A DNA stretch of 64,000 nucleotides. Source: Agelas oroides. Taxonomy: Eukaryota > Porifera > Demospongiae > Agelasida > Agelasidae. The notes under the pieces are model-generated. The model did not search any database. It saw only the letters and a list, made by a program, of their open reading frames with translations, and was not told where the DNA came from. The stretch covers positions 5,033,928 to 5,097,927 of the forward strand of contig OX422185.1 of assembly GCA_949130485.1 (NCBI GenBank), in the 5' to 3' direction. Shown piece after piece: positions 1 through 64,000 of this stretch. Every line of letters starts with the position of its first letter. Positions within the stretch are counted from its first letter, which is position 1. A program made the translations under genes and the position numbers.

Positions 1-138
1 GTCCTAATATACTCAGCTTTGTTCCTAACACTTGTGGGTTTTGTTCCAGTGTGAGGTGTGAGGGTGTGAGGGTGTGAGGCAGAATATTCATTGCAGTTTA
101 TGAGATATTCATTGAGCTGTGAATGTAGTTATGAGTCG
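1..138 (-). promoter_or_regulatory. snRNA-type promoter cut by window edge
   Basis: On the minus strand this holds two ATGAATAT-type octamer-like motifs, the block AACCCACAAGTGTTAGGAAC and the start of a TATA-like box (TATATT instead of TATATAA). It matches the promoter part of the snRNA-like units described below, most closely the one at 25791-25900. Any transcribed part lies outside the window, so whether this unit is intact cannot be judged. Confidence 0.5.
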
Positions 139-310
139 ATTACACATTAGTCGGTGCACAAAGAGGCTGAGAGACAATTCGTGTTAAAATGGAGGGGATT
201 GCCTTTCAAATTTTAGAGATTAAAAAACGTGGCTTCATCATATATTGACATTAATAACATACAGATGGGATACACAAAAAGTATGCAAACTAGGTAGGGA
301 TGATACACTG

Positions 311-684
311 TACAGCTGGAAAATTTGATGGGGAATTAAATTTGGCAGTTTGGCGGTTAGGGTTGAAACTGTCAAATTATATTATATTATTCGTATGCAT
401 GCATTGCATAATGATGTATTTGCATGCAGTAGCACTCTTGGTCCTGTCCGCCACCCCTCTACATGGCTGTACATGTAGCTAGCTCAGCGCTAGCACGTTG
501 CCAGTTTCATTTCTTGTAAACATTCGAACTCGGGCTTTGTTCAAGTACCTCAAGTGAGAGACGACAACGCTCCTTGATAAATGGACCTGAGACCCCACCA
601 CCAAATTTAATTCCGCCAATACTTTTTACAGTCGGTTTGGGGCCAAACCGCCAGATTTAAAGACCGCCAATATCTCCGGCTATA
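311..684. mobile_element. MITE with imperfect TATAGCYGGA ends
   Basis: The ends read TACAGCTGGAAAATTTGATG and, inverted, TATAGCCGGAGATATTGGCG. The interior carries TTTGGCGGTT-type repeats in both orientations. A second copy in the opposite orientation lies at 56424-56703. It sits inside remnants of another element (about 240-300 and 712-793) that matches the long-TIR element at 56955-57580, so this is a nested insertion. No coding capacity is seen. Confidence 0.5.
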
Positions 685-1014
685 TGGTAAAATGATATAA
701 AAGTGAAGGTACAAAGCCCCATCCATCCCTACACCTTTTTCACAACAGCATGCAGTGTAGAGCAAAACAGATGTAGGGATAGGGCTTTGTATAGTACATT
801 GCTTGCATAGTTTGCGGCGTGCATACGTACTGTTCAAACAGCAGTGAGTCCTAGCTTACTAATGGGGGCAAAAGAGGGCATTTTCCTCCCTTTGTCAGAA
901 TCTTGCCTCCTTTGGAACTTACAAGTCAAGACTGCCTTATCAGTAAATGTAGTAACCAGCTCCATTCATAGATACTTTTGCTTGGAAAAGTGATCTCAGA
1001 AGGTCTAAAATCTC

Positions 1015-1132
1015 GGAGGGTTTAAACTGTAAAATGTTCATTGGTGCAAGCCCCCAGACCCCCTATATAGCTTGGAGGGTTTAAACTGTAAAATGTTCAT
1101 TGGTGCAAGCCCCCAGACCCCCTATATAGCTT
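1015..1132. repeat. 59-bp direct tandem duplication
   Basis: Two identical 59-bp copies begin GGAGGGTTTAAACTGTAAAA and end CCCCCTATATAGCTT. The copies are head to tail without a spacer. No function is evident. Confidence 0.9.
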
Positions 1133-1204
1133 GTATATAAAGCACAACAACACAGTGGGTTCCCCTACCCCTGTTCCCAGGCTTCACACAGCAGTACAAA
1201 ATGT

Positions 1205-1885
1205 TAGCCCCATACCTAGGCTCCTCCCCAGAAAAATGGAGAGAGAGGCTGGAGGATCTGATCACGTGCCCTGTGACGTACTATGTGTGGTTTTGATAAT
1301 CGAATTATTGCCCACGTAGTCCGTACTCAGTGTTATAAGCGCTACACGGCCCTTGTAGTTCTGGCTGTTGCTGAGACTACAGATCGGTACTGAAAAGCTG
1401 TTTCACTATTATCTAGCTAGACTCAAGCTCCTAGTATGATATTTGAAGTATAGCTTCTACTGTAGCGCTAAGTTTTACGCTGCCACGACATTGTTTCATT
1501 CAAACGACACAGGAGGCAGTCGCCTTATCGACATTGACAGCATTGGTTATCACTCAATATGCGTCTTTGGAAGGCCTCTGTGAACAGCTGTGAGTTCTGT
1601 ATACTCCTAGCATGCTGTCAGTGAGCGGTAGCCAGCACTGTGAATGTCGATAAAGCGACTGTCTTGAGTGTCGTTTGAGCAGAATGAGGTGTAGGGTAGA
1701 AGGTACACTGCTTACCTGCTCTCAGAACTCCAACAACGCTCATGTAGCACTGTTAAGTTAATGCTGAGTATGGACTACGGCAATAATTAGATTATCAAAA
1801 GCACACATAGCACATCACGGGCACATGATCAGATCTTCCAGGCTCTCTCCCCATTTTCTGGGGAGGGGCCTGGTTATGAAGCTAC
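1205..1885. mobile_element. Long-TIR element of the TAGCCTCG family
   Basis: The outer about 170 bp at each end are inverted copies (for example GGTTTTGATAATCGAATTAT near 1290, answered by its diverged inverse near 1785). Flanks CAAAATGT and CAAAATAC suggest a decayed 8-bp target duplication. It is the same family as the near-perfect palindrome at 49471-50386 but much more degraded. No open frame of note is present. Confidence 0.7.
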
Positions 1886-2218
1886 AAAATACCACAGTGC
1901 AAGCAATGAAAACTGTATGAGGTCTGAGAGTAAGACTAGTGATGCCCCCACCCCAAAAAAAATTTTCAAGTCAACTAGCAGGGAAATTCCTCTAATTTGA
2001 AGCCAGAGCATTGCACCCTCCTCAAGAAGAAAAAGGAGATGTGCCATTTGTAAGATTGGAAATGGAGAGTGTAGCCCATTTGATTACCTAACCCTTTTAC
2101 CGCAACATGCATTTGATTACTTAACAGCAGATAGACACCAAACTGGACTTCAAGGACAATACTTCATTAGTTTTTGAAATGTATTTAAAAATATTAAAGT
2201 CTATAATCTGGTATACCG
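1886..2218. other. Unassigned stretch
   Basis: No gene, RNA or repeat could be recognised here by eye; it is AT-rich with short poly-A runs. Confidence 0.4.
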
Positions 2219-2644
2219 TAGATCTGGAAATTTTCATGGTCTAGGACACCCACAAAAATATTTTGATGGTAATAAATTGATTCTATGTTCCGTGGAGCAT
2301 GAACAGTTTGCTGCATTTGTGGCTACCACAAAGCTGTTGGCGAACTACTCGTATGCGAAAGAGAACCGAAGAACGCTGTAGACACGTACTGTGCCAGTAA
2401 AGACAGATAGTTTATTGGATAAAGAGCGGAGAGATGTCAAGCGTTTGCCATGAGTCACCTGTGGGTATCGAAGAAGAGGCTGTCTCGTGCAAAATAACTA
2501 GCTAGCTGCGCTGTGAAACTGTATGTATAAAATGTGTTGACCATAACGATTACCCGTTGTAAAATATATTTCGTGTTTTTTTTTTTATTTTTGTGCTCTA
2601 CGCAAACCACGAAAATGTTTTTATAATGAAAATTTCCAGATCTA
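2219..2644. mobile_element. MITE, TAGATCTGGAAATTTTC ends
   Basis: The left end TAGATCTGGAAATTTTC is matched by an inverted copy GAAAATTTCCAGATCTA. A homologous but diverged copy lies at about 38750-39140, sharing interior blocks such as GGGTATCGAAGAAGAGGC. No coding frame is intact in either copy. Confidence 0.65.
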
Positions 2645-2657
2645 TGCTATTTGTTAA

Positions 2658-3007
2658 GGGTGGTCGGAACTAATGGGGGGGGGGGAGGGGGGCGCGCGTG
2701 GCCAGTTGCTAGGGGGTTGTATCTTGGCAATAAAAAGGCTTATAAAAGAACAGCCTGCTGCAACTTAGCGCCCGTGTGGACTACTAAAACACACGTACAA
2801 GTTTATGAATCTACCTTGTCCACAAGCTGAACAGACTATTTGTTGATAAACTTTTGAACGGAGTAACTTATTGACTTGGAACATTGTCTACAGAGCTGTT
2901 ATTATGAGAGGAATCCAATGACAAAACGTTTGCCCAGAAATAATTGTTTTATGACAACAGCTTTTTGCATACTTTTGGATTGGCACAATTGTTAGTTCTG
3001 ACCACCC
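2658..3007. mobile_element. piggyBac-like MITE with TTAA duplication
   Basis: The element starts GGGTGGTCGGAACTAA and ends with the inverse TTAGTTCTGACCACCC, flanked on both sides by TTAA. A TTAA target is the hallmark of the piggyBac superfamily. At 350 bp with no frame it is non-autonomous. A run of about nine Gs lies near 2671. Confidence 0.75.
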
Positions 3008-3190
3008 TTAATGTGTATTATGTGTTGATCTCGTGGGAGGACACCCCACTGGACAGATAATGGGAATGTAACAGCAGTTTGTACTTACATCTGCCACAGA
3101 TCATGTGAAAAATATTTCAGGCTTTTCCTACACAACTCTGTCAGTAAAACTGCAATAAAGGACTGAGGACGTGTAGGAAGATGCTTTGTA

Positions 3191-3264
3191 GACCCAGTTA
3201 AAACTAGGTCTTCCAAAAATTTTCCACATACGGTATGGAGACACACATACCACTCATGTTATAT
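3191..3264 (-). ncRNA. Sm-class snRNA-like RNA gene (unit 3.2 kb)
   Basis: Read on the minus strand, a canonical Sm site AATTTTTGG (3221-3213) is followed by a hairpin GACCTAGTTTTAACTGGGTC (3210-3191), an 8-bp stem with a UUUA loop. A TATA box lies 64 nt upstream of the Sm site, so a transcript of roughly 70-75 nt is expected; the 5' end is set at about 28 nt from the TATA and is approximate. The 5' part contains GTATGTGG directly before the Sm site, which could be a splice donor as in a spliced-leader RNA. Sm site plus 3' hairpin is the standard 3' architecture of U snRNAs and SL RNAs. The variable part matches no U RNA I can recognise. Confidence 0.6.
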
Positions 3265-3285
3265 ACAAACAGTCACCCAGCTGTC

Positions 3286-3413
3286 TTTATATACTGTGGC
3301 TTGTTTCTAACACTTGTGGGTTTGTGTGATGTCATGGATCAATATTCATTGCAGTGTGTGATATTCATTGACAGTTTATTAGTATTCATTGACAATATGT
3401 GAGCTGTGAATCT
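3286..3413 (-). promoter_or_regulatory. snRNA-type promoter (unit 3.2 kb)
   Basis: On the minus strand: TATATAAA at 3293-3286, preceded by the PSE-like block around ACCCACAAGTGTTAGAAAC, a CRE variant (TGACATCA) and three ATGAATA motifs. Spacing of the conserved block and TATA fits the proximal-sequence-element plus TATA arrangement of snRNA genes. The E-box CAGCTG just after the TATA is shared with several other units. Confidence 0.55.
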
Positions 3414-3453
3414 GCTCATACAATGTGCACCAACCCTAGTTCCCAGGCTCACC

Positions 3454-3511
3454 TAGCCTCGTACCCAGGCTCCTCCCTGCTTTTCTGCATGAGAGCCTGG
3501 GTATGAGGCTA
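3454..3511. mobile_element. 58-bp TAGCCTCG mini-element
   Basis: The ends TAGCCTCGTACCCAGGCT and AGCCTGGGTATGAGGCTA are inverted repeats and the flanks are a perfect 8-bp duplication, GGCTCACC. The same insertion is present in unit 2 (11989-12046) and, diverged, at 19798-19859, so it predates the segmental duplications. Confidence 0.8.
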
Positions 3512-4672
3512 GGCTCACCCACTCTGGAGCCTGAATATTCCCAGGCAGGGAGACCTACCTTGGTATCTTGTGAGCATGATGTGATCGGAAAAGGGTTATA
3601 CATTTGCAAAACAAAAGGCAACATTTTGTGGACTGTTCAACCAGCTATACGTTCAATGCTTGGTGTGTAGAATATTTGCCTCCACTAGCTGGATATGTGT
3701 AGTCAGTTGCTCAGTACTTTTGCTCTTTTTGATGCTCTGAGCCTCCATGCTTTCTACCACCATTCTACCTTTGGTGTCGCTCACATGAGGAAAAACACTA
3801 GGCTCTCCCTGCCTTCACAATTGCCATGTTTGCGTGCCAGACCACCATTGGTATAAATAGTGTAGAACTCAACCATTCTTTTACTCTTTGATTAGCGTTC
3901 ACAACTAGGGTACATGCAAGCAGAAAGCCTGCCAAAACCGTGACATACATTTGAAATTACACGTGGGAGTGAGACTGCAACACGACTACCAAGCCTCGAG
4001 CATCACTACACTTAGGTCACGCCTCTTAGTATGTCACGCCTCCTACACCCAACCATTACGATTACCAAGCGATTACCAAGCCTTGCTCCGCTTCACTGCG
4101 GTCGGCAATAATACACAATAACAGAAGGGTGGTGAAAAATAGGCCGGAGATCATCATCACAATGGTACAATGCATACACACACATGTACACACACATACA
4201 CACACACACACACACATCCACAGATTACAGTGCCACCCTGCGACAGCCTCACTTATGCTGTCTTGCCCCTTACCCACATCCTTAACCTCCCTCACCTGAT
4301 TTTTTTCCCTTTCTACTCTGCAACAGTCTCCCTTACAACACCTGCAGCTTCAGGGAGGGATTTGGGAATCTGCCATTCTGACTCAGAGACCGCAGGGTTG
4401 TACTCTACTGGGGTAAAATGGAAGCAGAGGGGAGGTAGTACGTGTGACTCATGGGGACTTCAAAATGTGTAAAAAAAAATACACTAAAATTTATGTTAGG
4501 GAAACAATTAGAAAAGCTACACACAGTATATGACAGAAAAGAGGCAATGCAAAGTTCCAAACATTTGTGAACTAGTTCATGAACAGTTTTAGTGAGCAAA
4601 TAGTTCAGAACTGTTTGTGGACTAACAAATGTTCAACTATATGTACCGTACGTTCATGAACATTTGTTACAA
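3512..4672. other. Spacer with short (CA)n and palindromic patches
   Basis: No gene is supported. A (CA)n tract lies at about 4175-4217. Frames of 60-100 codons here are readings through the (CA)n and low-complexity sequence. A short repeat of GTTCATGAACA-type palindromes occurs near 4565-4670. Confidence 0.6.
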
Positions 4673-5322
4673 CCCTTTACCGACCAAAGACGCGTATACG
4701 TGTCATGCATAATTCACCGCTGAATGACCAATGACGCATATACGTGTCATGGGTACTTTGGTATGTTGTACGCGAGTTTCCGTCGACTGTAGCGATTTAT
4801 TAGGGACTATCTACGCTATTAATCATATTCATTGCACCCACCAGAAGCTAAACGTGCACAATGGAATTGCAAATAGACAACATACGAGCCGGAAGTTGAA
4901 CATTATGGGGTGTAAGACTCTAGCAATCGACAGGGCCGAGTTCATTGTGACCGATCTCGAGAAGTACACAAGCTATGAAGATGAAATAAACAGCAGCGTA
5001 GAGCTAAAAGAAAGCTCTAACTTCCATGCAGATTTCAATTGTACTGCCAAGTTATAAGTACTGGAACAGATCGAAAGTCGCGACTTCCGGTATCACAACT
5101 TCCGGTTTATTTCACAGCTTCTGCTTTAGCGATAAGCTTCAAAACTACAGTGAAGCTGGGCAAAGCCTAAGGTACTCCATTGCTTTTTACCAGAAGTTTG
5201 TAGCTGTTTTACAACTGGAGATATAATATGGAATACGCAACACGTTCTCTGAACCGTTTCGCTCATAATTATTATGGTTTTCTACGTTAACATTGCAATC
5301 ACGCGTTACGGTCGGTAAAGAG
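4673..5322. mobile_element. MITE with CCCTTTACCGACC ends
   Basis: The left end CCCTTTACCGACC is answered by an inverted GGTCGGTAAAGAG at 5322. Near the left end the motif GACGCRTATACGTGTCAT occurs twice, 44 bp apart, as if subterminal binding sites. The related element at 50716-51333 has TTAA flanks, suggesting a piggyBac-like family; here the flanks are not TTAA. The interior has frames of 108 and 66 codons with no recognisable domain, and diverged homology to 31660-32110 where the frames are broken. Confidence 0.6.
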
Positions 5323-5465
5323 AGCAGACCACCGTACTGGTTGACCTGAAATGAGCAGAGCTGGTAACAGTAGTGGGATGCCGTCTCCTTCAGCAGAACA
5401 GTACAGTGGTTTTACTGCTATGAAACGTTTACAACATAATTCATGAGGTTGGCAAACTATGTTGA

Positions 5466-6697
5466 TTAGTGCTGCTACTCATAGTACTAGCCTCTGGTTA
5501 GCCTTCCCCACCAGTTTTAGTGCTGCTACTCATAGTACCAGCCTCTGGTTAGCCTTCCCCACCAGTTTTAGTGCTGCTACTCATAGTACTAGCCATCTGG
5601 TTAGCCTTCCCAACCAGTTTTAGTGCTGCTACTCATAGTACTAGCCTCTGGTTAGCCTTCCCCACCAGTTTTAGTGCTGCTACTCATAGTACTAGCCTCT
5701 GGTTAACCTTCCCCACCAGTTTTAGTGCTGCTACTCATAGTACCAGCCTCTGGTTAGCCTTCCCCACCAGTTTTAGTGCTGCTACTCATAGTACTAGCCT
5801 CTGGTTAGCCTTCCCCACCAGTTTTAGTGCTGCTACTCATAGTACTAGCCTCTGGTTAACCTTCCCCACCAGTTTTAGTGCTGCTACTCATAGTACCAGC
5901 CTCTGGTTAGCCTTCCCCACCAGTTTTAGTGCTGCTACTCATAGTACCAGCCTCTGGTTAGCCTTCCCCACCAGTTTTAGTGCTGCTACTCATAGTACTA
6001 GCCTCTGGTTAGCCTTCCCCACCAGTTTTAGTGTTGCTACTCATAGTACCAGCCTCTGGTTAACCTTCCCCACCAGTTTTAGTGCTGCTACTCATAGTAC
6101 TAGCCATCTGGTTAGCCTTCCCCACCAGTTTTAGTGCTGCTACTCATAGTACTAGCCTCTGGTTAGCCTTCCCCACCAGTTTTAGTGTTGCTACTCATAG
6201 TACCAGCCTCTGGTTAACCTTCCCCACCAGTTTTAGTGCTGCTACTCATAGTACTAGCCATCTGGTTAGCCTTCCCCACCAGTTTTAGTGCTGCTACTCA
6301 TAGTACTAGCCTCTGGTTAGCCTTCCCCACCAGTTTTAGTGTTGCTACTCATAGTACCAGCCTCTGGTTAACCTTCCCCACCAGTTTTAGTGCTGCTACT
6401 CATAGTACTAGCCATCTGGTTAGCCTTCCCCACCAGTTTTAGTGCTGCTACTCATAGTACTAGCCTCTGGTTAGCCTTCCCCACCAGTTTTAGTGCTGCT
6501 ACTCATAGTACCAGCCTCTGGTTAGCCTTCCCCACCAGTTTTAGTGCTGCTACTCATAGTACTAGCCTCTGGTTAGCCTTCCCCACCAGTTTTAGTGCTG
6601 CTACTCATAGTACCAGCCTCTGGTTAACCTTCCCCACCAGTTTTAGTGCTGCTACTCATAGTACTAGCCATCTGGTTAGCCTTCCCCACCAGTTTAA
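5466..6697. repeat. 51-bp minisatellite, about 24 units
   Basis: Each unit has the form AGTGCTGCTACTCATAGTAC, then YAGCCTCTGGTTARCCTTCC, then CCACCAGTTTT. Because 51 is divisible by three, the array reads as a repeating 17-residue frame on the plus strand. Units with CATCTGG instead of CTCTGG (52 bp) shift the frame and stop it, so selection for a protein is unlikely. Unit 2 carries only about 17 units. Confidence 0.95.
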
Positions 6698-6790
6698 AGC
6701 AAGGGAAAGCTCTAAAAACGTGGCCACACTGTGCTCAGCAGCCCAATTACACAGAACCACACCTACCAGAAATGCACTGAAAACCTCTTA

Positions 6791-7851
6791 TTAGTATAAT
6801 TAACAGCATGGTTTCGAGTGCAATTTGGGATTAATAGCATGAGTGAATGGCTGATAATTGCACGAGGCGAAGCCGAGTGCAATTATGCCATTCATGAGTG
6901 CTATTAATCCCAAATTGCATGAGAAAACATGCTGTTACTTGTTAATCATAAACTTCGCCTAGTTTACAGTATGCTATAATAAGTATGAGTATGTATGTGA
7001 TGTGGTGGTTTATAGTATACAAGTTTACAGTAAACTGTATAGTTTACACCAAATTGTTGTCACTTACAAGTTACAAGTTTACATTATGTTAATATAGTTT
7101 ACAGCAAATTGTTGTTGCTTACAAGTTACAAGTTTACATTATGTTAATATAGTTTACAGCAAATTGCTACTGACCAATCAGTGAGCGATTACACCTTGCA
7201 CGGTTTTGTAGTTTTTGTATTTTTTGTCCAATGAGAATCTTTCCTACCTGTGCAATTACAAAAATAATTGCACACCTTTCTATGGGAGTAAATGTATTGA
7301 CACTAAATAAGTATATGATTAGTATAATTAACAGCATGGTTTCGAGTGCAATTTGGGATTAATAGCTCGAGTGAATGGCTGTTAATTGCACGAGGTGAAA
7401 GCCGAGTGCAATTATGCCATTCATGAGTGCTATTAATCCCAAATTACACGAGAAAACATGCTGTTACTTGTTAATCATATACTCTGCCTAGTTTACAGTA
7501 TGCTATAATAAGTATGAGTATGTATGTGATGTGGTGGTTTATAGTATACAAGTTTACAGTAAACGGTATAGTTTACACCAAATTGTTGTCACTTACAAGT
7601 TACAAGTTTACATTATGTTAATATAGTTTACAGCAAATTGTTGTCGCTTACAAGTTACAAGTTTACATTATGTTAATATAGTTTACAGCAAATTGCTACT
7701 GACCAATCAGTGAGCGATTACACCTTGCACGGGTTTTGTATTTTTTGTATTTTTTGTCCAATCAGAATCTTTCCTACCTGTGCAATTACAAAAATAATTG
7801 CACACCTTTCTATGGGAGTAAATGTATTGACACTAAATAAGTATATGATTA
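6791..7851. mobile_element. Two tandem copies of a 530-bp hairpin element
   Basis: Each copy begins TTAGTATAATTAACAGCATG with a 150-bp near-palindromic head (GTGCAATTTGGGATTAATAG answered by its inverse) and ends near AATAAGTATATGATTA. The interior has CAAGTTACAAGTTTACATTA direct repeats and a GACCAATCAG box. Single copies are at 14967-15627 (with a roughly 90-bp extra segment) and 26505-27032. The copies share the ATGATTAGTATAATTAAC junction, consistent with tandem duplication. Confidence 0.75.
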
Positions 7852-7866
7852 TAGCTACAATTATGT

Positions 7867-7990
7867 TATAGATAAACCACAGTAGACAGGGATTTATCGT
7901 CCATAAACCACCCGAGCCCGAGGGCGCAGCCCGAGGGCGAGGGTTGTTTATGGACCATAAATCCCTGTCTACTGTGGTTTATCTGTTATA
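7867..7990. mobile_element. 124-bp palindromic foldback
   Basis: TATAGATAAACCACAGTAG on the left is matched by CTACTGTGGTTTATCTGTTA on the right around a GC-rich core with GCCCGAGGGCG twice. It is absent from unit 2 together with flanking bases to about 8245. The flank at 7990-8060, read on the minus strand, resembles the CCAAT/TATA-bearing repeat at 21120-21300. Confidence 0.65.
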
Positions 7991-8249
7991 TTCTCCACTC
8001 TGATTGGTCCTTGTTGTTATTAGTAAATACACATGGTAGTTTTCACTGTAAACAAGGTATGTTATTAGTAAACATGTAAAGTAATTTACACTCTAAACAA
8101 GGTAGCTTATAGGAAACACCATTAAATTACAACTTCCTGTGGTATATGGAACAGAATCTACAGAATCTACAACTTCCTGTCAGTATATGGAAAATAATAC
8201 CCACCTGTTACCACAGAAACAAGGGTGAAGTGGAGTATATACTAGTAAT

Positions 8250-8840
8250 CCATCCCAGAGTTCAAATAAAATAAAGACTAAGAGCTCCTGATATACATGA
8301 ATCAGCAAAACTCCCCAGGGGTATATTAGTTAGCAAGTGCTATTGAACAGTAATGGTCTACCAATTACCGACCGCATCTCTGTTTTTACTTTTCTGGTTT
8401 GAGACAAAGAATTTGAGACAAAGACTAATAGGCAGGTCATTATCGGTCTAAGAACACAGCAGAGACAGAGCTTGAACATTGTTAGTGGGTGGATACAACA
8501 TAAGGTACAATCTTATGGTTTATGTATCTAGCGCCCCTCCCCTCTTGTCACATTGTAATGTTCCCAACTTGTGATATACAACATGAAATTCTCACAGAAT
8601 TATTGAAGAAGACATGAAATATTTCAAGACCATATGATTCAGAAACTGAAATTTCATGTGGTCATTAAATACTTCACACTTTGTTCAACTAGTTTTGTTA
8701 TGTTATATTTCGTGTACAAACACTTGACGCAAGTTTTCACATTTCCATATGAAGGAAGTGAAATGCACTGAACAGCAAGTGACAGCACATGCATCACGTG
8801 CTTATAGGTGAGATGTGCTGAACAAGTGGGCACAAGTACA
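8250..8840. other. Spacer 3' of the 8.9-kb RNA unit
   Basis: No gene or repeat is recognised; the region is near-identical in unit 2 (15650-16255). Confidence 0.4.
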
Positions 8841-8844
8841 TATA

Positions 8845-8920
8845 GACCCAGTACAGAACCAGGTCTTCCAAAAATTTTTAAGTATACCAAACAGCAAGAT
8901 GCATATGACTCCAGCAGAAC
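8845..8920 (-). ncRNA. Sm-class snRNA-like RNA gene (unit 8.9 kb)
   Basis: On the minus strand the Sm site AATTTTTGG (8876-8868) is followed by the hairpin formed by GACCTGGT and ACTGGGTC (8865-8845), 8 bp with two G-U pairs. The TATA box is 65 nt upstream. The variable 5' part differs completely from that of the 3.2-kb unit and contains GTTTG followed by GTATAC 14 nt before the Sm site, a possible splice donor. An almost identical copy is at 16262-16335. It could be an snRNA-like or spliced-leader-like RNA; the identity of the variable region is unknown to me. Confidence 0.6.
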
Positions 8921-8941
8921 AACATACATTGTAGCAGCTGT

Positions 8942-9029
8942 CCTTATATACCCAGGCTTGTTTCCAACACTTGTGGGTTTTGTGAAATATTCATTGACAG
9001 TTTTCAAGCTATTCATTGAGCTGTGAATA
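8942..9029 (-). promoter_or_regulatory. snRNA-type promoter (unit 8.9 kb)
   Basis: The minus strand carries TATATAAGG (8950-8942), the conserved CCCACAAGTGTTGGAAACAA block just upstream and two ATGAATA octamer-like motifs. No CRE is present. CAGCTG follows the TATA box. Confidence 0.55.
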
Positions 9030-9179
9030 CTAGGAATGCTAGATAAATCTGTGTTGCAGTGACACTGCATGTGTGTGCATTAGTGAAGTTGAAAAATAGG
9101 TGGGAATCGTACTTGTCTATTATAATCTCTTATAAGCAATTGAGGATATAGTGCGTCATAATTTAGTTCTATACTGAGT

Positions 9180-10093
9180 ATATATGTTCCGCGCAATCTG
9201 AGAATTTGCGCAATCTCGAGATTGCGTTGCGCATTCTCAGAATCCCGAGATTGCGTTCTAACCTCGAGATTGCACAGGCAATCTGGAGATTGCGTAACAC
9301 ATGTGCGCAATCTGGAGATTGCGTAACACATGTGCGCAATCTGGAGATTGCGTAATACGCGTGCGCAATCTGGAGATTGCGTAACATGTGTGCGCAATCT
9401 ACGAACTTTGCCTGTACGCCCGACAGTGAGTGATCTACTGTGTAGCTCGCAGGATGGAAGACATCCTTGATAAGCGGCGTCTACCTCCATAGGAGGCATA
9501 CTGCGATCTGGAAGAGGTGGTAATGCTGTGTATTGATGAGCAACAGAAGAGAAGGTCGCGTTCGAAGTTTGCCTGTCGATCGTAGTTGGCCACAGTCAGC
9601 TTATATGCCACATGCTACTGGTTCAATCGAGTGTATACTATCTAATTGTGTCAGCGACAGTTGAAACGTACCTTCGCTGAAACTGTCAGCCATCTTTTGC
9701 GTGTATTATTGGTCATTTTCAGGTACACAGCGGGTACCCGCGTTTCCACCATTGTAGCTGAGTAAGGCAGGTTTGTTTTCAACCAAGCTAAGCCAAACTA
9801 TCATTGCCTGAACTCTGCTATTTTACAAGATATAACGCAAATTATGAATCAACACTACACAAAGTCGCCATTTTTTAGTAGCTTCTCGAGATGGTTTCTG
9901 CACATGCGCGTTGGGGTAAAAGAGATTGCGCACTATACTTGCGCAATCTCGAGTTAGCGCAATGTAGTGCGCAATCTCGAGATTGCGCAAGTATAGTGCG
10001 CAATCTCGAGATTAGAACGCAATCTCGGGATTCTGAGAATGCGCAACGCAATCTTGAGATTGCGCAAATTCTCAGATTGCGCGGAACATATAT
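9180..10093. mobile_element. Element with palindrome-array terminal repeats
   Basis: The terminal inverted repeats start ATATATGTTCCGCGC at 9180 and end GCGCGGAACATATAT at 10093. Each terminus is an array of the perfect palindrome GCGCAATCTCGAGATTGCGC and variants (GCAATCTGGAGATTGC), about eight per side. The interior, 9530-9930, is homologous to 50890-51330 and 48950-49260. Frames reading RNLQIAH-type repeats are products of the array. An identical element is at 16597-17510. Confidence 0.7.
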
Positions 10094-10145
10094 GTACATG
10101 CAACACGTAGCAACCGCAATCACTCGTTGATTTTTCAGTTTCACC

Positions 10146-10188
10146 AACACACACACACACACACACGCACACACACATGCACACACGC

Positions 10189-10249
<61 letters not shown>
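10146..10249. repeat. (CA)n microsatellite
   Basis: Nearly pure CA repeat with a few CG and TG interruptions. The homologous tract in unit 2 (17563-17702) is 36 bp longer, which makes it the fastest-changing part of the duplication. Confidence 0.95.
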
Positions 10250-10252
<3 letters not shown>

Positions 10253-10554
10253 CAACTGCGATCACTCATGTCAATTTTGAAAGACAGCTGCACAGAGACA
10301 ACCTGGATAAGACCAGCCAGCTGACTGCATTTTGTGAAGGAGTTATCTCACAGCCACCCAGTGGAGCTGATGAGGCCTGGTATTGGCTGCAACACATCCT
10401 GCACAGAGCATGACTTTGCATAACAGGTTATTTTTCAGGGAGATGTGGTTCATTGATTGCTCATGCTAAATACAGCTATAGTTCATTTAGGTTGTTCAAA
10501 CTTCTAGTCATTGGAAAAGTACTCCTTCCGATCAAGGCAAGACTATGGGTTTTG

Positions 10555-11125
10555 TAACCTCGTTGTGTGGACAATGATGGAGCGATGAAGGTACTCAGCT
10601 CTTCGCTTATGGGAATTATCCACGTATTTGTCCATTCCAGCTAAACACTGCAACATGTGACTGACATAATTTTTCCTTTTGAAGTTCACCAATCACCTCA
10701 AGCGAAGCAATTAATACTGTTGCCATCAAAGCGATATTGTTTCTGACTTTAAAATCACCCGTATGTGTTTCACAGGGAGTATAACCCTGCAGTGAGGCCT
10801 TTCAGCAGGTGAACAGAAGTTGACTGTAATTTTAGTGTAGCGGAGTAGTTTGCAGGGTTACCAAGGGAACTTAGTGCATATGCGCAAACAGTGTGTACCA
10901 GGCTCTCTTTCCTCCTCCCCCGTACAACAGTATGGGAGAGCATGGTCGGTGGCAGCCATGTTTCATACGGGAGAAGTCGACATGACTCATGGAGGTTAGT
11001 GCAACGGAGCAGATTTTACGGAAATCTCCAATTCCCAGATATTCTGGGGGAACTGATCATGTGCAAACAGTGTGTACCAGGCTCTTTTTTTTTCACCCAC
11101 GCATGAGAGCCTGGGAATGAGGCTA
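10555..11125. mobile_element. TAGCCTCG-family element with internal inversion
   Basis: The right end GAGAGCCTGGGAATGAGGCTA and the flanks GGGTTTTG / GGGTTTTA (7 of 8) mark the element. Compared with copies at 34950-35495, 39255-39801 and 53321-53890, the segment from the left inverted repeat to the GTCCACAC motif is flipped, so GTGTGGACAATGATGG now lies directly inside the left end. Unit 2 (18008-18578) has the same inversion. Confidence 0.7.
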
Positions 11126-11748
11126 GGGTTTTAGTCCCTTTAAACTCCCAACCCATACCTACTACAGAAAGAGCAGGACTACTCCCCAACCTAAAAGCTT
11201 TTTTTGTTACAGTTAAGATTAGAAGGGGCCGAACTCACTATAATGGAGGGCTTGGTACAGTTTTACTACTCCGAACTCAGTCTATAGGGGGCAATATCAA
11301 GTTCGAAGGGGCCGAACTCACTGTGATGGAGAGTATGGTACAGTTCGATAGTTAACTAAAACAACACTGGTAGCTACGTCACGTTCTTAGGATGTATGCT
11401 TATATAACACCCTAGCTTACGTCACATCCTAGCTCAGAACGTCTGTGTAACATTCTAAGCTACCAGGCTCTTTTTTCTCCACCAAATGGGGAGAGAGCCT
11501 GGAAGATCTGATAACGTGCCCTGTGATGTACTATGTGTGGTTTTTATAATCGAATTATTGCCCACGCAGTACATACTCAGTGTTATAAGTGCTACACAGC
11601 CCTTGTAGTTCTGGATGTCGCTGAGACTACAGATCGGGACAAAACAGTTTTTACTTGCATCCATCGTGTGAAAAACATTCCAGACATTCTCTATACAACT
11701 CTGTCAGCAACCCTCCCTCCAATGAAGGATTGGGGAAGATAGTTTGTA
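11126..11748. other. Spacer with GGGGCCGAACTCAC repeats and a partial element
   Basis: Around 11220-11355 a segment absent from the paralog at 35.5 kb contains GAAGGGGCCGAACTCACT twice. 11480-11740 matches one end of the long-TIR family at 1205 and 49471. No gene is supported. Confidence 0.5.
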
Positions 11749-11810
11749 GACCCAGTTAAACTAGGTCTTCCTAAAATTTTCCTGATTTTGTCACAATGCT
11801 CACACCACTA
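11749..11810 (-). pseudogene. Decayed snRNA-like RNA unit (11.8 kb)
   Basis: The hairpin (GACCTAGTTTAACTGGGTC) is intact but the Sm site reads AATTTTAGG and the TATA box is missing; the sequence passes straight from CAGGGTA to CAGCTG. With both the TATA box and the Sm site damaged it is unlikely to make a stable RNA. The PSE-like block and a perfect CRE (11869-11876) remain. An equally decayed copy is at 19558-19620. Confidence 0.6.
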
Positions 11811-11834
11811 ACCAGAAATCAGTCACCCAGCTGT

Positions 11835-11948
11835 ACCCTGGTTTGTTCCTAACACTTGTGGGTTTGTGTGACGTCATATAGCATGGTAGTGTGTCATATT
11901 CATTGACAGTTTATTAGTATTCATTGACAATATGTGAGCTGTGAATCT
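11835..11948 (-). promoter_or_regulatory. snRNA-type promoter lacking TATA
   Basis: The CCCACAAGTGTTAGGAACAA block, the CRE TGACGTCA and ATGAATA motifs are present, but no TATATAA. The duplication junction (11890/11891) falls inside this promoter. Confidence 0.5.
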
Positions 11949-11988
11949 GCTCATACAATGTGCACCAACCCTAGTTCCCAGGCTCACC

Positions 11989-12046
11989 TAGCCTCGTACC
12001 CAGGCTCCTCCCTGCTTTTCTGCATGAGAGCCTGGGTATGAGGCTA
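11989..12046. mobile_element. 58-bp TAGCCTCG mini-element (unit 2 copy)
   Basis: Identical to 3454-3511, with the same GGCTCACC target duplication. Confidence 0.8.
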
Positions 12047-13207
12047 GGCTCACCCACTCTGGAGCCTGAATATTCCCAGGCAGGGAGACCTACCTTGGTA
12101 TCTTGTGAGCATGATGTGATCGGAAAAGGGTTATACATTTGCAAAACAAAAGGCAACATTTTGTGGACTGTTCAACCAGCTATACGTTCAATGCTTGGTG
12201 TGTAGAATATTTGCCTCCACTAGCTGGATATGTGTAGTCAGTTGCTCAGTACTTTTGCTCTTTTTGATGCTCTGAGCCTCCATGCTTTCTACCACCATTC
12301 TACCTTTGGTGTCGCTCACATGAGGAAAAACACTAGGCTCTCCCTGCCTTCACAATTGCCATGTTTGCGTGCCAGACCACCATTGGTATAAATAGTGTAG
12401 AACTCAACCATTCTTTTACTCTTTGATTAGCGTTCACAACTAGGGTACATGCAAGCAGAAAGCCTGCCAAAACCGTGACATACATTTGAAATTACACGTG
12501 GGAGTGAGACTGCAACACGACTACCAAGCCTCGAGCATCACTACACTTAGGTCACGCCTCTTAGTATGTCACGCCTCCTACACCCAACCATTACGATTAC
12601 CAAGCGATTACCAAGCCTTGCTCCGCTTCACTGCGGTCGGCAATAATACACAATAACAGAAGGGTGGTGAAAAATAGGCCGGAGATCATCATCACAATGG
12701 TACAATGCATACACACACATGTACACACACATACACACACACACACACACATCCACAGATTACAGTGCCACCCTGCGACAGCCTCACTTATGCTGTCTTG
12801 CCCCTTACCCACATCCTTAACCTCCCTCACCTGATTTTTTTCCCTTTCTACTCTGCAACAGTCTCCCTTACAACACCTGCAGCTTCAGGGAGGGATTTGG
12901 GAATCTGCCATTCTGACTCAGAGACCGCAGGGTTGTACTCTACTGGGGTAAAATGGAAGCAGAGGGGAGGTAGTACGTGTGACTCATGGGGACTTCAAAA
13001 TGTGTAAAAAAAAATACACTAAAATTTATGTTAGGGAAACAATTAGAAAAGCTACACACAGTATATGACAGAAAAGAGGCAATGCAAAGTTCCAAACATT
13101 TGTGAACTAGTTCATGAACAGTTTTAGTGAGCAAATAGTTCAGAACTGTTTGTGGACTAACAAATGTTCAACTATATGTACCGTACGTTCATGAACATTT
13201 GTTACAA

Positions 13208-13857
13208 CCCTTTACCGACCAAAGACGCGTATACGTGTCATGCATAATTCACCGCTGAATGACCAATGACGCATATACGTGTCATGGGTACTTTGGTATG
13301 TTGTACGCGAGTTTCCGTCGACTGTAGCGATTTATTAGGGACTATCTACGCTATTAATCATATTCATTGCACCCACCAGAAGCTAAACGTGCACAATGGA
13401 ATTGCAAATAGACAACATACGAGCCGGAAGTTGAACATTATGGGGTGTAAGACTCTAGCAATCGACAGGGCCGAGTTCATTGTGACCGATCTCGAGAAGT
13501 ACACAAGCTATGAAGATGAAATAAACAGCAGCGTAGAGCTAAAAGAAAGCTCTAACTTCCATGCAGATTTCAATTGTACTGCCAAGTTATAAGTACTGGA
13601 ACAGATCGAAAGTCGCGACTTCCGGTATCACAACTTCCGGTTTATTTCACAGCTTCTGCTTTAGCGATAAGCTTCAAAACTACAGTGAAGCTGGGCAAAG
13701 CATAAGGTACTCCATTGCTTTTTACCAGAAGTTTGTAGCTGTTTTACAACTGGAGATATAATACGGAATACGTAACACGTTCTCTGAACCGTTTCGCTCA
13801 TAATTATTATGGTTTTCTACGTTAACATTGCAATCACGCGTTACGGTCGGTAAAGAG
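13208..13857. mobile_element. MITE with CCCTTTACCGACC ends (unit 2 copy)
   Basis: Copy of 4673-5322 with only a few base changes; the same 44-bp periodic left end is present. Confidence 0.6.
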
Positions 13858-14000
13858 AGCAGACCACCGTACTGGTTGACCTGAAATGAGCAGAGCTGGT
13901 AACAGTAGTGGGATGCCGTCTCCTTCAGCAGAACAGTACAGTGGTTTTACTGCTATGAAACGTTTACAACATAATTCATGAGGTTGGCAAACTATGTTGA

Positions 14001-14873
14001 TTAGTGCTGCTACTCATAGTACTAGCCATCTGGTTAGCCTTCCCCACCAGTTTTAGTGCTGCTACTCATAGTACTAGCCTCTGGTTAGCCTTCCCCACCA
14101 GTTTTAGTGCTGCTACTCATAGTACTAGCCTCTGGTTAACCTTCCCCACCAGTTTTAGTGCTGCTACTCATAGTACTAGCCTCTGGTTAACCTTCCCCAC
14201 CAGTTTTAGTGCTGCTACTCATAGTACCAGCCTCTGGTTAGCCTTCCCCACCAGTTTTAGTGCTGCTACTCATAGTACTAGCCTCTGGTTAGCCTTCCCC
14301 ACCAGTTTTAGTGCTGCTACTCATAGTACTAGCCTCTGGTTAACCTTCCCCACCAGTTTTAGTGCTGCTACTCATAGTACCAGCCTCTGGTTAGCCTTCC
14401 CCACCAGTTTTAGTGCTGCTACTCATAGTACCAGCCTCTGGTTAGCCTTCCCCACCAGTTTTAGTGCTGCTACTCATAGTACTAGCCTCTGGTTAGCCTT
14501 CCCCACCAGTTTTAGTGTTGCTACTCATAGTACCAGCCTCTGGTTAACCTTCCCCACCAGTTTTAGTGCTGCTACTCATAGTACTAGCCATCTGGTTAGC
14601 CTTCCCCACCAGTTTTAGTGCTGCTACTCATAGTACTAGCCTCTGGTTAGCCTTCCCCACCAGTTTTAGTGCTGCTACTCATAGTACTAGCCTCTGGTTA
14701 GCCTTCCCCACCAGTTTTAGTGTTGCTACTCATAGTACTAGCCTCTGGTTAGCCTTCCCCACCAGTTTTAGTGCTGCTACTCATAGTACCAGCCTCTGGT
14801 TAACCTTCCCCACCAGTTTTAGTGCTGCTACTCATAGTACTAGCCATCTGGTTAGCCTACCCCACCAGTTTAA
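14001..14873. repeat. 51-bp minisatellite, about 17 units
   Basis: Same unit as 5466-6697 but about seven units fewer. The order of variant units (AACC or AGCC, GCTGCT or GTTGCT, CATCTGG) differs from unit 1, showing gains and losses since the duplication. Confidence 0.95.
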
Positions 14874-14966
14874 AGCAAGGGAAAGCTCTAAAAACGTGGC
14901 CACACTGTGCTCAGCAGCCCAATTACACAGAACCACACCTACCAGAAATGCACTGAAAACCTCTTA

Positions 14967-15627
14967 TTAGTATAATTAACAGCATGGTTTCGAGTGCAAT
15001 TTGGGATTAATAGCTCGAGTGAATGGCTGTTAATTGCACGAGGTGAAAGCCGAGTGCAATTATGCCATTCATGAGTGCTATTAATCCCAAATTACACGAG
15101 AAAACATGCTGTTACTTGTTAATCATATACTCTGCCTAGTTTACAGTATGCTATAATAAGTATGAGTATGTATGTGATGTGGTGGTTTATAGTATACAAG
15201 TTTACAGTAAACGGTATACCTGCGGCTCGTGAAAATACGACCGCACACTCGTGCAATATCCAGCCATATTGCCCTCTCACCCATCAAATAATATATATGT
15301 ATGTGATGTGGTGGTTTATAGTATACAAGTTTACAGTAAACGGTATAGTTTACACCAAATTGTTGTCACTTACAAGTTACAAGTTTACATTATGTTAATA
15401 TAGTTTACAGCAAATTGTTGTCGCTTACAAGTTACAAGTTTACATTATGTTAATATAGTTTACAGCAAATTGCTACTGACCAATCAGTGAGCGATTACAC
15501 CTTGCACGGGTTTTGTATTTTTTGTATTTTTTGTCCAATCAGAATCTTTCCTACCTGTGCAATTACAAAAATAATTGCACACCTTTCTATGGGAGTAAAT
15601 GTATTGACACTAAATAAGTATATGATT
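14967..15627. mobile_element. 530-bp hairpin element, single copy with extra segment
   Basis: Matches the second copy in unit 1 (TAATAGCTCGAGTGAATGG), so one of the tandem pair was lost. A roughly 90-bp segment near 15219-15310 (starting CCTGCGGCTCGTGAAAATAC, then a repeat of TATGTATGTGATGTGGTGG) is not found in the other copies. Confidence 0.7.
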
Positions 15628-16261
15628 ATAGCTACAATTATACTAGTAATCCATCCCATAGTTCAAATAACATGTGGGTACAAAATAAAGACTAAGAGCT
15701 CCTGATATACATAACATGAATCAGCAAACTCCCCAGGGGTATATTAGTTAGCAAGTGCTATTGAACAGTAATGGTCTACCAATTACCGACCGCATCTCTG
15801 TTTTTACTTTTCTGGTTTGAGACAAAGAATTTGAGACAAAGACTAATAGGCAGGTCATTATCGGTCTAAGAACACAGCAGAGACAGAGCTTGAACATTGT
15901 TAGTGGGTGGATACAACATAAGGTACAATCTTATGGTTTATGTATCTAGCGCCCCTCCCCTCTTGTCACATTGTAATGTTCCCAACTTGTGATATACAAC
16001 ATGAAATTCTCACAGAATTATTGAAGAAGACATGAAATATTTCAAGACCATATGATCCAGAAACTGAATTTCATGTGGTCATTAAATACTTCACACTTTG
16101 TTCAACTAGTTTTGTTATGTTATATTTCGTGTACAAACACTTGACGCAAGTTTTCACATTTCCATATGAAGGAAGTGAAATGCACTGAACAGTAAGTGAC
16201 AGCACATGCATCACGTGCTTATAGGTGAGATGTGCTGAACAAGTGGGCACAAGTACATATA

Positions 16262-16335
16262 GACCCAGTACAGAACCAGGTCTTCCAAAAATTTTTAAGT
16301 ATACCAAACAGCAAGATGCATATGACTCCAGCAGA
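16262..16335 (-). ncRNA. Sm-class snRNA-like RNA gene (unit 16.3 kb)
   Basis: Duplicate of the 8.9-kb unit: Sm site at 16293-16285, hairpin at 16282-16262 and TATA 65 nt upstream. The transcribed part is unchanged from the first copy, so both copies could be expressed. Confidence 0.6.
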
Positions 16336-16358
16336 ACAACATACATTGTAGCAGCTGT

Positions 16359-16446
16359 CCTTATATACCCAGGCTTGTTTCCAACACTTGTGGGTTTTGT
16401 GAAATATTCATTGACAGTTTTCAAGCTATTCATTGAGCTGTGAATA
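16359..16446 (-). promoter_or_regulatory. snRNA-type promoter (unit 16.3 kb)
   Basis: TATATAAGG at 16367-16359, then the conserved ACAAGTGTTGGAAACAAGC block and two ATGAATA motifs, as in the 8.9-kb unit. Confidence 0.55.
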
Positions 16447-16596
16447 CTAGGAATGCTAGATAAATCTGTGTTGCAGTGACACTGCATGTGTGTGAGTTAG
16501 TGAAGTTGAAAAATAGGTGGGAATCGTACTTGTCTATTATAATCTCTTATAAGCAATTGAGGATATAGTGCGTCATAATTTAGTTCTATACTGAGT

Positions 16597-17510
16597 ATAT
16601 ATGTTCCGCGCAATCTGAGAATTTGCGCAATCTCGAGATTGCGTTGCGCATTCTCAGAATCCCGAGATTGCGTTCTAACCTCGAGATTGCACAGGCAATC
16701 TGGAGATTGCGTAACACATGTGCGCAATCTGGAGATTGCGTAACACATGTGCACAATCTGGAGATTGCATAATACGTGTGTGCAATCTGGAGATTGCGTA
16801 ACACGTGTGCGCAATCTACGAACTTTGCCTGTACGCCCGACAGTGAGTGATCTACTGTGTAGCTCGCAGGATGGAAGACATCCTTGATAAGCGGCGTCTA
16901 CCTCCATAGGAGGCATACTGCGATCTGGAAGAGGTGGTAATGCTGTGTATTGATGAGCAACAGAAGAGAAGGTCGCGTTCGAAGTTTGCCTGTCGATCGT
17001 AGTTGGCCACAGTCAGCTTATATGCCACACGCTACTGGTTCAATCGAGTGTATACTATCTAATTGTGTCAGCGACAGTTGAAACGTACCTTCGCTGAAAC
17101 TGTCAGCCATCTTTTGCGTGTATTATTGGTCATTTTCAGGTACACAGCGGGTACCCGCGTTTCCACCATTGTAGCTGAGTAAGGCAGGTTTGTTTTCAAC
17201 CAAGCTAAGCCAAACTATCATTGCCTGAACTCTGCTATTTTACAAGATATAACGCAAATTATGAATCAACACTACACAAAGTCGCCATTTTTTAGTAGCT
17301 TCTCGAGATGGTTTCTGCACATGCGCGTTGGGGTAAAAGAGATTGCGCACTATACTTGCGCAATCTCGAGTTAGCGCAATGTAGTGCGCAATCTCGAGAT
17401 TGCGCAAGTATAGTGCGCAATCTCGAGATTAGAACGCAATCTCGGGATTCTGAGAATGCGCAACGCAATCTTGAGATTGCGCAAATTCTCAGATTGCGCG
17501 GAACATATAT
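16597..17510. mobile_element. Palindrome-array element (unit 2 copy)
   Basis: Copy of 9180-10093. Several of the GCAATCTGGAGATTGC palindromes at the left end have acquired T-for-C changes (GTGCACAATCTGGAGATTGC), whereas the interior is almost unchanged. Confidence 0.7.
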
Positions 17511-17562
17511 GTACATGCAACACGTAGCAACCGCAATCACTCGTTGATTTTTCAGTTTCACC

Positions 17563-17705
<143 letters not shown>

Positions 17706-18007
17706 CAACTGCGATCACTCATGTCAATTTTGAAAGACAGCTGCACAGAGACAACCTGGATAAGACCAGCCAGCTGACTGCATTTTGTGAAGGAGTTATC
17801 TCACAGCCACCCAGTGGAGCTGATGAGGCCTGGTATTGGCTGCAACACATCCTGCACAGAGCATGACTTTGCATAACAGGTTATTTTTCAGGGAGATGTG
17901 GTTCATTGATTGCTCATGCTAAATACAGCTATAGTTCATTTAGGTTGTTCAAACTTCTAGTCATTGGAAAAGTACTCCTTCCGATCAAGGCAAGACTATG
18001 GGTTTTG

Positions 18008-18578
18008 TAACCTCGTTGTGTGGACAATGATGGAGCGATGAAGGTACTCAGCTCTTCGCTTACGGGAATTATCCACGTATTTGTCCATTCCAGCTAAACA
18101 CTGCAACATGTGACTGACATAATTTTTCCTTTTGAAGTTCACCAATCACCTCAAGCGAAGCAATTAATACTGTTGCCATCAAAGCGATATTGTTTCTGAC
18201 TTTAAAATCACCCGTATGTGTTTCACAGGGAGTATAACCCTGCAGTGAGGCCTTTCAGCAGGTGAACAGAAGTTGACTGTAATTTTAGTGTAGCGGAGTA
18301 GTTTGCAGGGTTACCAAGGGAACTTAGTGCATATGCGCAAACAGTGTGTACCAGGCTCTCTTTCCTCCTCTCCCGTACAACAGTATGGGAGAGCATGGTC
18401 GGTGGCAGCCATGTTTCATACGGGAGAAGTCGACATGACTCATGGAGGTTAGTGCAACGGAGCAGATTTTACGGAAATCTCCAATTCCCAGATATTCTGG
18501 GGGAACTGAGCATGTGCAAACAGTGTGTACCAGGCTCTTTTTTTTTCACCCACGCATGAGAGCCTGGGAATGAGGCTA
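18008..18578. mobile_element. TAGCCTCG-family element with internal inversion (unit 2)
   Basis: Copy of 10555-11125 carrying the same inverted interior. Confidence 0.7.
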
Positions 18579-19067
18579 GGGTTTTAGTCCCTTTAAACTC
18601 CCAACCCATACCTACTACAGAAAGAGCAGGACTACTCCCCAACCTAAAAGCTTTTTTTGTTACAGTTAAGATTAGAAGGGGCCGAACTCACTATAATGGA
18701 GGGCTTGGTACAGTTTTACTACTCCGAACTCAGTCTATAGGGGGCACTATCAAGTTCGAAGGGGCCGAACTCACTGTGATGGAGAGTATGGTACAGTTCG
18801 ATAGTTAACTAAAACAACACTGGTAGCTACGTCACGTTCTTAGGATGTATGCTTATATAACACCCTAGCTTACGTCACATCCTAGCTCAGAACGTCTGTG
18901 TAACATTCTAAGCTACCAGGCTCTTTTTTCTCCACCAACACATGAGAGCCTGGGAATGAGGCTATGGGTTTTGGTCCTGACATAATGGCATACACAGTCT
19001 GGTTTTTGTTACTAACTGTATGCCATACATACAAAGGAAGCTCCTATTTCAGGAAAATAGGGCAAAT

Positions 19068-19232
19068 GAAACCACAGTAAAAGACTACTTAACTACATTT
19101 AATAACCCTTTAACCACTGATGACAAGTATACTAAAACCACAGTAAAAGACTACTTAACTACATTTAATAACCCTTTAACCACTGATGACAAGTATACTA
19201 AAACCACAGTAAAAGACTACTTAACTACATCT
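19068..19232. repeat. 66-bp tandem repeat, about 2.4 units
   Basis: The unit starts ACCACAGTAAAAGACTACTT and contains ACCCTTTAACCACTGATGAC. It lies in the 356-bp segment present only in unit 2, and a single relic (ACTTAACTACATTCAAATCTTG) is in the paralog at 36020. Confidence 0.9.
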
Positions 19233-19557
19233 ACATCTTGATAGAGCTAGAAAATACAAAATGTTAGCCTCGTACCCAGCCTCCCCCCAGAAAAATGGGG
19301 AGAGAGCCTGGAAGATCTGATAACGTGCCCTGTGATGTACTATGTGTGGTTTTGATAATCGAATTATTGCCCACGCAGTACATACTCAGTGTTATAAGTG
19401 CTACACAGCCCTTGTAGTTCTGGATGTCGCTGAGACTACAGATCGGGACAAAACAGTTTGTACTTGCATCAGTCACGTGAAAAACATTCCAGACATTCTC
19501 TATACAACTCTGTCAGCAACCCTCCCTCCAATGAAGGATTGGGGAAGATAGTTTGTA

Positions 19558-19760
19558 GACCCAGTTAAACTAGGTCTTCCTAAAATTTTCCTGATTTTGT
19601 CACAATGCTCACACCACTAACCAGAAATCAGTCACCCAGCTGTACCCTGGTTTGTTCCTAACACTTGTGGGTTTGTGTGACGTCGTATAGCATGGTAGTG
19701 TGTCATATTCATTGACAGTTTATTAGTATTCATTGACAATATGTGAGCTGTGAATCTGCT
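19558..19760 (-). pseudogene. Decayed snRNA-like unit with promoter (19.6 kb)
   Basis: Copy of the 11.8-kb unit: hairpin at 19576-19558, mutated Sm site AATTTTAGG, no TATA box, PSE-like block at about 19650-19675. The CRE has also changed to TGACGTCG. Confidence 0.55.
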
Positions 19761-20350
19761 CATACAATGCGTACCAACCCTTGTTTCCAGGCTCACCTAG
19801 CCTCGTACCCAGGCTCCTCCCCGCTTTTCTGCATGGGGAGGTGCCTGGGTGTGAGTGTAGGCTCACCCACTCTGGAGCCTGAACATGCCCAGGCAGAGAC
19901 ACCAAGCTTGGTATCTTTTGTCATGTGAGCATGATGTTATTGGAAAAGGGTTATACATTTGCAAAACAAAAGGGCAACATTTTGTGCACTGTTCAACCAG
20001 CTATACGTTCAACGCTTGGCGCATAGAATATTTGCCTCCACTAGCTAGATATGTGTAGTCAGTTGCTCAGTACTTTTGCCCTTTTTGATGCTCTGAGCCT
20101 CCATGCTTTCTACCACCATTCTACCTTCGGTGTCGCTCACATGAGGAAAAATACTAGGCTCTCCCTGCCTTCACAATTGCCATGTTTGCGTGCCAGAGCA
20201 CCATTAGTGTAGACCTCAACCATTTTTTTACTCTTTGATTAGCATTCACAACTAGGGTACATACTTGCAGAAAGCCTCGCACATGAAGCAGAGGGCCAAA
20301 AGCATGACAGAAGGGTGGTGAAAAATAGGCCGGAGATCATCATCACAACG
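19701..20350. repeat. Diverged partial third unit
   Basis: Homologous to 3356-4160 but with many substitutions and small indels, so it is older than the unit 1/unit 2 duplication. It includes a diverged copy of the mini-element (19798-19859) and ends near GGCCGGAGATCATCATCACA, before a short (CA)n. Confidence 0.8.
19798..19859. mobile_element. 62-bp TAGCCTCG mini-element
   Basis: Diverged copy of 3454-3511 still flanked by GGCTCACC. Confidence 0.7.
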
Positions 20351-20393
20351 GTACAATGCACACCCACACACAAACTCAATGCACACCCACACA

Positions 20394-20424
<31 letters not shown>

Positions 20425-20464
20425 TGTAAAGCAAGGAGAGTATATGTGTATTTGCAGATATGTA

Positions 20465-20554
20465 GACCTAGTCATACTAAGTCTTCCAAAAATTTTTTTT
20501 TCCAATTCGGAAATAATACCTGCCAATAAACGCACAGGTAGTCCTGATTGCCTA
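20465..20554 (-). ncRNA. Sm-class snRNA-like / candidate SL RNA gene (unit 20.5 kb)
   Basis: Sm site AATTTTTGG (20494-20486) inside a T/A-rich run, hairpin GACTTAGT-ATG-ACTAGGTC (20483-20465, 8 bp). TATA box 83 nt upstream, longer than in most units. The variable part contains TTGGCAG followed by GTATTA (exon end at about 20520), and TACCTG upstream can pair with CAGGTA across that site, which is how spliced-leader RNAs hold their donor in stem I. This is the best spliced-leader-like unit. A (CA)n tract ends 50 bp downstream. Confidence 0.6.
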
Positions 20555-20577
20555 AGTAGTAATATACCACTGTAGCC

Positions 20578-20683
20578 TTTATATACTCCAGCCTGTTCGT
20601 AACAATTATGGGTTTTGTAGAACACATATTCATTGACAGTTTGGCTTATTCATTGACAGTTGATGAGCTGTGAATCTAGTTAT
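20578..20683 (-). promoter_or_regulatory. snRNA-type promoter (unit 20.5 kb)
   Basis: TATATAAA at 20585-20578, a diverged proximal block (CCCATAATTGTTACGAACAG) and two ATGAATA motifs, with no CRE. It matches the promoter at 58875-58973 almost exactly. Confidence 0.55.
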
Positions 20684-21119
20684 GCATGTTGCTGGGAGAC
20701 TTGGGAGTTGGCAGTCATTGGTCTACGGAACGGACCAGAACAGAACATAACAGCTCTGTCACAATATTTCACGAAACGGAGTTGGTTCCTACTGTACTAC
20801 TTGCATGACTGGCGTGCTATTATTGCAAATACCGCCTTGTGTAGCCTCGTTCCCAGGCTCTCCCCTCGCCCCGACGAAAATAAAAACGGAGGGGGAGAGC
20901 CTGGGACCGATTTGCACGTGATATCGTGGCATGTAGACGTCACAGCAATAATTACAAGAGTTGTGACGCAATTATGCAGCCACGTGAGTGGCTGACTCGA
21001 ACAGCTACGATATACTACTGAAACAAGTGAGCTGTGACTGCGTCGATGAGACCTCGGCATGGGTCAAACAGCAGCGACGGTGGAGAAGTACCCAGTACAT
21101 AGGAAAAACTATATGTGTA

Positions 21120-21300
21120 AATAATATTGAAGTTACAGTAAACACTTGCACATGTACACGTGTTTATAGTGATAGCAACAAAGGACCAATCAGGTGGGAT
21201 ATATAAGTTATAGCACAGGTGGCCAGGGATTTATGGCTGTAGTAAACAAACCTTGTCTTCGGGCTATGCCCTCCAACTTGGTCTGTTTACTAGGCCTAGT
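21120..21300 (+). mobile_element. Repeat with CCAAT and TATA-like boxes and a hairpin
   Basis: GGACCAATCAGGTGGGATAT is followed directly by ATAAG, and 40 bp later GTAAACAAACC pairs with GGTCTGTTTAC around GGGCTATGCCC. The CCAAT/TATA spacing resembles a Pol II promoter, but similar sequence recurs at 59340-59510 and inverted at 7970-8060, so it is more likely part of a dispersed repeat. Confidence 0.4.
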
Positions 21301-21954
21301 TGTATGGTGTAAACGTAAGCTCTACTCAGTAGTCTCATCATGCATGCTACTTGTCTTTTGTTTCTCCGGCAGATGCAGGCATGCAATACCAGGCAGGGTT
21401 CTCGCTAGAAATCTACTTCCAAATGGTGCACAGTACAATAGGCACATCCTCTCTCCACACTGCTACTGAAATGTTAAGTGGGAAGCCAGGATAGTAACTA
21501 TAATGGGCAGGGTTTAGAAGTGATCCAAACGGTGCTCTTACCAAAATCCACCACATCCAAATGGTGCTGCAATTAACCATATTACCAATGCCCCACCCAC
21601 CCATTTAAGCCATAAAATGCCCCATCCATCTAAGCCATAAATGCCCCATCCCCATCTCCCTTTATGTTTTAACTTCACACTTTATGTATGTGTGAAATTT
21701 TGAACATCGATGTGCCAGCAGTGTTGGTGCTCCCCCACTCGACATACAACTTCTGAACATGCAGGTACAGATAAAGTCTGTCAGCTTTGCCAAATGGGGA
21801 ACCCGCAGCATCCTTCAATGGATCCACCCGAAGACGCACGTGTTCTAACAACCATAATACCTCAGGCATGCCTTAGACCTAAACAGCATGACAATAGGCA
21901 ACAGGCTAGACTTCTCACTGTGCATGAAGGAATATCTCTCCAATAATAATTCCT

Positions 21955-22640
21955 TGTCCCAGCCCCATTCCCATTTCCCAAAGTTAACCATAGGATACCC
22001 CCTTGGTGAAGAGATAATTGAGCCGGAGGCTGAGGTGGTGGATAGTGAGAGTATCCGCTCAGGCAATGTGCTTGTACAGTCAACCCACCCAGGCCCGCAA
22101 CCCCGTCCGCAGGGGATCTCCACCTAGCTACCACAGTGTATTTAATTGCGAGAGGAAGGACAGCTGTAGTCAAAAAGACCCCGTCTTTATCCATCTCCAC
22201 ATAGATACATGTGTATAAAGTATAAAGCCCTTATCCTAACACAGCCTGACCCAGCCCGTAGAGAAACCTACAGCATGCACACAGAGAGGTTTTAGTATCT
22301 GAGCTTACTGTTGTAACTAGGTCACAAGCAAGCCTTCCACAGCTTAGTCGAATACATCTTTACAACCCCCAGCCCCATTCCCATTTTCCAAAGTTAACCA
22401 TAGGATACCCCCTTGGTGAAGAGATAATTGAGCCGGAGGCTGAGGTGGTGGATAGTGAGAGTATCCGCTCAGGCAATGTGCTTGTACAGTCAACCCACCC
22501 AGGCCCGCAACCCCGTCCGCAGGGGATCTCCACCTAGCTACCACAGTGTATTTAATTGCGAGAGGAAGGACAGCTGTAGTCAAAAAGACCCCGTCTTTAT
22601 TCATCTCCACATAGATACATGTGTATAAAGTATAAAGCCC
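21955..22640. repeat. 270-bp direct duplication
   Basis: 21955-22225 and 22370-22640 are near-identical, separated by 145 bp of unrelated sequence. A frame of about 80 codons on the minus strand is open in both copies but resembles no family I know. Confidence 0.85.
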
Positions 22641-22644
22641 TCAT

Positions 22645-23140
22645 CCTAACACACTCACACTCGTAATTTAAAATGCGAATGAGCTTCACACCCATAACGT
22701 AACTGTAGTAACTCAAGTGTGAATGAGCTTCACACTCGTAACGGTGAATGAGCCTCACAGTAGTACATGTAACTGAAGTGTGAATGAGCTTCACACTCAT
22801 AATTTAAAAATGTGAATGAGCTTCACACTCGTAACATAACGGTGAATGAGCCTCACAGTGGTAACTCAAGTGTGAATGAGCTTCACACTCATTGTGAGTG
22901 AGCCTCACAGTAGTAACTCAAGTGTGAGTGAGCCTCACACTCGTCATTTTTAATGTGAAAGAGCTTCACACTCGTAACATAACGGTGAATGAGCCTCACA
23001 GTGGTAACTCAGTGTGAATGAGCTTCACACCCGTAGCGTAACTGTGAGTGAGCCTCAAAGTAGTAACTCAAGTGTGAGTGAGCCTCACACTCGTAATTTT
23101 TAATGTGAATGAGCTTCACACTGTGAGTGAGCCTCGCAGA
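22645..23140. repeat. Array of palindromic GTGARTGAGCYTCAC motifs
   Basis: About sixteen near-palindromic cores (GTGAATGAGCTTCAC or GTGAGTGAGCCTCAC) recur every 25-35 bp, separated by CTCGTAAC or AGTAGTAACTCAAGT spacers. Two spacer types alternate irregularly, suggesting higher-order duplication. Confidence 0.85.
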
Positions 23141-23144
23141 TAAC

Positions 23145-24035
23145 ACAGAGCAGCCCCAACCCCTAGCTCAGCCTTATGGAACCGACTACAGCCCTAGGCG
23201 TACCGTTACTATAGTAAAGCACATGCCATAACTAGCGTAACAATGCCGTTACTAGGATAGGTACGCCGTTACTAAGAGAAGCACGCTCCCATTTAAAGCC
23301 CGTCGACCGAGTATCACACACAAACAACTAATAATACTCACCGTGAGATGGTCGCCGCAGTACAGACCCGAATTATCTTCGGTACAGGAGCGCCTACCAG
23401 CGAAGAACAAGCCTCCCAGACGTTCCACCAAGACGACACGATAGCGAGCCAGAATTCCGTACGTTAACCGTTCGCCCATCCCCCTAGTTATTATAAGTTA
23501 ATATGATAACTGCACCCATTGAGCCCCACCCCCAATTTGTTTGGTAATTTGAATATTTATAGCACTGTGAATGCCCATAGCACTATGTGCCAACCAAAAG
23601 CTGGGTTCCTCAAAGCAAACCTTAGGCGGGGAGTGGTCCCGCCCTTTCTGTAGTAGGCCACGGGTCGGGAGTTCAAAGGGACCGAAACCCGTGGTCATGC
23701 GAGGACCGGAAAGGGTACTCCCCTGAAGACCAGTATTTTTTGAGCATATCTCCCAAAAAACAGTAACTAACCGCCCCATCCATTTGAGCCATAAATGCCC
23801 CACCCATTTAAGTCATAAATACCACACCCATCTAAGCCATAAAATGCCCCACCCATTTAAGCCATAAATGCCCCACCCACCCATTTAAGCCATAAAATGC
23901 CCCATCCATCTAAGCCATAAATGCCCCATCCCCATCTCCCTTTATGTTTTAACTTCACACTTTATGTATGTGTGAAATTTTGAACATCGATGTGCCAGCG
24001 GTGTTGGTGCTCCCCCACTCGACATACAACTCCAC
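23145..24035. other. Spacer with dispersed repeats
   Basis: 23605-23745 is a GC-rich repeat (GGCGGGGAGTGGTCCCGCCC) also present at 51365-51485. 23765-23940 has degenerate CCATTTAAGCCATAAATGCC repeats, and 23880-24032 duplicates 21600-21750. No gene is supported. Confidence 0.6.
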
Positions 24036-24640
24036 CACATCCAAATGGTGCTGCAATTAACCACATGTGCAAAAACATCAGCTCAAGGCCTAGCGAGAAC
24101 CCTGAAACCAGGGCTCCTGCCAGCTAGTGAGTGTCATGGCAGCAACTGTACTAACCGTCACATACAAAAGGCTGTCGGCTTAAAATGTCCGTATAATTTG
24201 TCAAAGCAACACTTCAAAAAACCCTTGCTTACTGTCCAAACAGTATCACGGCCAGTTACTAGAGCATTTCAACAAACAATGTGACACTTTGCAGTCGTGT
24301 GTGCAGTAGCACACATATTTGAACCGGTTTCATTCCGTAAAATAATGACCGCCATACTAAAATGATGTGTGGGAGCAAGCCTAATTAATACCATATGAAA
24401 CACAACAAATATAGCAGTGGTTTCTCTCACATATACTAAGTATTTAACCTTGTGGTTTTCGAATCCCTAGCAACCATGGTATATCTGTTATATATCCTAC
24501 CTCATTGGTCAATGTGCCATACGTCATCCATAGATACTGCATTCAACGTAATAACAACTTGTCGTTGTTTTAACTTTTGTCTCGGCATGTACGACTGGAC
24601 TGACTGCCCTGGATGAGAAGCCAGCAGTACGACTGCTAAT

Positions 24641-24820
24641 ATGACCACGCCCAACCAGCTGATGGAGTTGCCACACCCTCAATCTCACGACGACGCCTCT
24701 ACTCCAACGAACTCCGAACGCTTCGTTGACGATGATAAACTCACTGCGCTTTCGAAGGGTGTAGTTCCAGCCTGTACGGACAAGTGTGCAAGGTGGGCTT
24801 TGACCAATAGTGAGCCAAGG
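24641..24820 (+). pseudogene. Possible N-terminal fragment of a tyrosine-recombinase-like protein
   Basis: The frame opens MTTPNQLMELPH and reads DDDKLTALSKGVVPACTDKC then ARWAL, which resembles the LSKGxVPxNTxKxTxWAL stretch near the start of Crypton-derived/DUF3504-type proteins common in cnidarians and sponges. After that the frame loses similarity and runs into repeats, so only a fragment is present. The family call rests on one short motif and is tentative. Confidence 0.3.
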
Positions 24821-24829
24821 GCAACGACC

Positions 24830-25730
24830 CAAATTATGATTATGACCAGGCTACGCTCAACACGTGCATTTCTACTAGTAGGTTCGTGCTAGAAGCGCGT
24901 GAAAGTCGAATTGACTTTTATCCCCTGAAAACACTACACCAGTTGTTATGTGGACTTCTGCAGACTTCTATTAAAATGAATGCTGTGTTATTACGTCGCT
25001 TCTGCGCATGCATGTATACTGTATACTAGTAATCTTGTAAATATCAGTACATGAAGAGGGGTTTATGAGAGGGGGTTATCACTTTTAACCCACCCCTGTT
25101 ACCTAGGATACAAGGGTGCAGTAGGATATATATTGTTATATTTTCCAATTTGCCAAAAGGCCCGTTCGTATCCATAAAACACTTATCTCTCTTTGTACAC
25201 AACTTGTAGTGGCTCCGTCTTGAACATAACTTTACAACAGAAACGGCGCACGATAAAGTTTTACCAAACAGCGATTTGCCCGGAGAAGCAGCCACACTTC
25301 AGAGCCGCACTCTGTCACCTATTTGCGTGAAACGAACATGCACAGTTCATATACGTACCTAATGTACGGTAAGTATCCGTTATTGTACAAATCCCCTAAA
25401 AACTGGGGATATTACGCGCATGCACAAACAGTGTGTACCAGACCTCTCCTCGGGGGGGAGGGGCCTGGGGATGAGGCTAAGTAGTAGCCTAGCAAGCGTA
25501 ACTACACTCTAAGTTTCTGAAAAGTCTACCACTTTCACGTGTCAAGAATTTAGATGGACAAACATGATTCCTCTACTCCAAACGCTAACGAAGACCGCTG
25601 ATACAGCACACACACAACGGAATTTTGCAACATGAGGCCCCTTCCCCGATTTCTGAGTGGGGACTGGGGACGAGGCTGGAAGGGAGATAGCCCTGTCCCC
25701 ATCTCACTTCCACGGTGCTACAGCGCTAGT
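24830..25730. other. Spacer
   Basis: No gene recognised. A partial TAGCCTCG-family end (CAAACAGTGTGTACCAG to GGGGATGAGGCTA) lies at about 25417-25480. Confidence 0.4.
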
Positions 25731-25731
25731 A

Positions 25732-25765
25732 GACCCAGTACAACTAGGTCATCCTAATCTAGTTA
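25732..25765 (-). pseudogene. snRNA-like unit without Sm site (25.7 kb)
   Basis: The hairpin GACCTAGT-TGT-ACTGGGTC (25750-25732) is intact, but the Sm site is degraded to GATTAGGAT and the TATA-to-hairpin distance is shortened by about 35 nt. The promoter looks complete. Probably not functional. Confidence 0.5.
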
Positions 25766-25790
25766 GATACTTCTGCCCAGCAGCAGCAGT

Positions 25791-25900
25791 CCTTATATAC
25801 TCAGCCTTGTTCGTAACAATTGTGGGTTTTGTTCCGGTGTGTGGCAGAATATTCATAGCAGATTATGAGATATTCATTGAGCTGTGAATGTAGTTATGAG
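25791..25900 (-). promoter_or_regulatory. snRNA-type promoter (unit 25.7 kb)
   Basis: TATATAAGG at 25799-25791, block CCCACAATTGTTACGAACAA, and ATGAATAT motifs; most similar to the fragment at 1-138. Confidence 0.5.
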
Positions 25901-25959
25901 TTGAGACACACTATCACATTTCAGACTGTTTTTGAGTCAAATTGGAAGTAGGGAAGGAT

Positions 25960-26270
25960 TTACTTACACTCGTTCCCAGGCCTCCCCTGTTTTTTGTTCT
26001 TCGGTCTGCATTCAGTATAATACACGGAAGCAGAATAGTGGCGAAAATTGGGAAGGTCTGGGAACACTTACCCGTGGACTAATATGTTAATTGAATGTGG
26101 ACCCCTGCATCCACTTTGCATCCACCTGATGTCATTCACGTGATAATTAGTGTTACCAGGCTTTCCCCGTTTCCGCTCTTCCGCTTCTGTGTATTAAACT
26201 GAACGCAAACCAATTTTAAAGAACGTACAACAAAACAGGGGAGCTAGGCCTGGGAACGAGGCTAACGTTA
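25960..26270. mobile_element. Two decayed TAGCCTCG-type elements
   Basis: Ends such as CTCGTTCCCAGGC (25976) and GGCCTGGGAACGAGGCTA (26247-26264) with interior GCAGAATAGTGG/CCGCTCTTCCGC stretches in opposite orientations. Boundaries are not clean. Confidence 0.4.
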
Positions 26271-26504
26271 GCTGTGTGACAGTCTGAATTATCAAATCCC
26301 TGATTTAAAAACACAATTATTTGACATTCTTACACAGCACAGCCCTGCCCAAATAACAAAAAATGCCACTCAGAACACCAAACATTTCTGGGAGAGCCTA
26401 AGAATGAGAGTAGCTACACAAGTCTCATCCCCAGACTCTATCCTCTCACAAGGAAAATGGTCTAGTGAGCCAAGCTGAAGTTCTTTGGGGCTCATATGCG
26501 CTTC

Positions 26505-27032
26505 GTATAAGTAACAGCATGGTTTCGAGTGCAATTTGGGATTAATAGCACAAGTGAATGGCTGTTAATTGCACGAGGCGAAGCCGAGTACAATTATGCC
26601 ATTCATGAGTGCTATTAATCCCAAATTGTACGAGAAAGCATGCTGTTCCTTGTTAATCATAAACTTCACCTAGTTTACAGTATGCTATAATAAGTATGAG
26701 TATGTATGTGATGTGGTGGTTTATAGTATACAAGTTTACAATAACCTGTATAGTTTACACCAAGTTGTTGTCACTTACAAGTTACAAGTTTACATTATGT
26801 TAATATAGTTTACAGCAAATTGTTGTCGCTTACAAGTTACAAGTTTACATTATGTTAATATAGTTTATAGCAAATTGCTACTGACCAATCAGTGAGCGAT
26901 TACACCTTGCACGGTTTTGTATTTTTTGTATTTTTTGTCCAATCAGAATCTTTCCTACCTGTGCAATTACAAAAATAATTGCACACCTTTCAATGGGAGT
27001 AAATGTATTGACACTAAATAAGTATATGATTA
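26505..27032. mobile_element. 530-bp hairpin element, third locus
   Basis: Same head (AACAGCATGGTTTCGAGTGC and its inverse) and tail (AATAAGTATATGATTA) as at 6791-7851. Slightly diverged from the copies in the tandem units. Confidence 0.75.
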
Positions 27033-27912
27033 ATAGATGTATCAGATATTCATGCGTTTACATAGCACACATGACCCCCACCCGTAGCCGAAGTTCAGTG
27101 CTATAGTGTGTCAAACTCAGTAATGTGCTCGAAATATGCAATAGAACATCTGTCCAGGACTGCCACTTATGTAAAACTGACAATTTAATTCACAAGTGTG
27201 AGGCTTGCTTCGTACCCATGCAGGCTCTTTCTCGTAGAGGAAAGAACATTATAACATTTGGGAGTTGGAAGCTGCTTACTGCTGGTACGTCATCATCCAT
27301 GTGGTTTCTAGTGACCACGCCCCAGTTTTGAAAATTATCATGTGATTTTTGCGAGGCCGCAAATCTTTCAAAAAGACTGAGGCAGAGAAGGACTGAGAAA
27401 AGCAGCAAAAAACATTAGAAGACATCGGACAGTTAAGTCACAAATCTCAACCAAGCATCCTATTTCCAGAGGGCAAAGATGCGATCAAGAGGCAGCTGAA
27501 CAGCGGACATTTAAGTCTTATTGAGACTTTCAAGACTTGATTATCACGCAATTGCAGCATAAGATCTACAAAGTAGGTAAGCTTACAATTTTACTCGCAT
27601 AAATCTCTAGCTGGTAAATTTCTAGCCTTACCAGCTCTCTTGGTTGACCCTTTCTCTTGTGATACTTTTGCAAACACTCTGGTTACTTCGTATCTTGAGT
27701 GACAATATGCTGTAGTAAGTACAAAAGGTGGTCGTACCTTTGATCTCACTAAACTCTAAATTTGAGACAGTTATTAGTGCTACAATACAGTAAACAGGCT
27801 AGTCATGTTTCCTTGACAACATCCCCATTGCATAGGCCACCGCCAAACACTAACATAGCTCAGGTGGTGCCAGATAAATAGTTTCATGAGGGGTTGTGGT
27901 CAGACAGTGCAC
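27033..27912. other. Spacer
   Basis: No gene, RNA or repeat recognised; frames of about 70 codons here show no family resemblance. Confidence 0.4.
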
Positions 27913-27956
27913 TAGCCTCATTCCCAGGCTGGTGGGTACAAGCCAGGGAATGGCTA
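27913..27956. mobile_element. 44-bp TAGCCTCA mini-element
   Basis: Only the two ends remain: TAGCCTCATTCCCAGGCT and its inverse GCCAGGGAATGGCTA, flanked by the perfect 9-bp duplication ACAGTGCAC (27904-27912 and 27957-27965). This is close to the minimum a cut-and-paste transposase could act on. Confidence 0.8.
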
Positions 27957-28460
27957 ACAGTGCACACTAGAGCAAAGGCCCATGTGATATGGTGATCACA
28001 CAGTGATGAACGTATGACCCTGGAGGTTGCACTATGAAATGATGGACGATGGCAATGCGATAACAAACGCAAAACAGCATGCGTGTGGCCCTGGAGACCA
28101 TGCCCATACAATTTGTATGGCCATGTGGCAAGGCTTGAAAGTAGTTCTGTGACCAGTGTGAAAACAGTTGTCTAAACTTTCTGAAGAGCAGATGCTTGGT
28201 AAGACACTCAGCATGTGTATGGCTCACATGGTTTCATACATGATTTTTTCTTGGGGGGAATATAGATGCATGCTAAGTGTGCATGTGCGGCCGAGAGATA
28301 CTCCTGACGCTAGCGGTAGCGGAGTTTCAGCGGTGAGAGGCAAGGAAGTGGGATGCTTCCGCAAAGTAGCTGGCGTGTCCATTGTTGCTGCGGGCGGTCT
28401 GCGGTATACACTATTAACTGTAGACAGCCGAGTGGCTTAAATTAACTTTTAATCTCAATA

Positions 28461-28487
28461 TTTCGACTTAGGATGAGTCTTCTTCAG
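28461..28487 (-). other. CTGAAGA-stem-GAAA motif (hammerhead-core-like)
   Basis: On the minus strand CTGAAGA is followed by a GACT/AGTC stem and GAAA. The order CUGANGA-stem II-GAAA is that of a hammerhead core, but an extra A precedes the stem and no helix I or III is obvious. A second instance is at 55571-55601. Such motifs often mark retroelement 3' ends. Confidence 0.3.
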
Positions 28488-28754
28488 GAGATAATAATTT
28501 CAAGTACTATCAGGGTTAATTATATATTTTTTATAGAGTTGCAACAGCTGCATGCAGTTTATTTCGCCTAGTAGTGGGACTGCGCCAATTCTATTTGCTG
28601 TAGGGAGTTTTCTGAGCTTCTGGTATATTTCTGGTAGGCATGGCAATGTGTATTTGTGCTGCAGGGCCACTGGCTGTACGATCTGTATGCTGGTGACCCC
28701 AGTGCAACTGATGAGGGCTGGTATTGGCTGAAACACATCTTGAGTAGTGGGTGA

Positions 28755-28847
28755 CTACGGAAGTTCAGCGACACGGCGTGTTGAACGCAGCGATGCGATC
28801 GAAATACGCGACGGAATAACCTTCGATTTCTACACGGGACTGCCACA
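28755..28847. mobile_element. Half of a TGTGGCAGTCCCG palindromic MITE
   Basis: Matches the right arm of 32296-32537 (GGAAGTTCAGCGAYACGGCG to GGACTGCCACA); the left arm is missing. Confidence 0.6.
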
Positions 28848-28849
28848 TA

Positions 28850-29540
28850 TGCCATGAAGTTCGGCTGTCATGGTCAGTAGATGAAATAGCTTATGAAAAA
28901 AAAACCTACACAAGCTGCCATGCATGTTTCAACTTCAGTTGTCTTTGCTCCAGGTCGCCGATGCTGTACTCTGACAGTAGCCCTCCACTGGCCTTCACGA
29001 TATCGACCGTCATGAAACATTTGAAATGCACTCATTTGAAATTTATGGCAAGTGGTCAGTCCAAGCATAGATACACACACTTGCTCAGGCTCACCCCAAC
29101 AATGTCCATCATTCATCTAGTTAAAAATTTTACCCCAGGGCCCGAGATATTTGTGGCACGTGGACAGGAGGGTAGAGGGTAGACACATGGTTATCCAGGT
29201 AACAGATAAATTCATGGATGGGTAAGGGTAAGGAATTAGAGTTACTATAACCCTTGACATGTGACTGTGCAACTGGATATGAGTGAGAAACATAACAAGA
29301 GGTCTTCCAGGGCTCTCTTCCACAACCTTTCTGTGCTTGCTTGAAACACAAATCTCTACCCTCCCTTCTGCAGCTGCTGCAATGGTATGAATCGTGTCAA
29401 TTCTGAAGCTTCTTGGTCAACATCACCTCGTGTACTACAGCATAGATAGACAAGCAAGCTTTTGAGAGGAGAGAACCCTTGGCAACAAATTCATCCAGAA
29501 ATGGTGGATCTATACATGTTCTTTTCACATCTGATATACG
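28850..29540. other. Spacer with a diverged repeat
   Basis: 28915-29100 is weakly homologous to 47400-47600 (GCTTCAACTTGAGGCGTCCT region). No gene supported. Confidence 0.4.
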
Positions 29541-29546
29541 TATGTA

Positions 29547-29608
29547 GATCCAGTTACAACTGGACCTTCCAAAAATTTGAACAGTAGTTAACTAAGTTGG
29601 TGCAAAAA
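29547..29608 (-). ncRNA. Sm-class snRNA-like RNA gene (unit 29.5 kb)
   Basis: Sm site AATTTTTGG (29577-29569) followed by hairpin GGTCCAGTTGTAACTGGATC (29566-29547). Relative to other units the third pair has switched from C-G to T-A and the fifth from T-G to C-G, keeping the stem, which is direct covariation support. The TATA-like box (TATTTAAA) is 55 nt upstream. No convincing donor is seen in the variable part near the Sm site. Confidence 0.6.
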
Positions 29609-29632
29609 CAACTGACCAACTCACCAGCTGTG

Positions 29633-29748
29633 TTTAAATACCCAGGCTTGTTCCGAACACTTATGGGTTTGTGTGACGTCACATGGTATAATATTCATTG
29701 CAGATGATAAGCTATGAATCCAGTCCAAGAAACTGTGAATGTAGTTAT
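29633..29748 (-). promoter_or_regulatory. snRNA-type promoter (unit 29.5 kb)
   Basis: TATTTAAA (29640-29633), the ACCCATAAGTGTTCGGAACA block, a perfect CRE TGACGTCA (29674-29681) and ATGAATAT. A 157-bp (CA)n tract begins 80 bp further upstream of the gene. Confidence 0.55.
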
Positions 29749-29824
29749 ACAGTTGTACCTGCACCATGCGCGCACAAACTCACACATACAGTACCTTCCA
29801 CAGCTGGAACAGCAATCGCATGAT

Positions 29825-29988
<164 letters not shown>

Positions 29989-30183
29989 CACACGGAAATT
30001 GCTGCACTAAATTTTTGTGGTTTTAATTTTTGTGATTCACAGTAGCATGCTAGATATGCCACACATTATCGTGTGCAACATACATACATAAATTCGTAGT
30101 TTTCAAATTTCAGGAGCGTAGACTAACTCATAAAATATGTGAAAACTTATCTAATGAGAAAGTTTCAACATACGTTTGATATA

Positions 30184-31311
30184 TAGAGTAAGTTAGCAAT
30201 CATTGGACGACAGGTATATTCGGACACTCAAACGCGGAAGGAAAACATTCGGCGATACCACAAGACTGTAGCTGAGGTACGTGGTACCTGGTGTACCAAA
30301 AATGACGCCCGCGCATTGTTTCCTGTTGGCGCTAGAAGCGATAAAATGGCCGTCCGAAAAACATCAATATTCGGAAAAGTGTATGTATTTTCAGACACTG
30401 TTGTTTGTGCCTTCTCTGAAGCTGCTTTTGGAGAGATTTTAGCATCGATACGATGCCCCAAGACCTCCCCAATTCGCAATATATTTTAGCAGCGGTAGCT
30501 GCTTTGAACACTCAAGGGCGCAGCTGAACATGGACCAGTCTGATTCGATCGATATCGGACGGTGAAATTTGTCATTTCTTGCTGTGTTATCTCCAAACAA
30601 GTTGAAGTCTCCACCATATTAGCATCAGTAGAATCTACAGGCTCTTGGCTACATGCTGGTACTTGTCCGGAGTTTGTGCGTTGAGTAGTTCTAAATATAT
30701 TTCATGTTTCTTTCCATAAACTACGCTGGTTGATTTATGTGCAGCATAAATAGGTGAGTTCAAACGATATCGTGCAATACATGAAATATATTTAGAACTA
30801 CTCAACGCACAAACACCGGACAAATACCAGCATGTAGCCAAGAGCCTGTAGATTCTACTGATGCTAATATGGTGGAGACGTCAACTTGTTTGGAGACAAC
30901 ACAGCAAGAAATGACAAATTTCACCGTCCGATATCGATCGAATCAGACTGGTCCATGTTCAGCTGCGCCCTTGAGTGTTCAAAGCAGCTACCGCTGCTAA
31001 AATATATTGCGAATTGGGGAGGTCTTGGGGCATCGTATCGATGCTAAAATCTCTCCAAAAGCAGCTTCAGAGAAGGCACAAACAACAGTGTCTGAAAATA
31101 CATACACTTTTCCGAATATTGATGTTTTTCGGACGGCCATTTTATCGCTTCTAGCGCCAACAGGAAACAATGCGCGGGCGTCATTTTTGGTACACCAGGT
31201 ACCACGTACCTCAGCTACAGTCTTGTGGTATCGCCGAATGTTTACGCAGTTTTCCCTCCGCGTTTGGGTGTCCGAATATACCTGTCGTCCGATGATTGCT
31301 AACTTACTCTA
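30184..31311. mobile_element. 1.1-kb near-perfect inverted repeat (foldback)
   Basis: Arms of about 520 bp begin TAGAGTAAGTTAGCAATCAT and end with the inverse, separated by about 70 bp of unique sequence near 30710-30778. Each arm holds an identical outward-facing-to-centre frame of about 79 codons, a simple consequence of symmetry. Small arm differences (for example 10 bp in the GGAAGGAAAACATTCGG region) show some age. No target duplication is clear. It could be a foldback transposon or a locally inverted duplication. Confidence 0.75.
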
Positions 31312-31659
31312 CATACATATGGAAATAAACTATGTATGATCAACCTTCAAAATGCAAGAGAACTTGTTTGGATTGAGATTTTAGGAGCCTTGTTTACAGA
31401 TCTCTCCAATTTGTATTGGCAATATTACAGTAAAACTGGGGTGAAGGCCTGAAAATACATTAGCCAACCAGCGTTTGAGTTCTACTAATGACAGGAAGTG
31501 AATATATGGTAGAACATGGAAATTTTGAAAATTGGGGTAGTACCTGACCAATCACTTTAAACAAAGTTTGCAGGATTTAAAAACTGTGGCATTCTAGCAA
31601 GACACTTCCGAGCAATGTTATTCCCCAGACCCTTCCTCACGTGGTCAGAAGGGTGTGTA

Positions 31660-32110
31660 GTGTACGGAAGTTGAACATAGCGAAGCGTGTGATGCTATTG
31701 CAGGGAAGGACGCCGTCCTTATTGAGACCGATCTCAAGAAGTAAACAAGCTACAGAGATGAAACGAAAAGCTACAACTAGTTAAAAGAAAGCCCTAATCT
31801 CGCTGCAGCTTCCAAAGGAAACAGGGCTGTAACAGCAAAGCTACAAGTATCAGAACATACCGAAGATAGCGACTTCCAGTTTGAAAAGTTCACATTTATC
31901 TGCACACTTGCACTTCAGTGGTAAGCTTCAAAACTACAGCATAGCTAGGCAAAGCCTTAGGCTATCCATTGCTTTTTACTAGAAGTCTGTACCTGGTTTA
32001 CAACTGGAGATATAAAACGGAATACACACCACATAGTCTTGACCGCTTCATTCGTGATGATTATGGTCATCCGCGTAATATTGCAATAACACCTTACAGT
32101 CGGTAAAGAG
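31660..32110. mobile_element. Truncated relative of the CCCTTTACCGACC element
   Basis: Diverged homologue of 4875-5322. The right end CAGTCGGTAAAGAG is followed by TTAA (32111-32114), supporting a piggyBac-like target, but the left end is missing and the frames are broken. Confidence 0.5.
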
Positions 32111-32295
32111 TTAAGTAAGGACTACATGTAAGGATCCAACTGCACCTGGGCATGAAACTTAACAACTTTATGTAAGGACTATATGTAGGCCAGGCTGGAT
32201 GCTACCAGACAGCATACGTAGGTGAACTTTAGCTAGCCAAAAGACCAGTTCAATCTTGCCCTGCTGTTTCTCTCTAGAGTAAATTGTACAATATG

Positions 32296-32537
32296 TGTGG
32301 CAGTCCTGTGTAGGTTATTCCGTTGCGTATTTCAATCACATTGCTGTGTTTGAAGCGCTGTATCGTTGAACTTCCGTTAAGGTCGGGGCTCATATGTGTT
32401 TCATAGTTGCATGAATATCTAATGAATCTATGAAGCGCATATGAACCCTGCCCTTAACGGAAGTTCAGCGATACGGCGCTTTGAAGACAGCGGTGTGATT
32501 GAAATACGCGATGGAATAACTACACGGGACTGCCACA
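32296..32537. mobile_element. Palindromic MITE, TGTGGCAGTCC ends
   Basis: Arms of about 100 bp (TGTGGCAGTCCTGTGTAGG inward, inverse at the right) surround a core with GGCTCATATG and CATATGAACCCTGCCC. A diverged copy is at 37209-37439 and half a copy at 28755-28847. Confidence 0.75.
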
Positions 32538-32570
32538 TGTGAATGCTGGAAGAAAGGGGGTTTGAATGTA

Positions 32571-32640
32571 GACCCAGATAAACCAGGTCTTCCAAAAATT
32601 CATAATCTTTCCTGGGAAGCCGTTGTCAAGGCTCTGGTCT
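32571..32640 (-). ncRNA. Sm-class snRNA-like RNA gene (unit 32.6 kb)
   Basis: Sm site AATTTTTGG (32600-32592), hairpin GACCTGG-TTTAT-CTGGGTC (32589-32571). TATA box 65 nt upstream of the Sm site. The variable part differs from every other unit and lacks a GT donor at the usual place (CCCAGGAAAGA), which argues against a spliced leader for this copy. Confidence 0.6.
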
Positions 32641-32665
32641 GCAATCAGTAGATTCAACATTTGTC

Positions 32666-32770
32666 TTTATATACCCTGGCCTTTTTGTAACAGTTATGGG
32701 TTTTGTGATCTTACAACCCTCATGTGGTAGAATATTCATTGCAGTTGTGAGCTATTCATTGAACTATGAA
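32666..32770 (-). promoter_or_regulatory. snRNA-type promoter (unit 32.6 kb)
   Basis: TATATAAA (32673-32666), block ACCCATAACTGTTACAAAAA, two ATGAATA motifs; no CRE. A (CA)n tract of 160 bp starts 23 bp beyond. Confidence 0.55.
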
Positions 32771-32792
32771 TGTTGACATACAGACTCACCAA

Positions 32793-33917
<1,125 letters not shown>

Positions 33918-34353
33918 AGTGATGGGCGATACCAATGCCGATATTTCCAATACTGGCGTCACTGCTGCTGGTATTGATACTTAGAATTAGTATCGGATTG
34001 TAACGATACTTCACATGACATGTCACGTGTGCCACACGGCCACTTCCTGTGCATGTGATCGTCGCTGAGACTGAGTACAGTCTACTAGCACCACATGGCC
34101 ACTTCCTGTGCATGTGATCGTCGCTGAGACTGAGTACAGTCTACTGATCTAGCACCAATTCTTGTAACGTGTTAGAAGTGAGAAGTTGAGAATGGTTATG
34201 AGTAAGCGAAAGAGGAATGCTGTCATTCATTATTGTGTGGCTTCCTGTATTTGCACATCTGGTATCGTATCAATTACGTATCGATATTCTCGATACCTGC
34301 ATCAACATACTTGGTATCGTATTGGTTTAGCATTTACTGGTATTGCCCATCAC
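33918..34353. mobile_element. hAT-like MITE, AGTGATGGGCGATACC ends
   Basis: Ends AGTGATGGGCGATACCA and TGGTATTGCCCATCACT are inverted. GTATCG-rich termini of this form are typical of animal hAT MITEs. A 57-bp internal direct repeat (34032-34147, unit starting CACACGGCCACTTCCTGTGC) is present. A TAGCCTCG end abuts the right terminus, so the target duplication is not readable. Confidence 0.65.
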
Positions 34354-34480
34354 TAGCCTCGTTCCCAGGCTGTTCCCGCCTCCAGTTTTTGATCGCTTCC
34401 AGTATAAAAATGGAGGGGGAAGGCCTGGGAGAAAGAGTCACGTGTGTGACGTCAGGTAGACGTGAGGGTAGACGTGAGAG
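34354..34480. mobile_element. Partial TAGCCTCG-type element
   Basis: Left end TAGCCTCGTTCCCAGGCT; the right end GGCCTGGGAGAAAGAGTC is degraded. Confidence 0.45.
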
Positions 34481-34949
34481 GGGCGGTGCCCGATCGTTGT
34501 AATTCACAAACTTTGCATTGATCATCCTCAAGTCTACCAAACAATGAGCTGTATTGACGCTGTCTTTCGAATGCTACAGTCTCAAGTTCTTGGACAACAT
34601 ATTATAAGAAGGACCTAGAGATTCACTCATGTCAATTTTCGAAAGACAGCTGCATAGAGACAACCTGTCGTATGGATAAGGCCAGTGACACTGCATTTTG
34701 TGCAGGAGATATCAGTCCCCATCTCCCAGTCACCCAGTGGAGCTAATGAGGCCTGGTATTGGCTGAAATGCACTCTGCACACAGTGTGACTTGGCATAAC
34801 AGCTAGGACTGATTTTAGGGAGATGTGGTTCATTGATAGCTTATGCTGTTTCACTCAGTGGTTGTAAATAGTAGCTATAGTATATTTAGGTTGTTCATAC
34901 TGCTGGTCATTGGGGGGAGTGCCCTTCTGATCAAGGCAAAACTACGGGT

Positions 34950-35495
34950 TCTTGTGTGGGAGAGGAGGAAAGAGAGCCTGGTACACACTGTTTGCGCATA
35001 TGTACCAAGTTCCGTTGGTAACCTGCATACAACTCCACTTATGGTCAACTTCTGTTCACCTGCTGAAAGGTCGCACTGCATAGTTATACTCCCCCATGAG
35101 ACACATATGGGTGATTTTGAAGTCAGAAACAATATCGCTTTGATGGCAACAGTATTAATTGCTTCGTTCTAGGTGATTGGTGAACTTCAAAGGGAAGAAA
35201 TAAGTCAGTCACATGTTGCAGTGTTTAGCTGGAATGGACAAATGCATGGATAATTCCTGTAAGTGAAGAGCTAAGTACTGTCGTCTCTCCTTCATCATCG
35301 TCCATACAGAGCATGGTCGGTGGCAGCCATTTTCTTGCGGGAGAAGTCGGCATGACTCACGGAGGTTAGTGTAATGGAGCAGATTTTACAGAAATTTCCA
35401 AATTCCCAGAAATTCTGGGGGAACTGAGGATGTGCAACAGTGTGTACTAGGCTCATTTTCCTCCACTTACGCATGAGAGCCTAGGAATGAGGCTA
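34950..35495. mobile_element. TAGCCTCG-family element, uninverted interior
   Basis: Left inverted repeat GGAAAGAGAGCCTGGTACAC, right GTGTACTAGGCTC to GGAATGAGGCTA. The same element occurs at 39255-39801 and 53321-53890. Confidence 0.65.
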
Positions 35496-35767
35496 CAGGT
35501 TTTGGGCCCTACTCCTGACCCATACATGTACCTACTACAGAAAGGGCAGGACCACTCCCCCACCTAAAAGCTTTATTTTGTTAAAGTTATAAACAACACT
35601 GCTAGCTACATCATGTTCTAAGAATGTATGCTTACATAATATCCCAGCTCAAAACATTTGTGTGACATTCTAAGCTACTAGGCTCTTTGTTTTCTCCCCC
35701 TACGCATGATGAGGCTACAGGTTTTGGTCCTGATGTAACAACCTAAGCAGTCTGATTTTTGTTACTA

Positions 35768-35932
35768 CAGCAGATTGTGCAACTGAACAGTGGAAAACCA
35801 CAATTGAGTTACCACATATGAATCTAATTATCTTTCCCGCCTCAGCGTGCCCTTCCTCTTGGCACAGCTAGTAAATCAATTGTGGTTTTCCACTGTCAGC
35901 TATGCTTGTCGCAAGACTTTTGCAATCTGCTG
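35768..35932. mobile_element. Tc1/mariner-like MITE, 165 bp
   Basis: Inverted ends CAGCAGATTG and CAATCTGCTG flanked by TA on both sides, with a second inverted pair CAGTGGAAAACCACAATTGA inside. The paralog near 19010 (GTTACTAACTGTATGCC) lacks it, consistent with insertion at TA. Confidence 0.75.
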
Positions 35933-36047
35933 TACCTGCATGCCAAATATTCAAGGGAGGCTCCCCGAAAACAGGGTGACCTAAACACAAAACAGGGGAA
36001 AAAACACAATAATTTTATACTTAACTACATTCAAATCTTGATAGACC

Positions 36048-36590
36048 TAGGAAATACCCAAGTCTTCCAAAAATTTTTAAGACCAAAATTTAAAAGATGA
36101 AAATTTCAAATTTCTAACCGTGATCAAGAATGAAGTATTGTAAACAGCTGCTTATATACCCTAGTCTCGTCCCCAGACCTACTTTTTCGCGTGCACCCTG
36201 CGGACTCGTCGAAAAATAGGGTCTGGACACTTTCACTACGAAAACTGGGCAAGTTTACATACGGAGGTCAGTAAATTGGGTAATTGTAGGTGTTAATTAC
36301 ATTATCAGCTACCTGCAGCGGTTGCCTTGGCGCCAAGAATTTGCAAGCTGGCTATTTGTGATAACGTATAACACAATTTACTTCACCTGATCAATTTGAT
36401 TGGTGCGATAACATGCCAATACGCTCGTATGATTACACCCCAGTTTTACCAGTGAACATCTCCAGACTCTATTTTTCAACAAGGCCGCAGGGCGTGTGCG
36501 AAAAATTTGGTGTCTGGGGACAAGACTAATATACCCAGGCTCATTCCTAACACTTGTGGGTTTTGTGAAATATTCATTGAGCTATGAATA
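36048..36590 (-). pseudogene. snRNA-like unit split by a transposon (36.1-36.6 kb)
   Basis: A perfect Sm site AATTTTTGG (36075-36067) remains, but the following hairpin is lost (GACTTGGGTATTTCC). The TATA box (36158-36152) is separated from the proximal block and octamer motifs (36529-36590) by the 367-bp MITE at 36162-36528. With the promoter split this unit is presumably dead. Confidence 0.6.
36162..36528. mobile_element. TAGTCTCG-type MITE inserted in a promoter
   Basis: Ends TAGTCTCGTCCCCAGAC and GTCTGGGGACAAGACTA, flanked by a perfect 8-bp duplication ATATACCC (36154-36161 and 36529-36536). The duplicated bases are the TATA box region of an snRNA-like promoter, and intact paralogous promoters serve as empty sites. 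Confidence 0.9.
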
Positions 36591-37208
36591 CTGTTAGTTC
36601 GAAAAATTAAGCCTGCACAAATGACATGTGTGCGCATACTGGTGAGAAGTCCCTAGTTGTGAGTTCCCCATCCTCCTAGCAGGGAGAGAGCCTGGAAACA
36701 ACCCTGAGATACCTGTGGCAGGGATGGTGCAGGCACATGGTTATCCCTGAATGGCTACATGAAGACAGTGTCAGAGAGTCAGAGGAGCTAGACAATGCTA
36801 AACTTATAACCTTACTGGACACAAGGAAGTGATGTCACCACAATGGTTTGTAGTTACATCATAACGTACTCATGCATTGGCGAAACACATACTGCTACAT
36901 CTCCACAGGGAAAACAACAACAACAAAGAGTGATAACAAGAAGATGCATTCGGTTTGTGCTATATTTCGAGTACCACACACAAAGCAGTGCTTTGACAGC
37001 AAATATAAGTTTAAATTTATGTGACGTGGTACTATGTTAGTGGCACACAGCACATGAGAATGTTTCCAGGCATTCTCTTGAGGAAGAAGCAAGAAATGGG
37101 GAAGGCCAGGGGAGGGGGGGAACATGCTTGGCTAGACATAACTAAATTCAGTCTCTCGATATTCTCCTCTCTCAGGAAGGTAGAGGAGTCAACTGGCAGA
37201 TCATCACA
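36591..37208. other. Spacer
   Basis: No gene, RNA or repeat recognised. Confidence 0.4.
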
Positions 37209-37439
37209 TGTGGCAGTCCCGGGTAGGTATCGACCATTATTCCGTTGCTTATTTCGATCGCATTACTGTGCTCAAAGTGCTGTAGCGCAAAACGTCCATA
37301 AGGGTGGTTGGGGGCTGTGGTAAGTATTCATGAGCATGCGCATGAGCCCTGCCTTTAACGGAAGTTTACAGTGCATGAAACGCTATAACATGATCAAACA
37401 ATTGAATGGAATGTTTGACTCCTACCCAGGACTGCCACA
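37209..37439. mobile_element. Palindromic MITE, TGTGGCAGTCCCG ends (diverged)
   Basis: Same family as 32296-32537; arms have diverged, with a GAGCATGCGCATGAGC stretch in the centre. Confidence 0.65.
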
Positions 37440-37542
37440 CATTATCAACAGCAGTCGTCCTTAAATACTGTTGTCTACACAACTTTCAGCAGCGAAACTG
37501 AAACTGAAAGACTGGAAACTGCAGAAAAAACGCCATTGCAAA

Positions 37543-37600
37543 GCCAGTTAAAACTAGGTCTTCCAAAAATTTTCCACCTACAGGACAGAGTTAACCACTA
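37543..37600 (-). pseudogene. 5'-truncated snRNA-like unit (37.6 kb)
   Basis: Sm site AATTTTTGG (37571-37563) and most of the hairpin (GACCTAGT-TTTA-ACTGGC) are kept, preceded by GTAGGTGG, but there is no TATA or proximal block upstream. It is probably a fragment. Confidence 0.5.
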
Positions 37601-37857
37601 TATTGCATAAAAGATGGCTTTTAAACGCCGAACACGGTCCAAAAAACTCGTAAAGTTTGTTAGCTTCTCACATACTGTACATCATGTCTGCTGGTTATGG
37701 TTACACACAACCTTGAGTAGCCATAACTTAAGCTCAGAGAAGACCTGGGAATCAGGTTAGTATAAAGAGATAGATCAACAGAATGTGCCGAAATTTGTCA
37801 ATAATGGTAGTCCATTAGTTTACATAGATGACAGCAACAAGTTTGTTAAAAGTTGCA

Positions 37858-37885
37858 CGCACGCACGCATGCACGCACACGCACG

Positions 37886-37937
<52 letters not shown>
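37858..37937. repeat. (CA)n with (CG/CA) start
   Basis: A GCAC-type tract grading into pure CA; it ends 20 bp from the next RNA unit's 3' hairpin. Confidence 0.95.
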
Positions 37938-37938
<1 letters not shown>

Positions 37939-37956
37939 TTCAATGGAGGGGGTATA

Positions 37957-38028
37957 GACCCAATCAAACGATTAGGTCTTCCAAAAATTCAACTATAAGT
38001 TGGCCATGTGATACAGTGCGATACTCAT
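37957..38028 (-). ncRNA. Sm-class snRNA-like RNA gene (unit 38.0 kb)
   Basis: Sm site AATTTTTGG (37989-37981) and a strong hairpin GACCTAATC-GTTT-GATTGGGTC (37978-37957), 9 bp. Compared with the GACCTAGTT/AACTGGGTC units, two pairs have changed on both sides (G-C to A-T and T-A to C-G), strong covariation support. TATA 61 nt upstream. The variable part is unique and has no donor near the Sm site. Confidence 0.65.
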
Positions 38029-38050
38029 CTAAGTTAGTGTACTACTGCAA

Positions 38051-38150
38051 TCTTATATACCCGGGCTTGTTCAGAACACTTATGGGTTTGTGCAGTGTCA
38101 TGTGGTAGAATATTCATTGCCAGTTTAAGATATTCATTGACATTGAATGC
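38051..38150 (-). promoter_or_regulatory. snRNA-type promoter (unit 38.0 kb)
   Basis: TATATAAGA (38059-38051), block ACCCATAAGTGTTCTGAACA, and two ATGAATA motifs. Confidence 0.55.
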
Positions 38151-38184
38151 CGTTGTATGTAGTGTACATTTTAGTATGGCCTTT

Positions 38185-38495
38185 TTAAAATTTAGTTAAC
38201 CTAAACTACAACTAACTAAAAAATTTTGCTAAGCTGGGAACTATAACTAAAACATCCAAGAACATCCAAGAAGAAACCATAACTATACTAAAACAGAAAA
38301 CAGCCTCTTTTCACTGATAACTGTAACTAAATACCTTTTAGTAAGGGGTTTCAGAGTTTTAGTAATTGAAACTATAACTAACTAAAAATTTTGTAAAACT
38401 GGGAAACTATAACTAAACTAAACCAAAAGTATTTTCTGAATCCAAAAACTAACTATAACTAAACTAAAAGCACAAACCCTATACTAAACAACACT
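38185..38495. repeat. Low-complexity ACTAWAACTAAA region
   Basis: Degenerate repeats of AACTATAACTAAACTAAA. It may be a decayed transposon but no ends are visible. Confidence 0.6.
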
Positions 38496-38749
38496 GGTTG
38501 TATGTTGAGGACAGGGGAGTCTTATGTACACACACTTCCAAGTGTGTGTACATGATTAGTCTTCCAAGCACACCCTTCACAGAAAGAGGAAGGTATGGTC
38601 ACACTGCAGCTGACGAGTTGTCACTGAGGAATGCAATTATCAGGCAGCGTGTTTACCTAATAAGATGCTGACATCCACTACTCCATGACAATGGATGCAA
38701 TCTATGAAGAGTGTGGATCTCATTGGTCACAGTAAGTTTCCAATATACC

Positions 38750-39140
38750 ATAGATCTGGAAATTTCCGTGCTGCAAATTTTTCATGTTTTAATTTTTCAT
38801 GTAAAATATTTTCATGGTCAAGGATACCCACGGAATGACGCCAAGAAAACGTGGAGCATACGAACAGTTTGCTGTGTTCGTGGCTACTACGCAGCAGTTG
38901 GCGAACTACTGGTGTGTGAAAAGAACACTGTAGGCACTTACTGTGGTAGTAAAGACAGACAGTTCATCGGGCACTGAGCGGAAAGTTGTCACGTGTGTTC
39001 GTCATGCATGTGTCACCTGCGGGTATCGAAGAAGAGGCCATATCGGGCGAAACAACTAGCTAGCTGTGTTGTGAAACCGTGTGTACAAAATATGCTACCA
39101 TAATAATTATCCATCGTAAAATATATTTCGTGCTTTTTGC
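38750..39140. mobile_element. Diverged copy of the 2219-2644 MITE
   Basis: Shares TAGATCTGGAAATTTCC and CGAAGAAGAGGCCATATCG with the first copy; the right end has decayed. Confidence 0.55.
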
Positions 39141-39144
39141 TTAT

Positions 39145-40300
39145 TTTACGGAAATTTCCAAATTCCCAGAAATCGTGGGGGAACTGAGCATGTGCAAACA
39201 GTGTGTACCAGGCTCTAATTGCCATATACCCTTATTTCAATAGCACATGATGACATCATTTTTATTTGTGCGGGGGAGGAGGAAAGACAGCCTGGTACAC
39301 ACTGTTCGCACATGCGCCAAGTTCCCTTGGTAACCCGCATACTACTCTAAAATTACGGTCATTTTTGGTTACCTGCTGAAAGGCCGCACTGCATGGTTAT
39401 ACTTCCTGTAGAACATATACGGGCAGTTCTGACAATATCATTTTGATGGTAACAGTCTGCATTGCTTCGTTCGAAGCAATCGGTGAACTTCAAAGGGAAA
39501 GGTTGCATCGTTCACGTGCTGCAGTGTTTAGCTGGAATGGACGACCGCGTGGACAACTCCTGCAAGCGAAGAGCTGAGTACCTTAGTCACTCCCTCGTCA
39601 TCGCCTGCACAGAGCGTGGTCAGTGGAAAGCATCTTCTATACGGAAGAAGTCGGGGTGCCTCGCGGAGGTTAGTGTAACGGAGCTTATTTTACGGAAATT
39701 TCCAAATTCCCAGAAATCGTGGGGGAACTGAGCATGTGCAAACAGTGTGTACCAGGCTCTTTTTATCTCCGCCCACGCACGAGAGCCTGGGAACGAGGCT
39801 AATCCTTAAATGCTCGTTATATTTGCCACAGTTAGAAACAGTACTGACATGTATAGGTATGATCACCACATCTCCAGAAGGCAGGTATAAATGTTTATAC
39901 AAATGAAGTCACCCAGTGTGCAGGACATATTTCAATCAGTAACAGGCCTCATCAGCTGCACCAGGGTGATCAACAGACAAAATTGAAGGCCTCAGGAATC
40001 AGAGTGGTCTAGCCAAAGACAAGAGGATTCAGTTAGCTACAAGAAATGTCTGCCAGTAAAAAAAATAACATACATGGAAATAATAGGTATCTTAGGTGTA
40101 CAATACCAGCTGCAATCATTGTCAGGTACCTTACTAGGTACATGCCACAAAATGTCAGCAACAGTCCAAAATAAATTTTACCTACCACGAAATGTCAGCT
40201 AACTATCAATAAATGTCAGGTATCATACCTAGAAACATTAGGTACATATCCTACAGCAGGTATACATGAAACTGTCAGCAGGTATGGCTGGAATAATCTT
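39145..40300. repeat. Segment paralogous to 53330-54440
   Basis: Collinear with the 53-kb region, from the embedded TAGCCTCG element (39255-39801 here) through CAGTACTGACATGTATAGG to CAGCAGGTATGGCTGGAATA. This copy carries an extra element end at 39145-39215. Confidence 0.75.
39255..39801. mobile_element. TAGCCTCG-family element
   Basis: Right end GAGAGCCTGGGAACGAGGCTA; the left outermost bases are replaced by unrelated sequence. Confidence 0.6.
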
Positions 40301-40625
40301 AGTGGCCCTTTGACCCAACCTCGTTTCCAGGCCACTCCCAGATTTTATCTCGCAGCCGTGGAGAAAAATCAGGAGAAGGCCTGGTACCATTACTACATCA
40401 CGGACCGGAAATGGTGGACTCGGTTAGTACATAATGTGGACTCAGTTTCGTAATGAGCATGTGCAAATTTTAAATAGTTGACCCTTAGCATCATAACCCC
40501 TGGCGAGCATTGTTTTGTAGATAATTGGGCGAGTGTTTACAAATGTGGGGGGGTGATATTTCAACAAGACAGTTCTCTGCATACTTGAACCCACTCAGTG
40601 CACTTGCTACTATACGTAGTATAGA

Positions 40626-40751
40626 TTATACTGCACAAGACTGGGGGATGAAGTCCTCAGAGAGGTAGAGGATTTCATCCACATCTTCCTTGCTCAGCAA
40701 CCGAGACACACTCAGAATCTTACATCGGTGGGGAGGTTTATCAAATGCCAT
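40626..40751 (-). pseudogene. Truncated DED gene copy 1 (41 codons)
   Basis: Begins MAFDKPPHRCKIL and continues SVSRLLSKEDVDEIL to IPQS, 90 percent identical to residues 1-39 of the full-length protein, then reads CAV and a stop. One codon in the SPSP region is lost. Only about two of the six DED helices are encoded, so it cannot form the domain. Homology stops right after IPQS, exactly where the other truncated copy (45008-45271) stops. It is likely a pseudogene, or an isolated first exon. Confidence 0.7.
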
Positions 40752-40902
40752 TCTCACAACAGAAGTTTCATGGTAACAGTTTAGCAAATTGACAAGTTAA
40801 CTATGGCTGACAGTCAACCTAAACAAGATCATAACAATTAACACTCGAATTAATAGTTGTACCAACTGGAAAGCTATTTCTAGTTTTACGGGTGTACCAA
40901 GG

Positions 40903-41668
40903 CCGTCTACAATCACTGGACTGGACTAGTGGACTGGACTGGTGGACTGGAATGGTGGACTGACACTAAAAATCATTTTTTACGCTTTCTAACGAGACTC
41001 ACTCACCTTTGGAGTTGTGTGGGACCCTGTAGCCTTCTCTGTAGCTATACTGTGGTCCTGAAGCAAATAATTTACTAGGCCTTCAGTATTAGTGAAGGTG
41101 TACCCAGCAAGTAATAGATTTCTCATCCCATATGTTATAGTGCTAAGCAACCTGACTTCAGTGAAAGAGGTCATCATTACACCATATTAGCTTACTACAG
41201 CTACACTGTAATGCTCTAGCCTCGTTCCCAGGCACTCACTCGAAAAATCCAATTTTTTGAGCAAGCGGCTGGGAACGAGGCTATGTAATGCTCAAGTGTA
41301 TATTAGTGAGCAATTCATTCAATACCCAATACAATGTTGGTTCATTTCTTTTTACAAGCCAAGCCTCATCTACACTGCTAATCTCTGTTCCCAGGAGGTA
41401 AAGTGCAAAACAACATAGGATGCTGCTCCATCAAATCTTTGACATGCAACTTTTGCTTCCCTCCCTCCCCCTGACAATTTTGAAGCCCAGGTTATGCATT
41501 GGCTATTGTCATTGAATAAATTTTAGCTTGGCATCCAATCGCTCTGTACATAAAATGTTGCATGTTTGGGGGTTAACATAATGCATCATGCAGCCCTACA
41601 GGCTAGTGAGTCTTGTTAGAAACCATAAAATGATTTTTAGTGTCCAGTCCAGTGATTGTAGACACCCT
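40903..41668. mobile_element. 766-bp element with exon-like frame and verified empty site
   Basis: Ends GTCTACAATCACTGGACTGG (left, preceded by CC) and the inverse followed by ACACCCT, flanked by the 9-bp duplication GTACCAAGG (40894-40902, 41669-41677). The paralog at 45400 has one uninterrupted GTACCAAGG. A 9-bp duplication suits Mutator-like elements. Inside, minus-strand 41177 to about 41006 is an open frame (MMTSFTEVRLLSTITYGMRN on) ending at CCAAAG followed by GTGAGT, a consensus splice donor, so the element may carry a captured exon. A 67-bp mini-element is nested at 41217. Confidence 0.8.
41217..41283. mobile_element. 67-bp TAGCCTCG mini-element
   Basis: Ends TAGCCTCGTTCCCAGGC and GCTGGGAACGAGGCTA, flanked by a perfect 10-bp duplication TGTAATGCTC (41207-41216, 41284-41293). 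Confidence 0.85.
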
Positions 41669-41839
41669 GTACCAAGGCTTCTCAGTCTGTATGGGGTTTA
41701 CAATATTATGGTGCAATATCCATCACTCCTGCACAACGCCATAACAGGAAACAGGGTGGTTGCACATTGATGGTTTTGCCCAAGGTGAAGTCCCAAAACT
41801 ACAAAAGGATTTGTGGCCATAGGGTAATCCCCATGTACT

Positions 41840-43160
41840 ATCTGCAGTGTCACACAGGCACGTGATTCGATGTGCAAGAAAAATTGTAGGGTGGGTTTTA
41901 ACCCTTAAACCCTACACTTGAGACTACTTTTAGCCTATACATGCCTTTAACGTACCATATCTTCATTTCTGTCCCAAGCTCTGACTCCAAAACTGCACCC
42001 ATCTCTACTTCCAGCCTTAATAAGCAGACTCGTGACCTTAACCACGTCCACTCATTAACGAGCATGCAGTAGTCAGCACTCTCGGTTGTCAAACACCCAC
42101 TCAGAGCCCAAGCAGCTTTCCCTTCTCAGAGACCCCCGCAGTGTGCAGTATGATGTAACCATAAGTGCACTATAGGGTTTAAAGGGTTAATTAATTAATT
42201 AAGAAAATACAAACCACTCCAAAACAATACTGCATGGTTGGGTTAAGCACTTAGTCTTGTAGTTTACTGCTGTGACAAACTTTTGCAACTTACATTAGTC
42301 TTGCTCACGCAGTGTACATGCATGAGAGCTCTGAGAATGTAGCTTCACATTCTGGGAAGAAAGCGGGCATGTGGTCTGTATGGTATCCACCTTATATAAG
42401 ATTCGGAACACTCTAGTTCAGTCCACTTAGTCTGGTAGTCCACATTTTCACTGCCGAGGCAAACCTTTGTAACTTAGTCTACCAAAACCAGCTGTTTCCT
42501 CTCCATATTGTGCTGCCATTTACATTCCATTCCACTGCTAGACAGTGTGACTCCATTTCAGCATCAGCAGTGCAGACCTCCTCTTATTTTCCTCACACCA
42601 TCAAAGGTGTATTTGTAGTTTGGCATGTTGACTTACTGTTGAGTTTGGGGATTTTTGATAGCAATTCTTTTTCATTTTCAATTCACATTAGGGCTTCACT
42701 AGGGACAGTTCAACCACAATAGAAGACTTGTGTCTGCTATGTTTGACCACTGATTTCCTGTTTAGGTAGACACAAACACATACCTAAATACCTCAACCAA
42801 TTGCACTGCAAGCCATAGTATTACATGTACTTACAAAATGCAAAACACATGGAAAAGTACCTTTCCCTTTTATAATTATACCACTTTTTCCTATTTTTGT
42901 GCTCTGTAAAATATAAATGATCAAAAATTGATCAGTGGGCTGGTCAGGGCTAGCCACAGAAGTGGTATTACAATCTAAAATGCAGTCTCGCTCTTCCAGA
43001 CCCAATCCATCCCAGCATGTATTTACTGATAGACTTACGTTCTAATGAATCTAATAAATCTAAGAATGTGACTAAATGCAAGCCAATTAAGTGTTCAAGA
43101 GTACAGGTTCTAGACAAAGTTTGATGTAGTACAATACTCTAAGGGAAAACATCACGGTAG
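41840..43160. other. Region downstream of the DED gene
   Basis: No gene or repeat with visible ends. CACTCAGTCCACTTAGTC-like phrases near 42240 and 42420 recur weakly. The DED gene's 3' UTR should lie here, immediately below 43161, but no AATAAA was seen in the first few hundred bases of the minus strand. Confidence 0.4.
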
Positions 43161-44558
43161 TCAGTAGTGAAATACTGAAGCTATGAGGTCCTGCAAATGA
43201 TCATTTACACCTGGAATGACATCCATCAACTCTGTCAGACAAGTGTCTCGTAAACTATCAAGTTCACACTGCATTGCCTCGCACACCTGTGGCATTAAGC
43301 ACTTAACTAAAGTAAGTGCACCTTGCTGTTGTGATTTAAAACTCTGCAAGAGTTGCACTTCAATTTCTTGCCATTGGATGGGAGTGAGCTCTGATACGTT
43401 GAGCAGTGCCATAAGACATGCTATCATTGTAATTATAAGTGGACAGACATCAGTTTCTGGCAGACAAACATGTGAAAAGAAGCTACTTTCCACGTGCGCA
43501 GATTTTAAAACTTGCAGTTCAATTTTAGAAAACTTTGCTTCAAGTTTTGTTCCTTGCAAGACTCCCAGAAGTTTGCTTTTGTTGCAGTGGATTACATCCT
43601 TCAGCTGATTCAGGAGAGATTTCAGTAAGGGTTCACAGCTATGACATTGACTAGAAGAGCTCACAGCTACTTTAGTTAATAGGAGCAACAACTGAGTTAG
43701 TGTCTCAAAACCATAACTTTCAGGAGTGATGGATTTGATGTCAGAGAGAGACTTTAAGAGTCTTCCTACCCTCTCATTGTCAGCTGCTTTCCCAAGCAAC
43801 TCTGACAGGAAGTCAAAGAGAGCACGAGAAGCTGTTGATACAGCCAGATCTAGATGCTGGGGGCGTTCTGTCCATGAAAATATCTCACTCAACCCAGCAC
43901 CACTAAGATCACCAAAAAGTTTCAGTTTATGCAACTGGATGTTTTGCAACCTCCTTCCAAATTGAGTTTTACTTGTTCTTTGTAGGAAAGCTACAGCTGC
44001 ACCCATCCATGGCAATGCAATCTTACCAACACCTTCAAGTGTTATGTGCAGTAATCCAGGTATATCCACTTTCTCTGACAAAATTGGGGTGCTATCAGAA
44101 GTGCACTTCAATAGGTGATGAAAAGTGCTGCTAATCCATTCTTCCCAGAAGTGTAGGTTGCCAGCTGCTGCTTGGAGATTTCTCATAGCCTCAACATACC
44201 TGCTCTGCTTGTTCATGAGAATGCGGAGCTTAGCAGCATACATCTGACTGGGCGCTCTAAAGCTGGGATGTATTGATTCAAGAAGACAGCTGTATATGAA
44301 CTCAGTGAGAGTTGTTGCGAGGTCAATCCTGCCAATCTCTTTAAGGCAGACCAGGAGGTAGTTGTACTTTCCAGGGGCCAGTCTTTTGTGTCGCTCCAGG
44401 CTCCTCATGAGATGCAGTCCACTGGAAATCTGCTTGACCTCAGACTGAGGGATGAAGTCCTCAGAGAGGTAGAGGATTTCATCCACATCTTCCTTGCTCA
44501 GCAACCGAGACACTGTCAGGATTTTACATCGGTGGGGAGAAGGTTTACTGAATGCCAT
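43161..44558 (-). CDS. Death effector domain protein, intronless
   Basis: A 465-residue open frame with no intron. Residues 11-86 form a death effector domain: LLSKEDVDEILYLSEDFIP covers helices 1-2, then hydrophobic SSGLHLMRSLERH, and the diagnostic RxDL motif is RIDL at 77-80. It is closest in pattern to DED1 of FADD, caspase-8 and c-FLIP, which assemble the death-inducing complex. Residues 90-465 are alpha-helical in character with no caspase, death or CARD signature I can recognise, and no membrane segment. The start is the ATG at 44558: a GTG lies two codons upstream but is not a eukaryotic start, and an in-frame TAA sits about 80 nt upstream. Two short out-of-frame upstream ATGs end just before the start. 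Two truncated copies flank it. It is likely an adaptor in apoptosis or innate signalling; the partner is unknown. Confidence 0.8.
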   Translation of the reverse strand: MAFSKPSPHRCKILTVSRLLSKEDVDEILYLSEDFIPQSEVKQISSGLHLMRSLERHKRLAPGKYNYLLVCLKEIGRIDLATTLTEFIYSCLLESIHPSFRAPSQMYAAKLRILMNKQSRYVEAMRNLQAAAGNLHFWEEWISSTFHHLLKCTSDSTPILSEKVDIPGLLHITLEGVGKIALPWMGAAVAFLQRTSKTQFGRRLQNIQLHKLKLFGDLSGAGLSEIFSWTERPQHLDLAVSTASRALFDFLSELLGKAADNERVGRLLKSLSDIKSITPESYGFETLTQLLLLLTKVAVSSSSQCHSCEPLLKSLLNQLKDVIHCNKSKLLGVLQGTKLEAKFSKIELQVLKSAHVESSFFSHVCLPETDVCPLIITMIACLMALLNVSELTPIQWQEIEVQLLQSFKSQQQGALTLVKCLMPQVCEAMQCELDSLRDTCLTELMDVIPGVNDHLQDLIASVFHY

Positions 44559-44569
44559 TCTCACAATAA

Positions 44570-44989
44570 GTAAAGTTTCACAGCAACAATTTCCATGACA
44601 ATTCCAGAAGGAACATCTGGGTGTAAACAGTTATCCAGCAAAGTTTCTTCTTTTATAGGATGTCCAAAAATAGTAAGTACTAATTTTAGTCAGGCAGACT
44701 TACCAAGAGTATTCCCCAGATTAACTGATATGGGAAGTCATTATTGTACCTCATTACATATGTTCTAAGCAACTAGTTCTACCAACAGTTGATGAATATC
44801 GCTTAGCAGCCAGAAGTCCCGACACTGCATGTGAAATATTTATAGTGCTTGTCCACATGCATCCCCACTATAAAACACTTCTTTATAGCTCTTTTCATTC
44901 CTAGTAGCACCAAGGCTTTAGAAGTGAAAAGGCAACACTTGCAAACACATACAATTCAATCATTTTACTGTTGCACACATAACGCACAA
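44570..44989. promoter_or_regulatory. Probable 5' flank of the DED gene
   Basis: It contains two short upstream frames on the minus strand: MFLLELSWKLLL ending in TGA, and MEIVAVKLYLL whose TGA lies 2 nt before the start codon. No TATA box in a convincing position was found. Homology with the flanks of the truncated copies is confined to the last 10-20 nt before the ATG. Confidence 0.35.
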
Positions 44990-45570
44990 TGAGCATGTGC
45001 AAATTTATCAAATAGTTGACCTTAGCATCATAACCCCTGGCGAGCATTTTTTTGAAGTGGGCGAGTGTTTACAATTGTGGAGGGTTGATATTTCAACAAG
45101 ACAGTTCTCTGCATACTTGAACCCCCACTCAGTGCACTTACTACTATACGTACTAGACTGGGGGATGAAGTCTTCAGAGAGGTAGAGGATTTCATCCACA
45201 TCTTCCTTGCTCAGCAACCGAGATACAGTCAGGATCTTACATCGGTGGGGAGAAGGTTTACTAAATGCCATTCTCGCAACAGAAGTTTCATGGTAACAGT
45301 TTGGCAAATTGACGGCTGACAGTCAACCTAAACAAGATCATAACAATTAACACTTGAATTAATAGTTGTACCAACTGGAAAGCTATTTCTAGTTTTATGA
45401 GTGTACCAAGGCTTCTCAGTCTGTATGAGGGGTTACAATATTATGATGCAATATCCATCACTCCTGCATGATACTGATAAGCCATAACAGCAAACAGGAT
45501 GGTTACACATTGATGGTTTTGATGGTGAAGTCCCAAATCGGATTTGTGGCCATGGGGTATTCCCCATGTA
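44990..45570. repeat. Segment paralogous to 40448-41838
   Basis: Carries truncated DED copy 2 and provides the empty site for the 40903 element. Confidence 0.85.
45008..45271 (-). pseudogene. Truncated DED gene copy 2
   Basis: From the ATG at 45271 it reads MAFSKPSPHRCKILTVSRLL to IPQS, identical to residues 1-39 of the full gene. It then runs 48 codons through unrelated sequence to a stop at 45008. The frame is also open for 12 codons upstream to another ATG. A GTACGT lies four bases after the end of homology and could act as a splice donor, in which case this could be a live first exon. It cannot encode a DED by itself. Confidence 0.65.
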
Positions 45571-45860
45571 GATTAGCAATGAAGCACATATAGTGCAAAA
45601 CCCTCCGTTTGATGTGTGTTTTGGGTCACTGAGTGATAATTATGTCATGAAAATGTTTAACGAAGCGTTTTCAGTGAAAGCCACACGACTAAAATCTTGA
45701 AAACGCCATAAACAACCCTATGACACCTCACTTAGAGACGTATAAACGAGGTATGTAGCTGCTAGCGTGGTAACACACACACAAAACAACTACTGTAACC
45801 CTACTGCGCATGCGCGCCGAGGGTTAACTATATAGCTCACAATGCCACTCAACAGTCTTC
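45571..45860. other. Spacer
   Basis: Nothing recognised except a 31-bp palindrome-like TAACCCTACTGCGCATGCGC ... GAGGGTTA near 45797. Confidence 0.4.
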
Positions 45861-45868
45861 CTTATATA

Positions 45869-46369
45869 CTGTGGTTTTATGTAATCTTGCAAAATTGGAT
45901 TTAGAAACGCGTTGTACGATATTGCGCATGCGCCAACGAATTTTCAAAGTTTGTTACTCCCAGACCATTGTGCATGTGCATGATAATAGCTAGGATGGCT
46001 AGTGGCAAGCGGTACTACGCCATACAGACCGAACCATTAGTCTCGCAGAGCCAGACTTTCACTCGAGTGAGTCTGGCTCCACGAGACTACTGAATCACTG
46101 TCAGGGGCTCTAGAGGAAGCAAAAAGTTTCAACCCCTTGGGAATATGATCTCAATAATGCGTGCCTGCACTCGCTCTCCGCCAGAATCCCCGAACATAAG
46201 CACTCGCGCTACAAGGAGCTACATATTTTGACGAGGAGTTGACGCAAGGTTGCTATAACTTGATTCATCTTCCGTAGTTCAAGCACAAGCTCATGACACC
46301 GGTTAGCGCATGCGCAGTCTCGTACAACGTGTTCAAACACAATTTTTGCAAGATTTCGTAAAACCACAG
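45869..46369. mobile_element. Tc1/mariner-like MITE, 501 bp
   Basis: Ends CTGTGGTTTTATGTAATCTT and the diverged inverse AAGATTTCGTAAAACCACAG, flanked by TA. The second subterminal pair GCGTTGTACGA...GCGCATGCGC is also inverted. It interrupts an snRNA-like promoter at its TATA box. Confidence 0.85.
46039..46092. mobile_element. Tiny TAGTCTCG foldback
   Basis: TAGTCTCGCAGAGCCAGACT faces its inverse AGTCTGGCTCCACGAGACTA across ACTCGAGTG, nested in the MITE above. No clear target duplication. Confidence 0.6.
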
Positions 46370-46944
46370 TACCCTGGCTTGTTCGGAACACTTGTGGGTT
46401 TTGTGTGACGTCAGGACATCATGGTTGCTAGGATACCACATAGTTCTGGCCCATGCAATAACACCCGTGCAATATCGTGTGATGTTGCACGGCACAGGAA
46501 TAGGAAAATACTGTTGTAGAAATATGAACTGGATAATAACTAGAAATATACGTATCAGCAGGTATGGCTGGAAATAAGTATAGTGGCCCTTTGACCTGTA
46601 CATAGCAACCACATTTAGAGCTCAAATACCATGCAGCAAACTCATGCACAGTGTTTGGTAAGTTAGCCACTATGGTTCCAATTGTATCACAGCAAAATCG
46701 TACATTTTGAATCAGAACTGGAACCAATCTGATCCAGATCAGATCTGTATCTGTTCTACAAAAACAGCTAAGACATGCTATTCGTACAGGTCTGATACAG
46801 GTATGTGCATACTGATCTGATACTGTCCTGATGCTACTGCAGTACTGATTCAGTTCCGAAAATACGCCCGTAACAGAACTTCTTAGCACCAGAACTGTAT
46901 CGGTCCGAAAATTTTTGGCTGTGTACTGTCAAGGACAAACTGTG

Positions 46945-47014
46945 GACCCAGCTATGAAAACTGGGATTTCCAAAAATTCACTTGTGGTAAGTAGAAAGGA
47001 ACGCTGGGAGAACT
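46945..47014 (-). ncRNA. Sm-class snRNA-like RNA gene (unit 47.0 kb)
   Basis: Sm site AATTTTTGG (46978-46970) and hairpin around CCCAG...CTGGG (46966-46945), with the outer two pairs lost. TATA 62 nt upstream. The variable part contains CTACTTACC 6 nt before the Sm site, complementary to a 5' splice site like the end of U1, though its position is wrong for U1. A paralog is at 54893-54960 with an almost identical variable part. Confidence 0.55.
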
Positions 47015-47040
47015 AGATCGCAATGTCACTCAACAGTCTT

Positions 47041-47140
47041 CCTTATATACCCTGGCTTGTTCGGAACACTTGTGGGTTTTGTGTGACGTCAGTGGTAAAA
47101 TATTCATTGACAGTGTGAGACTATTCATTAGCTATGAATC
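47041..47140 (-). promoter_or_regulatory. snRNA-type promoter (unit 47.0 kb)
   Basis: TATATAAGG (47049-47041), ACCCACAAGTGTTCCGAACA block, perfect CRE (47084-47091), and two ATGAATA motifs. Confidence 0.55.
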
Positions 47141-47160
47141 TAGTTATACACGGGCACATG

Positions 47161-48307
47161 CCAGCACTAGAAAATGTAGAACATTGTGAGGGCGAGCCTA
47201 AGCAAGCAGCTACTATGGCTACACATAAATAGACTAAGCTTCACGCTGAAATCATGAGCTGAATTGCTAGCGTTTATTAGTGCCGTTTAGGCATGGGCCT
47301 TACCTGAAACTGTCTCAAACCAGCGTGTATAATTTGTACGGTCTGCGAGCAGCCTGTCATTGATGGTCGGTCTGTAGCTGTATGCCGTGACAAACAATAA
47401 GCAAGGTGCCGTACGTGCTTCAACTTGAGGCGTCCTGTGCTATGGTTGCCAATGCTGCACTCTGTCAGTAGCCTGCCCTTCACCTATGGAGGCTATACTT
47501 TCGGGAAACATTTATGTGCAATTAAAATTTACGGTATATGGCCACAAACAAACACATGCATCATGCAATGCAGTCCCGCTAGTGTGGGGCTCGCTCAGGC
47601 CCGCTCCAAATAGTGATACACGCAAGGTAAGAATTAGTGCTACGGGATGACATAATCATACCGACTGCCACAGAGGTCCATGGTGAAAGGTCAATTCAAT
47701 TTACACAAGCAGCTTTCGTTTGTTTGGGACGAAACTCACTGAGTAGATACTGCTCAGGTCGGTTAAGGCGGTCCCAAATGTATTACGTGTGACATAGAAG
47801 TATGAGAATGTATTGCAATAACGTATTGCCATAGTTTGTGGAGATTGAATGGCTGCCGCGTGTAAGCTTCTTAGCTTTGCTAGTGTTATTCTCTCGCTGT
47901 TAGTCCGCATTGTTTAGCTTTGTGTTATCGATGGTTGTGAAGTAGGTGGGTCTGACTTACCGAAGGGATGCCATTGAGACCGAGCGCTGGGAGCAGGAGA
48001 GGGAAATATGCCTTGAGCTTCTCGAGCGACGATGACCCATCATCTTTGGCGGTTGATGCGGAAGGTCAGATGGCTAGATTTGTGCCTAAAACTTTGAGAG
48101 TGAGTAGTGGGCTAGTTGTACTAACGTACTGTACCTAGGGACAGAGGCTGTTGTTGCTGTCACTGGAGAGGTGAGCTTTCATAGTCGAAATAAACGCTGA
48201 TTTGAGGCGTAAAAACACTTATATTTCCTTCTTGGAGCTTCAGGTTGTATCTGGTACAGTGTTCCTACACAGATTCAGATAGCTAAAGAAAAGAGCGCTC
48301 GCTCAAT
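47161..48307. other. Spacer with a duplicated segment
   Basis: 47690-47990 is homologous to 48840-49070 (TGAATGGCTGCYGMGTGTARG region). A possible short coding stretch ends near 48099 at TTGAGA followed by GTGAGT, but the only ATG nearby is closed by a stop after about 15 codons. No gene is supported. Confidence 0.4.
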
Positions 48308-48630
48308 ATCCATTTCATCATTCACTACTACACTTCATCTTTCACTACTTCACTTCATTACTCAATACTACCCTTCCTCATTCACTACTACCTTTCATCA
48401 TTCACTACTACACTTAATCATTCACTACTACCCTTCATCATTCACTACTGCACTTCATCTTTCAATACTACACTTCATCATTAAATACTACCCTTCCTCA
48501 TTCACTATTGCCCTTCCTCAATCACTACTACACTTCATCATTCACTGCTACCCTTCATCATTCAAAACTACCCTTCATCATTCACTACTACCCTTCATCA
48601 TTCCCTACTACCCTTCATCATTCACTACTA
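48308..48630. repeat. 20-bp minisatellite, about 16 units
   Basis: The unit TTCACTACTACCCTTCATCA varies at a few positions (CACTTCATCT, CCCTTCCTCA). Confidence 0.9.
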
Positions 48631-48639
48631 TACATAGCA

Positions 48640-49300
48640 AAATATAATTAAGGCACTTAAACTTTGACCCCACCAGATTTGGGGATTGTTGGCATGTTGC
48701 CATTGTAATGCTTGTTAATAAACTACAATCTATTTGCTACTTGGATAATCAATGATTGTTAACTTAGAACATGTACTTTGTCTTCAATACTTGCTCAAAG
48801 TACAAACGGCAGGCAAAAATTGAGCTAACAATCAAAATTGGGGTATGCCTTACTCAGAACGATTAAGGCGGCCTTAAATTTATTATTCGTAAAACAGAAG
48901 TATGCGAGAATATTACATAGTTTCTGAAAATTGAATGGCTGCTGAGTGTAGGCTTCTTAGCTTTGTCATCGTTATTCTGACCGTTAGTCTCTTCTGTATA
49001 ACTTTCTTTTAGCGGTGGTTGTGAACTAGGTATGTCCGAACTTCAGAAGGGATATCACTGAGACCGAAGCATAATTAGCAGGGGTGTCCCATAGGGACTT
49101 TCCCTGGAAATCGCGATCGAAGTTTGCCTGCCGATCGTGTTGAACCTAGCATCGTCACAGAACAGCTTGTATCCCATGCGCAACTGGTTCTACAGAATTG
49201 TTTCTAGCTAATCATCTAAACAACAATGAAAACGTACCTTTGCCGGAAGTTTGGCCACGGATCTCCAGTCATTTCCAATGGATAGCAAGTACTGGCTACT
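48640..49300. other. Spacer and diverged repeat
   Basis: 49075-49270 matches 50885-51085 inside the TTAA-flanked element and the interior of 9180-10093. No gene is supported. Confidence 0.5.
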
Positions 49301-49302
<2 letters not shown>

Positions 49303-49390
<88 letters not shown>

Positions 49391-49394
49391 TCAG

Positions 49395-49428
<34 letters not shown>

Positions 49429-49461
49429 AGTCACACACACACACACACTCACTCACACACA
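49303..49461. repeat. (CA)n microsatellite with CTCAGT interruptions
   Basis: A long CA tract with two TCAGTCACAC interruptions; its right edge is the insertion site of the palindromic element that follows. Confidence 0.95.
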
Positions 49462-49470
49462 CTCACTTGC

Positions 49471-50386
49471 TAGCCTCGTACCCAGGCTCCTCCCCATGTA
49501 GAACAACGGGGAGAGAGCCTGGAAGATTTGATCACATGCCCCATGACGTACCGTGCGTGGTTTTGTGCATGGTTTTGATAATCGAATTATTGCCCACGCA
49601 ATCTGACTCGAAATATTGCCCAGCATTGTAAAATGCTAGACCATCGTTGTTGTTGGAGTTGTGGATGTTGCTGGGACTTACAGATCTGCTGTTTTACCGT
49701 TCAAGAGCTAGCTTGTAGGCTACAATAAGTGCAGCTTCTACCGAGGCTTTTACATAGCCGTGGGTCGTTCGGTTCAACGGGCGCTCGAGACGGTCGCCTT
49801 GTTGATGGTCACAGCGCTGGTTGCTGCTCACTGTGACAGCAAGGGGTCCTTCGAAGGCCACTATGAGTAACTGTGAGTTCTAAAAACTAGTTCCCAGGCT
49901 TGGTCACATAACTAACAAGCAAGAAGCTGGCTGGGGAACGAGCTTTGTAGAACCTACACAGCTTATAGCTTTATTGAACTTGTTTTTAGAACTCACAGTT
50001 ACTCATAGTGGCCTTCGAAGGACCCCTTGCTGTCACAGTGAGCAGCAACCAGCGCTGTGACCATCAACAAGGCGACCGTCTCGAGCGCCCGTTGAACCGA
50101 ACGACCCGCGGCTATGTAAAAGCCTCGGTAGAAGCTGCACTTATTGTAGCCTACAAGCTAGCTCTTGAACGGTAAAACAGCAGATCCGTAAGTCCCAGCA
50201 ACATCCACAACTCTAACAACAACGATGGTCTAGCATTTTACACTGCTGGGCAATATTTTGAGTCAGAGTGCGTGGGCAATAATTCGATTATCAAAACCAC
50301 GCACGGTATGTCACGAGGCACGTGATCAAATCTTCCAGGCTCTCTCCCCGTTGTTCTACATGGGGAGGAGCCTGGGTACGAGGCTA
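49471..50386. mobile_element. 916-bp near-perfect palindromic TAGCCTCG element
   Basis: Arms of about 410 bp (49471-49887 and 49982-50386) are inverted copies with few differences, around a 94-bp centre that itself has TTCCCAGGC/GGCTGGGGAA ends. Flanks are a perfect 9-bp duplication CTCACTTGC. Long inverted repeats with 9-bp duplications point to a Mutator-like non-autonomous element. The high arm identity suggests recent formation or gene conversion between arms. Confidence 0.9.
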
Positions 50387-50715
50387 CTCACTTGCTATTC
50401 TACAAAGGTAAGTAAAAAGCAGCTGACTAGGAGCCTGTAGCTATAGTTGTGGGTGTAATGTTGTTGTAGTTGGTAGTGTAGTAAGTCTAGACACTTATCA
50501 CAGTAAACAACAACTTCTTGTGTTTACTAACAACAAACTGAGGAAGTGATGTAACCAAAAGACAGTAAACCTCTGTATATGGACCAACCAAACTGCCACA
50601 GGCTAAACTAGTCAAAGTTAGCTCAATGGAACTAGAGAAAGAAAGTTGGGTGTCATCATGGTCAACATCAGGTACACTAAATATAGCTAAAGATGCCAGG
50701 ATATTCTAAATTTAA
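50387..50715. other. Spacer
   Basis: Nothing recognised apart from the 9-bp target duplication at its start. Confidence 0.4.
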
Positions 50716-51333
50716 CCCTTTACCCCCGATAGCGCCCGTATGCGCCTGGAATTTTGACAACCTTTAAACCCGATAGCGCCCGTATGCGCCCGAGTTAGCT
50801 TCCGGCTATTTATCGCCACAGCTGCGCGTTTTTGAATTAGTACATAGTTATTATAAGCCACAGGAAGTCGATCGAAACATAATTAGGCGGGGTGTCCCAT
50901 AGGGACTTTCCCCGGAAATCGCGTTCGAAGTTTGGCTGCCGACCGTGTTGAACCCAGCATTGTCACAGAACAGCTTGTATCCTATGCGCAACTGGTTCTA
51001 CAGAATTGTTTCTAGCTAATCATCTAAACAACAATGAAAACGTACCTTCGCTGGGAGTTTGGGCCACGGATTTCCCGTCATTTCCAATGGATAGCGAGTA
51101 CCCGCTTTTCATCCGTTCTGGCTTAGTCGAACTTCACTATCAACTCGTATGACTACTTCCTGAGTAAAGCAGGTTAGTTTTTGATTAAACTAAGCCTAAC
51201 TATCAACCTGTGAACTCAGTTAGTTTACAAGATATAACGCTATCAATCGTCATGATACAAAATCGCCATTTTTCAATATCTTGTCTCGTGGCTACGAGAT
51301 TGATTTCTGCGCATGCGCGTTGGGGGTAAAGAG
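50716..51333. mobile_element. piggyBac-like MITE, 618 bp, TTAA duplication
   Basis: Ends CCCTTTACCCCC and GGGGGTAAAGAG, flanked by TTAA (50712-50715, 51334-51337). The left end repeats CCCGATAGCGCCCGTATGCG with a period of about 43 bp, mirroring the 44-bp repeat at the end of 4673-5322. No transposase frame is present. Confidence 0.85.
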
Positions 51334-51747
51334 TTAACCAAGTGCTGGACTCCTCTAAGAAAGCTTTAGGCGGGGAGTGGTCCCGTCCCGCCCTTTCTGT
51401 AGTGGGCTACGGGTCGGGAGTTTAAAGGGACCGAAACCCGTGGTTTAACGAGGATCGGAAAGGGAACTCCCCTGATGACCAGCAATTCTAGCAAACTAAC
51501 AACTAGTACTGCGTGTAGATAAATATACCATCAGAGGAAAATATTATAATTAGACTACATATAGTCTCACTATTGCATACAATGCACATGTGGAGAACGG
51601 ATCATATGCCAATGTGAGGGGAACATTCAGATGCTATCAAGTAAAAACAAATATTTTAGGTCTGACACACCTGTGGGAGGACGGACGAGTACCCTACCGG
51701 AACCTTATTTTTTATTTTGCATTTTTTATTTCTCTTATCCCTCAAAC
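51334..51747. other. Spacer with dispersed GC-rich repeat
   Basis: 51365-51485 repeats the 23605-23745 sequence (GGCGGGGAGTGGTCCCG, ACGGGTCGGGAGT). A tRNA-derived origin was considered but box A and box B are not convincing. Confidence 0.5.
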
Positions 51748-51856
51748 ACACACAAACACACACAAACACACCCACACCCACACACACAAACACCCACACA
51801 AACACCCACACACAAACACACACAACACACCCACACAAACACCCACACACCCACAC

Positions 51857-51887
<31 letters not shown>

Positions 51888-51890
51888 AGA
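51748..51890. repeat. Degenerate (CA)n / (CCCACA)n
   Basis: CACACAAACACCCACA variants; it ends about 10 bp from the 3' hairpin of the next RNA unit. Confidence 0.95.
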
Positions 51891-51900
51891 TGAAAGTGTG

Positions 51901-51968
51901 GACCTAATTTGACTATTAGGTCTTCCAAAAATTCACCTTACAGGTAGGACACCTCAACATTGATAAAC
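51901..51968 (-). ncRNA. Sm-class snRNA-like RNA gene (unit 51.9 kb)
   Basis: Sm site AATTTTTGG (51933-51925) and hairpin GACCTAAT-AGTCAA-ATTAGGTC (51922-51901), a perfect 8-bp stem with a compensatory G-C to A-T change relative to the AGT/ACT units. TATA 59 nt upstream. The variable part ends CCTACCTGTAAGGTG before the Sm site; CT followed by GTAAGG is a plausible donor, and ACCT/AGGT can pair around it. Confidence 0.65.
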
Positions 51969-51992
51969 TTCTTCCCTGAGCACACCATGCTG

Positions 51993-52070
51993 TCTTATAT
52001 ACCCAGTCCTGTTCCTAACACTTATGGGTTTTGTGGAATACATTCATTGAGCTATGAATCTAGCTATGAG
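51993..52070 (-). promoter_or_regulatory. snRNA-type promoter (unit 51.9 kb)
   Basis: TATATAAGA (52001-51993), ACCCATAAGTGTTAGGAACA block and one ATGAATG motif; no CRE. Confidence 0.5.
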
Positions 52071-52201
52071 CAACTGCTGGGGGTGTTCATCAGACAGACA
52101 TGCATCAACGTAACTGATATTTTGCTAAAATCTGCTAACTATATCCCGTCTAAGAAGGTAAGGTGTTCTGAGCAGTATATCTTGTGACATAGGGTGGGGC
52201 C

Positions 52202-52783
52202 TAGTCTCGTGCCCAGACTATTTTTCACCCGCGGAGGGGAAAAACAGTCTGGTCAACTGCCTATTCAATTTTTGTTCCATGCGCCACGATGGTGGCGCTC
52301 TAATCAGATTGCTTCATGCGAATGACGTCAATACTACAATAAATGGCAACCAAAGAAGGCTAGGCAGTTGAAGTGCTATCCAGGAGACTAAGCCAGGTAG
52401 AACCAGAGAACGACCGGCAAAGGAATGCCAGGACTTCTGTGAACGGGCGGTGTGTGTTTCTGAGCTTGAAAACCAGCAGTGTGAAGTTCCTGAGGCTTTC
52501 AAATGTCGATAAGATTGTCTCAGGGCTTTCTGAGGTTGACAGAGGCTTCACGTTTGTGAATCTTCGCTTCATGGTGTTCGGAAGCTCCGAGAAGGATGAT
52601 CCCTGCAACGAGCCGTCTCTTTAGAGCTCTTTCATAGTTTCAAGCTTTGTGCGACGTCACATAACACATTTTTGAAGACGTTGCGTCACCAATTTTTAAA
52701 ACGCACGGAACAAAAATTGAATAGGCAATTGACCAGACTACTTTTCCCCTCTGCGTGCAAAAAATAGTCTGGGCACGAGACTA
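52202..52783. mobile_element. TAGTCTCG-type element, 582 bp, with an internal frame
   Basis: Inverted ends of about 75 bp start TAGTCTCGTGCCCAGACTAT. Flanks are a perfect 9-bp duplication GGTGGGGCC (52193-52201, 52784-52792). The interior on the plus strand, 52373-52624, reads SRRLSQVEPENDRQRNART and onward for 83 codons to a stop, with GC content and codon texture unlike the AT-rich surroundings. It may be a captured host gene fragment; no domain is recognised. Confidence 0.85.
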
Positions 52784-52865
52784 GGTGGGGCCACCCTCAA
52801 ATTGGACAGTTTCAATTACCATAGTATCATGTGAATGACATCAGGTGGACGTCAGGTGGATGAGT

Positions 52866-52888
52866 GTGTGTGTGTGTGTGTGTGTGTG
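52866..52888. repeat. Short (GT)n
   Basis: About eleven GT units followed by a G-rich run. Confidence 0.9.
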
Positions 52889-52889
52889 A

Positions 52890-53320
52890 GGGGGGGAGGG
52901 GGGAGCATATTCAAATAACACAAGGAATACTCTTGACTACAAAGCAGCTTTACATAGACAGACGTAGCTAACATGGCCTGCACTGCGAGCTACACCATGT
53001 TCATGGCAACATGGTGCTGTTCAGAGCCATCAGGCCTTGACTTTGAAGCTGCTTGTGGTTCTGTTGTACGTTACTGTTGGTCCAATTATTTGTTCCCCCA
53101 TCATGGTTAAATGCAGAAACAATTGAAAGGGCATCCACCCAGACTTGTAAGGTGTTCCGCCCATGGGTGCTTTTCTGTGAGACCCAAGTGCACATGTTGT
53201 AAGAAGGCATCTACAAACTGAAGTAGCTTCTTACCTCAGATATGCATGGCATTTGAGGCAGTAAACTTTGACCAAAGGCAGGGTAGGCACTCTTTTGCGA
53301 GACTAAGGCATATCCTATAA
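52890..53320. other. Spacer
   Basis: No gene, RNA or repeat recognised. Confidence 0.4.
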
Positions 53321-53890
53321 TAGCCTCGTTCCCAGGTTCTTGTGTGGGGGAGGAGGAAAGAGAGCCTGGTACACACTGTTTACGCATGCGCCAAGTTCCC
53401 TTGGTAACCTGCATACTACTCCACTACACTAAAATTACGGTCAATTTCTGTTTACCTGCTGAAAGGCTGCACTACGCAGTTAGATTACCAGTGGGACACA
53501 TACGGGTGGTTTTGAAGTCATAAACAATATCATTTTGACGGTAACAGTCTCCATTGCTAAACGAAGCAATTGGTGAACTTCAAAGCGAAAGGTTGCATCA
53601 TTCACGTGCTGCAGCATTTAGCTGGAATGGATGACCGCGTGGACAACTCCTGCAAGTGAAGAGCTGAGTACCTTCGTCGCTCCCTCGTCATCGTCCACAC
53701 AGAGCGTGGTCAGTGGCAGGTATCTTTTATACGGGAGAAGTCGGCGTGCCTCACCGAGGTTAGTGCAACAGAGCATATTTGACGGAAATTTCCAAATATC
53801 CAGAAATCCTGGGGGAACTGAGCATGCGCAAACAGTGTGTACCAGGCTCTTTTTTCTCCGCCCATGCACGAGAGCCTGGGAACGAGGCTA
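53321..53890. mobile_element. Complete 570-bp TAGCCTCG-family element
   Basis: Ends TAGCCTCGTTCCCAGGTTCT and GCCTGGGAACGAGGCTA with about 75-bp inverted repeats (GAGCCTGGTACACACTGTTT inward). Flanks ATCCTATAA and ATCCTATAT form a 9-bp duplication with one mismatch. This is the best reference for the copies at 10555, 18008, 34950 and 39255. Confidence 0.85.
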
Positions 53891-54892
53891 ATCCTATATA
53901 TCTTAAAAGCTCGGTACAGTTGCCACAATTAGAAACAGTACTGACATGTATAGGTATGATCACCACATCTCCAAAAGGCAAGTCCCAACGTTTATACAAA
54001 TGAAGTCACCAAGTGCAGAGGACACCAAGTGCAGAGGCCTGTCATTTCAATCAATGACAGGCCTCATCAGCTGCACCATGGTGATCAACAGACAAAATTG
54101 AAGGCCTCGGGAATCAGAGTGGTCTAGCCAAAGACAAGAGGATTCCTTTAGCTACAAGAAATGACTGCCAGTAGAAAAAAAAATAACACACAGGGAAATA
54201 ATAGATATCTTACCTAGGTACAATACCATGAAATGCCAGCTACAATCATTGTCTGGTATCTTACTGGGTACATGCAGCAAAATGTCAGTTACGTACAGTC
54301 CAAAATAAATTTTATCTACCACAAAATGTCAGCTACTATCAATAAATGTCAGGTACGTACCATATCTAGAAATGTTAGGTACATATCCTACAGCAGGTAT
54401 ACATGAAACTGTCAGCAGGTATGGCTGGAATAAGTATAGTGGCCCTTTGACCTACATATTGCGTGTACATAGCAACCACATTTAGAGCTCAAATACCATG
54501 CAGCAAACTCGTGCAGTACTTGGTAAGTTAGCCACTATGGTTCCAATTGTATCACAGCAAAATCGTACGTTTTGAATCAGAACTGGAACCAATCTGATCC
54601 AGATCTGTACCCAGGAACGCAACGGAACTTTTTGGCAACGGGTCTGATACCGAACTGTAAATCGGATCTGTATCAGTTCTGCAGCTCTGTATCAGTTCGA
54701 CAAAAACAGCCCTAAGACATGCTAAGACATACTATTCGTACAGGTCTGATACAGATATGTGCGTATACTGCTGTCCTGATGCTACTGCAGTACTGATTCA
54801 GTTCCGAAAATACGCCTGTAACAGAACTTCTTGGCAACGGAACTGTATTGGTCCGAAAATTTTTGGCTGTGTACTGTCAAGGATAAACTGTG
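53891..54892. repeat. Paralogous spacer
   Basis: 53891-54440 matches 39802-40300, and 54416-54892 matches 46555-46944. No gene is supported. Confidence 0.7.
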
Positions 54893-54960
54893 GACCCAGC
54901 TATGAAAACTGGGATTTCCAAAAATTCACTTGTGGTAAGTAGAAACGCTGGGAGAACTAG
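54893..54960 (-). ncRNA. Sm-class snRNA-like RNA gene (unit 54.9 kb)
   Basis: Paralog of the 47.0-kb unit: Sm site 54926-54918, hairpin 54914-54893, TATA 58 nt upstream. The two differ by a 5-bp deletion in the GTTCCTTTCTAC part and a few substitutions, while Sm site and hairpin are unchanged. Confidence 0.55.
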
Positions 54961-54984
54961 ATCGCAACGTCACTCAACAGCTGT

Positions 54985-55110
54985 CCTTATATACCCTGGC
55001 TTGTTCGGAACACTTGTGGGTTTTGTGTGACGTCGTGGTAAAATATTCATTGATAGTGTGAGACTATTCATTATCTATGAATCTATTCATTAGCTATGAA
55101 TCTAATTATA
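54985..55110 (-). promoter_or_regulatory. snRNA-type promoter (unit 54.9 kb)
   Basis: TATATAAGG (54993-54985), ACCCACAAGTGTTCCGAACA block, CRE altered to TGACGTCG, and three or four ATGAATA motifs. Confidence 0.55.
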
Positions 55111-55570
55111 CATGGGAACCACATGCCAACATGGACTTGGAAGCTAGTAATTAGTGATACACGTAAGAATTAGTGCTACGTGATGACATAATCATTCTGA
55201 CTGCCATAGAGGCCCATAGTGAAAGGTGAAGTCAATTTACACAAGCAGCTTTTGTTTGTTTGGGATGAAATTCACTGAGTGGATACTGCTAGTGAGCTCT
55301 AGATCGCCTGCTATAGCTCTTCGTTACTCCCGAAGCATTCGAGTGTTTCCTTGGGAATCCCCAACGGAAAATTCTGTGTATCATAAAATACCCTAGAGGT
55401 CGAGAAGAAGCTGTGTTTATCCGTCAGACCAGGGATACCCTGAACAGAGACTGTGGGACACTCCCAGCAGAATTTACTCCTGTTTTGTTTAATTAGATCG
55501 CTTCCTGTATTAGTCTCCACCCCTCCTTTACTCTTTTATACCACAGTTTTGTCAGTTTTTGTCATTTGCA
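55111..55570. other. Spacer, part homologous to 47.6-47.8 kb
   Basis: 55140-55290 matches 47620-47760 (GACTGCCATAGAGGCCCATA region). No gene is supported. Confidence 0.5.
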
Positions 55571-55601
55571 CTGAAGAAGGCACTTGCATAGGTGCCGAAA
55601 C
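55571..55601 (+). other. CTGAAGA-stem-GAAA motif (hammerhead-core-like)
   Basis: CTGAAGA, then GGCAC/GTGCC stem, then GAAAC. Same order as at 28461-28487. The GAAAC-GTC neighbourhood resembles sequences at 3' ends of animal retroelements; helices I and III are not apparent, so self-cleavage is uncertain. Confidence 0.3.
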
Positions 55602-56385
55602 GTCTGCTTTTATTATTATAAAAGTTGTCGGCTAGTGTAATCAGATGTATAACAACTAAAAATGTTTTATCATTCTATGCACCTGTACAGTCACAGGTAT
55701 GATATTGTTTGTGTTTGGAGTGCTGAGCTTATTAAATAATGACTCACTTTAAGCAGTTTTGTTTTCCCTGTGAGTCATCTGCTAGAACATCGATGACATC
55801 ATTGAGGTTGACGGTTCTTAGTGGGGCCTTCTCCTGTGTAGTGTGTGAGTGTGTGTGTGTGTGTTGGTATACAACAACAAAAAAAATTGCTTATAGCGGT
55901 GAGGATAAGTATTGGATATACTACCTATAGGAGGAGTATATCGTGTTTATACTCTGAGTATAGGTATTTATACCAGATTGAGACAGTAAACTACCACTCA
56001 ATTTTGTGTAAAGTACTTTGGTAAAACATGTAAACTATTCTGGTACAACATACAAGTTTTGTACAAACTATTATTCACAACTTTACACAATATGAGTATA
56101 TGACTCGTTATACTCCACTGTTCGTTCAATGAAATACGTAGAAAGTGATGTTATGTGGTATAAGTGTGAGATTACCTGAGAATCGCCGACTAGTTTGAGT
56201 TCTTTGAGAATGATAAATGATGAGTGCAGTTACAAAACCGAAGTAGACAAAGCAGCCATGATGTCAAGATGCATACCCTCAAGGAAGCAAGACAAAGGTA
56301 CTCACAGTGTGTTTTCGTAGTTCTATCAAAAGTTATGCCATGTTTGGCAATCACTGATGAGAAGGTACTCAGCAGGGGTCTTAAA
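55602..56385. other. Spacer
   Basis: Holds a short (GT)n near 55850 and a segment with inverted GAGTATA ends (about 55931-56116) that may be another small MITE. No gene is supported. Confidence 0.4.
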
Positions 56386-56417
56386 TTTATATACTCTGGC
56401 TGGTTCCTAACACTTGT
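56386..56417 (-). promoter_or_regulatory. snRNA-type promoter remnant
   Basis: TATATAAA (56393-56386) and AACAAGTGTTAGGAACCAGC are kept. The octamer part is replaced by the MITE at 56424, and no Sm site follows downstream. Confidence 0.45.
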
Positions 56418-56423
56418 TTACTA

Positions 56424-56703
56424 TATAGCTGGAAATATTGGCAGTCTTTAAATTTAGTGGTTTGGCCCCAAACCAAGCGCAACAAAAAGATTGATGGAAT
56501 TTAAATATGGCGGTGGCGCCTCACAGCATATTACATCATCATAAACATTGTGTGCGTGCGTATCAGGGAGCGTTGCCGTCCTCTCGCTTGAGGTATTACT
56601 TGAACAAAGCCGTGAAAATAATATTGGCGCATTTTAATTTGGCGGTTTCAACCCCAACTGCCCAACCGCCAAATTTAATTCCCCATCAAATTTTCCGGCT
56701 ATA
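56424..56703. mobile_element. MITE with TATAGCYGGA ends
   Basis: Opposite-orientation relative of 311-684: TATAGCTGGAAATATTGGCA at the left and CAAATTTTCCGGCTATA at the right. It abuts and truncates an snRNA-like promoter. Confidence 0.55.
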
Positions 56704-56954
56704 CGCACTTGAGTTATGGATTCTAGGCCTATAGACGTTTGATATTGTAACAATGTACCTGAATATCTCCAGGTCCATCTTAATTGGAGCACTTTCTACA
56801 TGCACTAATTATCTCATCATTGTACACATTGTGCACCTGAAATTTGTACCTTCTGTAACTGGACTGCCATAATTGTAATTAACCTGCCTTCTGAGTGGAA
56901 CTCAGCATGAGTGCAGGCATCGCGTAGCTGGAAGCTCGGACCCAATATGTGACA

Positions 56955-57580
56955 AGACTTAAAAAACATTAAAAATGTAAAAAGATGTAGGGATAGCATG
57001 CCAAAAAGTATGCAAACAAGGTAGAGATGATGCATGAAAGCAAAGGTCTACATATTGGCAAAGCCCCATCCCTACATCTTTTTCACACTGCAGTTAGACA
57101 GTGCATGGGTAGTCTTTACTAGCAGTTCATGGCTGTAGCCTCATTATCAGGCCATGCACTTTCTAGCTCCTCCCACATGGCCTGGGAACGAGGCTAATAT
57201 GAGCGTATAGATATGTGTGCCTTGTAGGTGGCTACCAAGGTTAGCAGTTTTATTGCCAACATACTACTTGTAGTGACAGTGGTACCCTTGTTATATGCCT
57301 CTGGTATACCTAGACAGTGAGCTCGAGTGGGCTGCAGACTGGTCATAGTAATCAGTGTGTAAAACTCAAGCACTCATGCACAGCGTTAATAACTGCATGG
57401 ATGGGTGCAGATTCAGCTCTTGAGCACGCTGTCTAACTGCAGTGTGAAAAAGATGTAGGGATGGGGCTTTGCCAATATGTAGACCTGTGCTTCATGCATC
57501 ATCTCTACCTTGTTTGCATACTTTTTGGCATGCTATCCCTACATCTTTTTACATTTTTAATGTTTTTTTTTTTAAGTCTT
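56955..57580. mobile_element. 626-bp MITE with 150-bp terminal inverted repeats
   Basis: Inverted arms (CAAGACTTAAAAAACATTAA inward to CTTTTTCACACTGCAGTTAG and the inverse at 57424-57580) are almost identical. Remnants of the same family flank the MITE at 311-684. A mini-element (57137-57195) is nested inside. Confidence 0.75.
57137..57195. mobile_element. 59-bp TAGCCTCA mini-element
   Basis: TAGCCTCATTATCAGGC at the left, GCCTGGGAACGAGGCTA at the right. The target duplication is not clear. Confidence 0.6.
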
Positions 57581-58169
57581 GTTTCTGTACTTTTTTTGAT
57601 GTTAATCTCAGTTACAGTTAGATCAAAGCCTAAGAAGAATATTTCAAGTGTAACCACAACACCAGAACTTGAAGCGGCATTGACAGTTTAGTAGTGATTC
57701 CAGTGTGATATCTGCCCTCCCTGGAGAAAAGTGTAATAATTATGTGCAATATAGCCAGCTAGAACCTGATTAAGGGCCAACCACTCTCCGTACCAAACTT
57801 TATGAAACCAATTTCATGATTCAGTTGTCAATCACATGACGACTGACCAGCTGCAGCACAGAAAACTATCATACTGACAACAGACCATCCTAGCTTTACA
57901 GTTCACTGAAGCTGTGAGTAGGCTAGTTTTAGTGTAGCTACAAGTAGGCAGCTGAATGCAGTGCCTTACCTATATGGTGTTCATAAGCCTTGCCCAATGC
58001 CGTGGGGGAAAAAAACCGTGCCAACCATGCCCGCCTGCTCACTTGTGTACTCTCGCTTCCAGACCAATGACCGTGGTCTTCGGTCTGGGAACGAGACTTC
58101 ATGTGCGCATGCGTACAAAATTAGAAAATGGCGTCCTTCGCAACGGACAGCAGCCTCAGAGTGTTGTGA
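57581..58169. other. Spacer upstream of a candidate first exon
   Basis: No repeat with ends. CCGCAGACCAATGACCGTGG-like and GGTCTGGGAACGAGAC at 58058-58098 is another TAGTCTCG-type fragment. A GAAAATGGCGTCC near 58124 opens a 13-codon frame and resembles a YY1-type initiator. Confidence 0.4.
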
Positions 58170-58268
58170 ATGGCTTTTGTTGACCAGGGTGAATTTGAAG
58201 CTATGAAGACGCTGAGTGGTTGGGAAGCTGAGCGCTGTGATGAGCATCCGTTTCATGCTAAAATCAAG
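58170..58268 (+). CDS. Candidate first exon, 33 codons
   Basis: MAFVDQGEFEAMKTLSGWEA is followed by 13 more codons to AAG, then GTGAGT, a consensus splice donor in phase 0. An upstream ATGGCG at about 58125 would make a 13-codon upstream frame. Codon texture looks coding, but no domain is recognised and no downstream exon could be found by eye. It may be the start of a gene running on to the right, or chance. Confidence 0.3.
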
Positions 58269-58269
58269 G

Positions 58270-58689
58270 TGAGTACTTGAGCCGTTTTCGAGTTATTGTC
58301 GTTTGACAAGTGGTCTGAACAAAGAAAGAAAGAAAGAAGAAAGAATACGAAAAATGGTACTTTTGCTACCGCACACTTTTGCGTTTAGCTGTCTTCCGCG
58401 TGGCTTTTGGCCACTTATATGAGTCTTGCTGATCACAAAGGCACTCAAAGAGGATGTCTGGGCTCTTAAATAAGCTTTTAGCGTGTTTGTGGTGAAGTTA
58501 TACGGCTTTTGCATATATTGCGCGTCGGCGCCATCCCTACATAGAGAGTCTACCGACTCTCTGATATGCCGTAGTGTTGATCCAATTTGGGGAGCGGATA
58601 TGTGTACTGTGTCAACATTGTGGGAACAGGCCAGAGTGGCACTACCCACATGCATGTGTGCATACTAGTCTCGTCCCCAGATCCCATCC
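58270..58689. other. Putative intron or spacer
   Basis: Purine-rich GAAAGAAAGAAAGAAGAAAG near 58322; nothing else recognised. Confidence 0.35.
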
Positions 58690-58722
58690 ACACACATGCA
58701 CGAGCACACACACACACATACA
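58690..58722. repeat. Short (CA)n
   Basis: CACACACAT-type tract 45 bp downstream (3') of the 58.8-kb RNA unit. Confidence 0.85.
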
Positions 58723-58765
58723 CAGAGAATGAAAAGCAAGGAGAGTATATGTGTGCTGATGTGTA

Positions 58766-58850
58766 GACCTTGTTATACTAGGTCTTCCAAAAATTTATTT
58801 CGACTTTATACCTGTTGACAACCCACAGTAAGCACCGATTGCCCAAGAGT
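58766..58850 (-). ncRNA. Sm-class snRNA-like / candidate SL RNA gene (unit 58.8 kb)
   Basis: Sm site AATTTTTGG (58795-58787), hairpin GACCTAGT-ATA-ACAAGGTC (58784-58766, one mismatch). TATA 79 nt upstream. Paralog of the 20.5-kb unit: the variable parts align only around GGCAATC and a donor-like CAACAG followed by GTATAA. The donor position is kept while the rest has diverged strongly, as would fit a conserved splice donor. Confidence 0.6.
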
Positions 58851-58874
58851 GGTCTTTATCACAATGTAGTAGCC

Positions 58875-58973
58875 TTTATATACTCCAGCCTGTTCGTAAC
58901 AATTATGGGTTTTGTAGAACACATATTCATTGACAGTTTAGGTTATTCATTGACAGTTGATTAGCAGTGAATC
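58875..58973 (-). promoter_or_regulatory. snRNA-type promoter (unit 58.8 kb)
   Basis: TATATAAA (58882-58875), CCCATAATTGTTACGAACAG block, two ATGAATA motifs. Almost identical to the 20.5-kb promoter even though the variable RNA part is not. Confidence 0.55.
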
Positions 58974-58979
58974 TAGTTA

Positions 58980-59745
58980 TGCATGTTGCTGGGAGACACT
59001 TGGGAGTTGGCAGTCATTGGTCCACGGAACGGACCAGAACAGAACATAACAGCTCTGTCACATCATTTCACGGAACAGAGTTGGTTCCTACCGTACTACT
59101 TGCACGACTGGCTATTATTGCAATTACCACCTTGTGCGATGAATTGCTCTAGTTGCTGGTTGTGGTACTTGTTTTTATAAATCCCACCTAGTATAGTATT
59201 GTCTATAGAACAGGTAGGGTTTAACTGTGATAACTTCCCTCCCTGAGGGCTACAAGGGAAATTACGCCCTCTCCATGTATTTTTAGCTTACAGTCCACTA
59301 CATTGCTATAGTATAGAACAGATATGTGTAAATAATATTGAAGTTACTGTAAACACTTGCACATGTACACGTATTTATAGTAATAACAACAAAGGACCAA
59401 TCAGGTGGGATATATAAGTTACAGCACAGGTGGCCAGAGATTTATGGCTGTAGTAAACAAACCTTGTCTTTGGGCTATGCCCTCCAACTCGGTCTGTTTA
59501 CTAGGCTTAGTTGTATGGTGTAAACGTAAGCTCTAATAGTAAGTACTCATGCATGCTACTTGTCTTTTGTTTCTCTGGCAGATGCAGGCATGCAATACCA
59601 GGCAGGGTTCTTGCTAGAATTCTACTTCCAAATGGTGCACAGTACAATAGGCACACCCTCTCTCCACACCACTATTGAAATGTTAAGTGGGAAGCCAGGA
59701 TAGTAATTACCTCTAATGGGCAGGGTTTAGGAAGTGATCCAAATG
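58980..59745. repeat. Paralog of 20685-21530
   Basis: Collinear with the 21-kb region; 59120-59310 differs because each copy has separate insertions. No gene is supported. Confidence 0.7.
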
Positions 59746-60539
59746 GGGAAGGTATAAAACCCGAAACAGAACGGAACCGGAAGTAATTGATGCACAATAC
59801 AGATGTGGACGCCAGATATGCGATGGAAAATTGGTGCTAATATGTCAGCTCATCAAGGCTCATCTTGAGTCCTGTACCAGCCACGAAGACGCGACAAGCA
59901 TATAGCAGACAGTATAGAGCCACACTCACTGACCTTTTGCTTACAAGCGAGGGGTCGGCGATGTTACTACTGTCTCTGGGTTCAGCCGCGGGGAGAGGAG
60001 TTACCTGTGGCTCACCCTGGAACAGGAAGGGAATGGTATCGCGTTCTGTACTCTCCACAAATACGAAACAAGCATCACCAGAGAGCGTCCTCTGGCATGT
60101 TAACATCCAGCGAGCTAGGACTGTTGTTGGCTCAGCCATGAGCTGTATTACCGGTATATCTATAGCTCAGTTTACTAGTAGCTAAGATGTTTCATTTCAT
60201 TACCTAGCTTTGTGCTAGAGCTTGTTTCGACTCATTCAATAGTACAGAATGTGAGACCCGTTTCCTGTTCCACTGAGCAACTTGTAAGCTAACACAACCC
60301 ATTACTGAGCCCATAGCTGGCTGTATCCTACCTCGGCAGTTTTATACGCTTTACATGGCTCTCTACTGGTGCTTGTCCCGTCTTTGTAGCTGTTACAGAA
60401 TGCAAGATCAGAGTCCGTACACTAAGACAAACTGTTCTAATTAATGCTAATTTTTGGCCACGTGTCCAGCGCCACGTCCGTATTGTGCATCAATTACTTC
60501 CGGTTCCCTTCCGTTTCGTTCCGGGTTTTATACCTTCCC
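59746..60539. mobile_element. 794-bp element carrying an exon-like frame
   Basis: Perfect outer ends GGGAAGGTATAAAAC and GTTTTATACCTTCCC, then about 50 bp of imperfect inverted repeat (GGAACCGGAAGTAATTGATG). Flanks are a 9-bp duplication ATCCAAATG, and the paralog at about 21520 is the empty site. A 9-bp duplication suits a Mutator-like or similar cut-and-paste family. The interior holds a GC-richer frame (see 60005-60139). Confidence 0.88.
60005..60139 (-). CDS. Exon-like frame inside the transposon, 45 codons
   Basis: From ATG at 60139 it reads MAEPTTVLARWMLTCQRTLS to FLFQGEPQ, then CAG followed by GTAACT, a good splice donor in phase 0. Without splicing the frame runs on to 100 codons. 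No family recognised. It could be a host exon captured by the transposon or part of the transposon's own gene. Confidence 0.35.
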
Positions 60540-60679
60540 ATCCAAATGGTGCTCTTATCAAAATCCACCACATCCAAATGTGCTGCAATTAACCACAGGC
60601 AAGAACGTGGGCGTCATGTAAACCACAAACAACTTCACCCGCATGCACGCACTAGAGCACGACTATTCCGAGTCAAAAG

Positions 60680-60835
60680 ATGGCAGCGCACGAAGCCGAT
60701 TTTATGTCGCTCTTCACGAGACAATCGGGAGGACAGAGAGTTTTACCAAGGCAAAACAGTGAAGACACACAGCAACATTTTAGTCGTGCTCGTCCACGTT
60801 CAATTAAAGTCTTTCTATCGTCTTTCTACCCGTGA
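60680..60835 (+). CDS. Short frame with strong initiator context, 51 codons
   Basis: AAAAGATGGCAGC is a strong Kozak/YY1-like start. The frame reads MAAHEADFMSLFTRQSGGQR and ends ...VFLSSFYP. No domain is known to me. It lies in an insertion relative to the 24-kb paralog, so it could be part of a mobile element. Confidence 0.25.
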   Translation: MAAHEADFMSLFTRQSGGQRVLPRQNSEDTQQHFSRARPRSIKVFLSSFYP

Positions 60836-60839
60836 TGTC

Positions 60840-61812
60840 ATTCATGTGAGAGAATGTACCAGGCCCTCTCCCGCTTAACCGTACTGCAAGCGACGGGAAG
60901 CTGAGCGAGGGCCTGGGAACGAGGCTAGTGTGGGAGCAAGCCTAATTAATACCATATGAAACACTACAAACACAGCAGTGGTTACTCTCACGTATACTAA
61001 GTATTTAACCTTGTGGGGGAGCCATGCATGACAGCCTGGGAACATGACAAACGAAACTCATTAGCAAATCCAAACGATCATGGTGCGCTCTCATACCTTC
61101 CAGGAAGGTTTTTATTCCAAGAAAAGTGAGGTATGTTTTAGTACCAAAAATGGCACACTTCGGTGTACTGCCATTAGCCCAATACATGCGAAATTGAATG
61201 GAATGCAATCAACCTCAAAGCCGGAAATAAATTGATTTCGCGTGATCGCAATTATTAATGTTTTTTTTTTCCCCCCAAAAACTAAAGTGTCAGGAAAGCC
61301 AAATGAAGCGCTGCAGAGTGAAAGAAGGAGTGGAGAACGGCTTTATCAAGTTATTTTAAACCTAGGTAAGCTTTTCAGAAGCAATATGTAACTGTTTACA
61401 AAGGACGCTGATGCTTACCTACCACGTTTTGCGAGTAGCTTCTTTGGCTTTTCTCGCTGACAACAAAGTGTACTTACAAGATATTTATGAAGCTCAAGGG
61501 CCGCTGTACCTTCGTAGCTAGTGTTGTGCTTCTGCTTAAACGAGTTGAGAAAAAAACGTGGTCAATGAGTTGTTTGTACGATTGAGGTGATCGACAACCA
61601 CCCTGGCTTCTACTGTTTATTGTGCTTCTGGACCAACCCACTTGTATTAGTAGGGGAAGCCCCAACTTAACCACAGACCAGATACAAAGCGTGTAGTTAT
61701 TCGCACTGGGCTGTGATAACTCTTAGACGTAGCCTTGACGTCTTTAGACATCATTCATCATTAACGCATGTAAATTTTGACAAATTTATCCGTCATTCGC
61801 GTATAAAGGGTT
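60840..61812. other. Spacer with a TAGCCTCG fragment
   Basis: 60857-60927 has GTACCAGGCCCTCTCC and GGCCTGGGAACGAGGCTA. 60928-61010 matches 24365-24460. A right end AAAGGG followed by TTAA at 61811 suggests a decayed TTAA-type element. No gene is supported. Confidence 0.45.
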
Positions 61813-62055
61813 AATGGCACATTCAGCACTGAACTTTGCCAAACTTGGCACAAAATGAATTCCTTGTCCTATAGGTGACTGGTGTGCCATTTCTACCATA
61901 AATGGAAGTAATCCAAATTTGGTGGAATATTTCATACGACATCAGTCACCTATAGGACAAGGAATTCATTTTGTGCCAAGTTTGGATTCATTTGTGGCAG
62001 AAAAGGCACATTTCGTGTTAATTTTGGCAAAGTTCAGTGCTGAATGTGCCATTTA
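61813..62055. repeat. 243-bp inverted repeat
   Basis: TGGCACATTCAGCACTGAAC to CCTATAGGTGACT is answered by an almost exact inverse, with a 40-bp extra segment in the right arm. A further inverted pair (CTTCGGTGTACTG at 61158, CAGTACACCGAAAT at 62068) lies outside. Confidence 0.8.
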
Positions 62056-62059
62056 ATGG

Positions 62060-63404
62060 GATTAAAACAGTACACCGAAATATGTCATTAATGGCACACG
62101 AAAAGCACTTGAAACAAAATATTCTAACCTGTCTAAAAGCTATCTTTCCAGTAAATTCTGTTAACGGGAAGTTTTGTGGCTATATATAATATATGCTAAA
62201 CACTTTTGCCCCTCAAAAATCAGTTTTTATGAATTTTCCTGACAATACTTGAGAGTGAAGCCTGCCGATTACCCTCATAATAAACTTCCAAGTAAAGGCT
62301 ACTTTCACCCCCCACCTGGACACTTAACTTCAAGAAGCAGGGCTAAACTAATGCTAAACAGCTAAATACTTTTTCTGAACATGGCGACTGTTGACAGTAG
62401 GCCTGTGCTTATTATGCTGGCATAATTTTAGGGGGGACTTCCTGTCACCGAGCATAATACCGGAATAATCAGAATAAAACGGGAATAGTTCTGTGTACAC
62501 ATGTAGACATGGCAGAAACTGGTGAATTCAGCAGGGGGGCAGTCGTCATCTGTTTAACTTGTGGAGTCAGATGAAGAGTCTGGAGTGCAGAGTTCAAGCA
62601 GTTTTGCTACCACAAGCAGCCTTCTGAACCGTTTGCATTGCCCAAAGTCGTCGGAGCTGTCATGTAAAAGGAAGGTCGATCGTAACCCGCCCAGCGTTAA
62701 TTAACTCTCTCTGGACTGTATGTGTGATGTGTCATTGTAAAGTGTCTGTTTTTCTATGCATGATGCATGGGTACAATGAGAAAAATAGGTACTTTTACTA
62801 GCTCAGTGGCTTCAGTTGGCACAACCTTTGTTGTCAGTACGACCATGTCTTCATTTTACCCTCTGTCTTTCACTCATGCTTACCACACCCTTCATACCCA
62901 TGGCCTTTCTCTAATTAGTCAAACTTTGTGCCCTTGTTGCTTGCTCACTACCTGGAGGTGTGTGCTTCTAGTGGATCTGCTTAACGGTTTGTTATGGGCA
63001 GGACGAAATGGCCTGCCACCTACATCAGATACTTTGCACTTGGGATGCAGTTCCCCATGCAGTCACTGTTTTCCTTCCACTTGGGTGTGGGTAGGCTTGA
63101 GAAAAAAGGAAAGGATGCTATTCCCTGGCCCTAGCCTTAACTGAAACTAACGATTTGGCCATGAGTCACTGTAGATGACTATGTGCACTAGCTGCGTACC
63201 ATCTAATGTGTAACTTATGCACCACTATACCACTTTATCTAGTGCTCACAGGGCGGATGACATCATGAGCATGGTGAACAAAGTGTATGGTAAACTGAAA
63301 CATGTGCGCCTCTTTGCAATCTGATTGGAGCGCTCAAATGTGAGAGCAATCCTAGTGTGAAGTCAAGCAAGCAACTTTAAAAGACTTTATTCAATATCAA
63401 TGAT
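62060..63404. other. Spacer with a possible decayed coding stretch
   Basis: 62900-63240 has less AT-rich, coding-like texture in more than one frame but several stops; no protein family is recognised. No repeat ends are seen. Confidence 0.35.
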
Positions 63405-63718
63405 AAAGACGGGCAATACGATACCAGAATTATCGATACCACCGATACCGATACCAATATTTACAGTATCGATACTTGGTACCTGGGAAGTTTGATACGA
63501 TACTTAAGCTCACGTGACGCATTTAGGAGCAGGTAGCAACAAGGCGGCAAAAGTGCGAACACGGAGCGTTGTTGCGGCAGCTAGAAGAAGTAACATCAAA
63601 CCCAAGCATGTGGACATGATACTCTTTTTAAACAAGAACCTAGAGTAACTGTTGTATTATCAATTTTTTTTTTTTGGCACTGTGCACTGAATCTCTTGCT
63701 GGTATCGCCCACCTCTAA
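63405..63718. mobile_element. hAT-like MITE with 8-bp duplication
   Basis: GATACC-rich inverted ends (GGGCAATACGATACCAG and CTGGTATCGCCCACC) flanked by TCAATGAT (63397-63404, 63719-63726). Related to 33918-34353. Confidence 0.8.
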
Positions 63719-63919
63719 TCAATGATAGCCCATGGTGGGATTACGCACTATATTAACCAGACCCACCTCTCTCACGTGCGTGTACTGTAACAACGGTGTG
63801 GGAGGGGATGGCATAAGTTCCCACGGTTATGTCATAATTGCATCATTTTGAATGTGTCACACCTTCTGTATACTTAGACGAATGGCCACGATAACAGCAG
63901 AGTTTTATAGAAGAGAACG

Positions 63920-64000
63920 ATGCCAGCAAGACTCCAGGTTGAAAGAGACTCCATCCGTCAGATGATTGTTAACAACAAAGAACTTCAACCTATCTGGCTT
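63920..64000 (+). CDS. Possible partial frame at window end
   Basis: ATG at 63920 opens MPARLQVERDSIRQMIVNNK and stays open to the end of the window, 27 codons. The arginine-rich helical pattern is coding-like but too short to classify. Confidence 0.25.
   Translation, partial: MPARLQVERDSIRQMIVNNKELQPIWL

Follow-up and report, generated by a model that had tools for sequence, protein, structure and literature searches.

A large family of putative Sm-class RNA genes with gene-specific 5′ segments in the genome of the sponge Agelas oroides

The analysed window, a 64,000-nt stretch of the Agelas oroides genome, contains eleven compact units in which a PSE-like block and a TATA box are followed by a variable part, an Sm site and a 3′ hairpin. 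All eleven were found where an earlier, sequence-only reading of this DNA had placed them and in the order of elements that it had described, and the four pairs of hairpin arms which it had quoted are correct; the measured hairpins, however, span 7-10 bp instead of the claimed 8-9 bp, and the minus strand, which had been assigned solely to the unit at 58766, is that of all eleven. The Sm-site sequence AATTTTTGG lies 63-91 nt from the start of the TATA box in each unit, and the box itself reads TATATAA in 10 of the 11 and TATTTAA in the unit at 29547. Unit 1, with AATTTTTGG at 3221, has a 5′ segment of 42 nt, that of unit 4 extends to 61 nt, and the hairpin arms of unit 5 are GGTCCAGTT and AACTGGATC. 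Units 2 and 3 (at 8845 and 16262) are the copies of one segmental duplication and hence not independent, unit 10 is a close paralogue of unit 8, and units 4 and 11 have an identical promoter and differing 5′ segments. A twelfth unit, missing from the earlier list, has a poor PSE with 6 of 15 matches. When up to six mismatches are allowed, 18 PSE-like sites are present in the window, of which 11 head the reported units and seven head no complete unit, one of the seven being cut by the window edge; the sites at 56423, 46401 and 36563 have no unit attached. Three decayed copies, two of them duplicates of each other, are listed together with the units in Table 1. No Rfam family was matched within the window at the gathering threshold.

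Table 1 Positions of the units and decayed copies in the window.
Feature	Span	Strand	PSE	TATA	Predicted TSS	Sm site	Hairpin end	Remarks
Unit 1	3190..3323	-	3323	3293	3263	3221	3190	
Unit 2	8844..8980	-	8980	8950	8920	8876	8844	
Unit 3	16261..16397	-	16397	16367	16337	16293	16261	
Unit 4	20464..20615	-	20615	20585	20555	20494	20464	
Unit 5	29546..29670	-	29670	29640	29610	29577	29546	TATTTAA
Unit 6	32570..32703	-	32703	32673	32643	32600	32570	
Twelfth unit	36043..36188	-		36158		36075	36043	Not in earlier list
Unit 7	37956..38089	-	38089	38059	38029	37989	37956	
Unit 8	46947..47079	-	47079	47049	47019	46978	46947	
Unit 9	51901..52031	-	52031	52001	51971	51933	51901	
Unit 10	54895..55023	-	55023	54993	54963	54926	54895	
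Unit 11	58765..58912	-	58912	58882	58852	58795	58765	
Decayed copy	11748..11865	-	11865					AATTTTAGG and hairpin; without TATA
Decayed copy	19557..19674	-	19674					AATTTTAGG; without TATA; duplicate of copy at 11865
Decayed copy	25731..25829	-	25829					TATA and hairpin; without Sm site

The units belong to a family of well over a hundred small genes in the genome, which occur far above chance. The PSE-TATA promoter pattern has 228 genome matches, the pattern of an Sm site plus stem 209 and the strict pattern TATA-N45..75-AATTTTTGG 137, each with none in the control, and AATTTTTGGAAGACC is matched 122 times as opposed to none for the backward pattern. The elements also occur together when only one of them is used for selection. 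An Sm site with at most one mismatch is located 40-110 nt downstream in 47 of the 50 promoter-selected loci (47 distinct stretches), compared with 4 of 1896 background windows; the match is perfect in 36 of these loci, has one mismatch in 11 and two in 2, and is lacking in one. Likewise, PSE and TATA are present in 19 of the 25 Sm-selected loci whose promoter status was not known beforehand, the six without a promoter including one with its stretch cut. A larger Sm-selected set gives 40 of 48, a figure in which 21 of the 48 loci had been fetched for a listed promoter and 2 despite none being listed. The set of 97 units referred to below does not include 18 promoter-like matches for which no Sm site qualified. 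Neither the promoter pattern nor the TATA-gap-Sm pattern has matches in viral contigs, and the sole TATA-gap-Sm match in genome contigs, which belongs to a Bacteroidetes MAG and lacks a PSE, was judged to be due to chance.

The family promoter has clear counterparts in the same genome. A PSE of the AAACCCA or AGACCCA type is found upstream of all 10 distinct U5 and all 7 distinct U1 regions examined, and ATGAAT precedes 8 of the former and each of the latter. Of the 12 U5 rows displayed, 9 combine AACCCA at -60 with TATA at -30, corresponding to 7 of 10 distinct genes, and from this spacing the start of the family RNAs is predicted near TATA+31. A distal element, CAATGAAT, is present in 83 of 96 units and in 46 of 3000 window stretches. 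An snRNA-type PSE/TATA promoter had been proposed previously, and the occurrence of the same PSE and TATA in U1 and U5 upholds that proposal; a putative Pol II-type snRNA promoter consisting of PSE, TATA and distal element is therefore supported for the family genes. Downstream of the hairpin no 3′ box was recognised by eye, and TCCTTG occurs in 10 of 94 downstream stretches versus 1.4 shuffled, with paralogues kept in the set.

At the other end of the units, AATTTTTGGA is found in 85 of the 97, a part of which were selected by that very motif, and the Sm site has a mean probability of 0.58 of being unpaired, in real and shuffled context alike. The 3′ hairpin was followed with a model searched against 81 of 98 loci, all but the 17 loci L001-L008, L017, L021, L035, L061-L063, L086, L093 and L094. 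In 90 distinct rows from 81 loci outside the training set of the model, 95.1% of the hairpin cells are paired and 29 cells carry a double change, compared with 7.9 after shuffling (0 of 500 shuffles). Arms pair better with their own partners (5.62) than when swapped (4.75, sd 0.11), the covariation is weak in the inner five stem positions (2.46 versus 2.24, sd 0.08), and in the 90 rows from 81 loci another measure, which counts the pairs showing a double change, does not reach significance. The covariation originally noted for a few hairpins is thus maintained in loci outside the training set. Judging by these elements, the family very probably consists of genes for Sm-class RNAs, which are likely expressed and would bind Sm proteins.

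The predicted RNAs are mostly 61-90 nt in length, about 72 nt, which supports the length of about 70-90 nt first suggested, and the length quartiles of the 5′ segment are 37-44 nt. Over most of its length the segment has at most about 0.2 bits of shared information per position across the 97 units, in accordance with the replaceable, hypervariable 5′ part of the sequence-only reading. Disjoint paralogue pairs were chosen under a set rule, which required 100 or more flank columns and gave precedence to the pairs with the most columns; it yielded 24 pairs from 152 unit-spanning alignments, and in 21 of them the 5′ segment has diverged beyond the aligned flanks, in 19 at p<0.05 and with several bodies near the random level beside flanks of 0.75-0.92 identity. 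The pairs W_47076/W_55020, L062/W_32700 and L005_1613/L005_2876 have no such excess; against the downstream flank alone, the segment is more diverged in 15 of 18 pairs. The downstream flanks likewise diverge fast, and in blast alignments the flanks are cut back to stretches that are still similar; diversifying selection is therefore not proven. As a whole, the 5′ segments are no more structured than shuffles, and a folded 5′ domain or a miRNA-like precursor was rejected on these grounds. The two ends of the segment differ from the shuffled level, with helices of at least 5 bp at the RNA 5′ end in 21 of 81 against 30.0 (sd 3.7) and helices of at least 4 bp at the Sm-proximal end in 36 of 81 against 22.5 (sd 3.7), several offsets and thresholds having been tried for these counts.

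Two of the 5′ segments, one of them from unit 11, were searched genome-wide and matched only themselves at the sensitivity of the tool, so that no target of long complementarity is visible for the two, and for the same two an origin elsewhere in the genome was rejected. For 85 segments, the complementarity to U5 equals that of shuffles, and only three of the 85 stand out in complementarity of at least 10 nt to U6, where 0.25 would be expected (sd 0.59). The top 5-mers, TCCGT and CTTCC, occur in 10 of 85 segments each versus 2.0 and 2.7, respectively, which over 1024 tests is unconvincing as a common targeting motif.

The near absence of positional information and of a convincing common motif, the uniqueness of the two searched segments and the fast divergence of the downstream flanks would also fit expressed Sm-class RNAs in which only the Sm site and the 3′ hairpin matter, for example by forming a structural Sm RNP or by acting as a sink for Sm/SMN, and in which the 5′ part is a neutrally drifting spacer. 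We consider this rather unlikely, as the body has diverged beyond the flanks in most of the disjoint pairs, the length of the segment is fairly uniform and the RNA 5′ end has few helices.

The genomic arrangement could alternatively bring to mind precursors of piRNA-like small RNAs, analogous to the nematode type I 21U loci, since 40 of 54 perfect promoter matches fall within C3 4.1-5.03 Mb, every one with an snRNA-type promoter to itself. The 21U loci, to our knowledge, have neither an Sm site nor a 3′ hairpin. They do give rise to many unique short transcripts in megabase clusters, and the nematode piRNA promoter derives from an snRNA promoter (PMC6436959, in excerpt), but the precursors are about 28 nt in length and the C. 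elegans loci number more than 15,000 (PMC7917550, in excerpt), as opposed to hundreds of family matches. A conserved Sm site and a covarying hairpin would presumably be unnecessary for such precursors, and the start region, which is C-poor at TATA+31, has only a weak pyrimidine preference at TATA+30 and lacks the T excess at +33 expected for a YRNT start. A piRNA-like origin is improbable on the whole.

There is a similarly small chance that the family is a decaying tandem one, most members being copies of an snRNA-like gene that are dead or hardly expressed. Decayed copies and recent segmental duplications are present, and six of the 25 Sm-selected loci lack a promoter, one through its cut stretch; yet PSE, TATA, Sm site and hairpin pairing are jointly kept in most copies, the intervening segment is not, and the changes in the stem are compensatory.

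A sponge counterpart of the nematode SmY RNAs, functioning as splicing or trans-splicing cofactors, is very unlikely. The SmY model of 80 positions (RF01844) has an Sm site and a 3′ hairpin, as does the family, which in part also has a hairpin on the 5′ side of the Sm site, and a lax scan gave sub-threshold matches in 3 of 39 distinct loci (L089 28.9, L052 23.5 and L046 21.3 bits). At the gathering score of 39 bits the model has no match in the window, and the best of the 39 distinct loci reaches 28.9. SmY RNAs, however, are described as conserved in their first stem-loop and as encoded by twelve C. elegans genes (PMC11229312, in excerpt), in contrast to the hypervariable 5′ part and more than 100 full-pattern matches of the family. 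The family 5′ part is unconserved and has only a weak excess of helices next to the Sm site. Spliced-leader RNAs, which likewise combine an Sm site, a 3′ hairpin and an snRNA promoter and had been put forward as an alternative with hypervariable leaders, are hardly credible, since splice donors are not enriched in the 97 5′ segments (GTRAG in 8 versus 8.3 shuffled, AGGTR 9 versus 7.0) and neither a leader nor a donor position is conserved in them.

The best explanation as a whole, which we favour tentatively, is a large, clustered and locally duplicated family of Sm-class snRNA-type genes with individual, probably base-pairing 5′ arms. Each complete gene would be driven by a separate Pol II-type snRNA promoter, in most cases with the distal CAATGAAT followed by PSE and TATA. 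Its predicted RNA of about 72 nt would comprise a 5′ segment of about 41 nt that is peculiar to the gene, followed by the Sm site AAUUUUUGG and the covarying 3′ hairpin; part of the 5′ segments also form a short hairpin directly next to the Sm site. The Sm ring and the 3′ hairpin would make a stable RNP, the individual arm would pair with a target RNA in the manner of U7 or HSURs, and duplication together with fast change of the arm would create a repertoire. The 5′ arm may be guide-like and act as a base-pairing specificity segment, at slightly less than even odds. That an animal genome encodes more than 100 Sm-ring guide RNAs, with the arm replaced or hyperdiversified in each gene and serving genome defence or regulation, is a more speculative possibility. 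If true, such a guide repertoire would be an RNA-based recognition system apart from the piRNA, miRNA and CRISPR kinds, and a new way of building an RNA repertoire in which promoter, Sm site and 3′ hairpin are kept and the 5′ arm differs in nearly every copy; the Sm-class RNAs otherwise known to us are few and mostly conserved.

Among known systems, the family shares with U1 and U5 of the same genome the AAACCCACAAGTGTT-kind PSE at about -60 and the TATA at about -30, and with U1 also the Sm site AATTTTTGG, whereas the displayed U1 copies are nearly identical along the RNA and the family is mostly unconserved 5′ of the Sm site. The U7 snRNA, about 60 nt in length, is similarly built of a 5′ arm, an Sm-type site and a 3′ hairpin, but it has a special Sm site and a single arm sequence; the U7 model RF00066 has no match in the genome, the controls likewise giving none. 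The dictyostelid Class I RNAs, which are about 60 nt long and encoded in multiple copies, have an snRNA-type element at a distance of about 60 nt upstream, and they resemble the family in that their stem is conserved and covaries whereas their body is variable (PMC7919456, in excerpt). Their stem, in contrast, joins the 5′ and 3′ ends, they carry an 11-nt motif and are mainly cytoplasmic, the available part of their description mentions no Sm site, and they belong to a different eukaryotic group (PMC7919456). Identity with them was rejected, as the family stem lies 3′ of the Sm site and a common 5′ motif is absent. Finally, the HSURs of Herpesvirus saimiri are Sm-class RNAs reported to bind host miRNAs and mRNAs (PMC13158664, PMC6763288 and PMC9226524, all in excerpt); the family would be of the same Sm class, but where the HSURs are a few viral RNAs, it is a host gene family with putative pairing of its arms.

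That the snRNA-like units are genes of a large Sm-class RNA family is a well-supported prediction. In a search of the 259-Mb genome, in which the same patterns read backward served as the control and matched nowhere, the 15-mer AATTTTTGGAAGACC was found 122 times, the PSE and TATA pattern with at most three mismatches 228 times, AATTTTTGGRAGRYC 209 times and GTATATAA-N45..75-AATTTTTGG 137 times. The 54 perfect PSE and TATA matches are distributed unevenly, with 40 in the 4.1-5.03 Mb interval of contig C3 and the others on the rest of C3 and on contigs C5, C10, C11, C21 and C43. Since the units were gathered via either their promoter or their Sm half, the opposite half was tested. In a promoter-selected sample of 50 loci (the first 30 of the listing and 20 hand-chosen outlying loci, together 47 distinct stretches), the Sm site was perfect in 36, had one mismatch in 11 and two in 2, and was absent from one, compared with 4 of 1896 background windows carrying the site at no more than one mismatch; a hairpin of -5 kcal/mol or lower was found in 47 of the 50. 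Conversely, PSE and TATA were present in 19 of 25 Sm-selected loci of promoter status not known beforehand, one of the six others being cut off.

Each of the 11 units that the sequence-only reading had listed in the window was confirmed, every one on the minus strand and in the order PSE, TATA, variable segment, AATTTTTGG and hairpin, and the four quoted pairs of hairpin arms are correct. One extra unit was found. The window has 18 PSE-like sites, 11 of which head the reported units and seven of which are decayed, incomplete or edge-cut. Units 2 and 3 are copies from a single segmental duplication. An Rfam scan of the window gave no match at the gathering threshold. A homology search with the death-effector-domain frame of the window returned 73 proteins, its own included and several of them encoded on contigs of equal length, which suggests an expanded family.

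Features of the window in addition to the 11 reported units
Feature	Window coordinates	Strand	Description
Extra snRNA-like unit	36158 (TATA)		weak PSE
Segmental duplications	3347-10446 and 11882-17899		near-identical; carry units and repeat arrays; copy spacing ~7.4 and 8.5 kb
Tandem repeat arrays	5466-6695 and 14001-14871		51-nt repeats yielding long open frames
Long inverted repeat	30243-31243		foldback-element-like; 465-nt arms, 99%
Long inverted repeat	49565-50304		foldback-element-like; 329-nt arms, 98%
Death-effector-domain open frame	43161-44564	-	PF01335
Truncated neighbour of this frame	45008-45322	-	

Elsewhere in the assembly, contig C141 (22,436 bases) is a mitochondrial genome. 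Its cox1 (loci L115 and L116) contains TGA codons and is split into two pieces separated by a LAGLIDADG-type frame, atp9 adjoins cob, and the gene order includes nad6-nad3-trnR-nad4L-cox1-trnS...trnC-nad1, where names other than cox1 and the tRNAs were read from translations. Such gene content and order are typical of demosponges.

The U1 and U5 genes of this genome (17 matches over the cut-off and 2 under it for U1, 10 matches for U5) have a PSE of the family's kind, AAACCCACAAGTGTTTCG in U1 and AAACCCACAAGTGTTAGGTTCA in some U5, whereas that of the best U6 match is more diverged (11/22 matches). An AAACCCA or AGACCCA core is located upstream of all 10 distinct U5 and all 7 distinct U1 genes, with ATGAAT farther upstream in 8 and 7 of them, respectively. 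In the family, a distal CAATGAAT is present at a median of 32 nt ahead of the PSE core in 83 of the 96 units whose upstream stretch is of sufficient length, versus 46 of 3000 window stretches. Seven of the 10 distinct U5 genes have AACCCA at -60 together with TATA at -30, the remaining three having TATA at -31 to -33, and this spacing places the predicted start of the family RNA near TATA+31, a position at which a pyrimidine followed by a non-C is weakly preferred among the units. The U1 Sm site is AATTTTTGG, as in the family, and the U5 genes (L099-L108) apparently carry AATTTGTTG at the expected position. A run of five T is expected to stop Pol III, and because the Sm site has one, the family would likely be transcribed by Pol II.

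With the start near TATA+31, the 5′ segment would measure 19-65 nt (median 41, quartiles 37-44; 97 units) and the RNA up to the hairpin end 53-94 nt (median 72; 94 units). When a hairpin model built from 12 window units was run on 81 of the 98 family loci L001-L098, it gave 91 matches, 90 of them distinct. The proposed covariation of the 3′ hairpin holds in loci beyond these 12 units: in the alignment of the 90 matches, which is fitted to the model, 29 double-change cells were counted against 7.9 in shuffles, 95.1% of cells are paired against 89.6, and the covariation score is 0.299 against 0.210, with neither the first nor the last value reached in 500 shuffles. The number of hairpin pairs with a double change (4 versus 3.1, with at least as many in 118 of 500 shuffles) is not significant. 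In an alignment-free test of 91 distinct ends, 5′ arms pair better with their own 3′ side than with that of another unit (5.62 versus 4.75, sd 0.11; highest value in 200 shuffles 5.09); the inner five stem positions alone are weaker (2.46 versus 2.24, sd 0.08; highest value in 500 shuffles 2.47). Within 45 nt 3′ of the hairpin, TCCTTG occurs in 10 of 94 units versus 1.4 in shuffles, with paralogues left in, and is possibly a 3′-end signal.

Information content in the 5′ segment itself does not exceed ~0.2 bits per position between TATA+19 and the third nt ahead of the Sm site, and rises to 0.4-0.6 in the last two nt (97 units). Paralogue pairs are alike in promoter and Sm-hairpin and changed in the segment. 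In L016_1534 and L016_2770, the distal upstream flank is 93.9% identical over 131 nt and the promoter and Sm-hairpin 100%, with the segments at 51% (random 49%); L069 and L077 are 65% identical in the segment and 96% downstream. AACACTTRTGGGTTT, which is the PSE core in reverse complement, occurs in the segment of each of the latter two. Under a fixed rule of disjoint pairs with at least 100 flank columns, 21 of 24 pairs have a lower identity in the segment than in the flanks, whose identity Blast trimming biases upward (sign p 0.0003; p<0.05 for 19 of the pairs). Compared with the downstream flank alone, the segment is less identical in 15 of 18 (p 0.008). W_47076/W_55020, L062/W_32700 and L005_1613/L005_2876 lack excess divergence, and some copies retain the segment, as in three units with almost identical 5′ segments at G000:C3:5153923, 5170896 and 5226547 (near 5.15, 5.17 and 5.23 Mb of C3). 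Of 48 diverged pairs, 39 first depart from each other at TATA+8 to +20. This lies ahead of the predicted start, so the variable block would be somewhat longer than its predicted transcribed part.

The most likely mechanism, which we advance tentatively as a candidate judged from sequence, is that the individual 5′ arm would act by base pairing. The main rival is that the arm is a neutral spacer. No k-mer is convincingly common among 85 non-redundant segments, two segments searched genome-wide each matched itself alone, and the entire segment folds at shuffled level. The final 20 nt 5′ of the Sm site fold better (-1.78 versus -1.21 shuffled, sd 0.12), 36 of 81 segments have a helix of 4 bp or more directly abutting the site (22.5 expected, no more than 31 in any of 100 shuffles), and helices of at least 5 bp at the RNA 5′ end are rarer (21 of 81 versus 30.0 expected, sd 3.7). 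As several offsets and thresholds were tried, the Sm-proximal excess and the apparently helix-poor 5′ end are suggestive. Perfect complements of at least 10 nt to U6 occur in 3 of the 85 segments (0.25 expected, sd 0.59), small numbers from several tests. Among 39 loci, the best SmY score was 28.9 bits against a gathering threshold of 39, and this reading is considered unlikely; SmY RNAs have a conserved first stem-loop, according to excerpts of PMC11229312. A U7 search of the genome gave no matches, its controls likewise matching nowhere. The spliced-leader alternative raised earlier was not borne out, splice-donor motifs being no commoner than in shuffles.

Among the open-licence entries listed, which for one query were 12 of 290, there was no such sponge family and no hypervariable snRNA-like family, though one may still be in print. 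Sm RIP-seq in fly and human has reported snRNAs, scaRNAs and mRNAs, according to excerpts of PMC4053861. In organisation, nematode piRNA loci and dictyostelid Class I RNAs, as described in excerpts of PMC6436959 and PMC7919456, respectively, are the nearest to the family, whereas in the proposed mode of action the nearest, as far as excerpted accounts describe them, are the HSURs.
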